Of a DNA stretch of 64,000 nt, positions 1 through 64,000 are shown piece after piece. Every line of letters begins with the position of its first letter. Within the stretch, counting starts at the first letter, position 1. Source of the DNA: a virus. The position numbers were made by a program, and so were the translations under genes. Under the pieces are notes generated by a model. It made no database searches. It had not been told where the DNA came from and was given only the letters and a program-made list of their open reading frames with translations. The stretch is taken from IMG/VR virus record IMGVR_UViG_3300042923_000474, positions 1-64,000 of that record; one strand, 5' to 3'.

Positions 1-488
1 ACCACGTCAAACCCTAGCCCGATGAGGTCTTCGCTTTCAGCGTTGCTTCCCAAGGTGAGGTTGGTAGAGTCGTGGCTCAGGTAACGAACCGGAACCATGT
101 TGGAGTAGGGCGTGCTACGGGTCACACCACGGCGAAAGGGCGACTCCCCAATGAGGTAGATGGTTTTGTTACCCGAGTCACCAATGTGCATTCGACCATG
201 GTTGGATTGTGCGGTGAAGCCAAACGTCATGGCAATCTCATTAGAGAGAAAGCCACAGCGTCGGTAGATATCTTCCACAGTCCGAGAAAGGTCGTAGCCA
301 ACTTTCTGAGCCAGGGCAGTCAACATGCTTACCAGCCAATGGTCTGCTGCAACGAAACTAACGTCGTTGTTGCGCCACTGAATGAAAGCTTTGATATCCT
401 GTTCATAGTTGCTAATGAACTGATTGGATGCGCCCACCGGCGAAGGAGCTACGTCTTCCGGCAACGATCCGCCTGTGAGATCAAACAT
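1..488 (-). CDS. Unknown protein, 3' end beyond window (partial)
   Basis: The minus strand is open from an ATG at 488 to the left edge (162 codons and no stop). An AGGA ribosome binding site lies about 9 bases upstream of the ATG. The protein starts MFDLTGGSLPEDVAPSP and later has a polar, beta-rich stretch (IGDSGNKTIYLIGESPFRRG). I do not recognise a family. It is transcribed away from the chimallin gene, so the 240 bases between them must hold divergent start signals. A plus-strand ORF (72-605) covers the same DNA but is a shadow: it has no ribosome binding site and the minus frame has normal codon use. The gene is real with good confidence; its function is unknown. Confidence 0.75.
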   Translation of the reverse strand, partial: MFDLTGGSLPEDVAPSPVGASNQFISNYEQDIKAFIQWRNNDVSFVAADHWLVSMLTALAQKVGYDLSRTVEDIYRRCGFLSNEIAMTFGFTAQSNHGRMHIGDSGNKTIYLIGESPFRRGVTRSTPYSNMVPVRYLSHDSTNLTLGSNAESEDLIGLGFDV

Positions 489-650
489 CGTAGGAGTCCT
501 TATAAAGGGTGTGGGAAAGGTCAAAAGATAGACCAGTGTATTATTTCCGCAAGGGTGTTCCTATGGTATAGCTCACAAGCGATTGGCGCCGGACAGGTGC
601 ATTAACCCTTTGCCGCCGGTTTCTGAAATGGCTGGAAATAAGCTGATCTC

Positions 651-672
651 AGACCTAGACTATCAAGGTGAA
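651..672 (+). promoter_or_regulatory. Promoter-like element P1, upstream of chimallin
   Basis: One of five copies of a 22-bp element with core ACCTARAYTATYAANKTGA. This copy has ACCTAGACTATCAAGGTGA and lies 54 bases before the chimallin ATG. Shared position and orientation upstream of operons support promoter function. That vRNAP reads it is an inference. Confidence 0.6.
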
Positions 673-726
673 TGGTTCTGGAATTAGCTATTCATAGGCC
701 GAAATAATTCCATCAAGGAGACGGCA

Positions 727-2763
727 ATGCCCGTTGAAAAACGAGGCGACGCATCTTCTGGGAACATCATGGCAGAGGCTTTTAAGAAAGCCAATGTCGC
801 GACCCCGGAACCGTCGCCAAAACAACCCGAGACATCCGCAGCGTCTTCCGCTTCGAGTGCCCAGGTTGAAACTTCTGCGGTCGAAAGACCACAGCCTGCA
901 ATACGACAACGGCAAGCCCAGCAACGCGAAGCAGTTGTCGAACAATCCTCTCACGTGAAAAAGGACAGCATCAACATGTCTCAAACTGACTTCTCCCAAG
1001 GCCGCCGCGACCAGGGCAAAGACGCCAAGAACTTCAACACCCTGAACGACATGGGTGCGAAGCGTCTGCGTCCGCTCAGTCGTTCGGCTGGCTCCGTGCG
1101 CGCCAAAGAACTGGCAACTGCGATCGAGAAAGAGCTGAATGCTGGCCTGAACAAGGACGGCGTATCCAGCTGGGCTGTACAGATCCTGGACGCCGGTCAA
1201 CTGAACCTGCCAACCAGCTCGGTCGTGCTGCTGCAAACGGTCACCGCTGAAAGCATCGACCACATCACCATGTACTCGTTCATGATCGACGGCGCAGACA
1301 TTCGTCTGACTCCACGCGTGGACAAAGTCGATGGCCGTCCGTACGAAACCCCAGTGGTGATCGGCGACATCTACAACAGCCAGGACTACATCACTCGCGC
1401 CGAAGAGCTGATCAAGCAAGCCCGTCCAACCCGCCAGATCAACCTGATCGACGCCGGTGCGACCGTGTTCCCTGCTTCGTTCAACATCGAGCAACATGGC
1501 GTGTGGGACCTGCTGTACAAGGCCACTCTGGCCCTGTTCAACACCATGAACAACCAGGTTGATCTGGGCGAAGAGCCTGCGTACACCCTGGCCGGTCGCA
1601 ATGCCGGTAACGAGCAACTGGTTGGTCGCCTGAACTTCTCCGGCGAGAAGTACATCGACGAAGTCGGTCACCCACAACGTCACGATGTCGTGATCGAAAT
1701 GGACTCCGTGCGTCATCAGCAAGGTCGCGACTTCTCCGGCAACTCCAGCAACGTGACCAAGGTCGCGGGCTACATGGAACCGGTTTACGCTCAGCCTGAT
1801 CCGCAGAACCCAGCGAACAACCAGCCGTTCCTGAACCAGTTCGTTATCACCCAGCTGGCCACCGGTTACGACGCGATCGAAACCGAAATGACCATCCTGG
1901 CTCTGGTTACCTCGACCATGGTTCAAGTACGCAACGGCTGGGCTGACGCCTACCTGCCGCGCTACGCCAACCAGGGCAAAGAGCTGAACTACCGCGACGT
2001 CGGCGCGCTGGGCTTCTGCATGGGCGATGCCAAGCGTATCGACACCAAGGCTGCCAGCTTCAAGGACAACTTCGGCCAGTTCATGCGCGATTACTTCCGC
2101 CTGAACCAAGGCGTGATCTTCTCCATGGACATCCCTGAAGTCGGCCCTGATGCGTTCATCACTGACATCTTCCGCGCTGCGGCTGGTGGCAACCCGAACG
2201 CTGTAGCGGCAATCACCCAGGCGTGCGACAACCTGACCGGCGGTGTTTACAGCCAGAAGGTTGCTCAGTACGGCGGCAACTTCCCGATGTTCATCGACAC
2301 CGGCAACCGTATCCACAACGGTTACTACGTCAACGAAGCGGGCGAGCTGCGTGACATCCGTGACATCGACATGCTGGCAGTGGCCAACGTGCTCGGCAAA
2401 ACCAACCCGCAAGCGCTGGTTGACTACGCTGACTCGTACGTCGCATCCACCGGCCAAGCGGCCGTTCGCATGTCCAAGCGTCTGGCGATCATCGACGACG
2501 TGCTGCAAGGTCGTCAGGTCATCACTGGCTTCTCCGGTCGTTACATCATCGGCCCGAAATGGCTGCAGGTGATCTCCGAAGCTTGCCAAGCGTGCAACCT
2601 GGTTGTTAACCCAGCCAACATGGTTCACGGCCTGGGCTCGGGCGCTGTCCTCGGCGGTTACGACTACGCAGCATTCGCTGCCGGTGGTGCTGGCGGTGGC
2701 GTGTTCAACGGTGGCGGCAACAGCAACCCACAATCGGCTTACGCCGGTCGCGGTCGCTGGTAA
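727..2763 (+). CDS. chmA: Chimallin-like phage nucleus shell protein (ChmA)
   Basis: Likely the main building block of the proteinaceous phage nucleus, which self-assembles into a one-molecule-thick lattice around replicating DNA (phiKZ gp54, 201phi2-1 gp105, PhiPA3 gp53 family). Recognition rests on overall sequence character (KRLRPLSRSAGSVRAKE near the core start, a long alpha/beta body, a Gly-rich C-terminal tail ending AYAGRGRW), on size, and on synteny, since the next gene is RNAP beta', as gp55 follows gp54 in phiKZ. The reading frame gives 678 residues from ATG 727, which has a strong AAGGAG site. Residues 1-83 are a Pro/Ala/Ser/Gln-rich low-complexity extension. A second in-frame ATG at 976 (MSQTDFSQG) has its own AAGGA 10 bases upstream and would give 595 residues, closer to known chimallins. 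The core uses highly optimised codons, as expected for a very abundant protein; the extension does not. Confidence 0.82.
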   Translation: MPVEKRGDASSGNIMAEAFKKANVATPEPSPKQPETSAASSASSAQVETSAVERPQPAIRQRQAQQREAVVEQSSHVKKDSINMSQTDFSQGRRDQGKDAKNFNTLNDMGAKRLRPLSRSAGSVRAKELATAIEKELNAGLNKDGVSSWAVQILDAGQLNLPTSSVVLLQTVTAESIDHITMYSFMIDGADIRLTPRVDKVDGRPYETPVVIGDIYNSQDYITRAEELIKQARPTRQINLIDAGATVFPASFNIEQHGVWDLLYKATLALFNTMNNQVDLGEEPAYTLAGRNAGNEQLVGRLNFSGEKYIDEVGHPQRHDVVIEMDSVRHQQGRDFSGNSSNVTKVAGYMEPVYAQPDPQNPANNQPFLNQFVITQLATGYDAIETEMTILALVTSTMVQVRNGWADAYLPRYANQGKELNYRDVGALGFCMGDAKRIDTKAASFKDNFGQFMRDYFRLNQGVIFSMDIPEVGPDAFITDIFRAAAGGNPNAVAAITQACDNLTGGVYSQKVAQYGGNFPMFIDTGNRIHNGYYVNEAGELRDIRDIDMLAVANVLGKTNPQALVDYADSYVASTGQAAVRMSKRLAIIDDVLQGRQVITGFSGRYIIGPKWLQVISEACQACNLVVNPANMVHGLGSGAVLGGYDYAAFAAGGAGGGVFNGGGNSNPQSAYAGRGRW

Positions 2764-2909
2764 GAAGTTCGGCCGGGCGCGTAGTTCCCCTTCGCGCCTG
2801 ACTGTGCTACCGCTGAGTAATCAGCGGACGATAGGACGACTCGAAAGCCACTTGGTCGAAGACCAGGTCAACATAAAGGGTAGGCTGCCCTGTGATCGTC
2901 CGGGTACTA

Positions 2910-2928
2910 GCCGCCCTCCAGGGGCGGC
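2910..2928 (+). terminator. Terminator hairpin after chimallin
   Basis: GCCGCCC / GGGCGGC stem with a short TCCA-type loop, followed by TTTACTTATGCCCTC. It separates chimallin from the RNAP beta' gene. It carries the TATG tag seen after most hairpins in this window. Confidence 0.7.
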
Positions 2929-2969
2929 TTTACTTATGCCCTCAATTCTTTTTTATGGGAGATTTGGCT

Positions 2970-4475
2970 GTGGGGTTAATTGCCTACATCGTTGACCATA
3001 AGCAACTCCTCAATGAACTTGAAGAGCCACCGCTTGTTGTCAATGACCTGAATCTTGACTTCGGGACAAAAGAAGGTAAAGATCAGCTGGCCATGTATCT
3101 GTCGTTTCAATTCGACGGCGACATCATCCCAGCGGTACCAACCTGTCTCGGCGGTCACATCGGCGGGGAAGATAAACTCGGCGATAAGTGTGAGATCTGT
3201 GATACTCGGGTAACCAGTCTCGTAGACCGCGCTGTGGATCAGAGTGTTTGGATTCGCCCACCGGAAGGTGTCAACGGATTTATTCACCCTGAAGTCTGGA
3301 ACGTGCTGTCCCCCAGGCTGACTCCGCTCAAATCGTTCTCGATGCTGAGCTGGGTGTGTGACCCGAACTACGGCGAGACGTTACCGGCATTCGCTGCGGT
3401 GCTCGACGAGTACAAGAAGTTACACAAGCGTAGCCTCAACTACGTGTTGGAAAACTTCGATGACGTGATTCACTTCATCATTACATCGAAGCTGTGCAAC
3501 AAACTGTCGCTACAGGACAAGACCGACATTCAGTTGTTCTTGCTGCAAAACCGTGACAAGGTAATCCAGAAGTATCTGCCGTTACCTAGCTCCATCTTCG
3601 TGGTGTCCGAAAAGACAGCGATGGGTACCTACGCTGACGAGAAGACACCTGCCCTGTTGGATGCGATCTACATGATCACCTCCACCTACGGATCGGCCAT
3701 TGCGCTGAACCAACGGCAACGCGAATCGCACGCTGCTCGTTTCATGGCGGCTATCGGTCCGTGTTATCAGGCAATCTGTACCAAGTTCATCGGCAGTAAG
3801 TATGGTCTGGTTCGTCGTCAATTGATCGGCAGCCGTCTGCACTTTACTGGCCGGGCGGTTATCACTTCCATCAGTGATTCCCACCATTATGAAGAGCTGC
3901 ATGTACCTTGGGCTTTCGCTGTACAAATCCTGGAACCACATCTGCAGAACAAACTGATGCGCCGAGGCTTCTCAGCCAACGATGCACTGGAGTTCCTGGA
4001 AGATCACACGCTGCAATGGCATCCACTGTTGCGTGAACTGTTTGACGAACTGATTGCCGAAGCTCCGCCAATCGATGACTTCCCACCTGGGGTCTTCGAG
4101 GACATCGACAATGATCCATCGCTACTGCGTGGCATTCCGTGCCTGCTGCAGCGTAACCCATCGCTGACCCGCTTGTCGGCTCAGTGCCTGCGTATCACCC
4201 GAATCAAAGACGATGTCGAGGATTACACCATCTCGCTGTCGAACATGATTCTGGTCAGTTACAACGCCGACTATGACGGTGACGAACTGAACCTGTTGCT
4301 GTGCCTGGACAGGAAGATGCTGCAGTGGTTCGAGCGTTTCCGTCCACACCTGGGCATGCGTTCGCTGCGTGAGCCGCGTTCTTTGTCCGACAACCAGAAG
4401 ATCCACGCACCGGTCGCCGCTACATGGGCGCACTACGTGCACCATTCTGAACGTAAATCACCTACTGTTCATTAG
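2970..4475 (+). CDS. Non-virion RNA polymerase beta' subunit, N-terminal half (phiKZ gp55-like)
   Basis: Catalytic half of the split beta' subunit of the phage non-virion RNA polymerase that transcribes phage genes. The diagnostic motif NADYDGDELNL (first Asp near residue 434) is the beta' metal-binding NADFDGD loop, with all three Asp present. A CEICDT stretch near the N terminus resembles a zinc-binding knuckle. Upstream of the catalytic loop, the GLVRRQLIGSRLHFTGRAVI segment matches the beta' pattern of conserved basic residues and RAVI (GRNLLGKRVDFSGRSVI in bacteria). The start is uncertain: GTG 2970 has a GGGAG site at good spacing, while ATG 2955 has only a T-rich run before it. The position directly after chimallin matches phiKZ gp54-gp55. 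At about 500 residues it is far shorter than bacterial beta', consistent with the split architecture. Confidence 0.88.
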   Translation: MGLIAYIVDHKQLLNELEEPPLVVNDLNLDFGTKEGKDQLAMYLSFQFDGDIIPAVPTCLGGHIGGEDKLGDKCEICDTRVTSLVDRAVDQSVWIRPPEGVNGFIHPEVWNVLSPRLTPLKSFSMLSWVCDPNYGETLPAFAAVLDEYKKLHKRSLNYVLENFDDVIHFIITSKLCNKLSLQDKTDIQLFLLQNRDKVIQKYLPLPSSIFVVSEKTAMGTYADEKTPALLDAIYMITSTYGSAIALNQRQRESHAARFMAAIGPCYQAICTKFIGSKYGLVRRQLIGSRLHFTGRAVITSISDSHHYEELHVPWAFAVQILEPHLQNKLMRRGFSANDALEFLEDHTLQWHPLLRELFDELIAEAPPIDDFPPGVFEDIDNDPSLLRGIPCLLQRNPSLTRLSAQCLRITRIKDDVEDYTISLSNMILVSYNADYDGDELNLLLCLDRKMLQWFERFRPHLGMRSLREPRSLSDNQKIHAPVAATWAHYVHHSERKSPTVH

Positions 4476-4483
4476 GAGCAAGC

Positions 4484-4867
4484 ATGAATCAATTGGGCCC
4501 CAACCTAACCAAGATTCTGCAAGAGCAACAAGCAGATATCGATCCGCTGCTCAAGGGCATGATCGATGATCAGGGAGCCACCAATGCGGTGGTCGATGGC
4601 GTTGCTCAAGTCATCCTGGAAAAGATTGCCATGGCACAAGTCGTGGCAGTTACCAGCGCCGCCACACAGAACAAACCTGTGGACGTGAGTAAGATCCAAC
4701 AGGGGCGGGTTAAGCTTGTAGAGGGTCTGCTGATGATGTTGGAAGGTCAAGATGCTTTGATCGACTTCATCGGCGAAGACGAGATCCTGGGCGATGTCGA
4801 CTTACTGGAAGTTCTCCGTGAGTTCATCGCCTACAACCAGCCCCCAAGCGAGGAATCCGCACAATGA
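4484..4867 (+). CDS. Small acidic unknown protein
   Basis: 127 residues, starting 8 bases after the RNAP beta' stop with a GGAG site (AGGAGCAAGC before ATG). It is helical and acidic, with a hydrophobic middle (VVAVTSAA) and an acidic C-terminal third (LIDFIGEDEILGDVDLL). No family recognised. It overlaps the next gene by 4 bases (ATGA), so translation is probably coupled across 4484-5689. Codon use matches its neighbours. Confidence 0.8.
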   Translation: MNQLGPNLTKILQEQQADIDPLLKGMIDDQGATNAVVDGVAQVILEKIAMAQVVAVTSAATQNKPVDVSKIQQGRVKLVEGLLMMLEGQDALIDFIGEDEILGDVDLLEVLREFIAYNQPPSEESAQ

Positions 4868-5286
4868 GCCGTCTGCAAAAGTACGCTGAACTGCACCGCT
4901 ACGCTACCCGTCTGGCCGAAGACGATCTGACTGAAGATCAGGACGAAGCCGCGACCGTGGCCTACTCCGTGGGTCAAATCGCTCAGGCTGTGGGTACCAC
5001 CATCCAGGGCGTGGCGCTGCGCATCCACAAGACTGACGACCAAGCGGCCAAGGACATGTTCTACTCTGGTCTCTCGGAAGTTACCGAGCAGCTCAACGCC
5101 ATGTGTGAAAACGTCGGCGTCATGGCTGCACCGTTCTCCGGGCTGCGTGAAGAAGCTGATAGCGAGCTGTCGCCTCAGCTGCGTGACTCGGTGGCGATGT
5201 TCTCCGACGATGCTCACAGCAAAGTCCTGTTCCAGGCTCAGGAGTTCATCGCTGAGCATTTGAAAGAGGGCCGCGTCAGTGAGTAA
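4864..5286 (+). CDS. Unknown protein, first of a tandem pair
   Basis: 140 residues with an ATGA overlap to the upstream gene. It begins MSRLQKYAELHRYATRL and is helical and acidic throughout. The start strongly resembles that of the next gene (MSNLSRYTNLHRMTTDL), and both continue with an acidic stretch and then an Ala/Val-rich helix of similar placement (AYSVGQIAQAVG versus VIAAVGASVMALG), so the two look like diverged tandem duplicates. No known domain seen. The genes overlap by 8 bases, suggesting stoichiometric synthesis. Confidence 0.8.
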   Translation: MSRLQKYAELHRYATRLAEDDLTEDQDEAATVAYSVGQIAQAVGTTIQGVALRIHKTDDQAAKDMFYSGLSEVTEQLNAMCENVGVMAAPFSGLREEADSELSPQLRDSVAMFSDDAHSKVLFQAQEFIAEHLKEGRVSE

Positions 5287-5689
5287 TCTTTCGCGCTACA
5301 CCAACCTGCACCGCATGACCACCGACCTGAACGTGGATGCTCAGATCGACGTGGTTGAAGGCGACATCGCCAGCGAAGACCGTCAGGTAATCGCAGCAGT
5401 CGGTGCCAGCGTCATGGCGCTCGGCATGGGTATGGTTGAAGCCGCCGGTGGCGACTATCCCGAAGCGATGGACAACGCAGTGGCCAACCTGCTGGATCTG
5501 TCGGCAACACTGGCACCGGTTACCGCCAATGGTTTGGAAGCGCTGCGCGCTAACGTACCGGAAGCACTGGACGGTGATGATGTAGCCATGCTGAGCATCA
5601 TGGGCATGGGTCTGCGCGAGGTGGCAGCTTATCAGGCTGACCGCCGCGAACAAGAGTCACCGGTAGATGAAGAAGAGCCAATTGATTGA
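5279..5689 (+). CDS. Unknown protein, second of a tandem pair
   Basis: 136 residues, with GTG start overlapping the previous gene's end and an AGGG site upstream. The N-terminal LSRYTNLHRMTT matches LQKYAELHRYAT of the preceding protein, supporting a duplication. The middle is Ala/Met/Gly-rich and helical (MALGMGMVEAAGG), and the C terminus is strongly acidic (ESPVDEEEPID). No recognisable domain. It is probably a partner or regulator of the preceding protein rather than an enzyme, but this is inference. Confidence 0.78.
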   Translation: MSNLSRYTNLHRMTTDLNVDAQIDVVEGDIASEDRQVIAAVGASVMALGMGMVEAAGGDYPEAMDNAVANLLDLSATLAPVTANGLEALRANVPEALDGDDVAMLSIMGMGLREVAAYQADRREQESPVDEEEPID

Positions 5690-5698
5690 AGGTGAAAA

Positions 5699-6337
5699 AT
5701 GAACCAGGTCATTTACGGCGGAGAGAGTGTCATCAACGAGCTGGTGTACGGTGCTCGTTCTGATGCTCTGATTCAGGAGCTGAAGAATCACATCAGCGTC
5801 CAGAATCCAATGCTCACCGAACAAGGCCGGTTGTACGCACAGCAGGCCACTCAGGTGTTCGAGGAGGTATCTGGCTGGGATGCGGTGCGTGCTGCACGTA
5901 AAGCTGTATCGGCAGTCGATGGCTACGTTCGTAGTAATCAGATTTCCCCACTGACCACGGTAGAAGAATTGCAGGTCGCACCTCCACGCATGCAGCGTTG
6001 GGTTATGTGTGAGCCGGCAACTCGGTTGCTCTATCAGGAAGGTCGGATTGATGGTTACTCCGAATCGTATGTGGACATTCAACCTAATGCAGTCGGCAAA
6101 GATCATTACGATCATCGCTTGGCTATCAGCGGGTTGGTACGTGGCTACGAGTACGTCGAAGACGATGTTGAACAAGTCCGTTATGAGTTGACTCAAACTC
6201 ATGCCGAACTCGCATCGTGGGACGAACCGCTCACGCCACGTAACGTGGTAGACATCGGTCGGATGCACCAAGTGCAACGTCGCAGTCTCTTTGATGGGGC
6301 TGATGACTTTACCAGTCGTTTTGGTGGCAAGATCTGA
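5699..6337 (+). CDS. Unknown protein, possibly structural
   Basis: 212 residues, starting 9 bases after the previous stop with a GAAGGTG site. It is mixed alpha/beta with no signal peptide or membrane segment. The C-terminal region (PLTPRNVVDIGRMHQVQRRSLFDGADDFTSRFGGK) is basic and may bind a partner. It is the last gene before a strong hairpin, so it closes the 2970-6337 transcription unit. I do not recognise a family. A replication-accessory or virion role cannot be told apart from sequence alone. Confidence 0.75.
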   Translation: MNQVIYGGESVINELVYGARSDALIQELKNHISVQNPMLTEQGRLYAQQATQVFEEVSGWDAVRAARKAVSAVDGYVRSNQISPLTTVEELQVAPPRMQRWVMCEPATRLLYQEGRIDGYSESYVDIQPNAVGKDHYDHRLAISGLVRGYEYVEDDVEQVRYELTQTHAELASWDEPLTPRNVVDIGRMHQVQRRSLFDGADDFTSRFGGKI

Positions 6338-6343
6338 AGTAAT

Positions 6344-6373
6344 GATGAGGGTGGCCTTCGGGTCGCCCTCATT
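6344..6373 (+). terminator. Terminator hairpin
   Basis: ATGAGGGTG / CGCCCTCAT stem with a GCCTTCGGGT loop region, followed by TTTTTATGACAC and a T10 run. It lies between 6337 and the next start at 6409. Confidence 0.75.
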
Positions 6374-6408
6374 TTTATGACACTATTTTTTTTTTGCCGG
6401 AGATTGAC

Positions 6409-6834
6409 ATGGCGAACAATGCTTATCCATCGCTCGGTGGCTGGATCACGACTGTAGATAAAAAGTGTGATCTCATACTGGTTGATGCCTTTGCCAGTGA
6501 TCATGCTCAGTCCGACATCTTCTTGGGCAGCGTCACCAGCATCCAGTACATCATCTTCTCCAATGGACAAGACATCCTTGGGGCGGGTAATGAGATTGCC
6601 AACGCTTTGCAAAAGCTCTACATGCGTTACTTCGATGCCGCGATCTTCTCAGCCAAGGTAACAGAGTTCGCTGACAAGTCTGGTCGCCACGACATTGCCA
6701 TTACAGGCTCGGTGGTGCAAGAAGGTCGCAAGTACGATTTCGGTCGCCAGCTGGAATACTCCAATGGCATGTTCGTAAAACTCATGACTACATCTGGGGC
6801 TGTGCTATGGACACCGAATCAGGCGATGGGGTAA
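6409..6834 (+). CDS. Unknown protein with proteasome-subunit-like N terminus
   Basis: 141 residues. The chosen ATG has GGAG 7 bases upstream; an in-frame ATG at 6394 lies inside the T-rich leader and lacks a site. It is beta-rich (KCDLILVDAFASDHAQSD, TSIQYIIFSNGQDILGAGNE), and the pattern of a strand with D/S residues followed by a GSVTSIQYI strand and a helix is faintly like Ntn-hydrolase or proteasome-type sandwiches. That resemblance is weak and should not be used as a name. It overlaps the next gene by 28 bases. Confidence 0.72.
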   Translation: MANNAYPSLGGWITTVDKKCDLILVDAFASDHAQSDIFLGSVTSIQYIIFSNGQDILGAGNEIANALQKLYMRYFDAAIFSAKVTEFADKSGRHDIAITGSVVQEGRKYDFGRQLEYSNGMFVKLMTTSGAVLWTPNQAMG

Positions 6835-7142
6835 AGACAATAAAGGTTGGGGTCATTGCTCACGTCCACGACAGCATGAGCGGCAGAACGGCCCTGATCA
6901 TTTCAGCCCTGCGTCGCATGCGGGATGTTGAAGTGGTGGAGCTGTCGGAGAAAGACGTACTCCTTGTTGAAGACGACATCCGTCCTAGGTTGATTGATCA
7001 ACTCAAAGACTACCCAGAGTCCACCCTCTATGGGAATGAGATGATCTCACCCTATGCGGGAATGGGTCGTCGTGGCAAGGGTGAACGCAAACGTGAGCGT
7101 GCGATGCAACGCAGGTTCTATGGCAAGAGGAATTCATTTTGA
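6807..7142 (+). CDS. Small unknown protein with very basic C terminus
   Basis: 111 residues, overlapping the 6409 gene by 28 bases with GGGG upstream of the ATG. The N-terminal part looks like a small alpha/beta fold (IKVGVIAHVHDS, then a helix, then VEVVELSEKD), similar in outline to a nucleotide- or ligand-binding half-domain, but no Walker motif is present. The last 25 residues are dominated by Arg and Lys (GRRGKGERKRERAMQRR), suggesting nucleic-acid contact. The stop overlaps the next TTG start (TTGA). No family recognised. Confidence 0.7.
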   Translation: MDTESGDGVKTIKVGVIAHVHDSMSGRTALIISALRRMRDVEVVELSEKDVLLVEDDIRPRLIDQLKDYPESTLYGNEMISPYAGMGRRGKGERKRERAMQRRFYGKRNSF

Positions 7143-7831
7143 ACAGTGACGAACTGCAACAACTGAACGAGCGTAATAACGCTGTCGCTGCATTGGCCGA
7201 CAAGATCCCGTCTGGTATCCCCTACGGCGTCCGTGAAGCCATCGCTGAACTGAAACTCACTGGACTGGGTGAGTTGGTGCGGGTAGGCGAAGCAACCTTC
7301 GTACAGGAGATCCTACCAGCCTTGACGGGCGAAGAAGGAACGCTGGTTGACTTCAAGTGGTGGGGCTTTCGTTTCGGCAGTCCTTTCCGTGGCTTCTACA
7401 TCGTGGAAGACAATGACGCTTCCAAGGTCATCTTCGAAGTTCCACCCCTGCTCGACAGCAACTTCAAACTGAAGCCCGCTAAGTCCGCACGAGACACGGT
7501 ACGAGAAGCCGCTGCCAACTATGCCAACCGTGCCTACAATCGCCCTGCGCAGGCTAAGAGAGAGTTTAACGACGCACTGCGCGAGCGTATCGACTTCTCT
7601 GAAACCGGGCGACCACTTAAGCACATGGTGATGTTGGATCGGATCTTCATCCACTACGGAAAACCCTCTATCTTTGAGAAGGTTACCGACCCAGAAGTCT
7701 TAAAGGCGGTGGCTGAACTCAAAGCCGAACAGGGTGATACCGCTGCGACCCCAACGTCAGCAGCCTCAGCGACCCCTGCCCAACAAGTCTTCAGTGAAAT
7801 GGACTACTCCGATGAGGGGATGCTCGATTAA
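7139..7831 (+). CDS. Unknown protein upstream of SbcD-like nuclease
   Basis: 230 residues from a TTG start that overlaps the preceding stop (TTGA), with GAGGA about 7 bases upstream. It has a tryptophan-rich central region (VDFKWWGFRFGSPFRGFYIVED) followed by an RDTVREAAANYANRAYN helix, then an Ala/Thr/Ser-rich linker and an acidic tail (SEMDYSDEGMLD). The acidic tail after a flexible linker resembles interaction tails of DNA replication proteins. It overlaps the nuclease gene by 20 bases, implying coupled synthesis and a related DNA-processing role. No family assigned. Confidence 0.75.
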   Translation: MNSDELQQLNERNNAVAALADKIPSGIPYGVREAIAELKLTGLGELVRVGEATFVQEILPALTGEEGTLVDFKWWGFRFGSPFRGFYIVEDNDASKVIFEVPPLLDSNFKLKPAKSARDTVREAAANYANRAYNRPAQAKREFNDALRERIDFSETGRPLKHMVMLDRIFIHYGKPSIFEKVTDPEVLKAVAELKAEQGDTAATPTSAASATPAQQVFSEMDYSDEGMLD

Positions 7832-9014
7832 GATTGGCAGTACGAGCGATGTCCACATGGGGCACTTGCGTACGCCCTCCGAACTGATCTCGGAAAACTT
7901 CCAGAAGTATGTGTTGCCGGATAACGCAGTCACCGCAGAGCTGGATCTATTTACCATCTGTGGTGACTTCTGGGACCGCCTTCTGAACCTGCCGGACAAA
8001 GATGCTTACACGGGTCGTATGTTATTGGTCTACATCCTGTTGGTGTGTGCCAAGTACAACATCATCCTACGCATCCTGGAAGGCACGCCCCGTCACGACC
8101 GTAAGCAGTCGCGGATGGTGCAAGAGCTGATTGAACTCATGAAGCTCGATGTTGATTACAAGTACATGGATGGCTGTCAGATCGAGTACATTGAAAAGCT
8201 CGATATTCATGTGCTGTACATTCAGGACGAATACGGTACACCTGACTCTGCATTGGCCGAGTTCAAACGCTTGTTGCATGAGCGGAATTTGGAGAAGGTG
8301 GATATCGCAGTAATGCACGGACAGTTTGAGCATCAACTACCCGACGTGGAAGGTGCCAGACACAAGTGTCACATTGCTCGCGAATATCTGGCGCTGGTGC
8401 GCTACCTGATCCTGATTGGACACGACCACAGGTTCAGCGAGTTTCGTCTCCCTGAGTTTCCTGGCGTCATTATCTCTCATGGTTCTCCCGACCGTTTGAT
8501 TCACGGTGAGGAAGAGCCTAAGGGATCGGTGCGTGTGGTGATCGATGAGAAGGAGAACGTGAATGTTACCTTCGTCGAGAACAAGGGGGCAATGGATTAC
8601 CGTACACTGGATGTACAAGGGCTGTCGACCGACCAAGTGATGGACATGATTACCCAGCTCAAGTTACGAGAGGGGAGTCACATCCGGCTCAAGGGTGACA
8701 TTTTCGATAAAGGACTGCGGATGATTCGTCATCTGCGCAAAGACTTCCCGCAGTACCGTCTGGAACCTTTCCCGATAAAAGAGAAGAAGAGAGAGTTGGA
8801 GGCTGTCAAAACATCCTCGTCTACTTACTCCCCTATCCAAATCGGTGAGACCAACGTTGTGGAGATGACCCGCGTGTGGCTGTTGAACAACGGGCACTCT
8901 GAGACGGAGGTGAAGGACTGTGAGGACTACCTGAATGAGCAAATCAACGCAAGCGCTGGCAGCCAGAGAGCAAGGCCAGTTTCCGATTTCCAAGGGGACC
9001 AGCTTAGCCATTGA
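7812..9014 (+). CDS. SbcD/Mre11-like metallophosphoesterase (DNA repair nuclease)
   Basis: 400 residues. The calcineurin-type phosphoesterase motifs are in order: DxH (SDVHMGH, Asp13/His15), GD (CGDFWDR, Asp52), a GNHD-like GTPRHD with His95/Asp96, an MHGQFE histidine, and the final GHDH (ILIGHDHRFSEF). This is the layout of SbcD/Mre11 nucleases, which use two metal ions to process DNA ends and hairpins. The Asn of canonical GNHD is not in its usual place. The C-terminal third has no SbcD capping-domain match that I can recognise and includes a helix-turn-helix-like end (MTRVWLLNNGHSETEVKDCEDYL). The start is ATG 7812, inside the preceding gene, because DVHMGH must be near the N terminus. No SbcC partner is visible in the window. 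Confidence 0.82.
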   Translation: MRGCSIKIGSTSDVHMGHLRTPSELISENFQKYVLPDNAVTAELDLFTICGDFWDRLLNLPDKDAYTGRMLLVYILLVCAKYNIILRILEGTPRHDRKQSRMVQELIELMKLDVDYKYMDGCQIEYIEKLDIHVLYIQDEYGTPDSALAEFKRLLHERNLEKVDIAVMHGQFEHQLPDVEGARHKCHIAREYLALVRYLILIGHDHRFSEFRLPEFPGVIISHGSPDRLIHGEEEPKGSVRVVIDEKENVNVTFVENKGAMDYRTLDVQGLSTDQVMDMITQLKLREGSHIRLKGDIFDKGLRMIRHLRKDFPQYRLEPFPIKEKKRELEAVKTSSSTYSPIQIGETNVVEMTRVWLLNNGHSETEVKDCEDYLNEQINASAGSQRARPVSDFQGDQLSH

Positions 9015-9798
9015 GTCGTTGGCTAACATGATCCCCGACCGAGATCACATCAAGCCTACCCCGATCGGACAGATCGACGTGTTGCTGGTAAACATCCGTA
9101 CCATTTACCGCAACATGTTGGGTGGGCTGAAAGCTGCTGCAAAAGAACTGGTGGCTGCTGAGGATCTGCCGGACTACATCTTTCAAGAGATGCAGCAGAT
9201 TCGTACAGCGGTCAGCAAGATCAGCAACAACAAAGTGGAAGCGTACTTCTATCTGTGTACTTACCCGGACTTGAAGAAGCGTTTCCCTAAGGCGATGCTG
9301 ATCGAACCGAATACCCTGAAACAGAAAGCTGCCAAAGCCATGGAAGACCAGGTGATGGCAGCGATGGCTGCAAGCCCTCAACTGTACGGGTATCCAAAGA
9401 TCTTCGAGTATTTTGTAGAAGGCGGTAAACTTGAGAACGAACGGGTGGCTGTTCTGACCCACCTCCCCCTGGACTTGGTAAATCGCTACCAGTTCAAGGA
9501 GATGTATTTGCTAGAGAGCAACACTGGCGCATTCAAAAAGCCCAGCGAGTTCAACAGCAAGTTCAAGGTGAAACCAGAAGGCACTCACCTGCCGTTCTCT
9601 CTGTTTACGCTTCAGATCTTTGGTGACGGAGGCAAGATGTTCATGCCGATGTTGTCTGAGGTCACAAGCTTTGTGGCGGACGTGGCCAAGTCTAATCGCT
9701 GGACCCCACTTACCACAGCGGAGAAGATCAAGTACAACTTGGACAATGCACCGCACAACAAGTTTTCAGTGTTCCTGAAGACATTACTACGCGATTAA
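8935..9798 (+). CDS. Unknown protein between nuclease and SSB
   Basis: 287 residues. The ATG overlaps the last 80 bases of the nuclease gene, with a GAGG-type site upstream. Soluble and mixed alpha/beta, with several Met/Ala-rich helices (KAMEDQVMAAMAASPQ) and a C-terminal region carrying SRWTP-type and KYNLDNAPHNKFS segments. Overlap with an SbcD-like gene and a downstream SSB gene place it in a DNA-metabolism operon. I see no catalytic motif, and name it only as a likely replication or recombination accessory factor. Confidence 0.75.
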   Translation: MSKSTQALAAREQGQFPISKGTSLAIESLANMIPDRDHIKPTPIGQIDVLLVNIRTIYRNMLGGLKAAAKELVAAEDLPDYIFQEMQQIRTAVSKISNNKVEAYFYLCTYPDLKKRFPKAMLIEPNTLKQKAAKAMEDQVMAAMAASPQLYGYPKIFEYFVEGGKLENERVAVLTHLPLDLVNRYQFKEMYLLESNTGAFKKPSEFNSKFKVKPEGTHLPFSLFTLQIFGDGGKMFMPMLSEVTSFVADVAKSNRWTPLTTAEKIKYNLDNAPHNKFSVFLKTLLRD

Positions 9799-9861
9799 AC
9801 CACAACCGATCCTGGCTATTGTTTGTGACCCAACACCCCAATTTTTTCAAGGAGCATCGCC

Positions 9862-10590
9862 ATGTCCGGCGGTAACGCAGCCCGTACCAACCTCCCCACC
9901 GCGCTGATTGAATTCCGTCTGCGTTTGACTGCTGACAAATTGCCAGAAGGTCGTAAAAACCCGAACCTGGAAGTGAGCGTCAACAAGAAGAACGAAGTCC
10001 AGATCGGTTGCAACACCGGCATCTTCGGTGCCGACAATGCCATGGTTCGTATCCAGGGTACCATGGGCGCATTGGAGTTCAGCCTCCTGCACATGTACGC
10101 TGAAGACATCCACGCCAAAGAACCCGGCTTCAAGTTCCCGCTGCTCCGCCTGTATGGCCCACGCAAGAAGCGCACTCCGCAAGACGCCGGCAAAGGTCTC
10201 GATGCCGTGGTTCTGGTCGGCAAAGACGCGAATGGCGCTTGTTTCATCTCGGTCATGCGCAAAGATGCTCCGCAGGTCAAGTTCATCTTCCAACCTGGCC
10301 GCTGGACTGAAATGGTTGATGCAACCACCCAGCAACCACTGTCGCAAGCTGAGCTGTCCAACTGGTACTCCCAGGCCTGGGCCCGCACCTTTGCACCGCT
10401 GGTTTCCTACGCCCTGAACGTCAAGGTGTACGACTTCCGCGAAGACAACGACCAGAACGGCGGTGGCCAGAACAACAACGGTCAGCAGAACAATTACCAA
10501 CAGCGCAACAACCAGCAGCAGGCGCCGGCTCAAGCAGCTGCTCCAGCTGGCGGCGACTTCGGCGGCTTCGACGACGACATCCCGCTGTAA
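9862..10590 (+). CDS. Single-stranded DNA-binding protein (SSB-like)
   Basis: 242 residues with an AAGGAG site. The first 190 residues are beta-rich and basic. They are followed by a Gln/Asn/Gly-rich flexible linker (about residues 195-230, QNNNGQQNNYQQRNNQQQ type) and an acidic tip FGGFDDDIPL. That three-part plan, ending in a tip almost identical to the bacterial SSB ending MDFDDDIPF, is the hallmark of SSBs. The tip recruits helicases, nucleases and polymerases. The OB fold itself is not recognisable by eye, so the call rests on tail and linker. It sits at the end of a DNA-repair operon and is followed by a terminator. Optimised codons suggest high expression. Confidence 0.72.
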   Translation: MSGGNAARTNLPTALIEFRLRLTADKLPEGRKNPNLEVSVNKKNEVQIGCNTGIFGADNAMVRIQGTMGALEFSLLHMYAEDIHAKEPGFKFPLLRLYGPRKKRTPQDAGKGLDAVVLVGKDANGACFISVMRKDAPQVKFIFQPGRWTEMVDATTQQPLSQAELSNWYSQAWARTFAPLVSYALNVKVYDFREDNDQNGGGQNNNGQQNNYQQRNNQQQAPAQAAAPAGGDFGGFDDDIPL

Positions 10591-10601
10591 GAAAGCTTTA
10601 C

Positions 10602-10629
10602 AAATGGTGGGCCCAACGGCCTACCATTT
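10602..10629 (+). terminator. Terminator hairpin after SSB gene
   Basis: AAATGGTGGGCC / GGCCTACCATTT stem (one G-T type mismatch) with a CAAC loop, followed by TTTATGCTCCC. It carries the TATG tag. Confidence 0.7.
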
Positions 10630-10673
10630 ATGCTCCCGAGTTGAAAAGTTGGCATAACGAACAACCAGATTTG

Positions 10674-10695
10674 AAACCTAAATTATCAACGTGAG
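10674..10695 (+). promoter_or_regulatory. Promoter-like element P2, upstream of gp68-like RNAP subunit
   Basis: Copy with ACCTAAATTATCAACGTGA, 43 bases before the ATG at 10739 and just after the SSB terminator. It is nearest in sequence to the copy at 59017. Confidence 0.6.
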
Positions 10696-10738
10696 CATCC
10701 CCCAAGATGTTCGTAACTGACCAAGGAGCCCACGAACG

Positions 10739-12262
10739 ATGGAGATCTTAATTGAAGGTTATTCTCCTACGGGAGCCTTCAAACGGGTTGCCGTGGTACA
10801 TGACGGCAAAACGATCTCGTGGAACACGCAGACTTATTCCAAGCTGAAGTTCCACAATGCGGCAGTGATCTTTAAAGAGATCAACGAACTCTGGGCTAAG
10901 AAGTCGCCTGAGGTTCAGAAGAAGATCTTCGCAGCTTTTGAGGAGATTCATCAACATCTCACAGAGCCCGAGGATAACCAACAGCAGGTCGAAAGACTGG
11001 GCGTGTTGGTGGCAATTATCTACAAGCACTTTACAGCCAAGGATGCCGAAGATATCGTCAACAGTTTGAACTTGACGTATCCAAGCTCCATGGTGGAAGA
11101 CTACACCAGCATCCCCGACAACGGTCGAACCCATACACGGGCAGACTACCACAGACTGGTTCAGCTGGCGATTCGCCTGCGTCCCATGTTGCCGGTGTTC
11201 GGGCAGTACATCCACACGTTCTTGGATCAGCCGGGCTCCCAGTATCGGGAAACCAGCGCGGTCAAGATCCTGAACGATACAGATGTGCTCAGGATGCCTG
11301 CGGTAGAAAAGCTGGTTGGTTTCATGGAGGCAACTCTCAAGAACTTCCAGCACCAGGACTCAGCTATCTTGGGTGGGAAACTGGGTTCTGCGGAAATGCC
11401 TTACTGGCTGGTCGCCAAGGCTATCTTCCGAAGAATTGCGCCGGGTGAAGTACACAGCGTGGACGATGTTTCTTCGATCATCACCAACGTGTACAACTTT
11501 GTGGTGAAGTCGACGCTCGACTCCATCCCAAGGAACTTTGGCGGCACCAAGAACAAGACCCGCACAACCGAAGGCTCGGGTAAGGATGAAAACGTTTCGT
11601 TGTTGGAGGCGATCCGTATCCGTGAGCAGGTATCGGGTGGTCGTCGGAAGATTGTTGACATCTACTCGCGGAACATCTTGTTCACTGCGCGTCGTGTTGA
11701 TCCGACTGTACCAGAAGACCTCGTGCACGAATGCTGCCGCCCTGACATGGCTCGCATCAGTCGTTCCGTACATCCAGTACAAAAGGTCTTGGCCTGCTGG
11801 GTGATGTCTCGTGGTCAGCCACCGAGCCACTACGACCTGCTCAAACGCGAACCTGTGTACCGCTTCATCGGAGCTGCCCAAGCTCTGCTGTGGCATTGGG
11901 GTTACATGGAACTCGCTGCGCTGATGGAAGCTGCACCTGTGCAGGATCTGACCATGGCTCCCGCTGCTGCTCTCTGGGCACGCGAAGAGCTGAGCAAAGA
12001 AAGACTGGAGCGGTTGCGTGAGCGTTATCCGTACACCACCCAGTTGACCCGTGGTAGCCAAAACCCCGATGAGGCTGTCAAGGGTGTCGTGGAGAATGCT
12101 GAGCTAGCTCGGATGATCCACAGTGAAGAATGGGTCCTGGACAAAGACTCGCGGTTCTACAACATCGTGAACCACAACGAGCATGGACACATCATCCTGT
12201 CCCCAGGTTTCCGCAACACAATCGCTGACCTACAACTCGATGTGTCCTCGGGTACTTGGTAA
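10739..12262 (+). CDS. Non-virion RNAP fifth subunit (phiKZ gp68-like)
   Basis: 507 residues with an AAGGAG site. In phiKZ the fifth nvRNAP subunit gp68 (about 520 residues, no bacterial homologue) is needed for promoter recognition. The call here rests on length, gene order (this gene, two unknowns, RNAP beta C-half, beta' C-half, as in phiKZ 68-69-70-71/73-74) and the shared upstream element. Sequence features are a helical N-terminal third, a Lys/Arg/Thr linker (FGGTKNKTRTTEGSGKDEN, about residues 265-285), and a helical C-terminal half with ELSKERLERLRERYPY. No sigma-factor signature is visible. It could be a non-RNAP replication protein if synteny misleads. Confidence 0.62.
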   Translation: MEILIEGYSPTGAFKRVAVVHDGKTISWNTQTYSKLKFHNAAVIFKEINELWAKKSPEVQKKIFAAFEEIHQHLTEPEDNQQQVERLGVLVAIIYKHFTAKDAEDIVNSLNLTYPSSMVEDYTSIPDNGRTHTRADYHRLVQLAIRLRPMLPVFGQYIHTFLDQPGSQYRETSAVKILNDTDVLRMPAVEKLVGFMEATLKNFQHQDSAILGGKLGSAEMPYWLVAKAIFRRIAPGEVHSVDDVSSIITNVYNFVVKSTLDSIPRNFGGTKNKTRTTEGSGKDENVSLLEAIRIREQVSGGRRKIVDIYSRNILFTARRVDPTVPEDLVHECCRPDMARISRSVHPVQKVLACWVMSRGQPPSHYDLLKREPVYRFIGAAQALLWHWGYMELAALMEAAPVQDLTMAPAAALWAREELSKERLERLRERYPYTTQLTRGSQNPDEAVKGVVENAELARMIHSEEWVLDKDSRFYNIVNHNEHGHIILSPGFRNTIADLQLDVSSGTW

Positions 12263-12288
12263 GCAAACATTTTTAAAGGAAAAGTGCT

Positions 12289-13902
12289 ATGAACAAAGGC
12301 GTAAAGATTCTGAGCATTCTGCTGGCCGAAGCCCCACCTTCGCCGCAACTGTACGTTCGCCCATGGGAAGTTAACTGGCGCGATGGCTACACCGATCAGC
12401 TGCTGGAAGCAACCAATGACGGGGCTAACCTGTCGTCTGGTGCAATCCGTCAAGTGGCGACCGAGATGCTGGTACCTGCGGCTGCTCATGGCGGGGCGGT
12501 AAACATCGCCAACGGTTTCGGCTTTACTCGTAGCACCGTCACTCTGGTTGTTGAAACCGAAGACGTCGGTGGTCGCAAGACTCAGGAGATCATCTCCGGC
12601 TACACAGACCACATGGGCATTGGTGGTACCGACACCAACCCAACCTACAACCGTGAAATGCGTTTCTTCTTCAACCACATGGGCACGCTGCAGATCACCA
12701 GCGGTTCTGGCCATGAAGGTTACGGCATGTACCAATTCGGCAATGCCACCGAGATCCTGACGCCGATGACTGGCTGGGATTCCAATGGCGACATCCCGAT
12801 CGTCAACCGTAAGGCAACCACCATGCGTCCGAAAGACGTAATGGCCAGCCTGGGTGAAGGTGCATTCGCCGGCATGGGCGTGCACGATGACAATGGTAGC
12901 AAGTTGAATGGTGCGCCTGTACTGGGTAACACCAGCTATCAGTTCGGTAGCCGCGCCAAGCGCTCCAGCTTCGACAACAACGTATCCTCTGAATTCCTGT
13001 CTCGGGTGTTCACTGGTGTGCGCGACACCATGCTGGACAATGCCACTGATCAACGTCAGTACGGCAACGCCCTGCAAAAGGCAAGCGAGTCGAAGTACAT
13101 CAACGAACCGATGACCTCCAACTCGGCGATGCTGCTGCTGCTGCAACGTCGTAGTCAGTTCCAACAGGAATGGTCGGTCACGTTGGGCGAGCTGCTGAAC
13201 ATCGACCACACGATCACGTCTCGCATCCAGCCGATCAAGATGCGCGTGCAGGATCGTCAGACCGCTGCTGCAATCATGACCAACACTGATGGTTGGGAAT
13301 CGACCAGCTTTGAAGGTCAGGTGGCTCAGCTGGCTACATTGATCATGCCGAATGCAATGTCCAAGTTCGCACTGGGGCATCTGCACTTCATCGCTCACAC
13401 CGAAACCCTCGACGGCTCGGTGGATGTGCGGGTGGTCAACATGGCCGGTATCGCTCAAGGTATCGATCCACGTTCGATCATCAACATGATCAAACAACAC
13501 ATCGCGTTCGAGATCTTCCCGGCGCTGACCATGGGCCGCTTCAAGATCCACATCGAGGCTAACGTCTCGCTGAACCGGATCTCGACCATCACCGTTGGCA
13601 TCAACGGCGGTATCAAGAAGCCGTTCCCAATCGCCAGCTACTGCTCGGCACTGTACAGCCCATGCTTGGCTCCGAACCCGACTGTCTTGGAAAAGGTAGC
13701 AGGGGATTTGAGTGGTGTGGCTTCTCAGTTGACAGCGGCTGCGATGAACCTCGGCCCTGGTCTGATTCACAGTCAGCCACCGGCACAAGTAATGGACTAT
13801 GGAAGTGGCAGCATTGCCTCCACCCCGTTGTCCAATGTTCAATTTACTAACCCAAATGCCGCAGGTCAGATGCCTGGCGGTGGCACTAGCCGCGGGTTCT
13901 GA
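12289..13902 (+). CDS. Unknown protein (phiKZ gp69-position)
   Basis: 537 residues with an AAAGGAAA site. It is soluble and beta-rich with a Gly-rich character (YTDHMGIGGTDTNPTYN, FFNHMGTLQITSGSGHEGYGMYQFG) and a Gly/Pro/Ser-rich tail. Highly optimised codons (GGT, CTG, AAC, CGT) indicate an abundant product. The fold is not recognised; features such as repeated short strands would suit a structural or shell-associated protein. It lies between nvRNAP subunit genes under the P2 element, so it is probably made early or in the middle phase, like chimallin. Confidence 0.7.
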   Translation: MNKGVKILSILLAEAPPSPQLYVRPWEVNWRDGYTDQLLEATNDGANLSSGAIRQVATEMLVPAAAHGGAVNIANGFGFTRSTVTLVVETEDVGGRKTQEIISGYTDHMGIGGTDTNPTYNREMRFFFNHMGTLQITSGSGHEGYGMYQFGNATEILTPMTGWDSNGDIPIVNRKATTMRPKDVMASLGEGAFAGMGVHDDNGSKLNGAPVLGNTSYQFGSRAKRSSFDNNVSSEFLSRVFTGVRDTMLDNATDQRQYGNALQKASESKYINEPMTSNSAMLLLLQRRSQFQQEWSVTLGELLNIDHTITSRIQPIKMRVQDRQTAAAIMTNTDGWESTSFEGQVAQLATLIMPNAMSKFALGHLHFIAHTETLDGSVDVRVVNMAGIAQGIDPRSIINMIKQHIAFEIFPALTMGRFKIHIEANVSLNRISTITVGINGGIKKPFPIASYCSALYSPCLAPNPTVLEKVAGDLSGVASQLTAAAMNLGPGLIHSQPPAQVMDYGSGSIASTPLSNVQFTNPNAAGQMPGGGTSRGF

Positions 13903-13913
13903 TAGGAAGTACC

Positions 13914-15284
13914 ATGGAAAATACATTGGAAAAGACGCTCAACTTCCTGACCGAAATCCTGCAGTCTTTGGGGATGACGGTCAAAGGGCGCTCCATTCTC
14001 ATCGAGGGTGAGGATGGGGAATACGAAATCGAGGTGGATGGCAAGACCTTGGTTCTGCCTACCGAGGAAACGCTCAAGCTGTCGAAGTGGGATAAGGAGA
14101 TTGCCTTCTTCCCGCTCTGCGAAAGCACACTGCGCGGTGAATCGGAAGTGCAGCACGAGCTGCTGTCCATGGTCAAGGGTGCGGTCAACGTGCGTTTGGC
14201 CAGTCTGTTGTGGGAGCTGTTCAAGGTAGCGAACAGCGAGGAATGTAAAGCAAACAAACTCTCGCCAGAACAGGCTGAGTTCCTGCCGCACATTCCAGGG
14301 TTCGACGCCAACATGGTGAAGAACATGGGCAAGCTTGTATTGGGTGTTGATCCCACCGAGTACAAGACCAGCCTGATCCACATGAACCTCAAGCGTCGTA
14401 CCAAGATCAACGGTCAGCCGTTCGATCGTGCGTGCCTGGTTCGTTTCCCATTGGCTGAGATGGAACGCAAGGAGAAGCCATTCGGCGTCGAACTGCGCGT
14501 CAAGGACATGGATGCTCTGCTGAGTCTGCTGGACTACGTGCTGCCTGATTGGCAAATCGAGAACAGCTACAGTCGTGGTACCGACAGCAAGGTTGCTCCG
14601 TATTTCGTGGCGACCCTGATGGCGTACCAGAACATCAATGCTCGCATCACGCTGCTGGCGAAACGCTTCGTGCCAACCTTCCCCAAGTTCGGGGCACTGG
14701 TCAACGAAGACAACTGGGTCGAGTGCATGGATGACCTGCACCGCATGCGTGATTGCATGCCTAACCTGCCGGGTAACGACGGCGCCGTAGTTCGCGGGGG
14801 TGGTAATGGTGGGGATGCTCCTATCATTACCAACGAACCCAAGGTGGCTCGCTCAGCACCCATGCCGACGAAGACGCAGCCGAACCTCCCGTGGGAAGAA
14901 CAGTCGCAGGCTCAATCCGCGCCAGCTCAACCTACGCACCGTGCTCCAGCAGCTGATGACGATGTCGTTGAATACGTTCCTCGTCAGGCTGTCCATCCGC
15001 AGGCGGGACAGATCCCAGTAGGTCATGAACAAACCTACGCAACACCGGGCACTGTCCCAGCAGGCTATGGCAGTACAAACGGCCCAAGCTTTGCCGAGAT
15101 CCAGCGTTCACGTATGCAGGGTCCGGCTTACGCAGCGGTCAACCAACCACCACCTGTCGGCGGCAGCTCCTTTAGCTCCGACTATCGCGGCGCAGATACA
15201 ACCGGCAATGTAAACGGTTACAACGTCGGCTACGTCACACCAGCAGCTAACCAGTACGCTCAGCCAACCGGCCGGGGCTACTGA
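13914..15284 (+). CDS. Unknown protein with long disordered C-terminal tail (phiKZ gp70-position)
   Basis: 456 residues with an AGGAAG site. Residues 1-290 are an ordered alpha/beta domain starting with a helix and a beta hairpin (RSILIEGEDGEYEIEVDGKT). Residues 300-456 are Pro/Gln/Ala/Gly/Tyr-rich and probably disordered (repeats such as QPTHRAPAADD, TPGTVPAGYGS, NVGYVTPAANQYAQP). Tyr- and Gln-rich tails like this often drive weak multivalent binding. Its place in the nvRNAP operon suggests a role in polymerase assembly or at the phage nucleus, but no function is shown by motif. It is the last gene before a convergent terminator. Confidence 0.72.
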   Translation: MENTLEKTLNFLTEILQSLGMTVKGRSILIEGEDGEYEIEVDGKTLVLPTEETLKLSKWDKEIAFFPLCESTLRGESEVQHELLSMVKGAVNVRLASLLWELFKVANSEECKANKLSPEQAEFLPHIPGFDANMVKNMGKLVLGVDPTEYKTSLIHMNLKRRTKINGQPFDRACLVRFPLAEMERKEKPFGVELRVKDMDALLSLLDYVLPDWQIENSYSRGTDSKVAPYFVATLMAYQNINARITLLAKRFVPTFPKFGALVNEDNWVECMDDLHRMRDCMPNLPGNDGAVVRGGGNGGDAPIITNEPKVARSAPMPTKTQPNLPWEEQSQAQSAPAQPTHRAPAADDDVVEYVPRQAVHPQAGQIPVGHEQTYATPGTVPAGYGSTNGPSFAEIQRSRMQGPAYAAVNQPPPVGGSSFSSDYRGADTTGNVNGYNVGYVTPAANQYAQPTGRGY

Positions 15285-15292
15285 CGGCATAG

Positions 15293-15318
15293 CCCCTCCT
15301 CCCGCAAGGGAGGAGGGG
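15293..15318. terminator. Bidirectional terminator between convergent genes
   Basis: Perfect 11-bp stem CCCCTCCTCCC / GGGAGGAGGGG with GCAA loop. It is preceded by GACGGCATAGC, the reverse complement of the GCTATGCCGTC tag, so the tag faces the minus-strand direction. It lies between the gp70-position gene and the minus gene at 15336. Confidence 0.8.
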
Positions 15319-15335
15319 AACTATCACGGCGGTTA

Positions 15336-15686
15336 TTATTTTACCACCTTGCTGCGAGATGTAACGTACAGTCCCTTAAGTCGACTATAAGAGTCGCGTG
15401 TTGGGATGTACAGAACGGTTGTGTCTGGCGAGAAATCGGTTGGACTCTCAATGTCACTCAGTCGCATGATCGCAAAGTGAAACTCAGGATGGAGGTTCTG
15501 AGACGACAGATACCCGTAGAGGTCGTACCGGTATTTGAAGGCTTCGTGTGAATCGACGGCATGCACTTCAAAGCGACCGTCTTGACGGAAGAACGCCCGA
15601 TGAGTTTCGATCATCAGCCGGAAACCGTCTTCGTTTGTAAAGGAGTCTGGCACTGGGGTTGCCAGTTTACGCAAAGGCGATCCCAT
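15336..15686 (-). CDS. Small unknown protein, antisense insert in RNAP locus
   Basis: 116 residues with an AGGAA site 8 bases before the ATG. It begins MGSPLRKLATPVPD and is alpha/beta with a basic end (RLKGLYVTSRSKVVK). No domain recognised. It is the only minus-strand gene between 727 and 23000, lying between two nvRNAP-operon segments with a terminator on one side and a promoter-like element on the other. Its codon choice is less biased than that of its neighbours. This is the usual look of an acquired accessory gene, though it could be an old resident. Confidence 0.72.
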   Translation of the reverse strand: MGSPLRKLATPVPDSFTNEDGFRLMIETHRAFFRQDGRFEVHAVDSHEAFKYRYDLYGYLSSQNLHPEFHFAIMRLSDIESPTDFSPDTTVLYIPTRDSYSRLKGLYVTSRSKVVK

Positions 15687-15714
15687 GAGTGAGTTCCTGA
15701 GGTAAGGGAATTTG

Positions 15715-15736
15715 AGACCTAGATTATTAAGTTGAA
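15715..15736 (+). promoter_or_regulatory. Promoter-like element P3, upstream of RNAP beta C-half
   Basis: Copy with ACCTAGATTATTAAGTTGA, 79 bases before the ATG at 15816. It lies between the divergent starts of 15686 (minus) and 15816 (plus). Confidence 0.6.
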
Positions 15737-15815
15737 GGTCGTTTGGCTTTCATAAGTTAGGCTTTGATTACAGCGAGCACTTCAGTCGCCGTGGTCAAAA
15801 GGAGATAGGAACAAT

Positions 15816-17921
15816 ATGCCCCGTTCAAAGGCCAATCAACTGCATCCTGAGTTTCTCTCGACGCAGAACCTGAATCCTTTTGTGGGCAATGACTCGGCTT
15901 CGCGTAAACAGATGATGGCGGGCAACATGCCCCAAGCGTTGTCTCTGCTTAATCCAACTCGTCGGATACTGATGACGGGTATGGAACCTGAGTACGCGAA
16001 ATACGTGTTCAAGATTGAAATGCCGTGCGATGCGTACGTCATTGATGTCATTGACCGAGTCACTGCCAGTAATGTCAAAGGAGCCCTCAAACGCAACCCT
16101 GAGACCGTGGTGGTCTACGAGGATATTCAGAGCGGTGAAGTTGGGGTGATGTACATCCCAGAGTACCTGTCGTTCCATAAGCGGTTCGGCTTCGAGTTGG
16201 TCAAGGTTCCAGAAGCCATGGCGTTACTCGTGCCAGGGAACGGCGTCCCTAAAGGTACTGTGTTTGCACAACCTGCTACTGTAACACCGGAAGGTGAGTA
16301 CATGTACGGGCGGGAGCTGTCCTGCGTTTGGGCTACACTGCCAGGCGTAATTGAAGACGGCGGCATTATCGGTGAGACCGCTGCACGCAACATGTCCACT
16401 TACATGTACGAAGAACGTTCTGCGTCCTTCGGTAAGTCTGAGTATCCGCTCAACTTGTTCGGTGACGACGAGACGTATCGGATGTGCCCAGACGTAGGCG
16501 GGATTGTCGGGGACGATGGTGTCCTCATGGCATTCCGTCGCAAGCGCGAGATGATGGGATCGGTTGAAATGACCCCAGAGCGCCTGCGCAAGATCGACCG
16601 TATCTCTGATCGTCAGATCAAGGTACCGCCAGGATCTGAGGTTGTGAACATCACAGTCCAACACGATTCTGAAGCACGGGTGAACAACACGCCATTCGGC
16701 ATGGAATACACACCGAGCCGTTATGACGACGCTCAGCGCCGTTACTATCAGCGGATCATCGCCAAGTATCGTGAGCTGGAAAACTCCCGTCCAGGAGAAC
16801 AGCTGGTACTGTCGCGTGAGTTCCACCGTCTGGTAGTGGAAGCACTGGTTTACATCAACCCGTATCACAAGGGCGGTCGTAAGCTGTGCTACCGGAAAGT
16901 TGAACTGGATGATTGGCGCATCACTGTTACGGTACGCAAAGAAATCCGTGCGGGCATGGGTATTAAAATCACCTGTACTCACGGCGGTAAGGGCGTAATC
17001 GTTAAGGTGATGAAAGACGAAGATATGCCACGCGATAAGCATGGTCGTATCATCGATCTGGTCATGGACCCGATGTCACTCACCAAACGGATGAACATGG
17101 GTCGAGTAATCGAACCACGGATCAGTTCGGTGTGCATGGAGTACACACGCTTGTTGCGTGAAGCTCTGGGTCTGCGCGATGAGTTCACCCAGTACAACGT
17201 GGCCGAAGCGATTGTGCGTAAGCGTGGTGAGCTGCACACGGAGTTCTTCGATAAGTTCATGAGCTTCTATGAGCTGATCTCTCCGCGCATGGCTAAAGGT
17301 ATCCGCGACTACGAAGGCTTCAGTATTGAAGGCCATCTGGCCACAGTAGCTGCACACGGTATGCAACTCTGGCTACCTACCGATAACCCGGTGGTGTACT
17401 CGGACATCCTGCCACGTCTGCGTGCAGAGCATCCGTGCAACTATAGTCAGATCACGTGGCGCACTGGCAAAGGTAAAGTGGTCACCAGCCGCAAAGAAAT
17501 GGTTGTGGGTTCCATTTACACGATCATGCTGGAGAAGATTGCCCGAGACATGGCTGCCGTATCCTCGGCGAAGCTACAGATCAACGGCGTGCCTTCCCGG
17601 ATTGCGAACAACGATCGCTACAGCAGCCACATCCGCATGCAGCCAATGCGTTTTGCGGGTGAGACTGAAGTGCGGTTGATGCTGATGGCTATCGGTGGGA
17701 TGGCGACACGGGATCTGTTGGAACAAACCAACAACCCAGACTCGCATGCAATCGTGTACGAGAGTATCGTGCTGGCTGACTTCCCAACCAACCTGCCAGA
17801 AGCCATTCCGCGGGATAAGTTCCCTGCTAACGGCCACCGGATTGCCAAGCAGATCAAAGACCTTCACATGTGTGCGGGGATTGGATTTAAGCTGGTACCT
17901 GATAACATTCCAACTGAGTGA
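15816..17921 (+). CDS. Non-virion RNA polymerase beta subunit, C-terminal half (phiKZ gp71-73-like)
   Basis: 701 residues with a GGAGATAGGA site. The key evidence is HGGKGVIVKVMKDEDMPRD followed by IDLVMDPMSLTKRMNMGRVIE (about residues 389-430), a close match to the bacterial beta block [21 protein letters not shown]...VPSRMNIGQILE. Both active-site lysines (Lys392 and Lys397 here) are kept. This half contributes part of the catalytic centre, paired with the beta' halves at 2970 and 17927. In phiKZ the matching gene is, to my knowledge, interrupted by an intron-borne ORF (hence the name 71-73). Here the frame is continuous. It overlaps the next gene by a few bases or abuts it, so beta C and beta' C are co-translated. 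Confidence 0.9.
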   Translation: MPRSKANQLHPEFLSTQNLNPFVGNDSASRKQMMAGNMPQALSLLNPTRRILMTGMEPEYAKYVFKIEMPCDAYVIDVIDRVTASNVKGALKRNPETVVVYEDIQSGEVGVMYIPEYLSFHKRFGFELVKVPEAMALLVPGNGVPKGTVFAQPATVTPEGEYMYGRELSCVWATLPGVIEDGGIIGETAARNMSTYMYEERSASFGKSEYPLNLFGDDETYRMCPDVGGIVGDDGVLMAFRRKREMMGSVEMTPERLRKIDRISDRQIKVPPGSEVVNITVQHDSEARVNNTPFGMEYTPSRYDDAQRRYYQRIIAKYRELENSRPGEQLVLSREFHRLVVEALVYINPYHKGGRKLCYRKVELDDWRITVTVRKEIRAGMGIKITCTHGGKGVIVKVMKDEDMPRDKHGRIIDLVMDPMSLTKRMNMGRVIEPRISSVCMEYTRLLREALGLRDEFTQYNVAEAIVRKRGELHTEFFDKFMSFYELISPRMAKGIRDYEGFSIEGHLATVAAHGMQLWLPTDNPVVYSDILPRLRAEHPCNYSQITWRTGKGKVVTSRKEMVVGSIYTIMLEKIARDMAAVSSAKLQINGVPSRIANNDRYSSHIRMQPMRFAGETEVRLMLMAIGGMATRDLLEQTNNPDSHAIVYESIVLADFPTNLPEAIPRDKFPANGHRIAKQIKDLHMCAGIGFKLVPDNIPTE

Positions 17922-17926
17922 GCCCC

Positions 17927-19918
17927 ATGTCACTGATCGTTATCAATGGACGCGAGCTGCTTGGCATGCGTCCCGAACGTGTCAATGAATGGCTCATGGC
18001 TAAAGGCCTGGCAGAAGACGCAAAAGTTCTGCTGGAGCTGGACGACGGCCAACATGAGTCATCGGTTCAGCGGGTGGTTTATTCAACCTTCTGCTGGAAC
18101 TTTCAACGCATCTGGAAGAAGACTGCGCTCTGCGCCCGTCATGCGTTACTTCCACCTGCGCGCATTACCAGCAACAGCCATCTGCGGCTGATGGAGCACA
18201 GCTACTGGGATACCTTCGACACCTACCTTGAGGCGGGCGAAGAGCTGGACCTGGAATACCTGGACCTCATCGGCTGTAAGTCCGCCAACGCCATCTACAA
18301 CTACGCGGTCGATGAACTGCAAGAGTGGGTCGAAACGCTGTCGCTCGACGACTACTCCGACGTTGTAGAGTCTCCAGAGATCAAACACGCTCTGGATACC
18401 GTAGAGCCCAACCGTCGTTCCGTGGCAGAGTGTCACGACAACATCGGTCGCCTACTGATGACGTCGCCGGACCTGGAAAAGAATACGCTGTCGGAGTTCT
18501 GCCGATCGCGATTCATCATGAACGGTCAGGTGTTGCAGTGCATCGGTCCAAAGGGTTATCCCACAGAGATCAGTTCGGGTTACTTCCGTCATCCGATTCT
18601 GAACTCATTCTTGACGGGTCTGAACACGCTGTACGAAAGTGCGGCCGAGTCTCGCTCTGCTACTAAGGCGATGTACTACTCGAAAGACCACGTTGAGAAG
18701 GGTGAATACTTCCAGCGTAAGATGCAGCTGGGCGCGTTCCCTGTGGCACGGTTGTTCAAGGGTGACTGCGGTTCTACCAAGTACCTGCAGATCACGATGA
18801 GCGAAGAGCTGCTTTATGCGTTTGCCGGTAAGTACCGACTGACGAAAGAAGGCAAGCTTGTAGCCATCTGGAAGAACAGCCGTGAATTGATCGGTGAAAC
18901 GATTCTGCTGCGCTCCTCCATCCACTGTCAGCGCTTCCATGAGCACGGCGTGTGTCAGACCTGCTTCGGCTATCTGGGACATTCTATTGTTCGTGGTTCC
19001 AACCTCGGCCATGTATCCTCGTCTGAGCTTTGCAAGGACGCCTCTCAGGCGCTTCTGGCAGTTAAGCATAGCGATGCTACCGTGGACATCGCAGACATCG
19101 CCCTGGGCGATCTGGAGCAGCTCTACCTCACACCATCGGCAGACGAAGAGGCTGCAGACCTACGGTTGTTGTATAACTCGGGTCTGAAGGATCTCCGGCT
19201 GGCTGTCGATGAACGCTACGTGCGTAACTTGCACGACGTGAAGGTAGTGGACGATCTGTCCAAGCTGACCCTGTCGAACACCACCAGCCTGTATTCGCTA
19301 CAGCTGTGGTACACCGATGAGGATGGCTTTGAGCAGGTGCAGCGTTTGACGGTAGCCAACGGTTCTCGTCAGGCGTCGTTTACTCTGCCCATGCTGGAGT
19401 ACATCCGCAAAGCGGGTTGGACCATCGTCGAGGGGATGGTGGTAATTGACATGAAAGAATGGGAATACGATGACAGCCTGTTGTCGCTCCCAGTGCAGCA
19501 TGCCAACATGTTGGAGTACATCAACGACGTAGAAACCTTCACGCGCTCCAGTGGTAAAGGTAGCGGTGACGGCGCACGCGATCGTCTGGTGAACTACGAG
19601 ACTCTCGATGAGGGTCTACTGATGATGAACAAGATGGTGTCGTCGAAACTCAACGTCAACATCGCTCACCAGGAAATCGTTATCTCCTGCATGACCGCCA
19701 TCAGTGAAACTGACGCGCGCTTCCCGCGCATGCCGTCTGAAGGTACGATCCGTCCGTATGAGGATCTGATTCGTGATCGATCCCTAGCCGGGACTCTTTC
19801 TTACGAACATTTGGAGCGTATCTATGGAAACCCACGCACCTATTTGAATATGAACAGGTGCTATCATCCGATGGATGCGCTGCATGCCGATCTTCCAGAA
19901 GGCGTGACGGTGCTGTAA
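17927..19918 (+). CDS. Non-virion RNA polymerase beta' subunit, C-terminal half (phiKZ gp74-like)
   Basis: 663 residues from ATG 17927; a GTG at 17918 overlapping the previous stop (GTGA) is an alternative start. The block RSSIHCQRFHEHGVCQTCFG followed by GSNLGHVSSSELCKDASQALLAVKH (about residues 325-380) matches the beta' region with the second zinc cysteine cluster and the [22 protein letters not shown] motif. The KDHVEKGEYFQRKMQLGAF region corresponds to the bridge-helix area. It is directly coupled to beta C and followed by a hairpin. The related virion-polymerase half lies at 23502-24785 on the other strand. This is a core catalytic subunit; its role rests on motif plus synteny. Confidence 0.85.
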   Translation: MSLIVINGRELLGMRPERVNEWLMAKGLAEDAKVLLELDDGQHESSVQRVVYSTFCWNFQRIWKKTALCARHALLPPARITSNSHLRLMEHSYWDTFDTYLEAGEELDLEYLDLIGCKSANAIYNYAVDELQEWVETLSLDDYSDVVESPEIKHALDTVEPNRRSVAECHDNIGRLLMTSPDLEKNTLSEFCRSRFIMNGQVLQCIGPKGYPTEISSGYFRHPILNSFLTGLNTLYESAAESRSATKAMYYSKDHVEKGEYFQRKMQLGAFPVARLFKGDCGSTKYLQITMSEELLYAFAGKYRLTKEGKLVAIWKNSRELIGETILLRSSIHCQRFHEHGVCQTCFGYLGHSIVRGSNLGHVSSSELCKDASQALLAVKHSDATVDIADIALGDLEQLYLTPSADEEAADLRLLYNSGLKDLRLAVDERYVRNLHDVKVVDDLSKLTLSNTTSLYSLQLWYTDEDGFEQVQRLTVANGSRQASFTLPMLEYIRKAGWTIVEGMVVIDMKEWEYDDSLLSLPVQHANMLEYINDVETFTRSSGKGSGDGARDRLVNYETLDEGLLMMNKMVSSKLNVNIAHQEIVISCMTAISETDARFPRMPSEGTIRPYEDLIRDRSLAGTLSYEHLERIYGNPRTYLNMNRCYHPMDALHADLPEGVTVL

Positions 19919-19931
19919 CAGGTAAAGGCTG

Positions 19932-19947
19932 CCCCTCTTCGGAGGGG
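19932..19947 (+). terminator. Terminator hairpin after nvRNAP genes
   Basis: CCCCTC / GAGGGG stem with TTCG loop, followed after about 17 bases by TAATTTTTTGTATG. The TATG lies just ahead of the GGGGGAG ribosome site of the helicase gene. Confidence 0.6.
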
Positions 19948-19983
19948 TAGTGCTCCCTGTAATTTTTTGTATGGGGGAGTCCG

Positions 19984-21504
19984 ATGCGGATTGACGTTTA
20001 CTCGCACGGGTACACAGTAAGTAAGTTGACACGCGCAGCCCTTACTGGCATCTCAAGGCTTTGCCGCTTCCTCGGACATTTTGAACTGCAGCCCAACGAA
20101 GTCGGTCGCTATGAGCAAAAGCAAACAGCGACTTACGCCGGTGGTTATGCAAACAGGGAGCTGTTCTGTTTTCACAAAGGCACGCTTGATCGCTTTCTGG
20201 CAATCATCCGTGACATTGATGCAAGCATTAAGCCTGAGATTGTCACCCACGAGTTGTGGGATTCTGTACCTGTAGAGATGAAGCTTAAAGACCTTCGAGA
20301 TCCTCGTTGGGGTCAGCCTGGTGCAATTCGCCATGCGATCGCTGAAGGGGAAATCAAGGCAGTCTGCCTAGGCCCTGGCCGCGGTAAGACGTTTGTGTTC
20401 AACCGAGTTACCCACCACTTCCAACGACGTGTGTGTATGGTCATTCGGGCGAACTATGTAGACAAATGGGAAGAGGATATCGGGGAAGCCCACGAGTGCG
20501 AGGATGGTGACATTCTCAAAGTCAAAGGTGGCAAGGACCTTATGGCCCTGATGCATGCGGCACTAGCGGGAACGCTGACAGCCAAGTACATCCTGATCTC
20601 TAACTCTACCTACCGCAATTACCTCAAGTTGTGGGAGATGGCGAGTGGTGACCTGAAAGACAAAGGGTTCCCTCTAAGTCCTCATGAAGTGATGGGTGCG
20701 TTGGGCGTAGAGATTCTGGGCATCGACGAGGTGCACCAGGACTTCCACTTCAACCACCGCCTGATCATCTACAGCCACGTTCCAAAGATCTTGACGCTGT
20801 CGGGTACACTGGACCCAGATAACTCGTTCAAGAACGATGTGACGAAGCTGACGTTCCCGTTAGAAACCCGCTTCATTGAGCCACCGCCTCCACCTTATCT
20901 GCGCTGCAAGGCTCTCCAGTTCTCGCTGGCCAGTCCGCATCTGATCAAGTGGAAGCACCGTGGTCGTTCCGAGTATTCGCAGGCCGCTTTGGAAAAGAGC
21001 ATCCTGCATTACAAGAAGACTCTGGACAACTACAAGAACATGATCCTGGACATCGCGTCCATCAGCTTTATGCCCTTGTGGAAACCCGGCAGGAAACTGT
21101 TGGTCTTCGCAGGCACGAAGAAGATGTGTACGGTGTTGGCAGATGCGTTCGCCAAGAAATACCCGGACATGCAAGTTCGGCGATACATTGGTGAGGACCC
21201 GTATGTTCATTTGCGTGAGGGTGACATCATTGTCTCCACCACCAAGTCGTGCGGTACGGCTGTCGACATTCCAGGCTTGGCCATCTCTTTGATGACCGAG
21301 GCGGTCAACGATACACAGGCGAACTTGCAGCACATTAAACGTCTGCGAGAACCGCCACCAGGACCGGATTACTTTACGCCCGAGTTTCTGTATTTCTTGT
21401 GCGTGAACATTCCACAACACATGAATTACCACAAACGCAAGACAGAGATCTTTGCGAAAGAGGTGATTTCCCATGAACTCTTATTAACGGATTACGTGAT
21501 ATGA
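19984..21504 (+). CDS. SF2 DNA/RNA helicase (UvsW-like type)
   Basis: 506 residues with a GGGGGAG site. It has the superfamily 2 motifs: Walker A GPGRGKT (residues 130-136), DEVH (residues 248-251, Walker B), SGT motif III (273-275), and a C-terminal RecA domain with LLVFAGTKKM, IIVSTTKSCGTAVDIPG and a motif VI-like QHIKRLREP. An N-terminal 100 residues precede a QPGA Q-motif-like element. The order and length fit recombination-type phage helicases such as T4 UvsW, which remodel branched DNA. Substrate preference cannot be read from the sequence. It is coupled to the next gene by ATGA overlap. Confidence 0.87.
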   Translation: MRIDVYSHGYTVSKLTRAALTGISRLCRFLGHFELQPNEVGRYEQKQTATYAGGYANRELFCFHKGTLDRFLAIIRDIDASIKPEIVTHELWDSVPVEMKLKDLRDPRWGQPGAIRHAIAEGEIKAVCLGPGRGKTFVFNRVTHHFQRRVCMVIRANYVDKWEEDIGEAHECEDGDILKVKGGKDLMALMHAALAGTLTAKYILISNSTYRNYLKLWEMASGDLKDKGFPLSPHEVMGALGVEILGIDEVHQDFHFNHRLIIYSHVPKILTLSGTLDPDNSFKNDVTKLTFPLETRFIEPPPPPYLRCKALQFSLASPHLIKWKHRGRSEYSQAALEKSILHYKKTLDNYKNMILDIASISFMPLWKPGRKLLVFAGTKKMCTVLADAFAKKYPDMQVRRYIGEDPYVHLREGDIIVSTTKSCGTAVDIPGLAISLMTEAVNDTQANLQHIKRLREPPPGPDYFTPEFLYFLCVNIPQHMNYHKRKTEIFAKEVISHELLLTDYVI

Positions 21505-21860
21505 GCCGTGCAGTGATAACTCACAAAGGACCTGCCAAGGCCCACGACATCATGGCGTTGTTCATTCAGGACAACCCAGCCTTACTGCACTCGCACCTTG
21601 AGGGCATGACGGTAACCCTGCTGTCGGTGAACGGTAAACCTAACACCTTGGATGCTAAGATGGAGCCTCTGCCATCCTACCCACCCAAGACTGGCCAGGA
21701 AGACCGTACGGTTCATCATTACAACGGCGAAGGCCGACTGGTGCTGGCTGTAAAGCAAAGCCCTCAACGGGGCTCTGTCGCAGTTCACCCCATCGGCTCG
21801 GAGCTGGAATCCTCTGACCTTGAGTTCGAGGTGGTCGCACGTATCCGTCAGGCAAACTAG
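21501..21860 (+). CDS. Small unknown protein downstream of helicase
   Basis: 119 residues, with its ATG overlapping the helicase stop (ATGA). The fold looks beta-rich (MTVTLLSVNGKPNTLD, GEGRLVLAVKQS, LEFEVVARIRQ). No domain recognised. Translation coupling and operon position hint at a helicase-associated role, but nothing in the sequence proves it. It ends 2 bases before the next ATG. Confidence 0.75.
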   Translation: MSRAVITHKGPAKAHDIMALFIQDNPALLHSHLEGMTVTLLSVNGKPNTLDAKMEPLPSYPPKTGQEDRTVHHYNGEGRLVLAVKQSPQRGSVAVHPIGSELESSDLEFEVVARIRQAN

Positions 21861-21862
21861 TC

Positions 21863-22141
21863 ATGACGATCTTTGTAAAACCCGCCTCTCTGTATGAGGT
21901 GGGCAGCAGTGGTGACCGGGTGTATACACCCGGCATTGCCTTTGAATTCGAGCAGTACAATGGAGTTGAAGAGATTCAGTTTGGTATCCACCACCGCCAC
22001 TGCAAGGTAGGCACCTGGGCTTATAACTCCCGGACTGGTGTCACCACCCTGACCTTCATCGAAGACTTCCTCAAGCGTGACTGGTTGGTTGAAACCAATT
22101 CAACCTTTCACACCGACACAGTAAGGAACTACACCCTGTGA
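21863..22141 (+). CDS. Small unknown protein
   Basis: 92 residues, starting 2 bases after the previous stop, with CAGGC upstream. It is beta-strand rich with aromatic and polar residues (GIAFEFEQYNGVEEIQFGIHHRHCKVGTW). No motif recognised. The stop overlaps a GTG start for the next gene (GTGA). It belongs to a four-gene coupled unit 19984-22941. Confidence 0.7.
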   Translation: MTIFVKPASLYEVGSSGDRVYTPGIAFEFEQYNGVEEIQFGIHHRHCKVGTWAYNSRTGVTTLTFIEDFLKRDWLVETNSTFHTDTVRNYTL

Positions 22142-22941
22142 ACAAGCCTTATCAATCCGCTCCCCTTTCCGAATCCCACCTGCGCCTCGGCCTGTTGCTG
22201 GACTTCGCGAACAACGTGAACCGTGGCCTGGACCGCAAAGAGATGAACCCAATGGGTAGCCTCTATGTGTTCGACGACCACAGCGAAATCCGCACCCCAA
22301 CCGTCGTGCCTGAAAACTGGCCACATGGTTTGATCCGCGTATATCGTGAGCAGAAGACCCAAGGCTTCGAGCCAGAATTCGTGTTGCACCAGTTCGACCC
22401 TGCCATGCAAACCGTCGCCTTCGACGCCAAGCGTTCCGGTGGTCTGGACCAGCAAGGCATTCGCTTCATCACCCAGACTGGTTGGCACGGCCTGGACGCT
22501 CACTATCTGGTCATGCCAGAATTCGAGCAGCTCTCCTTCATTCCCCTGATCGGCACTCACACCGACTCCGTGGAATCCATCCTGGACCAATCGAAGCTCG
22601 GCGGCTATGATCGCAAGATCGTACGCATGACTTACGAAGAAGCCATGATCAAGGAAGCGTACGACAGCGAAGACGATCTGGAACTGTATCGCGGCGTACC
22701 GCATACCTACCACAACTGGATCATGCTCAACGCACTGATCGTGGCGAAGATCGTTACCCTGCGTGCCATTGCACTGGCTGAAGCTGGTGAGAATGCGTTC
22801 CGTGAAACAGTCGAGCGCGACAGTGTTACCGGTGCACCACTGCCGGTCGACGTATCGGGTGAAGCCGATCTGGTCGACCCAGAGCCGATCGTGATCGAGC
22901 AGCCTTTCATCCCTGAAGCAGTCGAAGACGAAAAGCCGTAA
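22138..22941 (+). CDS. Unknown protein with acidic C terminus
   Basis: 267 residues from GTG, overlapping the previous stop; the AAGG-type site upstream supports GTG. Ordered alpha/beta body (about 1-235), including PMGSLYVFDDHSE and a helix LNALIVAKIVTLRAIALAEAG near 195-215, then an acidic Pro/Glu tail (VDPEPIVIEQPFIPEAVEDE). Optimised codons suggest abundance. No family recognised. It is last before a convergent terminator. Confidence 0.75.
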   Translation: MNKPYQSAPLSESHLRLGLLLDFANNVNRGLDRKEMNPMGSLYVFDDHSEIRTPTVVPENWPHGLIRVYREQKTQGFEPEFVLHQFDPAMQTVAFDAKRSGGLDQQGIRFITQTGWHGLDAHYLVMPEFEQLSFIPLIGTHTDSVESILDQSKLGGYDRKIVRMTYEEAMIKEAYDSEDDLELYRGVPHTYHNWIMLNALIVAKIVTLRAIALAEAGENAFRETVERDSVTGAPLPVDVSGEADLVDPEPIVIEQPFIPEAVEDEKP

Positions 22942-22949
22942 CGGCATAG

Positions 22950-22975
22950 CCCCCTCTCCCTCACGGGAGAGGGGG
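22950..22975. terminator. Bidirectional terminator between convergent genes
   Basis: CCCCCTCTCCC / GGGAGAGGGGG stem with TCAC loop. CGGCATAG on the left (minus-facing tag) and CTCTATGCTC plus a T9 run on the right. Confidence 0.82.
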
Positions 22976-23002
22976 TTTGACTCTATGCTCTTTTTTTTTG
23001 TT

Positions 23003-23488
23003 TCAAGGCGCGTGGTAAAAGCCCTTGAGACGTTCAACTTGCATCTCGTCGTTCACGCAGCGGTGGATGCGGTTCCAGTCGTAACGGGACACAGCCACCG
23101 AGCGCGATTGCGGGTCGCAGGTTTGGGCCATCATGTGCAGAACGCGTTCGAGGAAGTTGCGGTCCATGACAGCCACAGCCTTCATCTTGTCCTGCCAGCG
23201 GTTACGGAAACGCATGTGCATGCAACCGTCGCGGTTCTTGTACACCCACTGCAGCAGCGAATCCCAGGCCGTGTTGAAGTCCTGGCCTTCCAGACGCATG
23301 ACCATCTTGATGTGACGCAGCAGTTTGGTTTGCTGTTCCACACCTTCTTCTTCGCTGGTCGCACGCTTGGGGCTCATGATCTCTTCGTACTGCTTGAGAA
23401 TCCCCGAGACCGTTTCCATCGTGATGGTCAGTTTGGATTTGATCGGTACAACAGCGGCGGCTTGTTTAGCCAATACTTCTTCGCCCAT
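23003..23488 (-). CDS. Unknown protein downstream of vRNAP subunit
   Basis: 161 residues from ATG 23488 with an AAGGAG site. An upstream in-frame ATG (23527) lies inside the previous gene and lacks a site. It is helical and basic, with a conserved-looking core (FRNRWQDKMKAVAVMDRNFLERVLHMMAQ). It starts 13 bases after the RNAP subunit gene ends, so it is expressed with it. It could be a virion protein packaged with the virion RNAP; function unknown. Confidence 0.75.
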   Translation of the reverse strand: MGEEVLAKQAAAVVPIKSKLTITMETVSGILKQYEEIMSPKRATSEEEGVEQQTKLLRHIKMVMRLEGQDFNTAWDSLLQWVYKNRDGCMHMRFRNRWQDKMKAVAVMDRNFLERVLHMMAQTCDPQSRSVAVSRYDWNRIHRCVNDEMQVERLKGFYHAP

Positions 23489-23501
23489 TGCAAGGCTCCT
23501 T

Positions 23502-24785
23502 TTAAGTGAAGTGACGCGATGGTTCAAAACGGGTGGTCTTCAAGGCAGTGCCGTGAGCCTTACCCATGAAGATGTAGAGCATCATCGATCCCATGTCCGA
23601 CGCCTGCCCACCCAGAGAGTTCGGGAAGCGTGCGTTCATGTCACCCATGCAGCGAGCACAGTAACCAGCACCTTCAGTGCGGCAACGTTGAGGGCTACGC
23701 AACAGGACAACCTTGTTCACGTACCGAGAGATGTTCTCCTTGGTCAGCGCAACGGTCTTGCCTTGTTCGATGATGTAGTAGCCAACATAACGATCTGCTT
23801 TGTTGGCATTGATCAGGCGACGAATACCGAGGATAGCTCCGCAGTCTTCTTCGGTGATCGCATGGTTCTGGAATACCCGGATCAGGTACTGTACAGCCTC
23901 ACCCCCGAGTGCAGTCTGTGCACCCCGGTTAAAGGAACCCTCACGCAGACTGTTGGCATAGTCAGGGAGGTTCTGAAGGTTGAGGCCTTCATCCAGAGAC
24001 GTGGGGATCAGGGTTACAGATGTACCGTCACCGAAAGCCGACTCCTCACCGTGCATGAGCAATGTCTTCATGCGAACGATGTCAAAGTTCTTCTTACCGA
24101 TGAGGTAGTCTTCCGAGTCATCCCCCTTGATCCATTCACGGTCAAGTTTGGACAGCTCACCCTTGATGATCGAAATCGTGGCCGGGTCGTGCAGACGATC
24201 CTTGTACTGCTCCAGCAACTTGGCGCGCAGCTCACGGATCTTCGGATCAGTCACCAGAGACTTACGTGTGGTCCCCGGTGTAAAGATCTGAGTCATACCC
24301 GACAGAATGCAGGCACAGGCCTCGGTGTACTTGAGGTACTCCCAGACGTAGATCTTGGCTGGATCGTTCTGACTACGGTCGGCGGGATTACTCGTCAACC
24401 TCGCGGCAATGATCTTTTCGACGTTGCTGATGCGGATGGCTTCCGGGTTGAACGGGATCTTGCCGTTGAACGCGTAGACCACAACGACATGGTGCCATAG
24501 AACCCAAGCGTAAGGGGCTTGGCAATCTGCTTCGCAGCCAATGAAGTCACCTTTCTTCAAGTCCACCAGTTCACGCTTCTGGTAGAGAGGTTTGGTTGCG
24601 TCCGCTTCAAAGCGCAGCTTGGATTCGCCGATCTTGACAACCCACTGCTTATCTTCGATGTACGGCTCGAACTCACCACCCTCGCCACGGGTGACAGTAA
24701 AGGCACGGATGGACCAAGACAATCGCTTGTACAGGCCCAGCTCCATGCACTTGAGGAAGAACAGCTTCTTGTCAAGCGTTTCCAT
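23502..24785 (-). CDS. Virion RNA polymerase beta' subunit, C-terminal half (phiKZ gp80-like)
   Basis: 427 residues. LREGSFNRGAQTALGGEAV matches the beta' bridge-helix/trigger region [29 protein letters not shown]. It is followed by DCGAILG (EEDCGT in bacteria), then RSPQRCRTEGAGYCARCMG (a zinc cysteine pair), and GQASDMGSMMLYIFMGKAHG in the place of [18 protein letters not shown]. This marks a beta' C-half. It differs clearly from the non-virion copy at 17927. Synteny (upstream of structural genes and next to a 23003 unknown) fits phiKZ gp80, part of the polymerase carried in the virion that transcribes early genes. The other vRNAP subunits are outside the window. Confidence 0.83.
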   Translation of the reverse strand: METLDKKLFFLKCMELGLYKRLSWSIRAFTVTRGEGGEFEPYIEDKQWVVKIGESKLRFEADATKPLYQKRELVDLKKGDFIGCEADCQAPYAWVLWHHVVVVYAFNGKIPFNPEAIRISNVEKIIAARLTSNPADRSQNDPAKIYVWEYLKYTEACACILSGMTQIFTPGTTRKSLVTDPKIRELRAKLLEQYKDRLHDPATISIIKGELSKLDREWIKGDDSEDYLIGKKNFDIVRMKTLLMHGEESAFGDGTSVTLIPTSLDEGLNLQNLPDYANSLREGSFNRGAQTALGGEAVQYLIRVFQNHAITEEDCGAILGIRRLINANKADRYVGYYIIEQGKTVALTKENISRYVNKVVLLRSPQRCRTEGAGYCARCMGDMNARFPNSLGGQASDMGSMMLYIFMGKAHGTALKTTRFEPSRHFT

Positions 24786-25614
24786 GACCCAGTACCTTTG
24801 TCAGAATCTTGGTGATCACACCCATGATGCGTTGACCCGCCAGACTGGAACCCAGCACCGGTTCAATCAAGTGGGCGGTTTCCTGAATCAGGTCATTGCG
24901 AGGCAGATCAGAGATCAATGCCATGCCCGCCACCTCAACGGCCATCTCCTCAGGCGGGATGCCTTGGAACCATGCGTCGTTGTTCAGGATCAGGGTGTTC
25001 ATTGACTGACCCAGTGCGGCACCATCACGGACGTAGGCCACCACCTTGGCGTCTGGGTACAGGGCGGCAAAGACGCGGAAGTCGCTCAGCGCACCCGAAG
25101 CCACCTTAGGCTCATCGAGGGTCAGCACAGGCTCAGACTTGAACGTACCATCCAGTTTGTTGATCAGGCTGTCCGATACGCTGACGATCCAGTCGATCAT
25201 GTGACCGTCATGGTTCTTACCGGCAGACTCAAACAACTCGATCAGGATGTCTTCATTACTGGCACCCATCTCCCGTACGTCTGTGCCTTCTGGATAGTCA
25301 GCAGGCGACACACCTTCAGGCGTATCCCACATGACCAAGAACTCCAAGAGGTCAGCGGTAACGCTCAAGGCTGAGGGTTCGAACTCGATCTCTACACCGA
25401 ACTGAGCATAAGCGGCAAGGATACCCTCGATCATCATGTTCTCGGCATTGCCAGCGATGACCTCAGGTTCAATGCCCTGTTCACCCAGGACGATGTGTTC
25501 GATGCGATCGGTATGACCGTTCATGCCAAACCGGTAAAGTAGGTTGATTGCATGCATCAATTCTACTACCCGATTGGGGTGGTAAACGGCGTTGAAGAAT
25601 TTCTCAAGGTCCAT
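24772..25614 (-). CDS. Unknown protein, first gene of the vRNAP operon
   Basis: 280 residues from ATG 25614 (MDLEKFFNAVYHPNRV) with an AGGTG site; a longer ORF extends upstream through the divergent intergenic region and is not used. It is acidic and helical, with a hydrophobic central stretch (LLEFLVMWDTPEG). No domain recognised. It overlaps the RNAP beta' gene by 14 bases. Likely a structural or vRNAP-associated protein, by position only. Confidence 0.75.
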   Translation of the reverse strand: MDLEKFFNAVYHPNRVVELMHAINLLYRFGMNGHTDRIEHIVLGEQGIEPEVIAGNAENMMIEGILAAYAQFGVEIEFEPSALSVTADLLEFLVMWDTPEGVSPADYPEGTDVREMGASNEDILIELFESAGKNHDGHMIDWIVSVSDSLINKLDGTFKSEPVLTLDEPKVASGALSDFRVFAALYPDAKVVAYVRDGAALGQSMNTLILNNDAWFQGIPPEEMAVEVAGMALISDLPRNDLIQETAHLIEPVLGSSLAGQRIMGVITKILTKVLGHGNA

Positions 25615-25721
25615 GGGGCACCTGGAATGTGTTATATAGGAAGGGCGTCTACTAAGATATAGCGGCTGTAATGTTAACTTAATGAGCCCTATACGCACTC
25701 CATCAAAAGGAACAGTTCCAC

Positions 25722-26678
25722 ATGGCAAAAAACAAAGGCGGTTCTTTCGGCAGCCGCAAAGGCGTCCGCACTCCACCGGTGATGGTGCAAGGTAACACCA
25801 TGCGTTTCAGCAAAGATCCATCGCCATGGTTTGCCGACTTCGACTCTCTGGCGGCGCAGTGCACCTCACTGACCACCTCCCCCGGCATCCTGTTGAACTT
25901 CATCAACGATGCCGAACTGATGGCCAAGGTTGACCGCGACGCGCTCAACACCAGCATCCAGTCAATGAACGAGCTGATCCTCAAGGAAAAGACTCGTCTC
26001 AAGGGCCTGAAAGAAGAAACCCGTATCCTGCGTGAAGGTGCTCCGGCCGACGGCGATAAGCCTGCCCGTGAAGCAATCACCCGCATCACCCAGGACAACA
26101 CCATTCCACTGCTGGACCACGGCGAGCAGTTCCAACTGTTCATGAACGACTGGGTCAACGTGATCTACTTCGCTCTGGACGAATGCCTGCAACACTTCCG
26201 TGCCGCCGGCGCCGAGATCCCTGTCCTGTGCCCACGCAGCCCAGGCTTCTTCAAGACCGAAGGCACCATGACTGCCGACGAGTTGAAGAAGGCTCAAGAG
26301 ATCAGCCTCACCGAACTGCAACGCGACGAGCGTGATGCGCAGGAAGTGGTTGAGATCGTTCAGGCAATGGCCGGGCGCTTCAAGCGTAAGCACTACCGTC
26401 ACGTGGCCAAAGGTCTGGGCATCCCTGAAACGCACTTCGAAGCACTGGTCCAGGGCAATCACGCCCTGCTGACTTCCGCGCAGTTGAAAGACGTGCGTGC
26501 GAAGCTGGACGCGGCCATTGCCTCCGTGCCGAAAGATGATCTGCCAGTCGATGAGAAGGAGGCTGAAATCTCCGCGCGTCTGGCTCAGCCCAACCCAATC
26601 GACTCCAACGGTTACGCACGCGGCCAGCGTCCTGAAATCGTGCACATCGACGAAGCCCCCTTCATCAAAAGCGAGTAA
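25722..26678 (+). CDS. Unknown protein, possible virion structural protein
   Basis: 318 residues with an AAAAGGAA site. The N terminus is basic and Gly/Ser-rich, then helical with coiled-coil-like Glu/Lys spacing (MNELILKEKTRLKGLKEETR, residues about 83-105) and a C-terminal half containing RKHYRHVAKGLGIPETHFEALVQ, a helix-turn-helix-like segment. No enzyme motif. Its two-gene spacing with 26681 and optimised codons suggest a structural role. Divergent from the vRNAP operon. Confidence 0.72.
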   Translation: MAKNKGGSFGSRKGVRTPPVMVQGNTMRFSKDPSPWFADFDSLAAQCTSLTTSPGILLNFINDAELMAKVDRDALNTSIQSMNELILKEKTRLKGLKEETRILREGAPADGDKPAREAITRITQDNTIPLLDHGEQFQLFMNDWVNVIYFALDECLQHFRAAGAEIPVLCPRSPGFFKTEGTMTADELKKAQEISLTELQRDERDAQEVVEIVQAMAGRFKRKHYRHVAKGLGIPETHFEALVQGNHALLTSAQLKDVRAKLDAAIASVPKDDLPVDEKEAEISARLAQPNPIDSNGYARGQRPEIVHIDEAPFIKSE

Positions 26679-26680
26679 TC

Positions 26681-28318
26681 ATGAAAGACGATTCTGATCT
26701 GCCCCAAGAGCAACCTCTGGGCGGCGACGAGGGTGAGTTCCCGGTTGACAACACTCCGGTGGTGCCAGCGGCTGCTCGCCCTGCCGAAGAGGCTGAGCCT
26801 ACCCCACGTACCGAACTGGACTTCAACGAAGACAGCGACCTGTTGTCCGAAGCAGAAGCCTCCGGTGGTGCAGCTGAACCTGAAAAGCCGTTCTACGGCG
26901 AACGTCACTGGACCAACGAACACGTGTTCGGTCATGACGAGATGGTTAAAGAGCGTCCGGCGAACTACGCGCCTCGCTTCACCCTGATCGTGCCTACGAT
27001 GTCCATGACCGACACTGAAAAGGTCGGCAATGCCTTGGCCCCGGTTATGAAGCATCTGGCGCCTGCGGCCCGTACATGGGTCGAGAAGGTACTGTCCAGT
27101 CAGCTGATGGTGATGGCAGACGACCAGTTCACCGATGCGCTGGAACGTGATGGTTCCATGTGGATTCAGCGTCCTGAATACGACGGCACTAAGCTGGTTG
27201 CCCAAGTACCCGGCGTTGTGCAGCCTGCAGCGGGTGCAATCCTGTCTGGTCAGGATGCCGAAATCCACATGGCGCAACAGACTGGTAAGTACGCCCGTCT
27301 GATGTTCCCGCTGGTGCACACCGGTATCTGGCTGAACGTGCAGGTACCAGAAGGCGATGAGCTGCATACGCTCGAAGAGCATATCGCGGCTGCCAAGTAT
27401 GAATTGGGCTGGCTGTCCAAAGGCCTGGTTTACTCCAACACCTCGGTCATGCAGAACATCATCCTGGCCAACTTCATTCTGGAGCGTGCTGTTGCGTCTT
27501 CGGCTGAAGTCACCTCGCTGGAGTTCCTGAAGAAGGTCATTCGCATCACCGACCTGAACCTCATGGCAGCTCACATGGCGTCGGCGATCTACCCATCGGG
27601 CTTCCCGCTGGAGCGTCCTTGCTCTGCTTCCCCGCAGACCTGCCACGAGATCACCAAAGGCATTCTGCGCCTGTCGAAGATCATCTGGGTTGACAGCAAT
27701 GGCCTGTCGATTGACCAGAAGAAATTCATGGCCACTCGCCTGACCGGTCGCAAGAAGACTGAGGCTGACTTCAAGAAGTATCAGGAGCAGTTCCCAGGCG
27801 TCACTCAGCGCGTTGAACAGATCGCCCCGAACATCTGGGTGCGTTTCATGCCTCCGACGCTGGAGCAGTACGAGCAGTCCGGCTACGACTGGATCGACTC
27901 GATCGAGCGCGATGCCAACCAGGTTCTCTCCACGCCGAGCGGTCAGCAGCTCAACAGCTACATGCAAAAGCAATACCAGCTGACCTCGATGCGTCAGTAC
28001 GCTCACTGGGTGGATGCCATCATCTATCCAAACGACGTGCAGACCACTGGCCGTGAAGACATCAACAACCTGCTGGCGAAGAACTCGTCCAACACGGAGA
28101 TGGTGGAAAAGTTCATGAAGGCTGTCAAACGCTTCATCGACGACTGCACTGTTGGTCTGGTCGGTATCAACAACTACGACTGCCCGAAATGCGGTAACTC
28201 GCAGACTGCGGAAGCCGTGCGCAATCCGAAGTTGATCCCACTCGATCCAATGCACACTTTTTTCACCCTCAGCGGCCTGAAGACTCAAACTATTCAATCA
28301 GCAAATATGGCGTACTAG
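26681..28318 (+). CDS. Large unknown structural protein with zinc knuckle
   Basis: 545 residues. The first 90 are acidic and disordered (Pro/Glu/Ala-rich). The body is alpha-helical (residues 95-520) with a motif-like run PLERPCSASPQTCHEITKGI. A CPKCGNSQT sequence near the C terminus is a CxxC half of a zinc ribbon. I do not recognise a family; large soluble proteins of this kind near virion genes in phiKZ-like phages are usually virion components. The 3' end overlaps an ORF in the -1 frame, and a TTTTTTC run sits in the right position to make a longer fusion of about 707 residues (see findings). Confidence 0.72.
   Translation: MKDDSDLPQEQPLGGDEGEFPVDNTPVVPAAARPAEEAEPTPRTELDFNEDSDLLSEAEASGGAAEPEKPFYGERHWTNEHVFGHDEMVKERPANYAPRFTLIVPTMSMTDTEKVGNALAPVMKHLAPAARTWVEKVLSSQLMVMADDQFTDALERDGSMWIQRPEYDGTKLVAQVPGVVQPAAGAILSGQDAEIHMAQQTGKYARLMFPLVHTGIWLNVQVPEGDELHTLEEHIAAAKYELGWLSKGLVYSNTSVMQNIILANFILERAVASSAEVTSLEFLKKVIRITDLNLMAAHMASAIYPSGFPLERPCSASPQTCHEITKGILRLSKIIWVDSNGLSIDQKKFMATRLTGRKKTEADFKKYQEQFPGVTQRVEQIAPNIWVRFMPPTLEQYEQSGYDWIDSIERDANQVLSTPSGQQLNSYMQKQYQLTSMRQYAHWVDAIIYPNDVQTTGREDINNLLAKNSSNTEMVEKFMKAVKRFIDDCTVGLVGINNYDCPKCGNSQTAEAVRNPKLIPLDPMHTFFTLSGLKTQTIQSANMAY
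28258..28264 (+). promoter_or_regulatory. Candidate -1 frameshift slippery heptamer
   Basis: T TTT TTC in the frame of the 26681 gene, 54 bases before its stop. The -1 frame is open from here through 28803 and contains no ATG, GTG or TTG start until TTG 28348. This is a sequence-based candidate with no proof of slippage. Confidence 0.4.
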
Positions 28319-28347
28319 AATCCCCCGTTATTCGGTCCAATGGGCAA

Positions 28348-28803
28348 TTGGTTGCTAACACTCAGCGACACGTTAACGACCCGCACTTTGGACTGGACAC
28401 CGAGGTATTCGACCGAGAGCTGGATCGGATTAAAACCGATACCCAAGCTCTCGGTGAACGCCCTGACTATGTGGATTCTGAAATGATGATGCGGGCTCTG
28501 TACGAGACTGCATTTGGCATTCACAACCACTACGGTGGGAAGCAGCATCCTTTTGCTCCGGTCGCGGCATATCCCAAGGAAGACTTCGCTCCGTACTCCA
28601 GTCGCTTTCGCGATTATGCTCGTTACATGGACGAACGTATTTTCGAGGCTACTGGGATTCCATTGGACAGTTTCTTCAAACGCCCTCGGGCAGAGATTGA
28701 AACGATCTTTGGTTTGGTCAGATTGCGCAACAAGAAACAATCAGCTAGCGCAGAAGAAATCGCTGCCGCTGCTGCCAAGAAAATGAAAGAGGGCAAGGGC
28801 TAA
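28348..28803 (+). CDS. Unknown protein, start unclear (possible frameshift product)
   Basis: 151 residues when started at TTG 28348, which has no ribosome binding site. The frame is open upstream for about 150 bases and overlaps the end of the 26681 gene. The 28 residues encoded before the TTG (ending SNYSISKYGVLESPVIR-like) look like normal protein rather than random frame. The body is charged and helical with a basic/Ala-rich end (EEIAAAAAKKMKEGKG). It may be translated only as a -1 fusion to 26681, or from a weak start. Function unknown. Its stop overlaps the next ATG (TAATG). Confidence 0.62.
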   Translation: MVANTQRHVNDPHFGLDTEVFDRELDRIKTDTQALGERPDYVDSEMMMRALYETAFGIHNHYGGKQHPFAPVAAYPKEDFAPYSSRFRDYARYMDERIFEATGIPLDSFFKRPRAEIETIFGLVRLRNKKQSASAEEIAAAAAKKMKEGKG

Positions 28804-29120
28804 TGAAAGACACCCTACGTCAAGGTCAGCACGATGTTCAGTTGGAGGCAGGTAAAACTACTCCCAACTCTATCGCTGATCTGGGTATGATCTTTGACCG
28901 TCACACGAGGCAGCTGATTAACTACCGTGACCTCATGTCTGAGGCAGATGTGTGTCGCTGGTTCAACATCCGCAAGGGTGAGCTGCGCAAGGCTGTAGCA
29001 CGTGGTGAGTTCCCTAAAGCCACGACGCTTAAAGCAGGTAACACTCCGTTCTGGGCAGATAGCATCATTGCTCGGGTACGGCGGGTAGACAACGAAGAAG
29101 AAGACTACGTTGGTGCCTGA
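28803..29120 (+). CDS. Small AlpA/MerR-like DNA-binding protein
   Basis: 105 residues. The middle (EADVCRWFNIRKGELRKAV, then FPKATTLKAGNTPFWADSII) follows the pattern of winged-helix AlpA/excisionase proteins: helix-turn-helix with a Trp in helix 2, an ARGEFP turn, then a strand and a W that closes the wing. The C terminus is acidic. This suggests a small transcription or recombination regulator. The identification is by pattern only. It is the last gene before a convergent terminator and is coupled to the preceding gene. Confidence 0.6.
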   Translation: MKDTLRQGQHDVQLEAGKTTPNSIADLGMIFDRHTRQLINYRDLMSEADVCRWFNIRKGELRKAVARGEFPKATTLKAGNTPFWADSIIARVRRVDNEEEDYVGA

Positions 29121-29128
29121 CGGCATAG

Positions 29129-29152
29129 CCGCCTGCCCCTAGGGGCAGGCGG
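29129..29152. terminator. Bidirectional terminator between convergent genes
   Basis: CCGCCTGCCCCT / AGGGGCAGGCGG, a 12-bp perfect palindromic stem. GACGGCATAG on the left and GCTTTATGCGC on the right give the paired TATG tags. Confidence 0.82.
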
Positions 29153-29156
29153 TGCT

Positions 29157-30914
29157 TTATGCGCTCTCTTTGTGGTCTTCGTCGTACCAAGCCAGCAGGT
29201 CGTTAGACGATGGCAGGCCCAGCAGTTGTTGTGCAATCATGTTACCGTTGACATGTCCACCCGTAAGGTCAATGCCGATCCACCTCCACTGATCCTCTTC
29301 CATGTCATCCACTGACGACAACTCAGTCTGAGTCGTGAACTTGTCAATGTTGAGCATGTCTTGCAGCTTCGGATAAGTAGAGACCACGTCAATGTCAGAC
29401 ACGTGAGTGTGCAACAGTGTTCTGTGGCCGAACATGTCTCGAACAAGGTCTTTGTCTGAGTCAGGTCCCATGTACGCAGGTAGGGTGATGATCCAATTCC
29501 CTAATCCGGGACTGGCCTGGTCCACCTCCGTCAGCATCTCATCGCTGGTGGTACCGGCTACCAAGCCTCGGCCCAACAGGAAGAAGTGTAAGTCGTCAGC
29601 GATCATCCGTGGCTGAGAGTCGTAGTTACGATACTCAGAGCACTTCAGCAAAGCAGGCAGACACATGGAGATGTCTTTGGTCACCTCGTCCAGCATCTCT
29701 ACGCCGATATCGTCGTAAAGGTTGTATACGCAGTATTCCACTGGGTAATACTTCTGCATGAACGCATGCCACTCACCCTTGACGTAACCATCGGCCTGAG
29801 TGAACTTGAGCTTACCGGCTAACTTGTGCTTACGCAGCAGGTAGTCCAGGTTGTACTCAGGGTCGTTCGCAGACGCTGTACGGATACGCTTGTACAACAG
29901 CATCGAGTCACAGATCTGGAAGGAGGCCTGCAGACTAACGGTGTGCCATTGGTCAATTGGGTTGATTGGAACCTTGGTATCCTTACCACCATCCTTTTTG
30001 ATCTTGTGTGCAGCGCCTTGGTTCCACTTGAAGTTACGGAACTTCTTGGGGATACGTTGATCGCAGAACACATCGGACGGGTCGTAACCAGAGTCCAGCA
30101 GAGCTTGTTCAGATTTGGGGATATCGAACGCCATGTTGAAGATGGTCACGTAGTCTGGTTGCCACTGGTGGGCGGCCTCAAAGGACTTCTGCACCAGATG
30201 CGCTGGCAAGTCTAGGATGTTGATCTCCAGACTCTTAGGATCGAAAGGATCAATCCCTCGCTGCTTAAGAATGGACCCGAGCAGCTCCTCACTCTTTTCC
30301 CGCACCAGTTGTTCAAAGCGTGCAGGCTCTTTATCTGCCTCTGGGATGGCCGATTCAGCGATCCAGTTGGACAGGATGTTTTGACAAGCCTTTTCCTTTA
30401 ATGTCATAGACGCAATGATGATCTCCTTTTCTTCGGAGTTCATGTTGGTCTCGATATCGTAGACGGCCACACTGCTTGGGGTCGGTGTACCGCCGTACTT
30501 ATCCCGATAGCCACGCTTAATCAACACAGGCGTCTGGATGTCGGCACCGTATAAGTAAGCTGAACGTGCAAGCTGTCGTAATCCCCCACGAGCAGCCGGG
30601 TTGCCCAGTGCCCGAGCGACCTTATTATGTAGTTCATGCTGACTGCAAGTGAACTTTCGAAGGTGCTTCAGAGGCGCCCATGGGCGCTTGTCCTTATGGG
30701 TCCGATACTTATCCAGCGTGACGTAAAAGTCGCGTTGGTAGTTGTGTATCAGCCGCACGTTCGGAATGATTCTTCCGTCCTTGCAGTGAATCAGTTCCTT
30801 GACGACCACCACATCGTTAGGCGAGTAGTCATTCGCTTTTGAATAGGTGGCATGCACGCATTCGTAGCGGTCGATCTCATCTCGTGTGGGCAGTTCCGGG
30901 TATGCGAATGCCAT
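29157..30914 (-). CDS. Family B DNA polymerase-like protein (3'-5' exonuclease plus partial polymerase)
   Basis: 585 residues with a GGAG site 7 bases before the ATG. It has the three exonuclease motifs of family B polymerases: Exo I YDIET (Asp153/Glu155), Exo II NMAFD (Asn260/Asp264), Exo III CVYNLYDD (around 393-402). A polymerase motif A-like DIDVVSTYPKL (about residues 507-517, DxxSLYPS in others) follows. The protein then ends about 70 residues later with no KxxxNSxYG (motif B) or DTD (motif C). So it is either a truncated or specialised member (phiKZ gp118 is the likely family), an exonuclease, or one part of a split polymerase. Divergently transcribed from the inner-body genes. Confidence 0.75.
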   Translation of the reverse strand: MAFAYPELPTRDEIDRYECVHATYSKANDYSPNDVVVVKELIHCKDGRIIPNVRLIHNYQRDFYVTLDKYRTHKDKRPWAPLKHLRKFTCSQHELHNKVARALGNPAARGGLRQLARSAYLYGADIQTPVLIKRGYRDKYGGTPTPSSVAVYDIETNMNSEEKEIIIASMTLKEKACQNILSNWIAESAIPEADKEPARFEQLVREKSEELLGSILKQRGIDPFDPKSLEINILDLPAHLVQKSFEAAHQWQPDYVTIFNMAFDIPKSEQALLDSGYDPSDVFCDQRIPKKFRNFKWNQGAAHKIKKDGGKDTKVPINPIDQWHTVSLQASFQICDSMLLYKRIRTASANDPEYNLDYLLRKHKLAGKLKFTQADGYVKGEWHAFMQKYYPVEYCVYNLYDDIGVEMLDEVTKDISMCLPALLKCSEYRNYDSQPRMIADDLHFFLLGRGLVAGTTSDEMLTEVDQASPGLGNWIITLPAYMGPDSDKDLVRDMFGHRTLLHTHVSDIDVVSTYPKLQDMLNIDKFTTQTELSSVDDMEEDQWRWIGIDLTGGHVNGNMIAQQLLGLPSSNDLLAWYDEDHKESA

Positions 30915-30975
30915 GACTGTCTCCAGCGTGAATCAAAATTCTCTAAACAGTATCTCCCCTCGGTAGGACTTCAAC

Positions 30976-32277
30976 ATGACTCGCAATCTCAAGCCCCATG
31001 CCGCGATGGTGCAGGAGGCTATTGCCCATCAGGGCCGTAGTCAGCTCTTCCGGGACATTTGCCTGATCTTTCGTGAGATCAAGGAACTGCCCTACAATGC
31101 CCTGACCAAGGACCTGCTCACAAAGAAGGGCTTGGATAAGGTCATCGAGAAGCACACGGGCCTCAACGTCCCTGTGAAGATCAGCCGTGAACCCTACATC
31201 AACGCCTGGGTTTATCCGCCGTACATCGATGCCAACCACGCGGTGTTCGCCGGTAACAAATACGAGCGCGACAATCCGTGGATTCTGGATTACATCAAGA
31301 AGCAGTCCGACAAGGCCTTCGGCAAGTCCGAGTCCATCTTCGGCACTGTTGACCGCGAGAAGTCTCGCGTCTCGGGTGACTTCACCAAGATCGAATGCCC
31401 GATGTTCATCACCGCGCTTTTGATCAACCGTCCAGATATCACGCCAGAAATGGCTACCTCGGTGATTCTGCACGAGCTGGGTCATGTCTTCACCTACTTC
31501 GAGTTCATGGGCCGCGTGACCACCTTCAACGGTGCTCTGCAGGCAGCCTCGGAAATGTTCTTCAAGTGCGACACCCGTGAAGACCGTCTGAAGATCATCC
31601 GCGATGTGGGTGACAAGTTCGGCGTGGACACGGACGATCGTGATGCATTGATGAATGCCCGTAACAAGGATTCGTTCATCACTGTTCTGGCTCGCGGCTA
31701 TGTCATTGACCGCAAGTCGAGCATGGGTTCTTCGATCTATGACATCACCCTCTGGGAATCGCTGTCTGACCAGTTCAGCATGCGCCATGGTTCCGGCGTG
31801 GACGGCGTCAAGATGATGGACATCCTGTACAAGAACAGCGGCGCCTCGGCGTACTCCAGCACCCTGGGCCACGTCATCTTCACCCTGTTCAAAGTGTTGA
31901 TGTTCATCATCTTCACCTTCTTCACCTTCGGCTTGCCGCTGTTGATCTTGTTCATCAACCCGGCAGAGAAGATTTATGACGAGCCTGAGGCTCGCATGAA
32001 GCGCATGCGCAACGACTTCGTGATGGGTCTCAAGTCCCCGAACATCTCTGATGAAGAGAAGAAGAAGATTGCGCAAGACGTCAAGGACATCGATGACATC
32101 ATCCGTGACCTCAATGACAAGCGCGGTCTGATCGAACTGTTCTACACCTCCTGCACACCAGAGGGTCGCCGTCAGTTCAGCCAAATGCGTTTCCAGCAAG
32201 ATGTTGAGCGCCTGATGGCCAACGACCTCTTGGTATCGTCTACCCGTCTGCAGAGTCTTGCTGACCGTCTTTCCTAA
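30976..32277 (+). CDS. Membrane protein with HExxH metallopeptidase motif
   Basis: 433 residues with a TAGGA site. HELGHVFTYFE (around residue 177) carries the zinc-binding HExxH and a third potential ligand. The C-terminal half has a long hydrophobic segment (FTLFKVLMFIIFTFFTFGLPLLILFI, about residues 306-330), enough for one or two membrane helices, followed by a charged helical tail. The domain order is soluble peptidase-like N-terminal half and membrane anchor. It stands at the head of the inner-body gene cluster (32289-39238). A virion-internal protease that enters the cell with DNA, or a membrane remodelling factor, are both possible. The catalytic role is inferred from the motif alone. 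Confidence 0.68.
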   Translation: MTRNLKPHAAMVQEAIAHQGRSQLFRDICLIFREIKELPYNALTKDLLTKKGLDKVIEKHTGLNVPVKISREPYINAWVYPPYIDANHAVFAGNKYERDNPWILDYIKKQSDKAFGKSESIFGTVDREKSRVSGDFTKIECPMFITALLINRPDITPEMATSVILHELGHVFTYFEFMGRVTTFNGALQAASEMFFKCDTREDRLKIIRDVGDKFGVDTDDRDALMNARNKDSFITVLARGYVIDRKSSMGSSIYDITLWESLSDQFSMRHGSGVDGVKMMDILYKNSGASAYSSTLGHVIFTLFKVLMFIIFTFFTFGLPLLILFINPAEKIYDEPEARMKRMRNDFVMGLKSPNISDEEKKKIAQDVKDIDDIIRDLNDKRGLIELFYTSCTPEGRRQFSQMRFQQDVERLMANDLLVSSTRLQSLADRLS

Positions 32278-32288
32278 GGAGCCCTGAC

Positions 32289-32735
32289 ATGGCCGAACTC
32301 AAGATTACCCGCAAGAAGTCGGGCTCGATCATTTCCAACATCAACCAAATGCTGACCAGCACCAAAGTTGATGCCATGGACCGTACCCCGGTTACCGAAC
32401 TGGCTTTCGCTGAGCTGATCGCTGCCACCCTGCCGTTGGCCCCACAAGGTCAAGACGTGGCGGACTTCTACCGCACCAACTGCATCGAGGGCGTCAAGGC
32501 TTTCCTCGACCAGGCCGTAGAGCTGGTGTCCATCAGCCAAGAGCAGTGCCTGCTCGCGGTGTACGGTGTGTACGCTTACCGCGTGTCGATGATCCAGCCA
32601 GAGAACCTGACTGACGTGCGCCCATGCATTGGCCGCTACATCCGTCGCCTGCCGCAGCGTCATGCTGACATGGTCATGAAGTACCCGACCCTGAACGACA
32701 ACTACTGGGCTCTGGCCGACAGCATCTACGTGTGA
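32289..32735 (+). CDS. Small unknown protein in inner-body cluster
   Basis: 148 residues with a strong AAGGAG site, starting 11 bases after the metallopeptidase stop. It begins MAELKITRKKSGSIISN and is soluble and helical, with two Cys in the middle (TNCIEGVKAFL, SQEQCLLAVYG). No membrane segment or cleavage motif. Highly optimised codons suggest an abundant product. Likely virion-associated by neighbourhood. Confidence 0.72.
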   Translation: MAELKITRKKSGSIISNINQMLTSTKVDAMDRTPVTELAFAELIAATLPLAPQGQDVADFYRTNCIEGVKAFLDQAVELVSISQEQCLLAVYGVYAYRVSMIQPENLTDVRPCIGRYIRRLPQRHADMVMKYPTLNDNYWALADSIYV

Positions 32736-32745
32736 GGCGCTGACC

Positions 32746-34083
32746 ATGAAGATGATCACTGAAGACCTGACAGAGGAGTTGTTTACCGACGACCCTCTGA
32801 TTCCTCAGGGGATCATCTCCACTTATCAAGCGATCAAGAAAAATCGCATGGTGAGCCAAGAGATGGTCAGTCCGTACATCCAGAACTTCCCGATGAACAT
32901 CTCGCTGAGCAACTTCAGTGAGCTGCCTTCGGAGAAAGGGTTGGACATCGCGCTGGAAGGCTTTGCAGTGCTGTTTAAGGTGGCTGCCGGTGTATTGCTG
33001 GTGTCTGCCTTGGGTGTGTGCATCTTTAACTTCGTGCGCTCTCGTAAGGCAGCTGAGGCAACCACTGCCAATGCGTCTAGCGGTGCCATGCTGCATAGGG
33101 AGATTACCAAGCTGTTGACGGGTATCCGTGCAGCCGGTGGCTACCATGACCGCACGATCAAGATCAAGTCCAGCGACATCCCAACTGGGGTGACTCGCCG
33201 GGCGTTGAACCTGCATGGTGAGATCACCTACACGGATTGGGCCAATAGCTTCTATGCTTACGGCCACGATCAACACTTCGTGAATGCAATCGCCTCCAAG
33301 GTTGCCACCAACCAGTTCCCCAGCGTGACCGAACACCTGATGACACCGATGGCCGATTACCTGTCGGACTTGGGTGGTCGTGTGAAACAGCTTGCCCTCA
33401 TTATTCAGGACCTGCCTGCAGCTCTGAATGCTGGTCGTCTCCCGGAGATGGTCAGGAGTATTGAGAACCTCAATATTCAAGAGGTCCGTGCCACGTTCTT
33501 GGGTCACCTGGAACGCGTCTACGGCAAAGAGCTGTCAGCCCCACGCACCATCCTGCCTGCCAACAGTGCTCTGCTGTTGGACAGTCGTGTCACCTCCCTC
33601 AAAGAGTTCTACGACAACACCCGCGAAGACAAGCACTTCGTGCGTGACCACTACCAGAACAACCTGGACCGTTGGCGCAATGGCGACGTGGAAGGGATGT
33701 TGGGTCGAATCCCTGAGATCTGTACACAGGCTTCCAAGCTGGGTGCTGCTCCATCGCTCTCTACTGGCAAGAACATTGTCGATGAGTGTGAGAAGCTGCG
33801 TCAGAAGGTGTCTGCTCAGGAAGTCCCGGAAGTGGTTGAGGATGCTCTGAAAAAGATCCTTGAAGATATTCGTCTGGACTCGGTGGCCTCGGTCAACCTG
33901 TTTGAAATGGTGATCAACGAACAACGTCAGTTCACCATCTACATTCAGGACATCCTGAACCAGACCATCGAGTGGGGTGGTGCCGTAGCAGCCTTTACCA
34001 AGCCTGTTGATCCATCAGGTGCGAGGAAGCTGTTGCGTGACGTCCAGGAAGCTACCGCGTCGACGCGCAAGGTCAAACTTTAA
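32746..34083 (+). CDS. Inner-body-type protein with propeptide and one membrane helix
   Basis: 445 residues with a GAGG site. Residues 1-71 look like a propeptide ending in the cleavage-type site IALE (after Glu71), directly followed by a hydrophobic helix (FKVAAGVLLVSALGVCIFNFV, about 73-96) and basic FVRSRK. The remaining 345 residues are helical. phiKZ-like prohead proteases cut after Glu in A/S-x-E motifs. The same site-plus-helix module recurs in the next two genes and at other places in the window. Role: packaged inner-head protein processed on maturation (family of phiKZ gp90/93/95/97-type proteins), possibly ejected into the host. Confidence 0.75.
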   Translation: MKMITEDLTEELFTDDPLIPQGIISTYQAIKKNRMVSQEMVSPYIQNFPMNISLSNFSELPSEKGLDIALEGFAVLFKVAAGVLLVSALGVCIFNFVRSRKAAEATTANASSGAMLHREITKLLTGIRAAGGYHDRTIKIKSSDIPTGVTRRALNLHGEITYTDWANSFYAYGHDQHFVNAIASKVATNQFPSVTEHLMTPMADYLSDLGGRVKQLALIIQDLPAALNAGRLPEMVRSIENLNIQEVRATFLGHLERVYGKELSAPRTILPANSALLLDSRVTSLKEFYDNTREDKHFVRDHYQNNLDRWRNGDVEGMLGRIPEICTQASKLGAAPSLSTGKNIVDECEKLRQKVSAQEVPEVVEDALKKILEDIRLDSVASVNLFEMVINEQRQFTIYIQDILNQTIEWGGAVAAFTKPVDPSGARKLLRDVQEATASTRKVKL

Positions 34084-34091
34084 TGCCAACC

Positions 34092-34124
34092 ACCCCCTAC
34101 AGGGCAATCGCTCTTGTAGGGGGT
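34092..34124 (+). terminator. Hairpin between two inner-body genes
   Basis: ACCCCCTACA / TGTAGGGGGT stem with a 13-base loop, ending 14 bases before the next ATG (34139). It is directly followed by TTTCAGGAGCTTTTT, which includes the next gene's AGGAG site. It may be an attenuator or RNA stabiliser rather than a full terminator. Confidence 0.55.
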
Positions 34125-34138
34125 TTCAGGAGCTTTTT

Positions 34139-37100
34139 ATGAAGAAGTACGATTTGGCCGCACTGGCGCAGGCGCCGGGTAAGGATCTGGTCGAATTCAT
34201 CGGTCAGAACGACAAGGTCATTGCTGAGGTCACCACCCATGTGGCCAACCTTGAACGTCTGCGTGGCACCAGTCAGGCTCACGCCCTGGGCTACATGGAA
34301 TACATGCCCGATGAAGTAACCATGGGCGACTTCGATACCCACCTGTCGAAGAAAGGCCACCAGATGTCCATGGAGGCCTTGCACACCATCCTTCTGGTGG
34401 CAGCCTCTGCTGCCGTGGTAGCTGGCATTGGTTTCATTGCGTACAAGCTGTTCAAAGCAGCTCAGTCCAAAGAACCCAAGTCGGCGAACTACGTCGAGAA
34501 GGCCGAGCAAGTTCAGCGCATGGCTGAGAAGCTCAAAGAGTTCCGTATCAAGTTTGCCGAGTCTGCCCCGGCTACCCAAGAAGCCCTCAAGCAGCGCTTC
34601 TTGGCAGACAGCGTCAAGGAAGCCATCGTTGGTATGTCCGATGCTGAACTGCTGAACGATACGTTTGTGGCCTATGTTCGCAGCGAGATGCACCGCGAGC
34701 AGCCATCGTACTTGACTGCTGTGGCCCGTTACCGTGGTGAGCAGTCCCTGTTCCTCAATGCGGCCCTCATCTATCTGGACGGCGTCAAGGAATCGCTCGA
34801 AGCATTCCGTCGCGAGTTCCTCGATGTGGTGGCCAAAGCTCCAGACATCACCGACTACCAAATGGTCAACCTGGTCAACGGCCTCAAGTGGGACCGTATC
34901 GACAACGGTAACCATGCGGGCGTTCAGGCGGTGTTCGCTTGGGCTCAGGCGATGGGGACTCCGGTCACCAACCGTGTTGAAGAAACCCTCAAGGTGGCTC
35001 ACGACACATTGGTTGCACCGATCACCACTGAACAGGTGCGCGAGTACAACCCAGACATCGTTGCAGCGACCATCCCTAAAGGTGGCTACCACAAACTGTG
35101 GGCACTGCTCAAAGGCCTCAAGGACACTGGCAAGTACATTGAAGGTGCCAAGGGTGGTTTCACTCAGGGCGAGAAGCGTTCGCAGCAAGTCGCTGACCTG
35201 TACAAGGCTCAGATCGATCGTGCCAGTCAGTTGGCCGACAGCGTGGGCATCATCGAACAGATGGCTCGTGCTGAGAGCGATGCGATTGTTCGCAACATGA
35301 AGATCTCCACCAACGCCACCAAAGCCCTGCTTAACGCCATTGAAGAAGTGGCCGATAAGCTGGAAGACAAGGAACAGGCCAAAGAGATCAAGAACGCACT
35401 GGACGCGATCACTCGCGCTACTGCCTCTGGTCTGTCCATGAAGACTGAAGGTCTCCTGGATAACGGTCTGATGCCAATCAGCTTTGGCGCTGTCATGGCA
35501 TTGGAAGGCCGTAACCAGTGGGTTGAGTTCCTGAAGTCTGTTGCGGTTGTAGCTGCCATTGGTTTGGCGATCTATGCCCTGCAAGCGCTGGTTCTCTCCA
35601 TGCTGGGTCTGCAGTCGATGGCCGCTACCTTCTCCGGTGGTGTCGTCTACATGCAGAAGAACGGCAAGCGCATCACTCCGGGCGAAGCCGCTGACATCGT
35701 GGCAGAAGCTGCCAAGGACAAACGTCTGGGCAACTACGGCGTGTTCATGTTGGCCAAGAACCAAAGCCTGCCGTTCAAGTTGACTGAGCGCCATCTGGGC
35801 TCGGGCTTCCATGACGTGTCTCAAGGCGTGGTTGAATCGCTGCGTGGCTTTGCTGGCAAGCTGCATGGCAAGCCGAAGGATCAGGACGTTATCAATGCGT
35901 CCAAAGAAGGTTCGCGTTTGGTTAAGCGCACCATCGAGATCCTCAAAGGTCGTCTCAAGGACATGAGCTTCAACGTCCCGAACGGTGACCCGCACATCCC
36001 GGCTACTACCCACCAACTGCGTGATGCCATGGAAGCATTCATGGATCAGTGGTTCAACCCAGAAAAGGCCGACTACGGTCTGATCAAGCGCGGCATTGAT
36101 ACCACCTGGTTCGGTGTACTGGACGCCAAGGCCGAGCAGCATGTGGATCAGAATGCCAAGATCCTGACCGACGGCATCACCAGCTTCTCCAAATCCATCC
36201 CTGACGTCAAGAAGGAAGACCTCAAGGAAATGGGCGAAGAGGCTCAGGAAGCCCATGCCAACTTTACTCAGGAACTGGCCTACATGGCAGCACTGGGTCA
36301 TGTGGTGACCGAGGTGACCAAGAAGGCGATCCGTGACGGCGCAATGTCGATGCAGGCTGTTCGCAGTCAGCTGAAGATGCGCGGTGAAGGTATCGAGGGC
36401 CTGGACGAGGCCGACGAAGACATGGACGACTTCCAGCCTTACGAAGAACCACTCGATCCGTTGGTGGATATGGCTGAGGCCATGGGCGACCTGTACGTGG
36501 ACGAACAGTCTGACGTGGTGATGGCAACCGAGAACCGCAAGGTCATGATCACTCGTCTGTTGATGACTGCTGGCATCGTCATCATTCTGGGCGCTGGTGC
36601 CTACATGCTGCTCTCCATGTCGCAGAATCGCCGCAAGCCTAACTCGTTTGCAACCGACAAGATGTTCAAGGACATCAAGCGCGACCTGGATGCATCGCTC
36701 AAGTCGGAAGAGTTCTCGGCCCGCATGAAAGCGAGCACTGAGCGCTTTGCCGATGATCTGCAGGAAGACCTCAAGCGGTTCAAGGCTCGTATGGATGCGG
36801 CTCGTCAGCCAGCTGGTGGCAAACAGACTGAGAAGGAAGTCAATGGTCAGCGCGTAGACAGCGGCGCTGCTCAGTCGGCAGACGTGCGTCCTCGCATTGG
36901 TGAGACCGGATCTCCAGTCAGCGGCAGCAACAATGCTTCTTCGGTCACCCCGGAAGGCAACGTCAAGTCGATCTACGAGCTGGAAAACGCCGACCTGATG
37001 CAGATCGCCAAGGACGCAGACAAGCTGGTTGAAAACATCAGCAAGTTTGACTACAAAGGTCCTCTGCGTGAGCGTTTGATCGAACGTGTGCCGGGCATGC

Positions 37101-37879
37101 TGTCATTGAACATGGCATGTGGTTCCTTCGATCAGGTTACTCGCAACATCAGCACTGACCGCGAAAAGCGTATTCATGCGTTGAGCGAGCTGACCAAGCA
37201 CATCATGGACAACGTTGTTGATCCAGTGTTTGATGTGTTGAATGCCAAGGGCGATCACGAAGCGTTGGCTGAGAAGAACTACGACGGTGTAGTGTCTGCC
37301 ATTGCCAAGGCCATTGAGGACGCGACCAAAGAAGGCCTGCTGGACGAAATCCGCATGGATGAACACCAGAAGACCTTGGACGCCTTCAAGCGCCAAAGCA
37401 CTGAAGCTGAAGTGGACGATGCAATGAAGTCGTTCAACCCAAGCTGCATTCAGACAGCTGAGCGTGTGTACCTGGGTGAGGCGAAAGCGTATCACAACCT
37501 GACCCAAGAGCTAGACACCATGATGGTCGAGAACAAAGACTTCATGAATGTCGACTCCGGTGCACGCTTCAACGAACTGAAGGGCAACCGCGACATGGCC
37601 TCCAAACTCATCCGTCGTCTGGAAGAGTTCAAGCCAACCTTCAACATCATTGCCCGTGCTGTTCGGGCCCACGTCAACCTGAGCGATGTCATCTTTGAAG
37701 CCGCGGAGTTCACCTTGCGTGTTCACCGTAGCGTTCAGCGCGAGCTGATCAAGTCGGTTGAATTCCAGGCCATGAAAGCTGCTGAACTCAAAGCCCGTCT
37801 GGGTGGCGAATCGGCTACGCTGGATGAGCTGGAGAAAGCCATCGATGACCTGCGCAATGACTTTGGCAGTGGCAAGTAA
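34139..37879 (+). CDS. Giant inner-body-type protein with three tandem cleavage/membrane modules
   Basis: 1246 residues from ATG 34139 (AGGAG site; the frame upstream to 34007 has no good start). Three units repeat the same plan: a Glu-ended cleavage-type site, then a hydrophobic helix, then a long helical region. Sites are QMSME (Glu79) with helix 83-103, VMALE (Glu456) with helix about 467-489, and VMATE (Glu798) with helix about 803-826. The gene looks like a fusion of three paralogues or a polyprotein. Prohead protease processing would release three membrane-anchored parts. Acidic and disordered linkers lie between modules (around residues 755-795 and 880-940). By position and pattern this is an inner-body/ejected protein. 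Confidence 0.75.
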   Translation: MKKYDLAALAQAPGKDLVEFIGQNDKVIAEVTTHVANLERLRGTSQAHALGYMEYMPDEVTMGDFDTHLSKKGHQMSMEALHTILLVAASAAVVAGIGFIAYKLFKAAQSKEPKSANYVEKAEQVQRMAEKLKEFRIKFAESAPATQEALKQRFLADSVKEAIVGMSDAELLNDTFVAYVRSEMHREQPSYLTAVARYRGEQSLFLNAALIYLDGVKESLEAFRREFLDVVAKAPDITDYQMVNLVNGLKWDRIDNGNHAGVQAVFAWAQAMGTPVTNRVEETLKVAHDTLVAPITTEQVREYNPDIVAATIPKGGYHKLWALLKGLKDTGKYIEGAKGGFTQGEKRSQQVADLYKAQIDRASQLADSVGIIEQMARAESDAIVRNMKISTNATKALLNAIEEVADKLEDKEQAKEIKNALDAITRATASGLSMKTEGLLDNGLMPISFGAVMALEGRNQWVEFLKSVAVVAAIGLAIYALQALVLSMLGLQSMAATFSGGVVYMQKNGKRITPGEAADIVAEAAKDKRLGNYGVFMLAKNQSLPFKLTERHLGSGFHDVSQGVVESLRGFAGKLHGKPKDQDVINASKEGSRLVKRTIEILKGRLKDMSFNVPNGDPHIPATTHQLRDAMEAFMDQWFNPEKADYGLIKRGIDTTWFGVLDAKAEQHVDQNAKILTDGITSFSKSIPDVKKEDLKEMGEEAQEAHANFTQELAYMAALGHVVTEVTKKAIRDGAMSMQAVRSQLKMRGEGIEGLDEADEDMDDFQPYEEPLDPLVDMAEAMGDLYVDEQSDVVMATENRKVMITRLLMTAGIVIILGAGAYMLLSMSQNRRKPNSFATDKMFKDIKRDLDASLKSEEFSARMKASTERFADDLQEDLKRFKARMDAARQPAGGKQTEKEVNGQRVDSGAAQSADVRPRIGETGSPVSGSNNASSVTPEGNVKSIYELENADLMQIAKDADKLVENISKFDYKGPLRERLIERVPGMLSLNMACGSFDQVTRNISTDREKRIHALSELTKHIMDNVVDPVFDVLNAKGDHEALAEKNYDGVVSAIAKAIEDATKEGLLDEIRMDEHQKTLDAFKRQSTEAEVDDAMKSFNPSCIQTAERVYLGEAKAYHNLTQELDTMMVENKDFMNVDSGARFNELKGNRDMASKLIRRLEEFKPTFNIIARAVRAHVNLSDVIFEAAEFTLRVHRSVQRELIKSVEFQAMKAAELKARLGGESATLDELEKAIDDLRNDFGSGK

Positions 37880-37891
37880 AGGAGAGCGTCT

Positions 37892-39238
37892 GTGAGCGAC
37901 TATTCCATGAAGATGGAAGAGCTGTTCGAGGACCTCACGGGAGAGGAGCCGACTCCTTTGGCCGAGCTGATGCAGCGCGAAGCCGAGGAGCAGCTCCCCA
38001 CCTATGGGGAAGACGAGGGCTCGGATCTGGATGATCAGATCCATGTGGCACAGGTTCGTGAGGATGAGTTGGTCAACATCATGGAGATGCTCCAGTCCAC
38101 TGGCGGTGTCTCCCGTGAAATGGCCAGCGGGTTCAAGGACGTCTTGCCGGAACACATGGCAATGGAATCCTTCACGTCCCAAGTGACCAAGACCAACCAC
38201 GTCATGTGTCTGGAGTTCGTGGGTACTGCGATTAAGTTGGCCGCTGCTGCTGGATTGGTAGCGGTCATCGGGGCCATTGGTTATGCGATCTATCGTATCA
38301 CCAAAACCCAAAAGCGCATGCCCAAGAACAAGTTGGATAAGGCTGTGTCTGCAGCGTTCTCCTCTGCCGAAGAGAAACTCAAGGTAGTGGTGGAAGGCCT
38401 CAAGCACGAGTACCCCAACATCGAGCACAAGGACCTCAACTGGAACAAGCAAGAGGCGTTGGTACAGGCGGCCATTCAAGCCCAGATTCAGGAGTTGGAC
38501 CTGCGCATGATGTCAGGCACCTACTCCTCTCTGATCGAGAAGGCTGCCCCCGATGCCTTGACTCAGGCCAACGAGGTCAAGACGTTCTTCGAAACCAGTA
38601 TCTTCAAAGAACTGGAGAAGATGACTCGTGGCGGTACCGGGAAAGATCTGGAAGCTGTGACCCAGAAGATCCAAGAGTTCAAGTTCGAGGACCGTGTGTC
38701 CAAACACTTGGATCGTTTCGGTCATGACATGCAGGTTAACTTCGAGCGTCCCGATCAGGTCTGTGAGAAGTTCCGTGCCAAGTACCAACGTGGTGTCAGT
38801 GCCGAGGAAGTTGCCAGTCAGCTGAAGAATGCCAAAGCTGGTGTGGCCAACATTCCAGAGCAATCGGCTACCACGATGTACAAAGCGCAGGATGTCATGA
38901 CGAGCCTGCTGTCTCGCATCAAAGCCTACGAAAAGAAGATGGACAAGACGAAAGAGCTTCCAGCTGATTACGTGGCCCAGATGAAAGGCGTGTTGCAAAA
39001 GTGCAAGGAGCCGATCAGTTCCCTAGGTGACATCTTCGCCATCTTGGAAATTGAGATCTCCTCGCAAACCCGCTGTGCCAAGATCAAAGGCATGGCAGTG
39101 GCCGATGGTTACAAGTCGGTCGCCAATCATTACAAAGAGAAAACCCTTACGGACAAGGAACACCGTAACGAGTACCGTGCTTGCGTCAAAGTGCTGGACA
39201 AGGCTTTTGACGACATTCGCGCTTCTCTGAAGTTGTGA
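37892..39238 (+). CDS. Inner-body-type protein with propeptide and one membrane helix
   Basis: 448 residues from GTG with an AAAGGAG site. The first 90 residues are acidic. Two cleavage-type sites occur: HMAME (Glu92) and VMCLE (Glu108). They precede a hydrophobic helix (IKLAAAAGLVAVIGAIGYAIY, about 113-135) and a basic segment (RITKTQKRMPKNK). The rest is a soluble helical domain. It shares this layout with 32746 and each module of 34139, so the three adjacent genes appear to be paralogues. It ends just before a convergent terminator. Confidence 0.76.
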   Translation: MSDYSMKMEELFEDLTGEEPTPLAELMQREAEEQLPTYGEDEGSDLDDQIHVAQVREDELVNIMEMLQSTGGVSREMASGFKDVLPEHMAMESFTSQVTKTNHVMCLEFVGTAIKLAAAAGLVAVIGAIGYAIYRITKTQKRMPKNKLDKAVSAAFSSAEEKLKVVVEGLKHEYPNIEHKDLNWNKQEALVQAAIQAQIQELDLRMMSGTYSSLIEKAAPDALTQANEVKTFFETSIFKELEKMTRGGTGKDLEAVTQKIQEFKFEDRVSKHLDRFGHDMQVNFERPDQVCEKFRAKYQRGVSAEEVASQLKNAKAGVANIPEQSATTMYKAQDVMTSLLSRIKAYEKKMDKTKELPADYVAQMKGVLQKCKEPISSLGDIFAILEIEISSQTRCAKIKGMAVADGYKSVANHYKEKTLTDKEHRNEYRACVKVLDKAFDDIRASLKL

Positions 39239-39243
39239 CATAC

Positions 39244-39270
39244 GCCCCCGGCCCGTTGCGGGCCGGGGGC
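39244..39270. terminator. Bidirectional terminator between convergent genes
   Basis: GCCCCCGGCCC / GGGCCGGGGGC stem with GTTGC loop, followed by TATGCCGTTA that also holds the minus gene's TAA stop. Confidence 0.82.
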
Positions 39271-39277
39271 TATGCCG

Positions 39278-42211
39278 TTACTCCATGCCTCGACCAGGCA
39301 GGTGTCTTACAAACGAGAAGTCCACGTCTTCCTCAACGGTGTAAGTACCGTCCGGCAGCGCAGTCAGCTTCTTGGCAATAGACATGCGTCCACTGTCGTC
39401 AGCCATCGTTACCAACGGATAGTTCTTGTCACCGCCCAGCCCTTGAATGCGGATCGCAATGATACTGCCGCCAGAGTTTTCCTTAGCCGCGTTACCAATG
39501 TCTTGCACCACAGTCGTAGCCAGGTTGAGACCTTCTGCCAGATAGCCAATGATAGCCACTCGCAGTTTCTCTTTGAGTTCCTCGTTCTTCCAATCGTTCT
39601 CGTTCATGTACACCGTCACCTTGAACGCCTGTTCGGCTTGCAGGGTAACCGATGCACCACCTTCCACAATCGCCTTGAGCATGCCAGTGGTGGCCATTGG
39701 CTTGAGGTAGAGTGTGGTCTTTTCCAACGCGCGCTTGTTGGTCTCCGTCATGTCAGAGCCGGCCCATTGCAACAGCTTATCGCAGATGGTGGTCATGTAG
39801 TTGATGGTGGACTGATCATTGGCGAAGTAGTAGCGCCCGTCGAACAGAGTCAAGTCAATCTGGCGAGCCAGCTGACGCCCTGTCTTCAGAACCTTATCAC
39901 CGTTGACATCACGGACGAAGTCACCTGCGTACTTGTCGTACTTAGGCGTGCCGTCTGGCATCAGAACAGGATCACCTGCCTTGTTGACAATCTCCGTCAC
40001 CAGTTTCCCATCCACCAACTCAATCTTGAGACTGCCGTCTGGATTGGTGGCCAACTCGTTCTCTTTGTAGAACGCCGGCACGTTGTAATCGTAGACCTCG
40101 TAGTCGGCTTCGGTGGTGACCGTACGGCTACCCGACCACAGATACTTCAACGGACTGCCCAACTTGACCCGCACACGTTCCTGCAAGATACCAATGGCAT
40201 CGTACGGCAACATGTTGCGGTTCTTGTCTTGATCGATCGTGGTTTCTTTCATGTCCAAGACTTTGTAGTCCGAGACGGTGTAGATGAGATTGAACTCCAC
40301 GGTCAAATCAATCTGATGCGGCAGAGGACCATCCCCGAACATGGAGAAGTTCTTGAGCGTCAGCGTATCGGCAGCATCAATGGCGTAGGTCGTTTCCAGC
40401 AGGAAGCCGTACACACGGTCCTTACCATCTTTGGCGATCAGCGTACCGTTGAGGTAAGCCATGCTGCTCTCACCTGGTGGCGTGTAAGCCAACTGCACCT
40501 GAACCTGAGTGTCATCCAGATCCTGATACAGTTCACCGCTCTGAGTCAGCACGTAGATCTGGTAACCCGCTTCCACACGCTCCACAATGATCGTCTTGGC
40601 CGTCTTCAGGTCAAGTTGCAGCGTAGGGTTCTCCAGCGTGTAACGACGCGAGAGGATCTCTGGGGCGTCCAGGTAGTAGCAGCGCACAGCAAAGCTTTCG
40701 TTAGCCGCATCCAGCACCCAATGGAAAGGGCTGAAACGGTAACCCGCTGAACTGATCTGTCTGGCCATGGCTTCTGGCTTGAGCTGACGCAGGTCATCGA
40801 TCTCACCTTGACGCACAAACGAGATAGCACCGTCTTGATGTTTGAACAACACCGAGGGATGCAGCGTCACAGAGTCACCGTTGTGGGTAACACCTGGAAT
40901 GCCATTAAGCTCTGCCATGCGCACCACGATGTTTTCTACGGCTGCCGAGATCGGAGTGACCGTATACTTGTCAAGTGGCGTAGCGAGCGCTCGGGTGGCG
41001 TTCAGGGTACGTTTTGTGATAGCGTCGACGTCCTTGACCGAGTTGTACTCAGAATCGCTCAGCACTTGGGCCAAGTTAACCTGGGTGATCGGCAGGTTGA
41101 TCGCACCGGTGTTGTGTTGCATCACACGGTCACGCAACTGTTCCAGCGTCAGCGCTTTACTGCCACCCGACGTGTAGCCATCGCAGTAAACCGAATACGT
41201 GGACACCTTCGCCCAGTTCGCGGTGTACTTGCCATTGTCCTCGTTGTCAAGGTCAATCCATTCCTCGGACCACTCGTTAGGCGTGTAGCCATCCCAACGG
41301 GTATCGTTCTCGGCACGGGTGGTATAAACGTCAAGCCGCAGTTCACCTGTGATCAAGCCGCTGGTCTGATAGACCAATGGGATACGGGCTTCCATCACGC
41401 CACTGTAAACCTTGACCAACACCGTCGGGACGTACGGGTCGAAGGTCTGATCCGTGTAACTCACACGAATCTCTTTCCAACCGAGCGTACCATCGTCATT
41501 ACGGACACGGCTGTAGGCACGGGTGTAGTGATAAAGGTTGCGGAACGTCATGCGAGTGTTCCACACCACCGCTTGGTTCAGCTGGTAGACCTCACTCATG
41601 ATCTCCATCTGACTGACGCTGGCTTTAACCATCAGCATCGGTGTACCGTCAGTGCTGGTATCCTGCACGGTTTCCAACAGGTTACCGTTGGACTCATGTA
41701 GCACGCCATTGACAGGGACGCCATAAACAACGCTCGGTTCACCCACTGGTGGGATACGGAACTCGATTGGGTATTCCAATGTGAAAGGAACACCGGCACA
41801 GGTGAACACCGAGTTCTTCGGCATCACCAACTTACGCATCCCACCGGGTGTTACTTCCACCGCGTAACGCAGAATCTCGTCACGGCTAACCAGAATGGTG
41901 AAAGGTGCGCTAGGCGGCTTGGAGAAGATGTTCAGGAAATCCCGGTCGGTCATGTGCAGATAAAGGTCTTCTGCAGTCAGGGCCAACCCAGGGAAACGCT
42001 TACGGTGCAGGACGTCAATGGCATTGAGCACATGAGCACCAGACGCCGCAGCCATTTCCCACAGCAACATAAAAGGAGTGGAGGGGTCAACCAAGCGGTA
42101 GTTACCCGCTAGGTTATCGTCCACCGCATCCAGAACACTGAGCGCTTTACCGGCAGGATCAAAGCGCGCGTCGTCCATGGCCTTCATCAGATCTTCGCTG
42201 GTCATGGTCAT
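39278..42211 (-). CDS. Large tail/baseplate-type structural protein
   Basis: 977 residues with an AGGTG site. It is soluble, mostly beta with long strand-rich stretches and no membrane segment or enzyme motif. Patterns such as LTAEDLYLHMTDRDFLNIFSKPPSAPFTILVS near the start resemble N-terminal regions of baseplate wedge-type proteins. The size is in the range of phage baseplate wedge proteins. Identification is by character only. It is translationally coupled (ATGA overlap) to the upstream 42208 gene, so the two probably form a complex. No specific name is justified. Confidence 0.62.
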   Translation of the reverse strand: MTMTSEDLMKAMDDARFDPAGKALSVLDAVDDNLAGNYRLVDPSTPFMLLWEMAAASGAHVLNAIDVLHRKRFPGLALTAEDLYLHMTDRDFLNIFSKPPSAPFTILVSRDEILRYAVEVTPGGMRKLVMPKNSVFTCAGVPFTLEYPIEFRIPPVGEPSVVYGVPVNGVLHESNGNLLETVQDTSTDGTPMLMVKASVSQMEIMSEVYQLNQAVVWNTRMTFRNLYHYTRAYSRVRNDDGTLGWKEIRVSYTDQTFDPYVPTVLVKVYSGVMEARIPLVYQTSGLITGELRLDVYTTRAENDTRWDGYTPNEWSEEWIDLDNEDNGKYTANWAKVSTYSVYCDGYTSGGSKALTLEQLRDRVMQHNTGAINLPITQVNLAQVLSDSEYNSVKDVDAITKRTLNATRALATPLDKYTVTPISAAVENIVVRMAELNGIPGVTHNGDSVTLHPSVLFKHQDGAISFVRQGEIDDLRQLKPEAMARQISSAGYRFSPFHWVLDAANESFAVRCYYLDAPEILSRRYTLENPTLQLDLKTAKTIIVERVEAGYQIYVLTQSGELYQDLDDTQVQVQLAYTPPGESSMAYLNGTLIAKDGKDRVYGFLLETTYAIDAADTLTLKNFSMFGDGPLPHQIDLTVEFNLIYTVSDYKVLDMKETTIDQDKNRNMLPYDAIGILQERVRVKLGSPLKYLWSGSRTVTTEADYEVYDYNVPAFYKENELATNPDGSLKIELVDGKLVTEIVNKAGDPVLMPDGTPKYDKYAGDFVRDVNGDKVLKTGRQLARQIDLTLFDGRYYFANDQSTINYMTTICDKLLQWAGSDMTETNKRALEKTTLYLKPMATTGMLKAIVEGGASVTLQAEQAFKVTVYMNENDWKNEELKEKLRVAIIGYLAEGLNLATTVVQDIGNAAKENSGGSIIAIRIQGLGGDKNYPLVTMADDSGRMSIAKKLTALPDGTYTVEEDVDFSFVRHLPGRGME

Positions 42212-43359
42212 ACGACAGCACCTGTTGTGTTAGGGGTGAGAGACTGAACGATCGCTTGGGCAGATTGGCTATCGAGCTTGCCACCGTAACCAATGGGCAT
42301 CAATGCACCTTTAGGTACACGAGTGTTCCACGCCACTTGTCGATCATTCATCCGTGCAGCATACACTTCCTTAGAAACCCAGCGTTCCAAGATTTGTTCC
42401 TCTGGGTCAATCCAGAAAAACGTGTCGTAAGTAAAGAGGTGGAAGGTGTCTTCATTCAACTGAACCATCGCCGTGTTCCGAAGAGCTGGGTGCATGTTCG
42501 GGTTAAAGTATGCGACGATGTTATTGAACTCTGTGAAGACGATCGGGTCGAAGGTATCGCACCCGTGACACTTCCAGTTCACGCCCACCTGTTGACCGTC
42601 CGTGTTGAACGGGTTGTCGATGGACATGTTGGCACCTGTAGCAGAAGGCGCAACGTACGGATAAGCAATTGTGGACCACCAGCTCGTAATACGCTTTTTG
42701 TTTGCGTCCAGAGCGAAGCGGTAGATCCGCGTGTGATAGTCGATACGGTGCTGCATGATCGAGTCCGGCAACGGTACCAAATCGCCCTCGTAAATGAGGG
42801 AGCCGTAGCACACCCACGCGAAAAGCAACATTACTATGACGTTACCCGACCCGTTACGCAGTGTCGTATTCAGATCCCACACCCTGAAGTTCTTGATCGT
42901 ATCGTCGATCATGCTCCAGGACTCATGGTGGTTACCCTCAACAGAGGAGAACGTACCCGGTGAGATCTCTGGCCAACCGGACTGAGACATCAGACCGTTG
43001 GACAGCCAAGGAATGAACGCTTGCTCATGGTTTGTCAGGGGGGAGCCTCTGCCGTTACGCCAAACGCCGACTGGGTCCAACATGGCCCGGACAGCACGAG
43101 GCAGGCTTATCCCGTCATTGCCCCCGATCATGCTAAAGAATGGTCGGAAGGCACGTAGGTTGCCGTCGGTAAAGTTCAGCCGCGGTCTGGTGAAGAAAGT
43201 CAGGCCAAACTGTTCCCGCACAGGCGGCATCGAGGGATGTGTCCCAAGGCTGTTGATGCCCCGCAATTGCTCGTAAATCGATGATACGGAACTACCCTTA
43301 CCACCGATTCGCGAGATGTAGTCAAAAATCTTTTCGTATTGTTCGCTGCTTAAACTCAT
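42208..43359 (-). CDS. Unknown structural protein coupled to 39278
   Basis: 383 residues from ATG 43359 with a GGAGGG site. The sequence has many aromatic residues and CHGCDTFDP (CxxC) near residue 270. No known fold recognised. It forms a two-gene operon with the 977-residue gene, with stop and start overlapping. Its start lies only 32 bases from the start of the divergent plus gene at 43392. Likely a tail or baseplate component, by neighbourhood only. Confidence 0.68.
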   Translation of the reverse strand: MSLSSEQYEKIFDYISRIGGKGSSVSSIYEQLRGINSLGTHPSMPPVREQFGLTFFTRPRLNFTDGNLRAFRPFFSMIGGNDGISLPRAVRAMLDPVGVWRNGRGSPLTNHEQAFIPWLSNGLMSQSGWPEISPGTFSSVEGNHHESWSMIDDTIKNFRVWDLNTTLRNGSGNVIVMLLFAWVCYGSLIYEGDLVPLPDSIMQHRIDYHTRIYRFALDANKKRITSWWSTIAYPYVAPSATGANMSIDNPFNTDGQQVGVNWKCHGCDTFDPIVFTEFNNIVAYFNPNMHPALRNTAMVQLNEDTFHLFTYDTFFWIDPEEQILERWVSKEVYAARMNDRQVAWNTRVPKGALMPIGYGGKLDSQSAQAIVQSLTPNTTGAVV

Positions 43360-43391
43360 ATTCCCTCCAGACCGGTCAGGAGCACCCCCCA

Positions 43392-44690
43392 ATGAACATC
43401 AACATTCTGCCAGACCTCAGCCTGGCAGCAGCCCCGTTCACCACGGTTCTAGGCAATGCACTCAAGGTGGCTGCGACCACTAATAGCGACAGCATCATAC
43501 AGTATTCCGCTCCAGCCCGTGTGGAGCCGATCTGTCTGGTGGATGCTGCCTTGGCCCAGTATGAACATCTGTACCCAATCCTGCAGACGACCAACAGCAT
43601 CTTTGCTGCGTACTACATGCAGGCCGCTGCCTCGATGATCAACGTGTCGGCCATGCGTCTGCTCCGCGACATCGACCCGCTCAAGCCTGACCGCAACATG
43701 AACGCGGCTATCTTTGACTTCGTTGAACGTTCGGGCCAACAGGTCTACGGCGACAACAAGTCTCTGCCGTCGCGTGTCGAAGGCAAGGTACTGGAGATCG
43801 TGACTGAATCGATGTCCCTGCCTCGCCCTGGCGCTGCAGAGCCTCACATGACCTTCATGATCACTGAAGCTGCCGATGGCAAGCCTGTGTTCAAGGTAGC
43901 GTCCCCTGAAGAGGTCAAGCGCTACAAGGAAGCCTCCGCCAAGGCTGCCACCGATCTGGCCAAGAAGGAATACGAGAAGAATCTCGCTGACCTCAAGTCT
44001 GCCGGTAACATGGCCAAGTCCAGCGGCGTAGGCATGAGCAATGCCGTGATGGATACTCCGAACCTTGCAGTGGGCAAGATCTTCGAAGTCTCTGCTGACT
44101 ACGGTCAAGGCGTTGTGACCATTCAGGTTATCGTCGCCCTGAAGACCATGATCACCAGCTCGCAGAACCTGCAAGACATCTATGCCACCGGTGGTGAGCT
44201 GCGTAGCGCCAGTGAGCGCTGGCACGGCTGGCGTTCGGGCCAACTCCGTTTTGTCGAAGACATCATGTTCTGCTCCGACATCATCGAGAACCATCGCCGC
44301 ACTGCAATCCGCGACAACACTGGCGTCTACCTGCTCAACCGTGAGCGCGACACCAAGAACCGCGTGACTGCACTGCTGACTGGCAAGGCGTCTATCGGCA
44401 CTGCCTCGGGCATCGCCGTGTTCGACTCCGTCACTGCCAAGCGTCTGGAAGCTGCCGTGGGTGGCAAGCTCTCCGACTTCAACACCCGCGAGAAGATCTT
44501 CAAGCGTACCTACGCGATGAACATTATCGTGGTTGACCGCGAGTGGGAAGACGTCACTGTCTACAACCGCGGTATCCCGAAAGCGGTTGAAATGCCGATC
44601 GCCGAATACACCCGCTCCAAGAGCAAGGGTGGCTCCGACGTGGCTGACATCGTCAAACTGTTCCTGTCTGGCTCTGCCCCTACTCTCTGA
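43392..44690 (+). CDS. Unknown virion-type protein
   Basis: 432 residues with an AGGAG site 9 bases before ATG; upstream in-frame starts lie inside the divergent gene. The N terminus (MNINILPDLSLAAAPFTTVLG) is hydrophobic but lacks a signal-peptide pattern. There is a Lys/Glu/Ala coiled segment (VKRYKEASAKAATDLAKKEYEKNLADLKSAGN, about 175-205), then a compact domain. Very biased codons suggest high expression. No MAxE cleavage site is seen. It may be a tail or head-neck protein. No family recognised. Confidence 0.7.
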   Translation: MNINILPDLSLAAAPFTTVLGNALKVAATTNSDSIIQYSAPARVEPICLVDAALAQYEHLYPILQTTNSIFAAYYMQAAASMINVSAMRLLRDIDPLKPDRNMNAAIFDFVERSGQQVYGDNKSLPSRVEGKVLEIVTESMSLPRPGAAEPHMTFMITEAADGKPVFKVASPEEVKRYKEASAKAATDLAKKEYEKNLADLKSAGNMAKSSGVGMSNAVMDTPNLAVGKIFEVSADYGQGVVTIQVIVALKTMITSSQNLQDIYATGGELRSASERWHGWRSGQLRFVEDIMFCSDIIENHRRTAIRDNTGVYLLNRERDTKNRVTALLTGKASIGTASGIAVFDSVTAKRLEAAVGGKLSDFNTREKIFKRTYAMNIIVVDREWEDVTVYNRGIPKAVEMPIAEYTRSKSKGGSDVADIVKLFLSGSAPTL

Positions 44691-44720
44691 GTAGGGCAAC
44701 CCCTTTAAAGGATTGTATCC

Positions 44721-45629
44721 ATGAAGATCACCGCATTCGTCGACAAGATCGTCGACGGTTTCAGTCGCAATGCTACGGTCAACGTACACGCGGCAGTTGT
44801 AAAAGAGATGAACGATACCACGATCCCGGTGTTGGAAACTTTCATCGAGTACGTGGAAAGCGATTCCCGTGCCAAGAAAGTCATCTCGGGTTTTGGCAAA
44901 GACTTCGTGACCCGCCTCGGTCGCGGTGGTAAGGGTGAGTTCTACGATCGCATCCTCGCTGCCATGAACGCCAACGTGGCACAAGCCGGTGACGTGGAAG
45001 ACCTGATCGCTAAGCTGATCCCGAAAGACGCGGACGCTCAGTCGCTTGATGGTCGTGCTGCCAACCTCGTGCAGTATGTCGAGATCATGGGCTTCACCAA
45101 CCGCTACCTGCGCCACCTGTTGCTGTCCTTCACCCAGGACATCACCAAGGCTATCAAAGGGCCCGACTTCAAACAAGGCCTGACCGACAGCCAACTCAAA
45201 GGCCTGCAGGCCAACATGAGTGCATTCGCTACCGCGATCTCCGTGTTGGAAACTGCTGCGTCTGGTGTGGACCGTGCGATCAAGAACATCCCTGAGTTCA
45301 ACGTCGCCCTGACCGACATCGACGCCATGACGGCTGCGAACGGTGCTGCGAAGATGGACCCATTGGGCACCAGCGGTTTCTTCTCTGCCGACTGGAACCC
45401 GATCCTGGCTGTTCGCATGTTGTACGAAGATCGCATCATCGCGAACTACCAAGGCGCCAAGGAAGACCGTCAGGCTCTGGAATATCGCATCCAGGCTTTG
45501 AAGGACTCCAAAGATGGCACCACCAACCCACGGTTGGAAGAAACCATCAACTACCACACCGGTCGCCTCAAAGAGGTGAACAAGAAGATCGAGAAGTACG
45601 AAGCCTCGGTCAAGGAGCCCTCCAAATGA
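44721..45629 (+). CDS. Unknown helical virion-type protein
   Basis: 302 residues with an AAAGGA site. All-helical soluble protein. Long amphipathic segments, no membrane segment, no cleavage motif and a Lys-rich C terminus (LKEVNKKIEKYEASVKE, coiled-coil-like). Its stop overlaps the next start (ATGA). Strong codon bias implies abundance. The function is unknown. Confidence 0.7.
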   Translation: MKITAFVDKIVDGFSRNATVNVHAAVVKEMNDTTIPVLETFIEYVESDSRAKKVISGFGKDFVTRLGRGGKGEFYDRILAAMNANVAQAGDVEDLIAKLIPKDADAQSLDGRAANLVQYVEIMGFTNRYLRHLLLSFTQDITKAIKGPDFKQGLTDSQLKGLQANMSAFATAISVLETAASGVDRAIKNIPEFNVALTDIDAMTAANGAAKMDPLGTSGFFSADWNPILAVRMLYEDRIIANYQGAKEDRQALEYRIQALKDSKDGTTNPRLEETINYHTGRLKEVNKKIEKYEASVKEPSK

Positions 45630-46180
45630 ATGACCGCGGGTTCGACGTCTACAGCAGCGGGTTTGCACGCCTGAACCCGCTCCAGGCCGGTACGGGCTAC
45701 AAAGAGCCTGATACTATGGCAGTTACTCACTATGATGGTATGGTTAAAGGCCAGCTTGCCGTCGTGGATGCAAAACACTTCGACAGCGTCATGCGTAATG
45801 CTTTGGCATTGCTCGGCACGGGGCCTGACTGGATTCAAATCCAGACCATGAATCCCAACCTCTCCCGCTACCAAGTAGACTTTATGGTTGACACTGTCAA
45901 TTATATAGCCACTGGGAAACGCCGCTATTATCTAGCGACGTGGCGTGAGTTGCACGCTGATGCGAACAACAACGGTTCGGTAAAGCCTATTGTTATGGGT
46001 GGCCGTATCGTGAACCCCGAAATCAAAGTGCCCCCTGAGCTACTCAAGGGACACCCCACGGAAATCATATCCCGCTGGATCTCCCGAGAGGGCGGTGTAG
46101 TGGATTTGATAGAGTCGCTGCACTTGATGTTCGGTGGAGACATCGAAGTCGGTGAGATCGGCTCGCTAGTAGCTAGCTAG
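45626..46180 (+). CDS. Unknown protein
   Basis: 184 residues, coupled to the previous gene (ATGA) with GGAG in the upstream reading frame. Alpha/beta with clear central strand DWIQIQTMNPN and a helix-rich C terminus (GGVVDLIESLHLMFGG). Codon choice is weaker than in the genes on either side, so expression is probably lower. No family recognised. It may assist or regulate the abundant neighbours. Confidence 0.68.
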   Translation: MNDRGFDVYSSGFARLNPLQAGTGYKEPDTMAVTHYDGMVKGQLAVVDAKHFDSVMRNALALLGTGPDWIQIQTMNPNLSRYQVDFMVDTVNYIATGKRRYYLATWRELHADANNNGSVKPIVMGGRIVNPEIKVPPELLKGHPTEIISRWISREGGVVDLIESLHLMFGGDIEVGEIGSLVAS

Positions 46181-46216
46181 CGCTAACGCAATCAACAACT
46201 CTGGAGTTACAACCTC

Positions 46217-47473
46217 ATGCGTAAATTTGGCAATCGCCGCCCGTCCGTCGGCGGCATGGCGCTGGAAAACATTGAAGGCGCCGATCAAACTGCAGCCGAA
46301 ATCGATCTGGACACCGACAGCCAACACGGCGACGGCGCTGACCAGGCTCTGTTGGAGCTGAAAGACGTTCAGAACGATCAAGACGGCAACGAAGCCGCCG
46401 TGGGCGACCTGGAAAACACCGTCGCTGCTCTGGAATCCCTGCTGGAAACCGCAGAAGCTGCCACCGAAACCGGCGGTCTGGACCCAGTTGCTGCTGACCT
46501 GCTGCAAAAAGCGGTCGAGAACGAAACTGCTCCACTGGGCACCCCAGCTGAAGAAGTCGTTCCTGCCCTGGAAAACTTCCAGTCGCCGTCCAACCGTCGT
46601 CAAGCCACCGTCATGGCGTGCGAAGGCATCCGCGAGTGGATCGACAAAGTCTGGGCCAAGATCAAAGAGCTGATCCAGAAAGGTCGTGACCTGGCCAAGA
46701 AAGCCTACGTCGCGGTCAAGCAGTTCATCCAGCGTATCGAGCCGCGCATCAAGGCGCTGCAAGCTGACCTGGGTAACCGCAACTTCTCGATGCCGAAATC
46801 CGGCAACGTCAGCGTCAGCGGCGAATGGGCTCTGAGCGAAGTGGGCAAGCTGGAAAAGCTGGCCGACTCGATCCTGACCAAATACACCGCCGGCGCAATC
46901 GCGCACGCCAAGTCGATCGCTTCCGCTCTGTCGGCCGGCGATGCTGCCAAGGCTGCCGAAGGCGAAGAGAAGAAAGAGCAAGCCGCTCCAGAATTCACCG
47001 TTCCTGCTGACCTGGCGCGCGCCGTCAAGCCTGCTCTGGACGCTGACTTCTTCTCCGGCCTGCCTGGCGGTCGTGTCATGGCTTCGGCCGGTGACGTCCT
47101 GACCATCCGCACCAAAACTGCGGGTGCCAAAGGCGGCGCTGAAGGTTCGAAAGCAGCCGGCGAAGCTGACATCAAGTCGGCTCTGGACAGCCTGGCCAAC
47201 GTGGCCAAAGTTGTTATCGGCTACGAGAAGAACTTCCAGGAGAAGGACCGTGCGCAGGAAGAAGTTATCCGCGCTGGTGACACCTTCGCCAAGAAGGCCA
47301 AGGCGAACGACAAAGGCGACGACGCTCAGGCTCGCGCTGCTGTCAACGCTGCCAAGGATGCCGGTCGTTACCTCGACCAGCCTGCCAAGGACACCCTGAA
47401 CTACCTGGTCACCGCGATCAACGGCTACTGCACCACGATCGCCGGCCACCTGAAGCACTACGACAAGAAGTAA
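46217..47473 (+). CDS. Inner-body-type protein with acidic propeptide
   Basis: 418 residues with a GGAG site. Residues 1-136 are strongly acidic (Asp/Glu/Ala-rich, e.g. LDTDSQHGDGADQALLELKD) and end in VMACE (Glu136), a clear prohead-protease-type site. GMALE (Glu17) and PALE (Glu119) are further candidates. The mature part is basic and amphipathic helical (GIREWIDKVWAKIKELIQKGRDLAKKAYVAVKQ) and then Ala/Lys/Glu-rich. An acidic propeptide removed from a basic mature protein is typical of internal DNA-contacting head proteins of this group. No membrane helix, unlike 32746-39238. Confidence 0.74.
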   Translation: MRKFGNRRPSVGGMALENIEGADQTAAEIDLDTDSQHGDGADQALLELKDVQNDQDGNEAAVGDLENTVAALESLLETAEAATETGGLDPVAADLLQKAVENETAPLGTPAEEVVPALENFQSPSNRRQATVMACEGIREWIDKVWAKIKELIQKGRDLAKKAYVAVKQFIQRIEPRIKALQADLGNRNFSMPKSGNVSVSGEWALSEVGKLEKLADSILTKYTAGAIAHAKSIASALSAGDAAKAAEGEEKKEQAAPEFTVPADLARAVKPALDADFFSGLPGGRVMASAGDVLTIRTKTAGAKGGAEGSKAAGEADIKSALDSLANVAKVVIGYEKNFQEKDRAQEEVIRAGDTFAKKAKANDKGDDAQARAAVNAAKDAGRYLDQPAKDTLNYLVTAINGYCTTIAGHLKHYDKK

Positions 47474-47503
47474 TTCGCGTCTAGCGCCGATGGCGTTGTA
47501 AAT

Positions 47504-47531
47504 AAAAGCCGGGCCTTAGGGTCCGGCTTTT
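47504..47531 (+). terminator. Terminator hairpin
   Basis: AAAAGCCGGGCC / GGTCCGGCTTTT stem (TTAG loop), then TATGCTGTCG, the full TTTATGCYGTC tag. Confidence 0.8.
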
Positions 47532-47581
47532 ATGCTGTCGTTTGAACATGCTATGAACGCTTCCCTCTAAGGACTACCAAC

Positions 47582-49162
47582 ATGCCCAACGGTAACTTTG
47601 CCATCGGGAACACCTACGAGACGACAACCCGCCCCGTGGCTTGGGCCGTGGCAAAAGATTGCCTTGCTCGTTTAGGGTTCGCCGAGGGTGCCTTCTTGAA
47701 CTTTGTCGGGCACTATGAAAAGACCCAGACAAAAGACACCGCCATTGACGACTATCAGAACAAGAACTGGTTCGGTACTAACACCGAAGCGATTCTGCAA
47801 GTCGAAGAAGATCCGATCATTGAAAGGATCTACGAGGCGTCCGTCATCCGACTGGATAACGTCCCTGTGTTCAAAGACGCAGAGACCCACACTTACATCC
47901 GCCCCATCTACCAACCCGTCAAGATGACCTTGCGCTTTCGCTTGCGTTGTAAAGATGAGGTGGAGGCTAACCGCTACCGCGACGACACATGGGCACGATC
48001 CCATCTGTTACGCCATGAGGGGCTGCATGAGCTTACTTACCACTGGCAACTGCCTAAGGTCTACCTTGTCATCTTGCAGGAGATCTGGAAGCTCCAGGAG
48101 GCTCACGACAAGACAGGGACTTCATTCGGTAAATACTTGCGTGATCGCTTCGATCCTCGCATTGACACCGTGACCAACTTGGCTGGTAAAGAGGCTACGT
48201 TGGTTGTACCGGAAGATCAAGTCCGTGCGTTGGGTTGGTTTGACTTTGCTGGGGTGATGGAAAAACCTACCTTCAACAAAGACAACGGTACGTGGGATCT
48301 GGAATGGTCGTACAGTCTGGTCTATGACAAACCTGTCGAAGCTGCCATGACTTATCCGCTGGTGGTTCGCCAGAAGATGATCGGGCCAGACTTCCGTCCA
48401 ACCAAGGGCATGTACAAACTCGACGACAAAGATCCAAGTCTGTCGAACGTGCAGCGCTCGCTGTTCAGCTTCTTCAACGTGTGGGTGCCGCCCAAGGGGA
48501 TTCTGGATCGTCGTTATCCAGACTTCGACACGTGGGAGCCAGAGGCGCCTACCTACGGCTGCATGGATCTGTGGATTGGCATGCTCGGGCTTAAGCTTGA
48601 GAACCGCCGTGATCTCGTGTCCGTTAACCGCCTAGGTGAGCATAAGCTCTCCGACGCTGCCCTCACCCTGTTGATGGATGAGCGTGAGTACGTCTGTAAC
48701 CCCCGTCAGAGCATTTTCGAGATTGGGGTGTACTCTGACAACGAAAGAGCCTTCCCTGATCAGGTGACGCTCGGTGAGGACGGCATTGTGCGGGCCAACT
48801 TTGACCTGTCAATGATTCCGATCTATCACGTCGTGGTTTCGTTCCGTACGGATCTGCGCACCCTCGACCCTGAGAACATCCCTCGCATTACCAAGAACGC
48901 CTGCAAGGTCTACGGCGTATTGGCAGAGATGTATCCTCGTGCTGTTGAGTTGGGCCTACTCCCATTACCCAGCAAGCGCTGTCAGTGGACATGGGATCAG
49001 TGGCAACAGATCGTTGAGGTCGTCAGCCCCCCACCACGTCGCCCTAATCCCAACCCTGGAGTGGGAGGCGGAACCTCTGTCTCAGCTAACCAACGTCGTC
49101 TAGCCATGCAGACGGTAGGCACATACACCATCATTACCCGGAGAGACAAAAATGTTGATTGA
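47582..49162 (+). CDS. Unknown tail/baseplate-type protein
   Basis: 526 residues with an AAGGA site. Alpha/beta, many Trp and aromatic residues and conserved-looking polar stretches (LVRWFDFAGVMEKPTF-type and WVPPKGILDRRYPDFDTWEP). The C terminus is a Pro/Gly-rich linker (PPPRRPNPNPGVGGGTS). No motif recognised. It begins a four-gene operon (47582-52518) of overlapping genes, which suggests a complex such as part of the tail tip or baseplate. Confidence 0.62.
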   Translation: MPNGNFAIGNTYETTTRPVAWAVAKDCLARLGFAEGAFLNFVGHYEKTQTKDTAIDDYQNKNWFGTNTEAILQVEEDPIIERIYEASVIRLDNVPVFKDAETHTYIRPIYQPVKMTLRFRLRCKDEVEANRYRDDTWARSHLLRHEGLHELTYHWQLPKVYLVILQEIWKLQEAHDKTGTSFGKYLRDRFDPRIDTVTNLAGKEATLVVPEDQVRALGWFDFAGVMEKPTFNKDNGTWDLEWSYSLVYDKPVEAAMTYPLVVRQKMIGPDFRPTKGMYKLDDKDPSLSNVQRSLFSFFNVWVPPKGILDRRYPDFDTWEPEAPTYGCMDLWIGMLGLKLENRRDLVSVNRLGEHKLSDAALTLLMDEREYVCNPRQSIFEIGVYSDNERAFPDQVTLGEDGIVRANFDLSMIPIYHVVVSFRTDLRTLDPENIPRITKNACKVYGVLAEMYPRAVELGLLPLPSKRCQWTWDQWQQIVEVVSPPPRRPNPNPGVGGGTSVSANQRRLAMQTVGTYTIITRRDKNVD

Positions 49163-50528
49163 AGTTGACCCGGCCAAGCCAAAAAAAGAAGCCAGTGGTC
49201 GTGTAGTCCCGATGGACATGAGCACGGCTCTGGTGCAGTCCCGCTTCCAGCCTCGTGAGTCGTTGATCACGATGATGGCGGGTTCCATCTTCTCCACCAC
49301 GTGGTTCTTCCAAGTGGGTGGCACTGCCGATGCCCCTAAGCCTCAGCAATTGGAACAGGACGCACCGTGGCAACAATATGAACGTGTCAACAATTACGAG
49401 ACACGTTTGCAGGGCGACCTCTCTTTCTCCTACGTGGAAGAATCGGGAGATCGCACGGTTACTGGCACTCTGCAGACTTACCCCGGTAGGCAGCCAAATG
49501 TTGGCGACCCGTTCCTGGCCGATGCTGGCGACGGGCGTGTGGGGCACTTTGAGGTGACCAACGTTGAACCACTGACCTGGATGAATCAGGCGTGCTACAG
49601 CGTGCAGTTTGTCCTCAAGGCTCGCAATGATCCGATTCGCTTGGCTGACCTTGAAAAGAAAACCGTCGAGACGTTTCAGTTCGTCACCGACTTTATCCGC
49701 TTTGGCAAGAACCCCGTTCTGATCGACTCGCTGTACCAAGACTACCGCACGCTGTTTCGCACCAGCGAGACAATGATCGGTGAGTACATGCGTTTGTTCT
49801 TCAGTGAGGTTAGCCAAACCCTCATGATTCCTGGACAGGCTACAAACTGCTATGATCCCTTTCTGGTTTCTGCTGTGCTCGGCGTTCTTGAAACTACCGA
49901 ACACCCACTACTGCGCAAAGTCTCGGCCCACAACACCGACGCCCAGTACGCTTTTCGAACCACCACGATCTGGGATGCCCTCCTGCAAATGGAGCCCAGT
50001 CACATCCACCTCTCGTGCCAGCGCCTTGGTCTAGCCACCAAAGCCGTTGTCCGTACCCGCGCTAACTACGGCGGGGCCTATTGGGCGCAGATCGACCACA
50101 TCATGTTTCCTATGGAAGCGCGTGAAGATGTGGACGCCATGCGCACTGGGCCAACCTACACCGCTACCCATCGTCTGGACCCAGGGCCTGCACCTGTCCG
50201 TGACTTCAACCGACTGATCCGTGAGAAAGACACCACCAGTGTTCGTATCGTGGAGAAGTTGGAAGAGCGTGACCGCGTGGTTAACATTCACGATGTCACG
50301 GTCGACGATTACTACGTGTTCAGCAAGGCCTTCTATGAAGAAGACGCGGCTGGCATGAGTCATTTGGAGAAACTTGTCTGGGCTGTCCTCAATCAGGGCG
50401 AACTGGATGTCCCTAAACTGGCTCAGTTGGTCCGCCAGTCGAAGTATTGGGATAAGCTCGAACGTTTCTACTACGTGCCAGTGCTGATGATTCTTTGCAT
50501 CTTGGCAATGCGAGGACCTTCGATATGA
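49152..50528 (+). CDS. Unknown structural-type protein
   Basis: 458 residues, overlapping the previous gene by 11 bases, with a GGAG site. Beta-rich N-terminal half (SIFSTTWFFQVGG; DRTVTGTLQTYPGRQPNVGDP) and a helical C-terminal half. The C terminus ends in a hydrophobic stretch (PVLMILCILAMRGPS) that could be buried or membrane-touching. No domain recognised. It belongs to the same coupled operon as 47582 and 50525. Confidence 0.62.
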   Translation: MLIEVDPAKPKKEASGRVVPMDMSTALVQSRFQPRESLITMMAGSIFSTTWFFQVGGTADAPKPQQLEQDAPWQQYERVNNYETRLQGDLSFSYVEESGDRTVTGTLQTYPGRQPNVGDPFLADAGDGRVGHFEVTNVEPLTWMNQACYSVQFVLKARNDPIRLADLEKKTVETFQFVTDFIRFGKNPVLIDSLYQDYRTLFRTSETMIGEYMRLFFSEVSQTLMIPGQATNCYDPFLVSAVLGVLETTEHPLLRKVSAHNTDAQYAFRTTTIWDALLQMEPSHIHLSCQRLGLATKAVVRTRANYGGAYWAQIDHIMFPMEAREDVDAMRTGPTYTATHRLDPGPAPVRDFNRLIREKDTTSVRIVEKLEERDRVVNIHDVTVDDYYVFSKAFYEEDAAGMSHLEKLVWAVLNQGELDVPKLAQLVRQSKYWDKLERFYYVPVLMILCILAMRGPSI

Positions 50529-51148
50529 ACAACGGTCGAACCAAGCTTAAGCCTGACCGTCCCAGTAGCCTGAGTGCTGCTGAGAAAATCTCGGTCAGGT
50601 TGTATGAGGTCTTCGTACCTCGGTTGTTTCTGCAGGACGCAGAGGCAGCTGCCTTCTACGGCAGTATGGCTCAAGACAACCCGATGGCGCAGAAGGAGCA
50701 GGAACAAGGCGACATGCGCGTCAACCTGCCCGGCATCAAAATGGCTGACCTGTTTGTTAAGGGCTGCAAGCCATGGTTCTTGAAGCCTGAAACCAGCCGG
50801 GTCCTGTATCTGGATTTGGTGGAGTATCTCAAGGAAGCAGAACACCACTTCAACAACTCGCCGAACTCCAACCGCTGGACGCCAGAGTTTCTGGACAACC
50901 TGCTCAAGATCGAGAACTTCGCTCAATGGCTCTTGGGCATCGCCAAGCCTTACCTCACCGAAGTGGACACCGGCCCTACCCGCGATCAGTTGGCAGGCTA
51001 CCGTCGTATCACTCCGTTGGCGCGTAAGACGGTTACGCAGTTGGAAGAGGAAAGCAAGCAACGCGAACACTTCGCCCAAGATCACACCCGTGTTGTTGAC
51101 GAGATGATCGAACGGCATGTGGCTCGTAGTCGCAGAGGGTGGCATTGA
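50525..51148 (+). CDS. Unknown protein in structural operon
   Basis: 207 residues from ATG 50525, which overlaps the previous TGA (ATGA). An earlier in-frame ATG (50495) lies inside the 49152 gene and is not supported. All-alpha, with a basic N terminus and coiled-coil-like C terminus (KTVTQLEEESKQREHFAQDHTRVVDEMIERHVA). It may be a connector or chaperone for its larger neighbours. The stop overlaps the next ATG by one base (TGATG). Confidence 0.68.
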   Translation: MNNGRTKLKPDRPSSLSAAEKISVRLYEVFVPRLFLQDAEAAAFYGSMAQDNPMAQKEQEQGDMRVNLPGIKMADLFVKGCKPWFLKPETSRVLYLDLVEYLKEAEHHFNNSPNSNRWTPEFLDNLLKIENFAQWLLGIAKPYLTEVDTGPTRDQLAGYRRITPLARKTVTQLEEESKQREHFAQDHTRVVDEMIERHVARSRRGWH

Positions 51149-52518
51149 TGGAGACGCGCAAGTCAACGGTGCTGGAGGAGATCCATGCGATCTTCCAGGA
51201 CGGGTCCAAGCCCGTTCACTTTGTGTGGAAGTGTACGTTGGAAGTCAACGGTGAAGTCATCGAACCTCACCGCACCTTCAACATCGACATCCATCGCCAC
51301 TACGGCGAGGACTATGCTGAGCAGATCATGGCCGAACTGCAGATCGCACCCTCGCAGTACGTGGACAAGGTCTACCCCAACCGCCAGAACATCACAGCCA
51401 CCCTGTACCAGATTCCGTTAAACGAAGATGGTTCAGAGAACTGGGACGAGAAGCGCTACTTGCAGATCTACCGGGGCATGATCAAAGGCGGTAAGGACAT
51501 GAAGCTGAACCCCGGCCGAGAGCAGGGGACCAGTGAAGACCTTGACATGGGCGGGCACGTGGTGGTGGAGTTCCAGCTGGTGTCTCGTGCACTGGAGCAG
51601 CTGCGTCTCAAATTGCCGGGAGGCATCTATCGGGATACCACAGCGGGTCGTGTGCTCAAGTCGATCTTTGACCAAGAGCGTACCCGTATCAAGGTGGACA
51701 GCATTGAAGCGATCACCGGTGTTGACATGGTGCCACCCGATAACAAGGTGACCCGTGAACACATCGTGGTTGACCATGGTCTGCAATTGATCCAGTTGCC
51801 GCGGTTCCTGCAAGACAGCTGTGGCGGTGTGTACAACGCTGACATTGGTTTCTTCTTGCAAGGCGACAAGTGGTACATCTGGCCCAAGTACGGGTTGGAA
51901 CGCAAGGAACGAGAGAAGAAGGTCCTCACCATCTTTGACGTCCCGGCTAACCAGTTCCCAGGCGTGGAGCGTACCTACCGTGAAACACTGGGTCAGGTGA
52001 TCATCCTCTGTACCGGTAAGTCTTCCAACTCTGATGTCAGTGAAGTGCTGGACTTGAACCAAGGTAACGGCATTCGGTTTACTGACGCCATGCAGATGTT
52101 GGACGGCATTGTCAAGATGGATAACGGAGTACCGATCGCCCGTCGTGGCGCTTCGGCTTCTGAGTTCGTCGACTCTGTCCGAGAAACTGGTTTGAACTTC
52201 GCACCCATCGCTGCAGAGCGTATCACTTCCAACGCCATGCAGATGGCTAGCCGTCTGGCACCTCGTAAGGGGATGACCATGCAGCTGGAGTGGGAGAACG
52301 CAAACCCTTTCGTGATCTATCCGGGCATGCCTGTGATCATGTACACCCCTCGCAACGGTGTGCTGGAAGAACGTAAGGGTGTAGTGGCGGATGCTCAGTT
52401 CTTTATCGCCCCAAGAGCCAAGACAGCCAAGAACTCCCAGCAAGCATGTGTGGGACACCTCGCAGTCTTCGTTTCCAGAGCGACAACAGAAGATCAGCTA
52501 CCTGACATACCAACGTAA
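51148..52518 (+). CDS. Unknown structural protein, last of the operon
   Basis: 456 residues from ATG 51148 with a GAGGG site, coupled to the preceding gene. Mixed beta/alpha; it contains HIVVDHGLQLIQLPRFLQDS then a beta-rich run (GGVYNADIGFFLQGDKWYIWPKYGL) that is compatible with a phage hub or tail-tip subdomain, without a reliable family match. No glycine-rich or Cys motif. It ends the operon before a hairpin. Confidence 0.62.
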   Translation: METRKSTVLEEIHAIFQDGSKPVHFVWKCTLEVNGEVIEPHRTFNIDIHRHYGEDYAEQIMAELQIAPSQYVDKVYPNRQNITATLYQIPLNEDGSENWDEKRYLQIYRGMIKGGKDMKLNPGREQGTSEDLDMGGHVVVEFQLVSRALEQLRLKLPGGIYRDTTAGRVLKSIFDQERTRIKVDSIEAITGVDMVPPDNKVTREHIVVDHGLQLIQLPRFLQDSCGGVYNADIGFFLQGDKWYIWPKYGLERKEREKKVLTIFDVPANQFPGVERTYRETLGQVIILCTGKSSNSDVSEVLDLNQGNGIRFTDAMQMLDGIVKMDNGVPIARRGASASEFVDSVRETGLNFAPIAAERITSNAMQMASRLAPRKGMTMQLEWENANPFVIYPGMPVIMYTPRNGVLEERKGVVADAQFFIAPRAKTAKNSQQACVGHLAVFVSRATTEDQLPDIPT

Positions 52519-52530
52519 GCTTATCGCTCT

Positions 52531-52555
52531 CTACGGGCCTTACAGAGGCTCGTAG
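52531..52555 (+). terminator. Terminator hairpin
   Basis: CTACGGGCCT / AGGCTCGTAG stem (one G-T pair, TACAG loop), then GGGGGCTTTATGCTGTCGG, with the full TTTATGCYGTC tag. The P4 element begins about 34 bases beyond the stem. Confidence 0.75.
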
Positions 52556-52588
52556 GGGGCTTTATGCTGTCGGATATTAAAGTATCTC

Positions 52589-52610
52589 AGACCTAGACTA
52601 TCAATTTGAA
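52589..52610 (+). promoter_or_regulatory. Promoter-like element P4, upstream of small-protein operon
   Basis: Copy with ACCTAGACTATCAATTTGA, nearest to P1. It lies 26 bases before the leader ORF and 49 before the first larger gene (52660). Confidence 0.6.
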
Positions 52611-52636
52611 CACTATCCCGTTAAAAGGAATTCAAA

Positions 52637-52663
52637 ATGAATCGTTTGGAAGTTGTCGTATGA
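52637..52663 (+). CDS. Leader peptide of 8 residues (MNRLEVVV)
   Basis: ATG with AAAAGGAA 6-8 bases upstream, stop TGA overlapping the next ATG (ATGA at 52660). The site before the leader is stronger than that before the next gene (GGAAG). It may act only as a translation-coupling leader for 52660; too short to judge as a protein. Confidence 0.4.
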   Translation: MNRLEVVV

Positions 52664-53118
52664 GCGTGACGTACTTCGTAGTTGCAAAGCCCGGTCAGAT
52701 CAAGAAGGCCCCCAACCTGCAGTATGCGGCCTACGTCGGAACGCTTGCAGGCTTCAAAGCTGAAACCGGTGACACCCTCAAAGAGTTCCAGATCACTACC
52801 CTCAGCGAACACGCGTCCAAGCATGTCTCGGTGATGGTGGCTACGCTGAACTCCGCTAACTTCCACAGCGATAAGGTGTACTTCATTGTAGACCTCGGCT
52901 ATGAGAAGTTGGATGATTTGGTGGATGACATCAACGCAGACCTCTGCTCAATGAAGTGGCGTTGGGTGGCATCGTGGTTGGCCGAGTGGACGCTAGAGGT
53001 TGGCGTTCACGATTATCAGGTGGCAGGCTTCAGAGACACTGCTGTTCAGGCACTGATCTTTGACCACGGCGCTGCCAAGGTACGCAAGAACTTCATCACT
53101 GACCTGGCTGCGGTCTAG
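52660..53118 (+). CDS. Unknown small protein, candidate early gene
   Basis: 152 residues starting MSVTYFVVAKPGQIK. Alpha/beta, no membrane segment, no motif recognised (features include VSVMVATLNSANFHSD and a Trp pair SMKWRWVASWLAEW). It is the first full gene after the P4 element. Being controlled by the same element as chimallin and RNAP genes, it is likely expressed early. It lies between a structural operon and the replication helicase, so it is not part of either by transcription. Confidence 0.7.
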   Translation: MSVTYFVVAKPGQIKKAPNLQYAAYVGTLAGFKAETGDTLKEFQITTLSEHASKHVSVMVATLNSANFHSDKVYFIVDLGYEKLDDLVDDINADLCSMKWRWVASWLAEWTLEVGVHDYQVAGFRDTAVQALIFDHGAAKVRKNFITDLAAV

Positions 53119-53127
53119 GAGAAACAC

Positions 53128-53577
53128 ATGAGCTTTACATTTGTTCACCACGCTCCATTGGGTCGTGGCGTTGATCCAAACAGCGAAGGCGACGTTCGCT
53201 ATCTGTACAGCTATCTGGATTTCTTGGATGGCGTTGATACCGGTGGTTCTTACATCGGTGGTGGTGTTGTGTTCCCGGACGTGGAAGACCCTGAGTTTGA
53301 GATTCAGATCTATCGCATCCTGGACCAGAACGTCCACAACGAAAAGCTGTACCTGATCTTTGAAATAAACATGGACCTCAAAGTCATGCTGACCGATAAG
53401 GGCCCTCTCTGGGATCGAGTTATGCGTCAGGTTAAATGGCACACCACCGAAGGCGGCGGCGGGCAGTGTGTAAATATCTATCAGGCAGGCAACGCAGCGG
53501 TGTTCGTCCTTGAATCCAATAAAGGAATGGACAGCGTCATTACCCAACAGTCCCGCTCGCAGTTTAAGGCGGTCTAA
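53128..53577 (+). CDS. Unknown small protein, candidate early gene
   Basis: 149 residues with a TAGGAG site 9 bases after the previous stop. Mixed alpha/beta with a Gly-rich turn (GGSYIGGGVVF) and a second GGGG segment (TTEGGGGQCVNIY). Resembles the 52660 protein in length and general strand pattern but not clearly in sequence. No family recognised. Confidence 0.7.
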   Translation: MSFTFVHHAPLGRGVDPNSEGDVRYLYSYLDFLDGVDTGGSYIGGGVVFPDVEDPEFEIQIYRILDQNVHNEKLYLIFEINMDLKVMLTDKGPLWDRVMRQVKWHTTEGGGGQCVNIYQAGNAAVFVLESNKGMDSVITQQSRSQFKAV

Positions 53578-53589
53578 CAGGAGAATGCA

Positions 53590-53946
53590 ATGTACGGTAA
53601 TAACAAGTTCGGTGAGGAGATAATCCCAGCTGATCCTGAAATGCACATCCACCACACTGAATTCTACAAACGGAATCCACTGGCTCGACGGCTGGCAGAT
53701 TCTCCTTTAAAGAAGATTGGCCTCTTGCATGTATTGGTACTACTCTTCTTCATTGGCCTTGGAGCTACTTATGCATTACAAGAACTGGTCGGCACTGGAC
53801 TTGGCACTGATCCTGGAGTTGACACTCCAAAAGGATGGGGACAAGCAAGAGAATATCCGCTCAACCTTAACCAGCCTGTCGAGCCCCGACAAGGTGTGGA
53901 AACACGGGGACGAGTCTCTGCCTCTGTACTGCCGGAGTCTGCTTGA
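53590..53946 (+). CDS. Small single-pass membrane protein, overlapping the next gene
   Basis: 118 residues with an AGGAGA site. Charged N-terminal 40 residues, one hydrophobic segment (IGLLHVLVLLFFIGLGATYAL, about residues 43-63), then a Pro/Gly/Asn-rich tail. Topology is likely N-in, tail out. The last 176 bases overlap a gene in another frame (53771-54187). No lipobox or spanin signature. Its position after two soluble candidates makes it a possible membrane partner. Function unknown. Confidence 0.68.
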   Translation: MYGNNKFGEEIIPADPEMHIHHTEFYKRNPLARRLADSPLKKIGLLHVLVLLFFIGLGATYALQELVGTGLGTDPGVDTPKGWGQAREYPLNLNQPVEPRQGVETRGRVSASVLPESA

Positions 53947-54187
53947 CTTACCCGACCCTGTGAAGGCCACACGCGATGTGGTCAACAACTTCTACGAGCT
54001 GTTCACACAGTCGGACGAGTTTGAAGAACAGGTCAGCGTCAGCGAGACGGTAGAAGCAAAGCTTACTGATGCATTGCTCGATACAGTGGCTTCGGTTTAC
54101 CACGAACTGGTGGCGGACGACCTCACCCAACGTCTCCGCGATATCGGTACTGGAAAGATTCCTTTGGATCAGGTACACGTAGTCTGA
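53771..54187 (+). CDS. Small unknown protein, out-of-frame overlap
   Basis: 138 residues from ATG 53771, preceded by GGAG at 6 bases, inside the 53590 gene and in a different frame. The ORF is also open earlier (53717), but the start with a site is 53771. Soluble, acidic and helical (SVSETVEAKLTDALLDTVASVYHEL). The arrangement gives two products over 176 shared bases. No family recognised. Confidence 0.62.
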   Translation: MHYKNWSALDLALILELTLQKDGDKQENIRSTLTSLSSPDKVWKHGDESLPLYCRSLLDLPDPVKATRDVVNNFYELFTQSDEFEEQVSVSETVEAKLTDALLDTVASVYHELVADDLTQRLRDIGTGKIPLDQVHVV

Positions 54188-54201
54188 CTGCGGCATAAAG
54201 C

Positions 54202-54229
54202 CTCCCTCCCACCTACGGGTGGGAGGGAG
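54202..54229. terminator. Bidirectional terminator between convergent genes
   Basis: CTCCCTCCCAC / GTGGGAGGGAG-type stem with CTACG loop. CGGCATAA on the left and TTATGCTG on the right form an outer inverted repeat, and a T run follows on the right. Confidence 0.82.
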
Positions 54230-54256
54230 TTATGCTGTCACTGTTTTTTTTTTGTC

Positions 54257-55807
54257 TTAGAAGTCAGTCATGAAGTTGGTCATGTCAGCCTGATCTTCAC
54301 CGACCTTACGCATGGAGCGATCTGGACCATTGACGTCATCAGGGAAACCAGGCGCCAGGTTCTCCGAGAACTTGTACACCCAGTACAGGTCACGACTTGG
54401 GGTGATGGAACTGATACGGTGCTTACCGCGTCGGTTAGTCAGGTAGGCATTCCCGCCGAACTCAACGATGTGGCAGTAGATCTCCATGTCCAGTTCCTGG
54501 TGTAGGGTACGGCAACCGTCGTAGTAACCACGACCAGCCACTTCGTTAACCAGCTGCTCAGTCACACCCATCTTGGTCAGGTTCAACGCCTCAGACGACA
54601 TCTGGTGCGCTGTGATCAAACCAATCTTCTTCTTGTTGAAGAAGTTACGCACTCGGGAGTACAGGTTCTTGACGTCAGCCCCTGTCATGCCCTGAGTACA
54701 GCCTTCCTTGTTCAACTTCGCCAGGTAGTCGATCACACACAGCTGGATCTCGTAACCGAGCTTCTCGTAGTATTCGATCAGGGCGAACAGTTTACGGAAG
54801 TTGGAGTTGTCAGGGTCAACCCGGATGAACTCAACCTTCCAACCATTCTTCTCCAAACGATCCTTAACAACCGCCGACACCTCTTCAATCGACATGTTGA
54901 TGGTTTTAGGATCGACACGAATACCTTGCTCATTGAGCATGATCTGTGCGTAGACGCCTTTGTAGTTGTCCTCCACCGACTGCTCGTAAGAGATGTGCAG
55001 CAGTAGAGGAATCCTGCCGGGCGTGACCAGCGGGAAGTTGTACTGCGCTGCCTGCCGGAAATAGTTCAGCACCTTACCGGATTTGAAGTTGTGAGACAGA
55101 GCCGAGACGCAGAGCACGTCCACACGACGCAGGCCTTCCGCATCACCGAATGCACGGTTGTCACCCTGCCAGCCAAACTTGAAGACATAGTCAGCGATTG
55201 GGTCGTCTTCACCTTCTTCTGACTTGAACTGATCTTTGATGTTATCGAGTTCGCCAACAGCGATACGCTCCATCACACCCAGATCTTCTAGGCCACCTAC
55301 GCCGCCCACGCGGTGATAAGGTTCGAGTTCCAGAACCAGATCACGAACGAATGTGGACCAGTCAATCTTGGCCCCTTCGAACATGAGCTTACGGCGAGCC
55401 TTCGCAATGATTTGATCTACAGCCAACTTAGCCTGATAGCTTTGGATGTCGTAGATGGTGCGATCGCGGTACTGGGCCATCTTCTCATTGTCGTCTGAGA
55501 TGTCCAAGAACCCGATGAACGCTTCAACAATAAACGACTCGCCCTGTGCGTTCATCGTTATTCTTTGAAGTAGGTCCTCACGGCCGACTGGTGTGCCTTC
55601 GCCGACACACTGCACCAACCACCCGGCCGTGCTAAGCAGGCCTTCAAGGATTTCTCGCCCGTAGTCGTTCTCTGCACCGGCGTTGGGTAACTCCGTGGTG
55701 TTGATAATCTCACGAGCCAAAGTGAGTATGTCATCACTGCGAGTCCCGAGCAGGCCTTCGACGTGCAGCAACGAAATGACTTTGATCAGCAGGAGTTTGT
55801 TATCCAT
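54257..55807 (-). CDS. DnaB-like replicative helicase
   Basis: 516 residues with an AGGA site. The C-terminal RecA-like part has the Walker B block LCVIDYLAKLN (Asp360) and the DnaB-type follow-up LITAHQMSSEALNL (His401/Gln402 in the sensor position), placed as in DnaB. The Walker A is odd: SALSHNFKSGKV (residues 235-246) keeps GK but lacks the leading Gly and the Ser/Thr after Lys. phiKZ-like helicases also look unusual here, from memory. The N-terminal 150 residues are helical as in DnaB. Replication fork unwinding is the likely role. The start codon shares a CATG with the divergent gene at 55806. Confidence 0.78.
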   Translation of the reverse strand: MDNKLLLIKVISLLHVEGLLGTRSDDILTLAREIINTTELPNAGAENDYGREILEGLLSTAGWLVQCVGEGTPVGREDLLQRITMNAQGESFIVEAFIGFLDISDDNEKMAQYRDRTIYDIQSYQAKLAVDQIIAKARRKLMFEGAKIDWSTFVRDLVLELEPYHRVGGVGGLEDLGVMERIAVGELDNIKDQFKSEEGEDDPIADYVFKFGWQGDNRAFGDAEGLRRVDVLCVSALSHNFKSGKVLNYFRQAAQYNFPLVTPGRIPLLLHISYEQSVEDNYKGVYAQIMLNEQGIRVDPKTINMSIEEVSAVVKDRLEKNGWKVEFIRVDPDNSNFRKLFALIEYYEKLGYEIQLCVIDYLAKLNKEGCTQGMTGADVKNLYSRVRNFFNKKKIGLITAHQMSSEALNLTKMGVTEQLVNEVAGRGYYDGCRTLHQELDMEIYCHIVEFGGNAYLTNRRGKHRISSITPSRDLYWVYKFSENLAPGFPDDVNGPDRSMRKVGEDQADMTNFMTDF

Positions 55808-56345
55808 GTACCGGTCCTATATGTTCGGAGGTCGAGACTACCAACCGGGGGCGATTAACCTTATCGCTGTACCTCGGTGGCTCGACTTGGCTTTTAAATC
55901 GAAGGGAGTGACGGTCGAGCAAGCCATCGGGCTCGATCCTCAACTGGGATTCACTGACTGTCGCAGTACGCAGTTCGTTGCGCCTATAGTGTCATCCCAA
56001 GAGGTTGACTTTCACAACACTGTCACGTGGGGATTGGCCGATTACCTATTCCCTGAGCCTAAGCAACGAGGCAACCGTGACGAACTATATGCGAAACTTG
56101 TGCGCGATTGGCACGGGGTTCCTCTTGTAAAAGGGCTGAAGGTTAACCTCCACCCTATTATCTTGGGGAGCAATCTCATTGGTCTGTACCACGTCGAGGA
56201 AGAACCCGGTGTGACCGATACAGATTTATATGGGCGTATTCTGCGATGCGCACATACCTTGGCTTATAGCAAAATCGGTGTCGGTGCTTTCGGCTGCGAC
56301 TTGATTAAGGATGTGTTGTACGAGATTTCGCTGGGTCAGCAATGA
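55806..56345 (+). CDS. Unknown protein with shared divergent start
   Basis: 179 residues from ATG 55806 (AGGAG 10 bases upstream, inside the helicase gene), overlapping the helicase start codon by 2 bases on the other strand. A second ATG at 55821 lacks a good site. Alpha/beta with a possible beta-hairpin core and no motif that I recognise. It ends 127 bases before the major capsid gene, with a palindrome between. Function unknown; a late or capsid-related role is a guess from position. Confidence 0.68.
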   Translation: MYRSYMFGGRDYQPGAINLIAVPRWLDLAFKSKGVTVEQAIGLDPQLGFTDCRSTQFVAPIVSSQEVDFHNTVTWGLADYLFPEPKQRGNRDELYAKLVRDWHGVPLVKGLKVNLHPIILGSNLIGLYHVEEEPGVTDTDLYGRILRCAHTLAYSKIGVGAFGCDLIKDVLYEISLGQQ

Positions 56346-56424
56346 TCTGGCACAAGGATCTGTAACGACGGCTCGCCCGTAGTAACAGGTATCATATAGC
56401 GAACGTATTTCAACGGGTCGCTTC

Positions 56425-56438
56425 GTTAGTCGACTAAC
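56425..56438. repeat. 14-bp perfect palindrome upstream of capsid gene
   Basis: GTTAGTCGACTAAC, 35 bases before the capsid ATG. It could form a short RNA hairpin in the leader or be a protein-binding operator. No other copy was noticed in the window. Confidence 0.5.
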
Positions 56439-56472
56439 ACAAACGCAGCATCCAGTAACTGGAGAGTCATAC

Positions 56473-58794
56473 ATGAACGTGTTTTCTTTGGCAGGTGGTG
56501 CTCAGGCTCCCCTGGACACCTTGGTGGCGAGCCTCAACGCAAGCTTCAAGAACCGCAAGTCCGAGTTCGGCGACCACATGATCAAAGGTATGGTCATGGC
56601 TGTCGAAGGCCTTGACGATACCACTCAGGCCAACCTGCGCGCGTCGCTGGGCAGCCTGAAAACCATGATCGTTGAATCGTTCTCCGAAGTCGAGAACAAC
56701 CTCAACCTCGGCCACCTGGGCGACGTTGAAGCGAAAGATGCCAACGGCACCACCATCAAGTCGGATACCGCCGGCCTGAACGAAAACCAACTGCGCGCTG
56801 CTACCGCCGTCGCAATGGCTTTCAGCGATCCTGAAGCTTACGCTTTGGCCGCGACCAACACCGCTACTCCAAGCGGCGCTCAAGCTGTTACCATGGCCTC
56901 TGAAGGCCTGGGTGGTCAGCTGCAGCACTTCAGCAAATCCGTCATGGCCCAGGAAGCGTTCTCTGAACAACCTCTGCGCCAAATGATGGGCTGGTCCGTG
57001 ACCCTCGCTGCTGCCAACGCCCGTCAAGACGCGTTCGCCGAAGCCTGGTTCCCGACCACCGTTCTGACTCCGGCCGACGCCGGTCTGACTCTGTCCATCG
57101 CCCGCTCCATGATCGTCAACACTCCGATCCACGAGCTGAACGGTGCACCGAACAACCTGAACCGCGTCAACCTGATCGATGCTGCTCGTAACCCAGAAAT
57201 CCTGGAAGACGAAAGCACCCGCATCATCCCGGTTGTTCCTCAGGACACCAACAGCCCGATCCGTGACTTCCTGATCGCCGACTTCGGCATCCAGAACGTC
57301 GACATCGATGGCTTCAAGGTTCCAACCGCTCCGCTGAAGTTCGGCGCTGTTGGCTTGATCAACGTCTCCACTCCTTCGCACCTGGCTCAGGCTGGCGTGA
57401 TGGATCTGACCGACGCCATCGGCCAGGGCGCTCGTCTGGAATACCTCGTTGGTAAACTGGGCGACGACTACCTGCGTATCAACGTGCGCAACCTGGCGAC
57501 CTCGGGCTTCCTGCCTGCTCAAGAAGGTGAAGCGCCTCGTCAAGTCCTGAGCTTCGTTGCTCAAGATCTGCCGATCCACGCTGGCACCCGCACCGTTTCC
57601 GGCGCCGTCATCGACTGGCCGGAAGTTGTGAACAACGAACTGACCATCCGCTACGCGGTTGACGTCACTGGTTCGTTGGACCTGCAAACCACCGAAGCTC
57701 GTGTCAACGGTGCCATCATCGGCATCAGCGCTGTCCTGGACAAGGATGGTAACGAGATCTCGCTGGAAGACGGCATCGGCAAAACCGTTGCTGACAAGTT
57801 CAAGGCGGACTTCAAGCTGGAAGGCTGGTACCCATTCGCCGTGCGTACCAACGAAAACCGTCGTCAGCTCGGCAAACTGCTGGACGTGCTGGAACAGCGC
57901 TACTGCTACGGCATCCCGCTGACCGCACCGATCTCGGTTCCGGCTCCTGTTGGCTCCAACAAGCCAGCTCAGAACCTGGAAGCTCTGATCTCCGCTCAGC
58001 GCCGCCGTTGCTCGAACGCTGCGATCACCACCCTGATCAACCACGCTGGTCTGCTCGCAGACTACATGGCTGGTAAGCGCCGTAAAGGCACCATGCCTCA
58101 GCTGGGTTCGATCGGTCGTCTGGTCGTGCATCCGTTCTACGAGAAGCGTGTTATCGACGCCGCCGCTGCCGTGCAAACCCTGCGCGACAACGACAAAGCG
58201 CTCGACATCGCTGCGCTGCTCACCAACACCATCAAGGATCTGGCAGCCGACATGCTGATCCAGTCGGCATACCCTGCCGCGCTGGAAGCTTCGCTGACTG
58301 GTTCCAAGTCGGTGAAACTGCTGGTTGGTACCGACATCAAAATCGGTCAGCACCTGCAAGTGGTTGGTGATCTGCGTACCTTCGGTCCGATGTTCAGCAA
58401 CATGACCGTTGTGACCACCCTGAACAAGAAGATGGACAACCGCGTCTTCCTGACGCTGACCCGCGACAGCGAGTCGAATGTCCCTGACGTACTTCAGTTC
58501 GGCTGGCACGCGTTCATGCCTGAGCTGGTTTCCGTTGTTCAGGTTACCCGTCACGGCAACACCCGTCAGGAAGCAACTGTGCAATCGCGTTACCTGCACA
58601 TTTGCAACCTGCCAATCCTGGCCGAAATCGAAGTGAAGAACCTGTCTCAGGCTCTCTACAACAAATCGGCCATGCGCGTCGAGCTTACTCAGGAGTCGGA
58701 GTTTCCCGTTGTCCCTGGCGACGGTACTGACCCAGACGCAGGTGGTACTGCCGGCGGTGCTGGTACTGGCAGCGGCACCCAACCAGGCGCCTAA
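56473..58794 (+). CDS. Major capsid protein (phiKZ gp120-like), with cleavable propeptide
   Basis: 773 residues with a GGAG site. Size, strong codon optimisation, position near nvRNAP beta N (gp120-gp123 in phiKZ), and the processing signals all point to the major capsid protein. VMAVE (Glu45) and TMASE (Glu144) fit the phiKZ-type prohead protease rule of cutting after Glu in A/S/G-x-E. phiKZ gp120 is cut at about residue 163, so Glu144 (GLGGQ follows) is the likely mature N terminus, leaving about 629 residues. The mature body has an HK97-like pattern of long E-loop and mixed alpha/beta, and ends in a Gly/Thr/Asp-rich tail (GGTAGGAGTGSGTQ), which is probably disordered. Confidence 0.88.
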   Translation: MNVFSLAGGAQAPLDTLVASLNASFKNRKSEFGDHMIKGMVMAVEGLDDTTQANLRASLGSLKTMIVESFSEVENNLNLGHLGDVEAKDANGTTIKSDTAGLNENQLRAATAVAMAFSDPEAYALAATNTATPSGAQAVTMASEGLGGQLQHFSKSVMAQEAFSEQPLRQMMGWSVTLAAANARQDAFAEAWFPTTVLTPADAGLTLSIARSMIVNTPIHELNGAPNNLNRVNLIDAARNPEILEDESTRIIPVVPQDTNSPIRDFLIADFGIQNVDIDGFKVPTAPLKFGAVGLINVSTPSHLAQAGVMDLTDAIGQGARLEYLVGKLGDDYLRINVRNLATSGFLPAQEGEAPRQVLSFVAQDLPIHAGTRTVSGAVIDWPEVVNNELTIRYAVDVTGSLDLQTTEARVNGAIIGISAVLDKDGNEISLEDGIGKTVADKFKADFKLEGWYPFAVRTNENRRQLGKLLDVLEQRYCYGIPLTAPISVPAPVGSNKPAQNLEALISAQRRRCSNAAITTLINHAGLLADYMAGKRRKGTMPQLGSIGRLVVHPFYEKRVIDAAAAVQTLRDNDKALDIAALLTNTIKDLAADMLIQSAYPAALEASLTGSKSVKLLVGTDIKIGQHLQVVGDLRTFGPMFSNMTVVTTLNKKMDNRVFLTLTRDSESNVPDVLQFGWHAFMPELVSVVQVTRHGNTRQEATVQSRYLHICNLPILAEIEVKNLSQALYNKSAMRVELTQESEFPVVPGDGTDPDAGGTAGGAGTGSGTQPGA

Positions 58795-58827
58795 TCCGTA
58801 AGGGTTGGTAACTGGCTAAACATAGAG

Positions 58828-58845
58828 GCCAGCCTTCGGGCTGGC
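58828..58845 (+). terminator. Terminator hairpin after capsid gene
   Basis: GCCAGCC / GGCTGGC stem (TTCG loop), followed by TTTTATGCCGTCG, the full TTTATGCYGTC tag. It closes the capsid gene and faces the minus-strand microgene at 58861. Confidence 0.8.
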
Positions 58846-58860
58846 TTTTATGCCGTCGTT

Positions 58861-58989
58861 TCATTTCTGCTTGACCTTACCTTCCACAGCTTCCTTGAGC
58901 AGAACCTTATCCAGCGAGTAGTTAGTGGCAGCACGACGCTGTTGCTTGTAGATTGCCATGCAGTCGATTTGATGAAAAGCAGGTTTCAT
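58861..58989 (-). CDS. Microprotein of 42 residues
   Basis: ATG at 58989 with a perfect AGGAGG 6 bases upstream, and stop TGA (58861-58863) next to the capsid terminator tag. The product starts MKPAFHQIDCMAIYK, is basic (net positive, Lys/Arg-rich end) and helical, with no membrane segment. The strong site and normal codons make it a credible gene although short. No family recognised; it may be a small regulator or host-targeting peptide. Opposite strand to all neighbours. Confidence 0.65.
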   Translation of the reverse strand: MKPAFHQIDCMAIYKQQRRAATNYSLDKVLLKEAVEGKVKQK

Positions 58990-59016
58990 AATAGCCTCCT
59001 AGTTTAAACGAAATAC

Positions 59017-59038
59017 AAACCTAAATTATCAATGTGAG
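59017..59038 (+). promoter_or_regulatory. Promoter-like element P5, upstream of RNAP beta N operon
   Basis: Copy with ACCTAAATTATCAATGTGA, nearest to P2. It lies between the microgene start and the plus-strand operon 59132-61976. Confidence 0.6.
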
Positions 59039-59131
59039 CCTACTGTCAATAGCGGCCCTATTGAAAGTCTGTTCAAGCGGTATGCGTAACCCCCGACGCC
59101 ATATCTGACCCATTGACTGGGAGTAGTGCAA

Positions 59132-59263
59132 ATGGAAGTTGGTTTAAAGGCCAGCTCGATCCGATACCATCTGCCGGCACCGGAGCAGTTCAATGACACT
59201 AACCATCAGTGTCCCGGACAGGATTATCGAGGAGATCCCAATTGCAGAGATGGAATGGTTTAA
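59132..59263 (+). CDS. Possible short leader ORF, 43 codons
   Basis: ATG with GGGAG 8 bases upstream (MEVGLKASSIRYHLPAPEQ...), overlapping the 59193 gene in another frame by 71 bases. Two of the five element-driven units (this and 52637) begin with a short overlapping ORF. It may be a real microprotein, a coupling leader, or chance. Confidence 0.35.
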   Translation: MEVGLKASSIRYHLPAPEQFNDTNHQCPGQDYRGDPNCRDGMV

Positions 59264-60338
59264 CGATCAGTCCATCATGTTTGATCACATGCCGACCATG
59301 GAAACAACCGTGACGTGCATGAACTACACACACCGAGATGTGTGGGTTGCGGAACGCTCTGGAGCGGTGAGCAAGACCAGCCCCAAGAGTAACTCAGGAT
59401 CTAACTGTTTCTGCATCAAGATATCTCGAAGACGGTCGGCTTCTACACAGACAGAGTTTGAACTCTACGACATGGTAGAAGACGGGACTGGGAAAATAAA
59501 GACAAGCAGTGGCCTGTCTGCGATGTCGAGGTCCTATCAGATCTCGAATAATCGCATGCACGGAATGCATACGTGTCACGAAATAATCTTCACTATCCCC
59601 ATGCAAAAGATTCAATCGCATGGTGGATCTGTTTATCATCCCGAGACCGACATGGTGCTAGCGCTTAGCCGGGACCATGCTGTACATCCAGGCTCGCCAC
59701 AATCGAGACTGAGATCCCTGCATCGATCTAGAGGGGATGACTTCACTGTATTGCCAGATGACGGTCCTGAGCTTAAGGAACTCAAGACGATACTGGGAAT
59801 GCGCCGAGGGTCCGATATGGCGAGAGTCATGATCGGGATAATTGATAGCGAGCGCAAGTACGGAGATAAGTATGTCAACCTCCTAGGGACGCCTCACTTA
59901 GTGAAGGCGACGGTGAGTGACAAACTACTCGATGGTGTGTACGTTGTACGGGACGAGAAGGTCAATGAGGCAGGCCGTTCTTCAAAGGCAACTATCACGC
60001 ACTATTCATTCGAGGACGTTGGCACTTCTGGCATTAAGCTTTTTAACTCCAGCAATGACGCCCTTACCTACGGTGACCCTGAGAGAGCAGCTGAGAGAAA
60101 GGCTGAAGAACTCAAGGCCCAAAACTTGGTTCTGAAACAACAGCTGGATCATCAGCAAACTCAGAGCAAGCTGACCATTACCCAGGTCTCCGACAAGATT
60201 GACAAGGAGGCCGTGGCTCGCAAAGACTACTATGAGGAACGATCCCACAGGCGGAAAGATTCTTCGGAGGATATGAAATACGTCTATGCGGGGCTGGCTG
60301 GGTTCCTAGGTTTGATCGCCTTATTCCTTAAGAAGTAA
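59193..60338 (+). CDS. Unknown protein with C-terminal membrane anchor
   Basis: 381 residues with a GGAG site. Residues 1-270 are soluble, with a DGVYVVRDEKVNEAG strand pattern; 290-345 are charged and coiled-coil-like (ERAAERKAEELKAQNLVLKQQ). A C-terminal hydrophobic segment (KYVYAGLAGFLGLIALFLKK) gives a tail anchor with flanking Lys. Codons are less biased than in its neighbours. It is the first long gene after P5 and is co-transcribed with nvRNAP beta N. Function unknown. A membrane-anchored coiled-coil would suit a nucleus/membrane docking or host-interface role, but this is speculation. Confidence 0.7.
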   Translation: MTLTISVPDRIIEEIPIAEMEWFNDQSIMFDHMPTMETTVTCMNYTHRDVWVAERSGAVSKTSPKSNSGSNCFCIKISRRRSASTQTEFELYDMVEDGTGKIKTSSGLSAMSRSYQISNNRMHGMHTCHEIIFTIPMQKIQSHGGSVYHPETDMVLALSRDHAVHPGSPQSRLRSLHRSRGDDFTVLPDDGPELKELKTILGMRRGSDMARVMIGIIDSERKYGDKYVNLLGTPHLVKATVSDKLLDGVYVVRDEKVNEAGRSSKATITHYSFEDVGTSGIKLFNSSNDALTYGDPERAAERKAEELKAQNLVLKQQLDHQQTQSKLTITQVSDKIDKEAVARKDYYEERSHRRKDSSEDMKYVYAGLAGFLGLIALFLKK

Positions 60339-60356
60339 CACAGGGGAGTTGTCTGG

Positions 60357-61976
60357 ATGAACGCACAAATGTTGGCAATCATGGCGAAGGAGACTCCGCC
60401 GATCAACCCCGACATTGCCAATGGCATCGCAACAGTTCAAGTCAAGACGGCTGAGTCGTACATTGACCGAGACCTGCGTGCTTGTTCGGAGCAGTTACCG
60501 GAAGGTATCAGCTACGATGGTTATCGCCGCTGCACCCCGATGGAAGAGTACAAGACTCTCCATCAGAAGAAAGAAAAGAACTATGTCGAACTCTCCCGCA
60601 CGAGCATGTATCTGATTGATACACTGTTCAGTCTGCACGGCAGACCGCTGGAGAATCGTCCCATGTATATGCCGTTTGTAGGCGACGCTGGCATTATGTG
60701 GATCAGGGGCACGCCGTATGTGGTGAACCCTGTGATTGGCGATGTGGCTGTGAGCGTCACTCGTGGTGGTCTGTTCGCATGGCTGGGCCTGACCAAGGTT
60801 CAGTTCTACCGGATGAACTACCACTTCTACGCCGATGGGAAAACTCAAGGTGCGTCCGTGGCGCACTCTAACCTGTATCACCGCAGTACCAAGTCCAAAG
60901 CGACCAAGGTTGGCAAGAACAGCCTGCGCTCCACGCTTGCGCATTACATGCTGTGCCGGATGGGGTTAACTGAACTGCTCGTCAAACACTTCAAGTGTGC
61001 TGACGTACGGATTGGTGACAAAGACCTCATCAACCACGATCACCTCGATCCTGATGAATGGCTGATCTGCTCCAGTGGCGGCCAAGGTGGTCACATGCGT
61101 CGTCCTGCGGACTATGTCCCTAGCCGACTGGCGATTGCGATTCCTCGCAACGCTGTGACTGCCGATCAGATCGATGCGATCTGCGGGGTGTTCTATGTGG
61201 TGGACACCTACCCTGACCAAGCGACGCCTCAGTATGTGGAGAATCCGCACATGTGGCAGCGCCTGATGGGCCGTATCATCTTCGGTGACACCATGAACGA
61301 AGGTGAGCGAATGATCTTGCTGCGTGAGCACTTGATCTCCATCGACGGTTATGTGAACTACCAATCGCGACGTACCCTCCATCAAGGTGGGATCATGGTG
61401 GAAAACATCCATGACTTCTTTGCCTGGGTTGTGCGTGAGTTGCCAGTGTTGATCGCCAGTGCGCCTACGGAAGTAGCTTCGCTGTACGGTAAACGTCTGA
61501 TGACTGTGCGGTACCTGCTCAAGGACATTAGCCGGTCCATCTACCTGCTCATGTTCCGATTGCGCGCTCAGTACAACAAACGAGGGCGCCTGAGTGAGAA
61601 AGAGATTCGCGACGCCATGCGTAAAGGCTTACTGCGTGACCGCATCACTGTAGTCAACGTAGGACATGCCGAGGTGTCAACGGTTTCCTCACCGGGTGAC
61701 AACAAGATCTTTAAGATCACGAGTACGGCTGTACTTCAGGAAAACACCGACAGTCCTAAAGGCAAGGGCGGTGGCGGTAGTTTGAATGACCCAAGCAAGT
61801 TCATCCACGTCTCGGTCATCGAGTTCTGCTCCTATTGCGCAATGCGTAAGAACGAGCCGACTGGTCGTGGTAACTTGGGCACTCACGCTATCACCAATGA
61901 ACGTGGTGACCTGATTCGCAACCCCAAGTACATCAACCTCATGGAACATACGCAGCATCTTCTGACGCGCATGTAA
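60357..61976 (+). CDS. Non-virion RNA polymerase beta subunit, N-terminal half (phiKZ gp123-like)
   Basis: 539 residues with a GGGGAG site. The sequence follows the N-half of RNAP beta: a strand-rich start leading to MYMPFVGDAGIMWIRGTPYVVNPVIG (place of the bacterial GVFIINGxERVIVSQ block) and a fork-region-like DGYVNYQSRRTLHQGGIMVENIHDFFAWVVRE that aligns with DHLGNRRVRxVGELLxNQFR. The position, four genes after the capsid gene with the same relative order as phiKZ 120 to 123, supports the call. Together with 15816 (beta C), 2970 and 17927 (beta' halves) and 10739 (fifth subunit), it completes the non-virion RNAP set in this window. Confidence 0.82.
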   Translation: MNAQMLAIMAKETPPINPDIANGIATVQVKTAESYIDRDLRACSEQLPEGISYDGYRRCTPMEEYKTLHQKKEKNYVELSRTSMYLIDTLFSLHGRPLENRPMYMPFVGDAGIMWIRGTPYVVNPVIGDVAVSVTRGGLFAWLGLTKVQFYRMNYHFYADGKTQGASVAHSNLYHRSTKSKATKVGKNSLRSTLAHYMLCRMGLTELLVKHFKCADVRIGDKDLINHDHLDPDEWLICSSGGQGGHMRRPADYVPSRLAIAIPRNAVTADQIDAICGVFYVVDTYPDQATPQYVENPHMWQRLMGRIIFGDTMNEGERMILLREHLISIDGYVNYQSRRTLHQGGIMVENIHDFFAWVVRELPVLIASAPTEVASLYGKRLMTVRYLLKDISRSIYLLMFRLRAQYNKRGRLSEKEIRDAMRKGLLRDRITVVNVGHAEVSTVSSPGDNKIFKITSTAVLQENTDSPKGKGGGGSLNDPSKFIHVSVIEFCSYCAMRKNEPTGRGNLGTHAITNERGDLIRNPKYINLMEHTQHLLTRM

Positions 61977-62002
61977 CCAACTTCAGTTAAAAGGACACAA
62001 CC

Positions 62003-64000
62003 ATGCATTACAACGGCGGAGGTCTGCCCTTCCCTGCAGATAGCCTGATCAACGGTAACTGGATCAGCGACCCGATGAATGCTCAACTACCTGTTCCCCA
62101 AAAGCAGGTATTCGCCCAATATCCACAAGTTCAGTGGGTGCTGGGATTTACCGCAGCATTGTTGGTTACGGCATTGCAAGACAAATCGCGTGGCGGTCCT
62201 GTGTCGACATTCGCGTACAACCTGTTCTCCAGCAACGGTTACAACAACCAGTTCTGGCTGACCATCGTGGACGAAGCTTCTGACTTCGCGCTGGCTCAGT
62301 TGCAGGCATCACCTCAGCACAATGCTCAGCAGGTGGTGGCGGGTGCAGTGAACTTCTACTCTGACTACGCGGCCGCTGCTTGCGTGCTCAAGTGGCCTGA
62401 TCTGCAACGCTGGCTTCAACCAGACCAGCTGGCACGCTGCCAGCAGGCAATCAACCAGTGGCATGCGGCGAACGGCCATCAGGCTGCAGCGCCCATTCCA
62501 AGCAACACGGCGAACTACGCAACGGCGAACGTGGGTGCAGGTATCACAACCCCGAGCGCCAGTTCCTTTGCGTACAACGTCCAACCCCTCGAAGCTTCTT
62601 CTAAGTACGGTGGTCGTCCGAAAGTAAAACCGGATGCCCGTCGCTTGCAAGGAGAACCTACTGACGATCTGAAGGATCTGGGCGTGACTGAAGTCGATAG
62701 CATCGGTAAGCAGCAACAGCCAACACCTACGCAGTTGCAGCAACCCGCTATGGCCTCGGCTGGCGGTGCAGCACCTGTCGTGCGTCGTCGTCCACGTCCT
62801 ACGCCGCTCGCGGCTGAAGCGATCGTGGTGACTGACAACGCCGGTCAACCTATCCAGCCGAACATTCAGCCTCAACAAGCTGAACGTCCACCGCAGGACA
62901 TCCCTCGTGAAGCTCCGCAGGAATTCCTGCCGATGGATCAGGGCATTCCTTCTCTGGACGTGTTGGGCGTGGATGAAAGCGAGTGGGGCGAAATCCCTGC
63001 CTCGCACACCGGTGGCGCTGCTGCGGTAGTTGACAACGATACCCCGCCGGACGATTACGCGATTCACACCAGTGGTCGTTTCCTGATCCGTCCAAAGCAC
63101 AATGACGTGGTTCTGCCTAGCACCTTGGAAGACGCTCAGCTGGAAGAAGAAGACGACCTGGAAATCATTCAGATCTCTTCCCTGCCAGTCGAAGGCGACT
63201 ACTCGGCGCTGGAACTGGAAGATGGCAACGTTGCCGTTGTGGTTGCTCACGACGACACCGGCCGTACTTGGACGGTTGCTCAACCGCACAACTTCCCGTA
63301 CAGCCCACTCACCCACATCCGCTACCTCGTGCACGTCGACGACGATCTCAAGTACGAGGCATTCATGCCGCGAGACCCAGACGTGGAATACGAAGACCTG
63401 GAATTCGATGCGGCCAAACGCATCTCGGCGCGTCAACTGCGTCTGTCGGACAAGACCATCCTGGCTGACCTGTCGGTCATCACCGAGATCGTCCCTGCGG
63501 GTGCTCCGTACACGCTCATCGGTGCTACCGAAGATCTGGTGCGTGCATCTCAATCGGCCGACCAAGGCGCTGCACTGGAAGCTGTAGAACGTTTCCAAGG
63601 CAAGCTGACGTGGTTCGAAGGTACGCTGGAAGAAACCGCCCTGCACAAGGCGCTGTACCGTGTGGACAGTTTCTTCGATCAGGTCAAGGCGCGCAATGCG
63701 GTTATCGTGGCCTACGCCAGCGACACAGTGTCGTTCGTGGCTCACGGCATGGGTACCAAGATCAAAGAACTCAACACGGCACAACACAATCAGCGGCTGG
63801 CTAAACTGCTGCTGTTCGTTCGTGATCTGGAAACCGTGGTGCCACGAGCATTCGTGTACCTCAATGACTGGATGACGCGTGAAGTCAACCGTGTCCTGCA
63901 ATACGAAACGGGGCTCGCTGAGTACACCGTGACTGACTTCGCCCAGGATTACTTCGAACTCATCGAGATGGTTGAGGCGGAGAAGGGCGAACTGGCGGCC
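62003..64000 (+). CDS. Large unknown protein, 3' end beyond window (partial)
   Basis: Open from ATG 62003 (AAAAGGACAC site) to the right edge: 666 codons, no stop. Domain plan: N-terminal ordered region about 1-170 with a hydrophobic segment (VLGFTAALLVTAL), a long Pro/Gln/Ala-rich linker about 170-340 (KQQQPTPTQLQQPAM, RRRPRPTPLA), then an acidic alpha/beta region with VVAHDDTGRTWTVAQPHNF and a helical tail. No known family. It follows nvRNAP beta N with only 26 bases between. The linker suggests a flexible scaffold or recruitment protein. The antisense ORF 62309-63901 is a shadow. Confidence 0.75.
   Translation, partial: MHYNGGGLPFPADSLINGNWISDPMNAQLPVPQKQVFAQYPQVQWVLGFTAALLVTALQDKSRGGPVSTFAYNLFSSNGYNNQFWLTIVDEASDFALAQLQASPQHNAQQVVAGAVNFYSDYAAAACVLKWPDLQRWLQPDQLARCQQAINQWHAANGHQAAAPIPSNTANYATANVGAGITTPSASSFAYNVQPLEASSKYGGRPKVKPDARRLQGEPTDDLKDLGVTEVDSIGKQQQPTPTQLQQPAMASAGGAAPVVRRRPRPTPLAAEAIVVTDNAGQPIQPNIQPQQAERPPQDIPREAPQEFLPMDQGIPSLDVLGVDESEWGEIPASHTGGAAAVVDNDTPPDDYAIHTSGRFLIRPKHNDVVLPSTLEDAQLEEEDDLEIIQISSLPVEGDYSALELEDGNVAVVVAHDDTGRTWTVAQPHNFPYSPLTHIRYLVHVDDDLKYEAFMPRDPDVEYEDLEFDAAKRISARQLRLSDKTILADLSVITEIVPAGAPYTLIGATEDLVRASQSADQGAALEAVERFQGKLTWFEGTLEETALHKALYRVDSFFDQVKARNAVIVAYASDTVSFVAHGMGTKIKELNTAQHNQRLAKLLLFVRDLETVVPRAFVYLNDWMTREVNRVLQYETGLAEYTVTDFAQDYFELIEMVEAEKGELAA

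Follow-up and report, generated by a model that had tools for sequence, protein, structure and literature searches.

Early-promoter-like elements, often followed by a predicted stem-loop at the transcript start, in a group of nucleus-forming jumbo phages

Our window, the opening 64 kb of a virus record of 231,724 bp, carries five copies of an element that, judged from its sequence, is almost certainly the start signal by which a particle-borne RNA polymerase would turn on the first genes of a jumbo phage. We put at roughly 0.9 the probability that these copies belong to the early promoters of the virion RNA polymerase (vRNAP), which would head about 18 early units and start RNA at the G of a TGA, about half of the transcripts having at their start a predicted hairpin that acts in RNA. 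Taken jointly with this explanation, the carrier very probably represents a new group of jumbo phages that encode chimallin and form a nucleus. By its likeness to the published promoters of EL, OBP, phiKZ and AR9, the element is an addition to a known kind, the early promoters of phiKZ-like phages. What is new here is that the transcripts are often predicted to start with a stem-loop exactly at +1.

In the window, ACCTARAYTATYAANKTGA has five exact matches, all on the plus strand (653, 10676, 15717, 52591 and 59019), as the first-pass annotation of this DNA had claimed with coordinates that began two flanking bases earlier. Allowing up to three mismatches on either strand added no further match in the window, in keeping with the claim that the minus strand holds no copy. 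The count expected by chance is 0.16, and no shuffle gave five. All five copies are intergenic, and the distance from the predicted +1 to the start codon is 57 bases for chimallin, 46 for the gp68-like subunit of the non-virion RNA polymerase (nvRNAP), 82 for beta C, about 29-52 for the operon of unknown proteins behind P4 and 157 for the operon of phrog_7727 and beta N (Table 1). The targets named at first reading (chimallin, gp68-like, beta C/beta' C and the beta N operon) were borne out by PHROGs and Pfam. The gp68-like protein aligns with phiKZ gp68 at 26% over 421 aligned columns (BLASTP, E 3e-47), and chimallin followed by beta' N is the order of phiKZ gp54-gp55. PHROGs match none of the three small proteins of the P4 operon. 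A tiny open reading frame, MNRLEVVV-stop (window 52637-52663), overlaps the start of the first of these proteins (52660) through its ATGA end, an arrangement that the relative G001 does not have. The window contains no Rfam families and no tRNAs.

Table 1. Predicted early promoters, the genes behind them, predicted leader stem-loops and a terminator-like hairpin (window coordinates)
Feature	Position	Strand	Basis
Early promoter P1, before chimallin and beta' N	635..672; core 653-671; predicted +1 670	+	exact match
Early promoter P2, before gp68-like nvRNAP subunit	10658..10695; predicted +1 10693	+	exact match
Early promoter P3, before nvRNAP beta C and beta' C	15699..15736; predicted +1 15734	+	exact match
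Early promoter P4, before operon of small unknown proteins	52573..52610; predicted +1 52608	+	exact match
Early promoter P5, before phrog_7727 and nvRNAP beta N operon	59001..59038; predicted +1 59036	+	exact match
Chimallin (phage nucleus shell protein), P1 target	727..2763	+	PF25677 E 2e-43; phrog_4795 E 8e-73
nvRNAP beta' N-terminal part, next large gene after chimallin	2892..4475	+	PF00623, phrog_2987
gp68-like (sigma-like) nvRNAP subunit	10739..12262	+	phrog_3209 E 1e-85
nvRNAP beta C-terminal part	15816..17921	+	PF00562, phrog_3295 E 2e-185
nvRNAP beta' C-terminal part	17918..19918	+	phrog_3015 E 7e-146
P4 operon, three small proteins	52660-53118, 53128-53577, 53590-53946	+	no PHROGs match
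phrog_7727 protein, first large gene of beta N operon	59193..60338	+	E 2e-24
nvRNAP beta N-terminal part, phiKZ gp123 homologue	60357..61976	+	phrog_2943 E 8e-132; tblastn to phiKZ
5'-terminal stem-loop of chimallin mRNA (P1), predicted, from +1	670..693	+	fold -6.8 kcal/mol
5'-terminal stem-loop GAGCAUC/GAUGUUC (P2), predicted	10693..10712	+	-8.4 kcal/mol; P(first 3 nt paired) 1.00
5'-terminal stem-loop GAAGGUC/GGCUUUC (P3), predicted	15734..15751	+	-7.6 kcal/mol
P5 leader stem-loop, begins near +7, not +1	59042..59068	+	-7.3 kcal/mol
Strong terminator-like hairpin then TTTTATG, upstream of P5	58828..58853	+	sequence

The element is longer than the 22 bp at first ascribed to it. An alignment of 61 non-identical sites from six records, collected with a search pattern that allowed three mismatches, is conserved from about -35 to +3, or roughly 38 bp, with the approximate consensus GAWWTAACNNAWTYTSARACCTARAYTATYAANNTGA. 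Columns outside the search pattern are conserved like those inside it (A at -30 in 84%, T at -21 in 89% and A at -19 in 97%), and one of them, A at -29, is the same in all 61 sites. The AT-rich core, TARAYTATYAA, has its centre at about -9 if the conserved G is +1, and this G, 6 nt past TTAT or TTAC, is likewise present in 61/61 aligned sites. The window copies share the layout TAT, six nucleotides, G, and read GGTG, CGTG, GTTG, TTTG and TGTG from -3 to +1. The two sub-classes that had been proposed are weak: comparing the base before the core with base 6 of the core gives Fisher p = 0.06 in the record, which is not significant, and p = 0.03 over the relatives, which are non-independent.

For the whole record (G000), about 156 kb was read as stretches and the remainder was covered by pattern search only. 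The window pattern with up to two mismatches has 13 matches and an upstream-extended pattern 18, all on the plus strand, and a reversed-pattern control gave none; the total is about 17-18 copies in a single orientation. Outside the window, the copies lie mostly before small genes whose products have no or only weak matches. The first reading had proposed one small regulon; because there are about 17-18 copies genome-wide, most of them before small genes without known function, we see instead an early-gene promoter set, not a three-target regulon, and the five-site group is the window's share of this general early gene set. One promoter precedes a gene for a protein like SspB (stringent starvation protein; G000:191048-191491, equivalent to L011:11048-11491; phrog_8945, E 2.5e-6), whose product could possibly interfere early with host proteolysis. 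A distant homologue of the PhuZ tubulin is encoded at G000:218822-219784 (L219), with 26% identity to EL gp16 (E 5.8e-8).

Related records carry the element upstream of the same genes, and the upstream-extended pattern gave 18, 12 and 18 matches in three of them, on a single strand in each. The chimallin copy (P1) has orthologous copies in G001, G003 and G005, the gp68-like copy (P2) in G001, G003 and G004, and the beta C copy (P3) in G001, G002 and G003, with a weaker one at the same gene in G004, a distant relative with 56-70% protein identity; the G001 counterparts of P4 and P5 are at 225532 and 1009. When the pattern was run across a viral contig collection, most of the matches listed looked like chance occurrences in short unrelated contigs, and we kept as relatives only contigs that were found by protein too. 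Among named phages, LucasX and FLC9 have the nearest chimallins; a search of 50 kb of each with a generic pattern turned up no clear copy.

Early promoters of this kind have been predicted for EL (WTTTYAAACCTACATTATY), OBP (...TTTYARRYAKATATTATYWWADTG) and phiKZ (TATATTAC), with similar ones in N1M2 and 201phi2-1 (PMC7058600). According to a review, a motif of this kind can be recognised upstream of presumed early operons in every jumbo phage that encodes RNA polymerases; it defines the phiKZ-like early promoter as a highly conserved, AT-rich stretch of ~10 nt with its centre near -10 (PMC7598289). The EL promoter is nearly the same sequence as the element here, and the EL record (NC_007623) has putative phage promoters annotated upstream of gp16 (PhuZ), gp33, gp79-80 (beta N), gp159 and gp179; EL gp33 weakly resembles the gp68-like protein by BLASTP (E 3e-4), and a copy with three mismatches lies upstream of EL chimallin. 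The EL proteins are only distantly related, and BLASTP does not recognise there the protein that heads the beta N operon. With phiKZ, the element shares the layout TTTNAR...TATATTAC-6N-G and its targets gp54 (chimallin), gp68 and gp121-123, the last preceded by an element at 120671, whereas the phiKZ core TATATTAC differs from ACCTARAYTATYAA here. Of the OBP, N1M2 and 201phi2-1 predictions, that of OBP has the upstream TTTNAR, the TTAT and the terminal TG in common with ours; KATATTAT stands where the element here has CTARAYTAT. In AR9, dRNA-seq defined the early promoter as AAATATATATTAT-(6N)-G+1 (in short, ...ATTAT-(6N)-G+1), and in phiKZ and phiR1-37 the start site is 6 nt downstream of the element (PMC5312081). 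AR9, which forms no nucleus and has uracil in its DNA (PMC7598289), shares the spacing and the start base with our element, and the upstream half is different.

Since TTAT or CTAT is here followed by six bases and then G, homology places +1 at the G of TGA. We infer this start site, recognition by the vRNAP and early timing, all three, from the comparison. The copies point toward the operons behind them, and those of chimallin, gp68 and beta N have early counterparts in relatives that have been studied, as in phiKZ and EL. For phiKZ, P54E is described as an early promoter, and nvRNAP subunits are given as early products (PMC4666361). Several copies lie shortly downstream of strong terminator-like hairpins, as one would expect where a transcription unit begins. 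The phage encodes a vRNAP separately, as homologues of EL gp184 and gp186 (G000:127977-132745), and no element precedes these genes, the nearest copies being at 115693 and 137405. The original suggestion of a promoter for the vRNAP has thus gained support from the near identity with the EL promoter, the AR9/phiKZ spacing, the position before orthologues of phiKZ early genes and the presence of the phage's own vRNAP. The timing had been left as early or middle, and early is much the more likely of the two.

Strong G+C hairpins followed by a short T-run and TATG form a class of their own. They occur in the window at 58828, 54202/54229 and 29129 and elsewhere at G000:190949, 192852, 206948 and 221777, and the combination is far above chance, with 27/76 strong G+C hairpins in G000 (background 0.8%), 42/146 in phiKZ (3%) and 7/88 in EL (1.3%). 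Because the combination is also found at convergent gene ends, it may be a terminator signature, though TATG is the late start signal of phiKZ. A role as a hidden late-promoter determinant was rejected on the same occurrence at convergent ends, and because the tested late promoter p119L (oligonucleotides) had no such hairpin. Hairpins in the phiKZ early region seem to finish in TTTATTTT rather than in a T-run and TATG.

At many sites, a different hairpin follows directly after the element, and its first base pair includes the +1 G, with stems such as GAGGACU/AGUUCUC and those of P2 and P3 (Table 1). When 34 nt were folded from each position at the 61 sites, pairing of the first base had a probability of 0.59 at the predicted +1, compared with 0.32 for a start one base upstream and 0.21 for a start one base downstream. 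The mean fold energy was -6.12, as against -3.86 +/- 0.25 in shuffles, and 31/61 starts were firmly paired where 8.9 were expected. The stem-loop excess at +1 holds up against shuffling in two lineages that are distant from each other: for G000 alone, 0/1000 shuffles reached the observed energy or pairing, and for G004 alone, 0/1000 reached the energy and 8/1000 the pairing. The hairpin is missing at about half of the sites, several of which have short leaders, such as P4, where folding found no 5'-terminal hairpin.

Despite changed bases, the chimallin leaders of G001, G003 and G005 fold into a stem too, and in some groups of orthologous leaders every changed pair was kept (six kept and none broken at 186960, three and none at 59019 against G001, two and none at 202172). 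Covariation over all sites in the two closest genomes was modest (25 kept and 20 broken; null 19.7 +/- 3.0, p about 0.05), and related genomes are non-independent samples for this comparison. Early starts of phiKZ have no general hairpin (P 0.37 versus 0.31 +/- 0.07) and EL starts no clear 5'-terminal ones; the phiKZ chimallin start does have a 5' hairpin. We therefore dropped the hairpin as a family-wide feature, and promoters of this class cannot depend on it. The open-licence literature that we searched contains no description of 5'-terminal hairpins in this phage group.

Could the nvRNAP itself read the element, as a middle or autoregulatory promoter? The targets do include nvRNAP subunits and chimallin, and yet this explanation is highly improbable. 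The phiKZ nvRNAP requires TATG at -3 to +1, and in vitro it is robust only on a late promoter, not on early P54E or a middle promoter (PMC4666361); none of the five window copies has the phiKZ-type late TATG with G at +1, and all combine NNTG at these positions with the early-promoter consensus, which agrees with the initial claim that the element is distinct from the late signal. The middle motifs of phiKZ are, moreover, weak and centred at -24 (PMC7598289). Still more improbable is that these are host sigma-70-type promoters, or operator sites bound by a regulator of the host RNA polymerase: the AT-rich stretch near -10 would suit the former, but a promoter scan called nothing at P2 and P3, the two elements scanned, where TTGACA and TATAAT with a 16-18-nt spacer are absent, and the logo shows no TTGACA around -35. 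The element is also non-palindromic, always lies along the direction of transcription and keeps a fixed TAT-6N-G.

Another question is whether the dyad downstream of the element works as DNA, as an operator or a cruciform like those of N4 vRNAP promoters, instead of as an RNA hairpin. Its start is fixed relative to the promoter, as a DNA feature might be. In N4, the promoter hairpin lies upstream of +1; here, the paired bases begin at +1 and extend downstream, and half of the promoters have no dyad at all. The imperfect stems hold 18 G-U against 5 A-C mismatches, some of them at orthologous and hence non-independent sites, an asymmetry that is expected only for RNA of this strand and so favours RNA over a DNA dyad. 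We therefore regard the DNA reading as unlikely, and the hairpin most likely works in RNA.

Under the early-promoter explanation, the vRNAP would enter with the phage DNA, bind the roughly 38-bp element and begin transcription at +1, the G of its closing TGA. Some 18 early units would be turned on in this way, among them the nucleus shell, nvRNAP subunits and many small genes of no known function, and the shell and the second polymerase would be produced in the first wave. About half of the early transcripts would open with a stem-loop whose first pair uses +1. Stem-loops at 5' ends are known elsewhere, and by analogy our guess is that the simplest and most likely role of this one would be to shield the mRNA 5' end from 5'-dependent decay. 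More specifically, the vRNAP promoter could be coupled to the +1 hairpin as a cap-like shield that replaces or complements the phiKZ RNase E inhibitor Dip, a tentative idea that we hold at slightly worse than even odds; searching by sequence, we found no Dip homologue, which is a weak negative.

Overall, the early gene set of a little-known nucleus-forming branch, about 18 transcription units, could here be read directly from sequence, and it points to first-wave expression of the shell and the second polymerase in this branch too. If the +1 hairpin is real, early messages may be protected through the shape of their 5' end.

What the first reader, a model, noticed from the sequence alone, without database searches (positions are those of the whole stretch)
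31000..47473. Recurrent MAxE cleavage site, often followed by a membrane helix and basic stop
Ten cleavage-type sites share the form M/I-A/S/C-x-E: capsid Glu45 and Glu144, 32746 Glu71, 34139 Glu79/Glu456/Glu798, 37892 Glu92/Glu108, and 46217 Glu17/Glu136. In the inner-body genes at 32746-39238 each site is followed within 4-15 residues by a hydrophobic helix and basic residues. The 46217 protein has the site but no membrane helix. This gives a sequence rule for the prohead protease (phiKZ gp175 type cuts after Glu) and suggests that cleavage exposes membrane helices in proteins that later enter the host.
Basis: partly seen in the sequence, partly recalled or inferred. Interest (0 to 1): 0.65.

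Follow-up and report, generated by a model that had tools for sequence, protein, structure and literature searches.

The report
Jumbo-phage head proteins cut before helix
This giant nucleus-forming phage appears to trim several of the proteins inside its head at one short signal (Met-Ala-any-Glu), and in one fast-changing gene slot the cut would free a protein that begins with a membrane-type helix; the cutting rule is a new flavour of a known one, while the multiplied helix proteins are candidates for the unknown machinery that carries phage DNA across the host membrane.

Summary
The observation largely holds. The window is a chimallivirus (chimallin, major capsid protein). Orthologues of the proteins known to be cleaved in Salmonella phage SPN3US carry 12 M-A-x-E sites against 1.5 expected; the rest of the genome is at chance (6 against 8.0). 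The genome has a Peptidase_S80 prohead protease, outside the window. Nine of the ten listed sites are supported by conservation or alignment to mass-spectrometry sites. Glu456 of 34139 is not (MALE, MELE, MDLQ in three relatives).

The site-plus-helix is not several independent events. Genes 32746, 34139 and 37892 fill the slot of SPN3US gp47 / phiKZ gp86, and their N-termini share one homologous propeptide-site-helix module with that family. Its Glu column coincides with measured sites in gp47 (111), phiKZ gp86 (122) and 201phi2-1 gp148 (113). Of 67 non-redundant members, 60 keep the site; 35 follow it with a membrane-type helix, 25 with a less hydrophobic one.

The A-x-E rule, and a membrane helix after the cut in gp47, were already published. 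New are Met at P4, the gp47-gp86 link and the expanded slot. Membrane insertion is unproven: phiKZ gp86 is solved as a capsid vertex-binding protein.

The parts
30976..32277 (+). SPN3US gp45 orthologue; predicted short propeptide ending MVQE-14 (codon 31015-31017)
   Evidence: Synteny with SPN3US gp45, phrog_2767; MVQE|AIAHQ identical in three relatives and aligned with MS site ASE-20 (PMC10052503)
32746..34083 (+). gp47/gp86-slot protein A: propeptide, IALE-71 site, hydrophobic helix 75-93, helical mature domain
   Evidence: Slot synteny; site and helix conserved in G001/G002; module HMM E 2.5e-24 (window copies were in the seed)
32818..33024 (+). Homologous propeptide-site-helix module of A (site codon 32956-32958; helix 32968-33024)
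   Evidence: HMM alignment residues 25-93; hhalign A vs B1, C, D
34139..37879 (+). gp47/gp86-slot protein B, 1246 aa, three hydrophobic helices (83-101, 468-486, 802-820); predicted cuts at E79 and E798
   Evidence: Same length and three helices in G001 and G002; S[MT]E-79 and VMAxE-798 conserved, E456 not
34220..34456 (+). Homologous propeptide-site-helix module of B (MSME-79, codon 34373-34375; helix 34385-34441)
   Evidence: HMM alignment residues 28-106
35504..35596 (+). Glu456 (35504-35506) and hydrophobic segment 468-486: segment conserved, site NOT conserved
   Evidence: VMALE / VMELE / MMDLQ in the three relatives
36530..36598 (+). MATE-798 (36530-36532) plus helix 802-820; site conserved as VMA[TQI]E; no clear homology to the N-terminal module
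37892..39238 (+). gp47/gp86-slot protein C: sites MAME-92 and MCLE-108, helix 116-134; mature domain modelled like phiKZ gp86
   Evidence: Conserved sites; Foldseek to 8y6v_G prob 0.99, TM(target) 0.40
38063..38305 (+). Homologous propeptide-site-helix module of C (E92 38165-38167, E108 38213-38215, helix 38237-38293)
   Evidence: HMM alignment residues 58-138
39278..42211 (-). SPN3US gp48 / phiKZ gp87 orthologue bounding the slot
   Evidence: phrog_3248 E 4.8e-272; alignment A1
43392..44690 (+). SPN3US gp50 orthologue with candidate site IVTE-139 (43806-43808)
   Evidence: phrog_3239; IV[TQ]E conserved in three relatives; not cleanly aligned with the SPN3US site
46217..47473 (+). phiKZ_IP-type internal head protein (gp53/gp93 family), sites MALE-17 (46265-46267) and MACE-136 (46622-46624), no membrane helix
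   Evidence: PF12699 E 2.6e-37; MACE-136 invariant in three relatives and aligned with MS site AQE-125 of SPN3US gp53
56473..58794 (+). Major capsid protein; sites MAVE-45, MASE-144 and the probable maturation site MAQE-161 (56953-56955)
   Evidence: phrog_3231; MAQE-161 aligned with SPN3US gp75 ATE-130

Best explanation
Genes 32746, 34139 and 37892 are an expanded gp47/gp86 slot of a chimallivirus. Each begins with a conserved propeptide (about 70-110 residues) that probably targets the protein into the prohead, as T4 capsid-targeting sequences do (inferred). The phage's S80 prohead protease cuts after Glu at M-A-x-E (small variants at P3; occasional Ile at P4). It cuts MCP, portal, the gp45-, gp50- and gp53-type proteins and itself by the same rule (inferred from alignment to measured sites). 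In the slot proteins the cut leaves a mature protein whose first segment is a hydrophobic, membrane-type helix followed in most by basic residues. 34139 is predicted to be cut at E79 and E798, not at E456, giving one two-helix and one one-helix product. The most likely use of the helix is that the mature proteins leave the head with the DNA and anchor in the host inner membrane, at the entry site or in the early infection vesicle (inferred, not shown). In phiKZ-like members a less hydrophobic, apparently amphipathic helix takes its place.
For: MAxE enrichment confined to head proteins. Protease present with S80 family match and its own conserved SMALE near the SPN3US autocleavage site. Sites aligned to SPN3US MS sites in MCP, gp45, gp53 and portal (PMC10052503). 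Propeptide-site-helix module shared by A, B1, C and off-window D and with the gp47/gp86 family (hhalign prob 95.7, E 9.5e-9). A seed HMM finds only slot proteins and D in the own genome, SPN3US, phiKZ and 201phi2-1 pieces at E<=0.01. The Glu column coincides with measured SQE-122 (phiKZ), SQE-113 (201phi2-1) and ALE-111 (SPN3US) (PMC5694885). Three-gene, five-helix architecture kept in two relatives at 59-81% identity. Site followed by a hydrophobic segment in 35 of 60 sited non-redundant members. SPN3US gp47 is essential, its mutant makes complete-looking but non-viable particles, and a TMH is predicted after ALE-111 (PMC5694885).
Against: No protein data exist for this phage. phiKZ gp86 is modelled in the capsid and named vertex-binding in Pfam PF25617, and the protein C model resembles it, so the helix could serve packing in the shell. 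25 of 60 sited members lack a hydrophobic helix, so membrane spanning is not a family-wide need. Glu456 fails conservation. I found no injection assay of gp86 or gp47 in the papers read; gp86 is not mentioned in the injection study. Helices were called with a Kyte-Doolittle window, not a trained topology predictor.
Confidence: 0.57

Rival explanations
1. The slot proteins are capsid-bound vertex proteins. After the cut, the exposed hydrophobic helix packs against the inner shell or its neighbours (for example a five-fold helix bundle) and the protein is not ejected.
For: Pfam PF25617 names phiKZ gp86 'vertex-binding'; chain G of 8y6v is gp86, 297 residues in the Foldseek entry against 306 in the mature protein. 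Foldseek of the C model to 8y6v_G prob 0.99. Many family members have a less hydrophobic helix at this place.
Against: The C model has TM-score only 0.40 to the target and mean pLDDT 59. The window helices reach KD 2.0-2.5 over 19 residues, most with flanking basic residues, more than packing requires. The slot evolves fast and expands, unlike conserved shell proteins. The SPN3US gp47 mutant forms normal-looking particles (PMC5694885).
Confidence: 0.3
2. Both: the protein sits at the capsid vertex or portal region during storage and is released with the DNA, the helix switching from packed to membrane-inserted.
For: Reconciles the capsid location of gp86 with the ejection inference for gp47 (PMC5694885).
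Against: No direct evidence; I know of no precedent for release of a vertex-bound protein through the tail and tested none.
Confidence: 0.1
3. The motif is chance plus inheritance: short A-x-E strings are common, and the site-helix unit recurs only because the genes are paralogues, with no protease role.
For: [AS]xE is not enriched genome-wide; A, B1, C and D are homologous at the N-terminus.
Against: MAxE 12 vs 1.5 in head proteins and at chance elsewhere; sites coincide with measured cleavage sites in three other phages.
Confidence: 0.03

Closest known systems
SPN3US gp47 (essential head ejection-protein candidate, Salmonella phage)
   Same: Same gene slot between gp46 and gp48; long propeptide; cut at ALE-111; predicted transmembrane helix just after the cut (PMC5694885)
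   Different: One gene with one unit in SPN3US; here three genes with five helices, four of them after conserved sites, plus an off-window paralogue; P4 is Val in SPN3US and Met or Ile here
phiKZ gp86 / 201phi2-1 gp148 (PF25617)
   Same: Same slot, homologous N-terminal module, cut at the same alignment column (SQE-122, SQE-113); C-model fold similarity to 8y6v_G
   Different: Less hydrophobic, apparently amphipathic helix after the cut; PF25617 does not match the window proteins
S80 prohead protease motif: phiKZ gp175 (LSxE; S/A/G-x-E), SPN3US gp245 (V-A-x-E)
   Same: Cut after Glu with a small residue at P3; substrates MCP, portal, inner head proteins, itself (PMC10449902, PMC10052503)
   Different: Met preferred at P4 in this lineage
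phiKZ_IP internal head proteins (PF12699; phiKZ gp93/95, SPN3US gp53/54)
   Same: 46217 is a clear member with conserved sites
   Different: No hydrophobic helix; only one copy found in this genome

Membership tests
Peptidase S80 prohead protease system (phiKZ gp175 / SPN3US gp245) | An S80-family protease encoded by the phage | tested here: met
   G000:136359-137153(+), PF20034 E 1.5e-73, 35% to SPN3US gp245; outside the window
Peptidase S80 prohead protease system (phiKZ gp175 / SPN3US gp245) | Cleavage after Glu with small P3 residue in head proteins | tested here: inconclusive
   Sequence evidence strong; actual cleavage needs mass spectrometry or in-vitro digestion
gp47/gp86 slot family | Gene position between gp46 and gp48 orthologues | tested here: met
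gp47/gp86 slot family | Homologous N-terminal propeptide with [FY]T..P[ST].T....[AS]xE and helix | tested here: met
   hhalign window group vs family 95.7%, E 9.5e-9; HMM. Met for 32746, the 34139 N-terminus and 37892; not for the second and third units of 34139
PF25617 PhiKZ_gp86 | Match to the Pfam model | tested here: not met
   No PF25617 hit for 32746, 34139, 37892, SPN3US gp47 or pVa-21
PF25617 PhiKZ_gp86 | Mature fold as in 8y6v_G | tested here: inconclusive
   37892 model hits it at prob 0.99 but TM 0.40 and modest pLDDT; the 32746 model, pLDDT 52, does not list it among its best 50
Ejected membrane proteins | Entry into the host cell and membrane insertion | not testable with these tools
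   Hydrophobic helix and basic flank only
phiKZ_IP (PF12699), for 46217 | Match to the Pfam model | tested here: met
   E 2.6e-37 over residues 53-404

The most novel reading that the evidence does not exclude
The slot proteins are protease-activated membrane proteins that build the entry pore or the early infection vesicle membrane of chimalliviruses. The number of units (one in SPN3US, up to five in the slot here, three genes in L115) would be tuned to the host envelope. A pore-like helical fold is possible: the top hits of the low-confidence 32746 model are alpha-pore-forming proteins, but at probability 0.33 or less.
Probability: 0.18. Interest if true: 0.82.

Novelty: new variant of a known kind. 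Interest (0 to 1): 0.48.

Why it matters
Nucleus-forming phages wrap their incoming DNA in a membrane vesicle whose formation and channels are unexplained (PMC12908238). The gp47/gp86 slot is a conserved, rapidly diverging source of virion proteins that acquire a membrane-type N-terminus only after head maturation, which makes them concrete candidates to test. The alignment also ties SPN3US gp47, said to have no easily identifiable phiKZ homologue (PMC5694885), to phiKZ gp86 through a shared propeptide. It gives a usable rule (M-A-x-E) for predicting cleaved proteins in this lineage: outside the chosen set it also picked the orthologue of gp262, which the SPN3US group already suspected (PMC10052503).

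Tried and rejected
Nucleotide and protein searches of the three genes in the phage collection gave no match, and PHROGs and Pfam gave nothing significant, so synteny and profiles were needed. I considered that 34139 is a triplicated polyprotein of one module: rejected for units 2 and 3, which show no clear homology to the module (the B1/B2 and B2/B3 hits only reflect overlapping ranges that I chose). I rejected Glu456 as a site. I rejected [MI] at P4 as the rule: Ile adds no enrichment. The structure models were shallow (3 sequences; pLDDT 59 and 52), and the best viral and PDB matches are weak apart from gp86. The hits of 32746 to alpha-pore-forming toxins have probability 0.33 or less and TM-scores of about 0.2 or less, so they are not used as evidence. 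Slots that were mis-delimited (for example L053, L054, L118) or lacked a bounding gene were left out.
Full report
What the window is. The window lies at 1-64000 of a 231,724-base virus record. It encodes chimallin (phrog_4795), phage multisubunit RNA polymerase parts, a DNA polymerase, and the phiKZ-type major head protein at 56473-58794. It is therefore a nucleus-forming jumbo phage (chimallivirus). Genes 29157(-) to 47473 follow the order of Salmonella phage SPN3US gp44-gp53: 30976 = gp45, 32289 = gp46, 32746/34139/37892 in the place of gp47, 39278(-) = gp48, 42208(-) = gp49, 43392 = gp50, 44721 = gp51, 45626 = gp52, 46217 = gp53.

Is the motif real? I called genes over the whole record from pieces with a simple codon-usage model (199 genes). 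I took as head set the orthologues of the SPN3US proteins shown by mass spectrometry to be cleaved (MCP, portal, protease, gp45, gp47 slot, gp50, gp53; PMC10052503), plus the off-window slot paralogue D. M-A-x-E occurs 12 times there against 1.5 in within-protein shuffles (none of 1000 reach 12), and 6 times in the other 189 genes against 8.0. Ile, Val or Leu at P4 show no excess, and [AS]xE alone is at chance.

Do the individual sites hold? Two relatives carry the same region: G001 (L008/L012, 65-81% identity over the three slot proteins) and G002 (L009, 59-75%). E71, E79, E798, E92, E108 and gp53-type E136 are kept; E17 is MALE/MVLE/MAIE; MCP E45 and E144 are kept in G001. Glu456 is lost (MALE, MELE, MDLQ), although the hydrophobic stretch after it is conserved. 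In alignment with SPN3US, MCP MAQE-161 matches ATE-130, gp45-type MVQE-14 matches ASE-20, gp53-type MACE-136 matches AQE-125, and portal ITLE-198 matches ATE-161. The protease gene (G000:136359-137153, Peptidase_S80) has a conserved SMALE-197 nine residues before the position aligned with the SPN3US autocleavage site.

One homologous module, not many coincidences. The N-terminal ~100 residues of 32746, 34139, 37892 and an off-window paralogue (G000:157053-158372(-)) are homologous to each other. As a group they match the N-termini of the gp47/gp86 slot family with hhalign probability 95.7 and E 9.5e-9. A hidden Markov model of this module was searched against 8529 ORFs from this genome, SPN3US, phiKZ, 201phi2-1, other phages and 80 viral contigs. 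In this genome and those three phages it finds only the slot genes and the paralogue at E 0.01 or better; the window copies were part of the seed, so their own E-values are not independent. In 67 non-redundant members the pattern is G[MV]SR..A, then [FY]T..P[ST].T....[AS]xE, then a helix; Glu is 85% conserved in its column. That column holds the measured sites of 201phi2-1 gp148 (SQE-113), of phiKZ gp86 (E116 in the GenBank frame, SQE-122 with the six extra residues seen in the PDB chain) and, within a one-residue alignment shift, of SPN3US gp47 (ALE-111) (PMC5694885). Thus the key sites here rest on measured cleavage in three relatives.

The helix. Of 60 members with the site, 35 have a hydrophobic 19-residue segment (KD at least 1.6) starting within about 20 residues; 25, including phiKZ gp86 and 201phi2-1 gp148, have a less hydrophobic segment that reads as amphipathic (by inspection only; no hydrophobic moment was computed). 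The window helices score 2.0-2.45. Four of the five helices in the window follow conserved sites; the second in 34139 does not. The slot is also expanded independently elsewhere: L115 has three slot genes, each with site and helix, and L105 has two. Expansion and fast divergence resemble genes under host-directed selection (inference; the SPN3US authors argued the same for gp47, PMC5694885).

How it most likely works. Shown by sequence: the protease, the sites, the module and the helix. Inferred: the propeptide targets the protein to the prohead, the protease cuts at maturation, the mature protein starts with a membrane-type helix, leaves with the DNA and anchors in the host inner membrane. 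Support for the last steps is the SPN3US gp47 mutant, whose virions look complete but are non-viable, and its predicted helix (PMC5694885). The early infection vesicle of these phages holds injected virion proteins and must have unidentified channels (PMC12908238), which is why these proteins deserve testing.

Main rival. Pfam calls phiKZ gp86 a vertex-binding protein and it is chain G of capsid structure 8y6v. A modest model of 37892 (pLDDT 59) has that chain as its second PDB match with probability 0.99 and TM-score 0.40. The helix may therefore serve packing in the shell. The tools here cannot decide; tagged-protein injection assays can.

What is new. Known: A-x-E / LSxE specificity (PMC10052503, PMC10449902) and a helix after the cut in gp47 (PMC5694885). 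New here, to my knowledge: Met at P4 in this lineage; a profile-level link between gp47 and gp86; the conserved propeptide pattern across the slot family; the five-helix, three-gene expansion with an off-window paralogue; and a further predicted substrate, the gp262 orthologue (MALE-30, conserved in three genomes), which the SPN3US group had suspected (PMC10052503).

Noticed in passing
G000:158383-159708(-) (L041:14383-15708): Orthologue of SPN3US gp262 (phrog_2921) with MALE-30 conserved in three relatives; phage homologues mostly align from about residue 26-38, so it probably has a short cleaved leader.
   Followed up: partly
G000:157053-158372(-) (L004:4054-5373): Sixth propeptide-site-helix paralogue next to the gp262 orthologue; only a 135-aa frame in G001 and two tandem copies in G002.
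   Followed up: partly
L010 / L046 (IMGVR_UViG_3300028889_000009): The 37892 orthologue is split into 189- and 256-aa frames, while closely matching contigs have it whole: a frameshift or sequencing error.
   Followed up: no
L115 (IMGVR_UViG_3300034161_000008): Independent expansion of the gp47 slot: three genes of 431, 461 and 442 aa, each with an [AS]xE site before a hydrophobic helix.
   Followed up: partly
L014:10755-16411 (Goslar gp065, gp064): The slot holds two genes of about 930 aa; both match the module HMM near the N-terminus without the canonical site, and gp065 has its hydrophobic segment at residue 574 after TMESF.
   Followed up: no
window 34097-36301(-), 43449-45668(-), 39272-40750(+): Long open frames opposite real genes; probably shadow ORFs of the coding strand rather than genes.
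   Followed up: no
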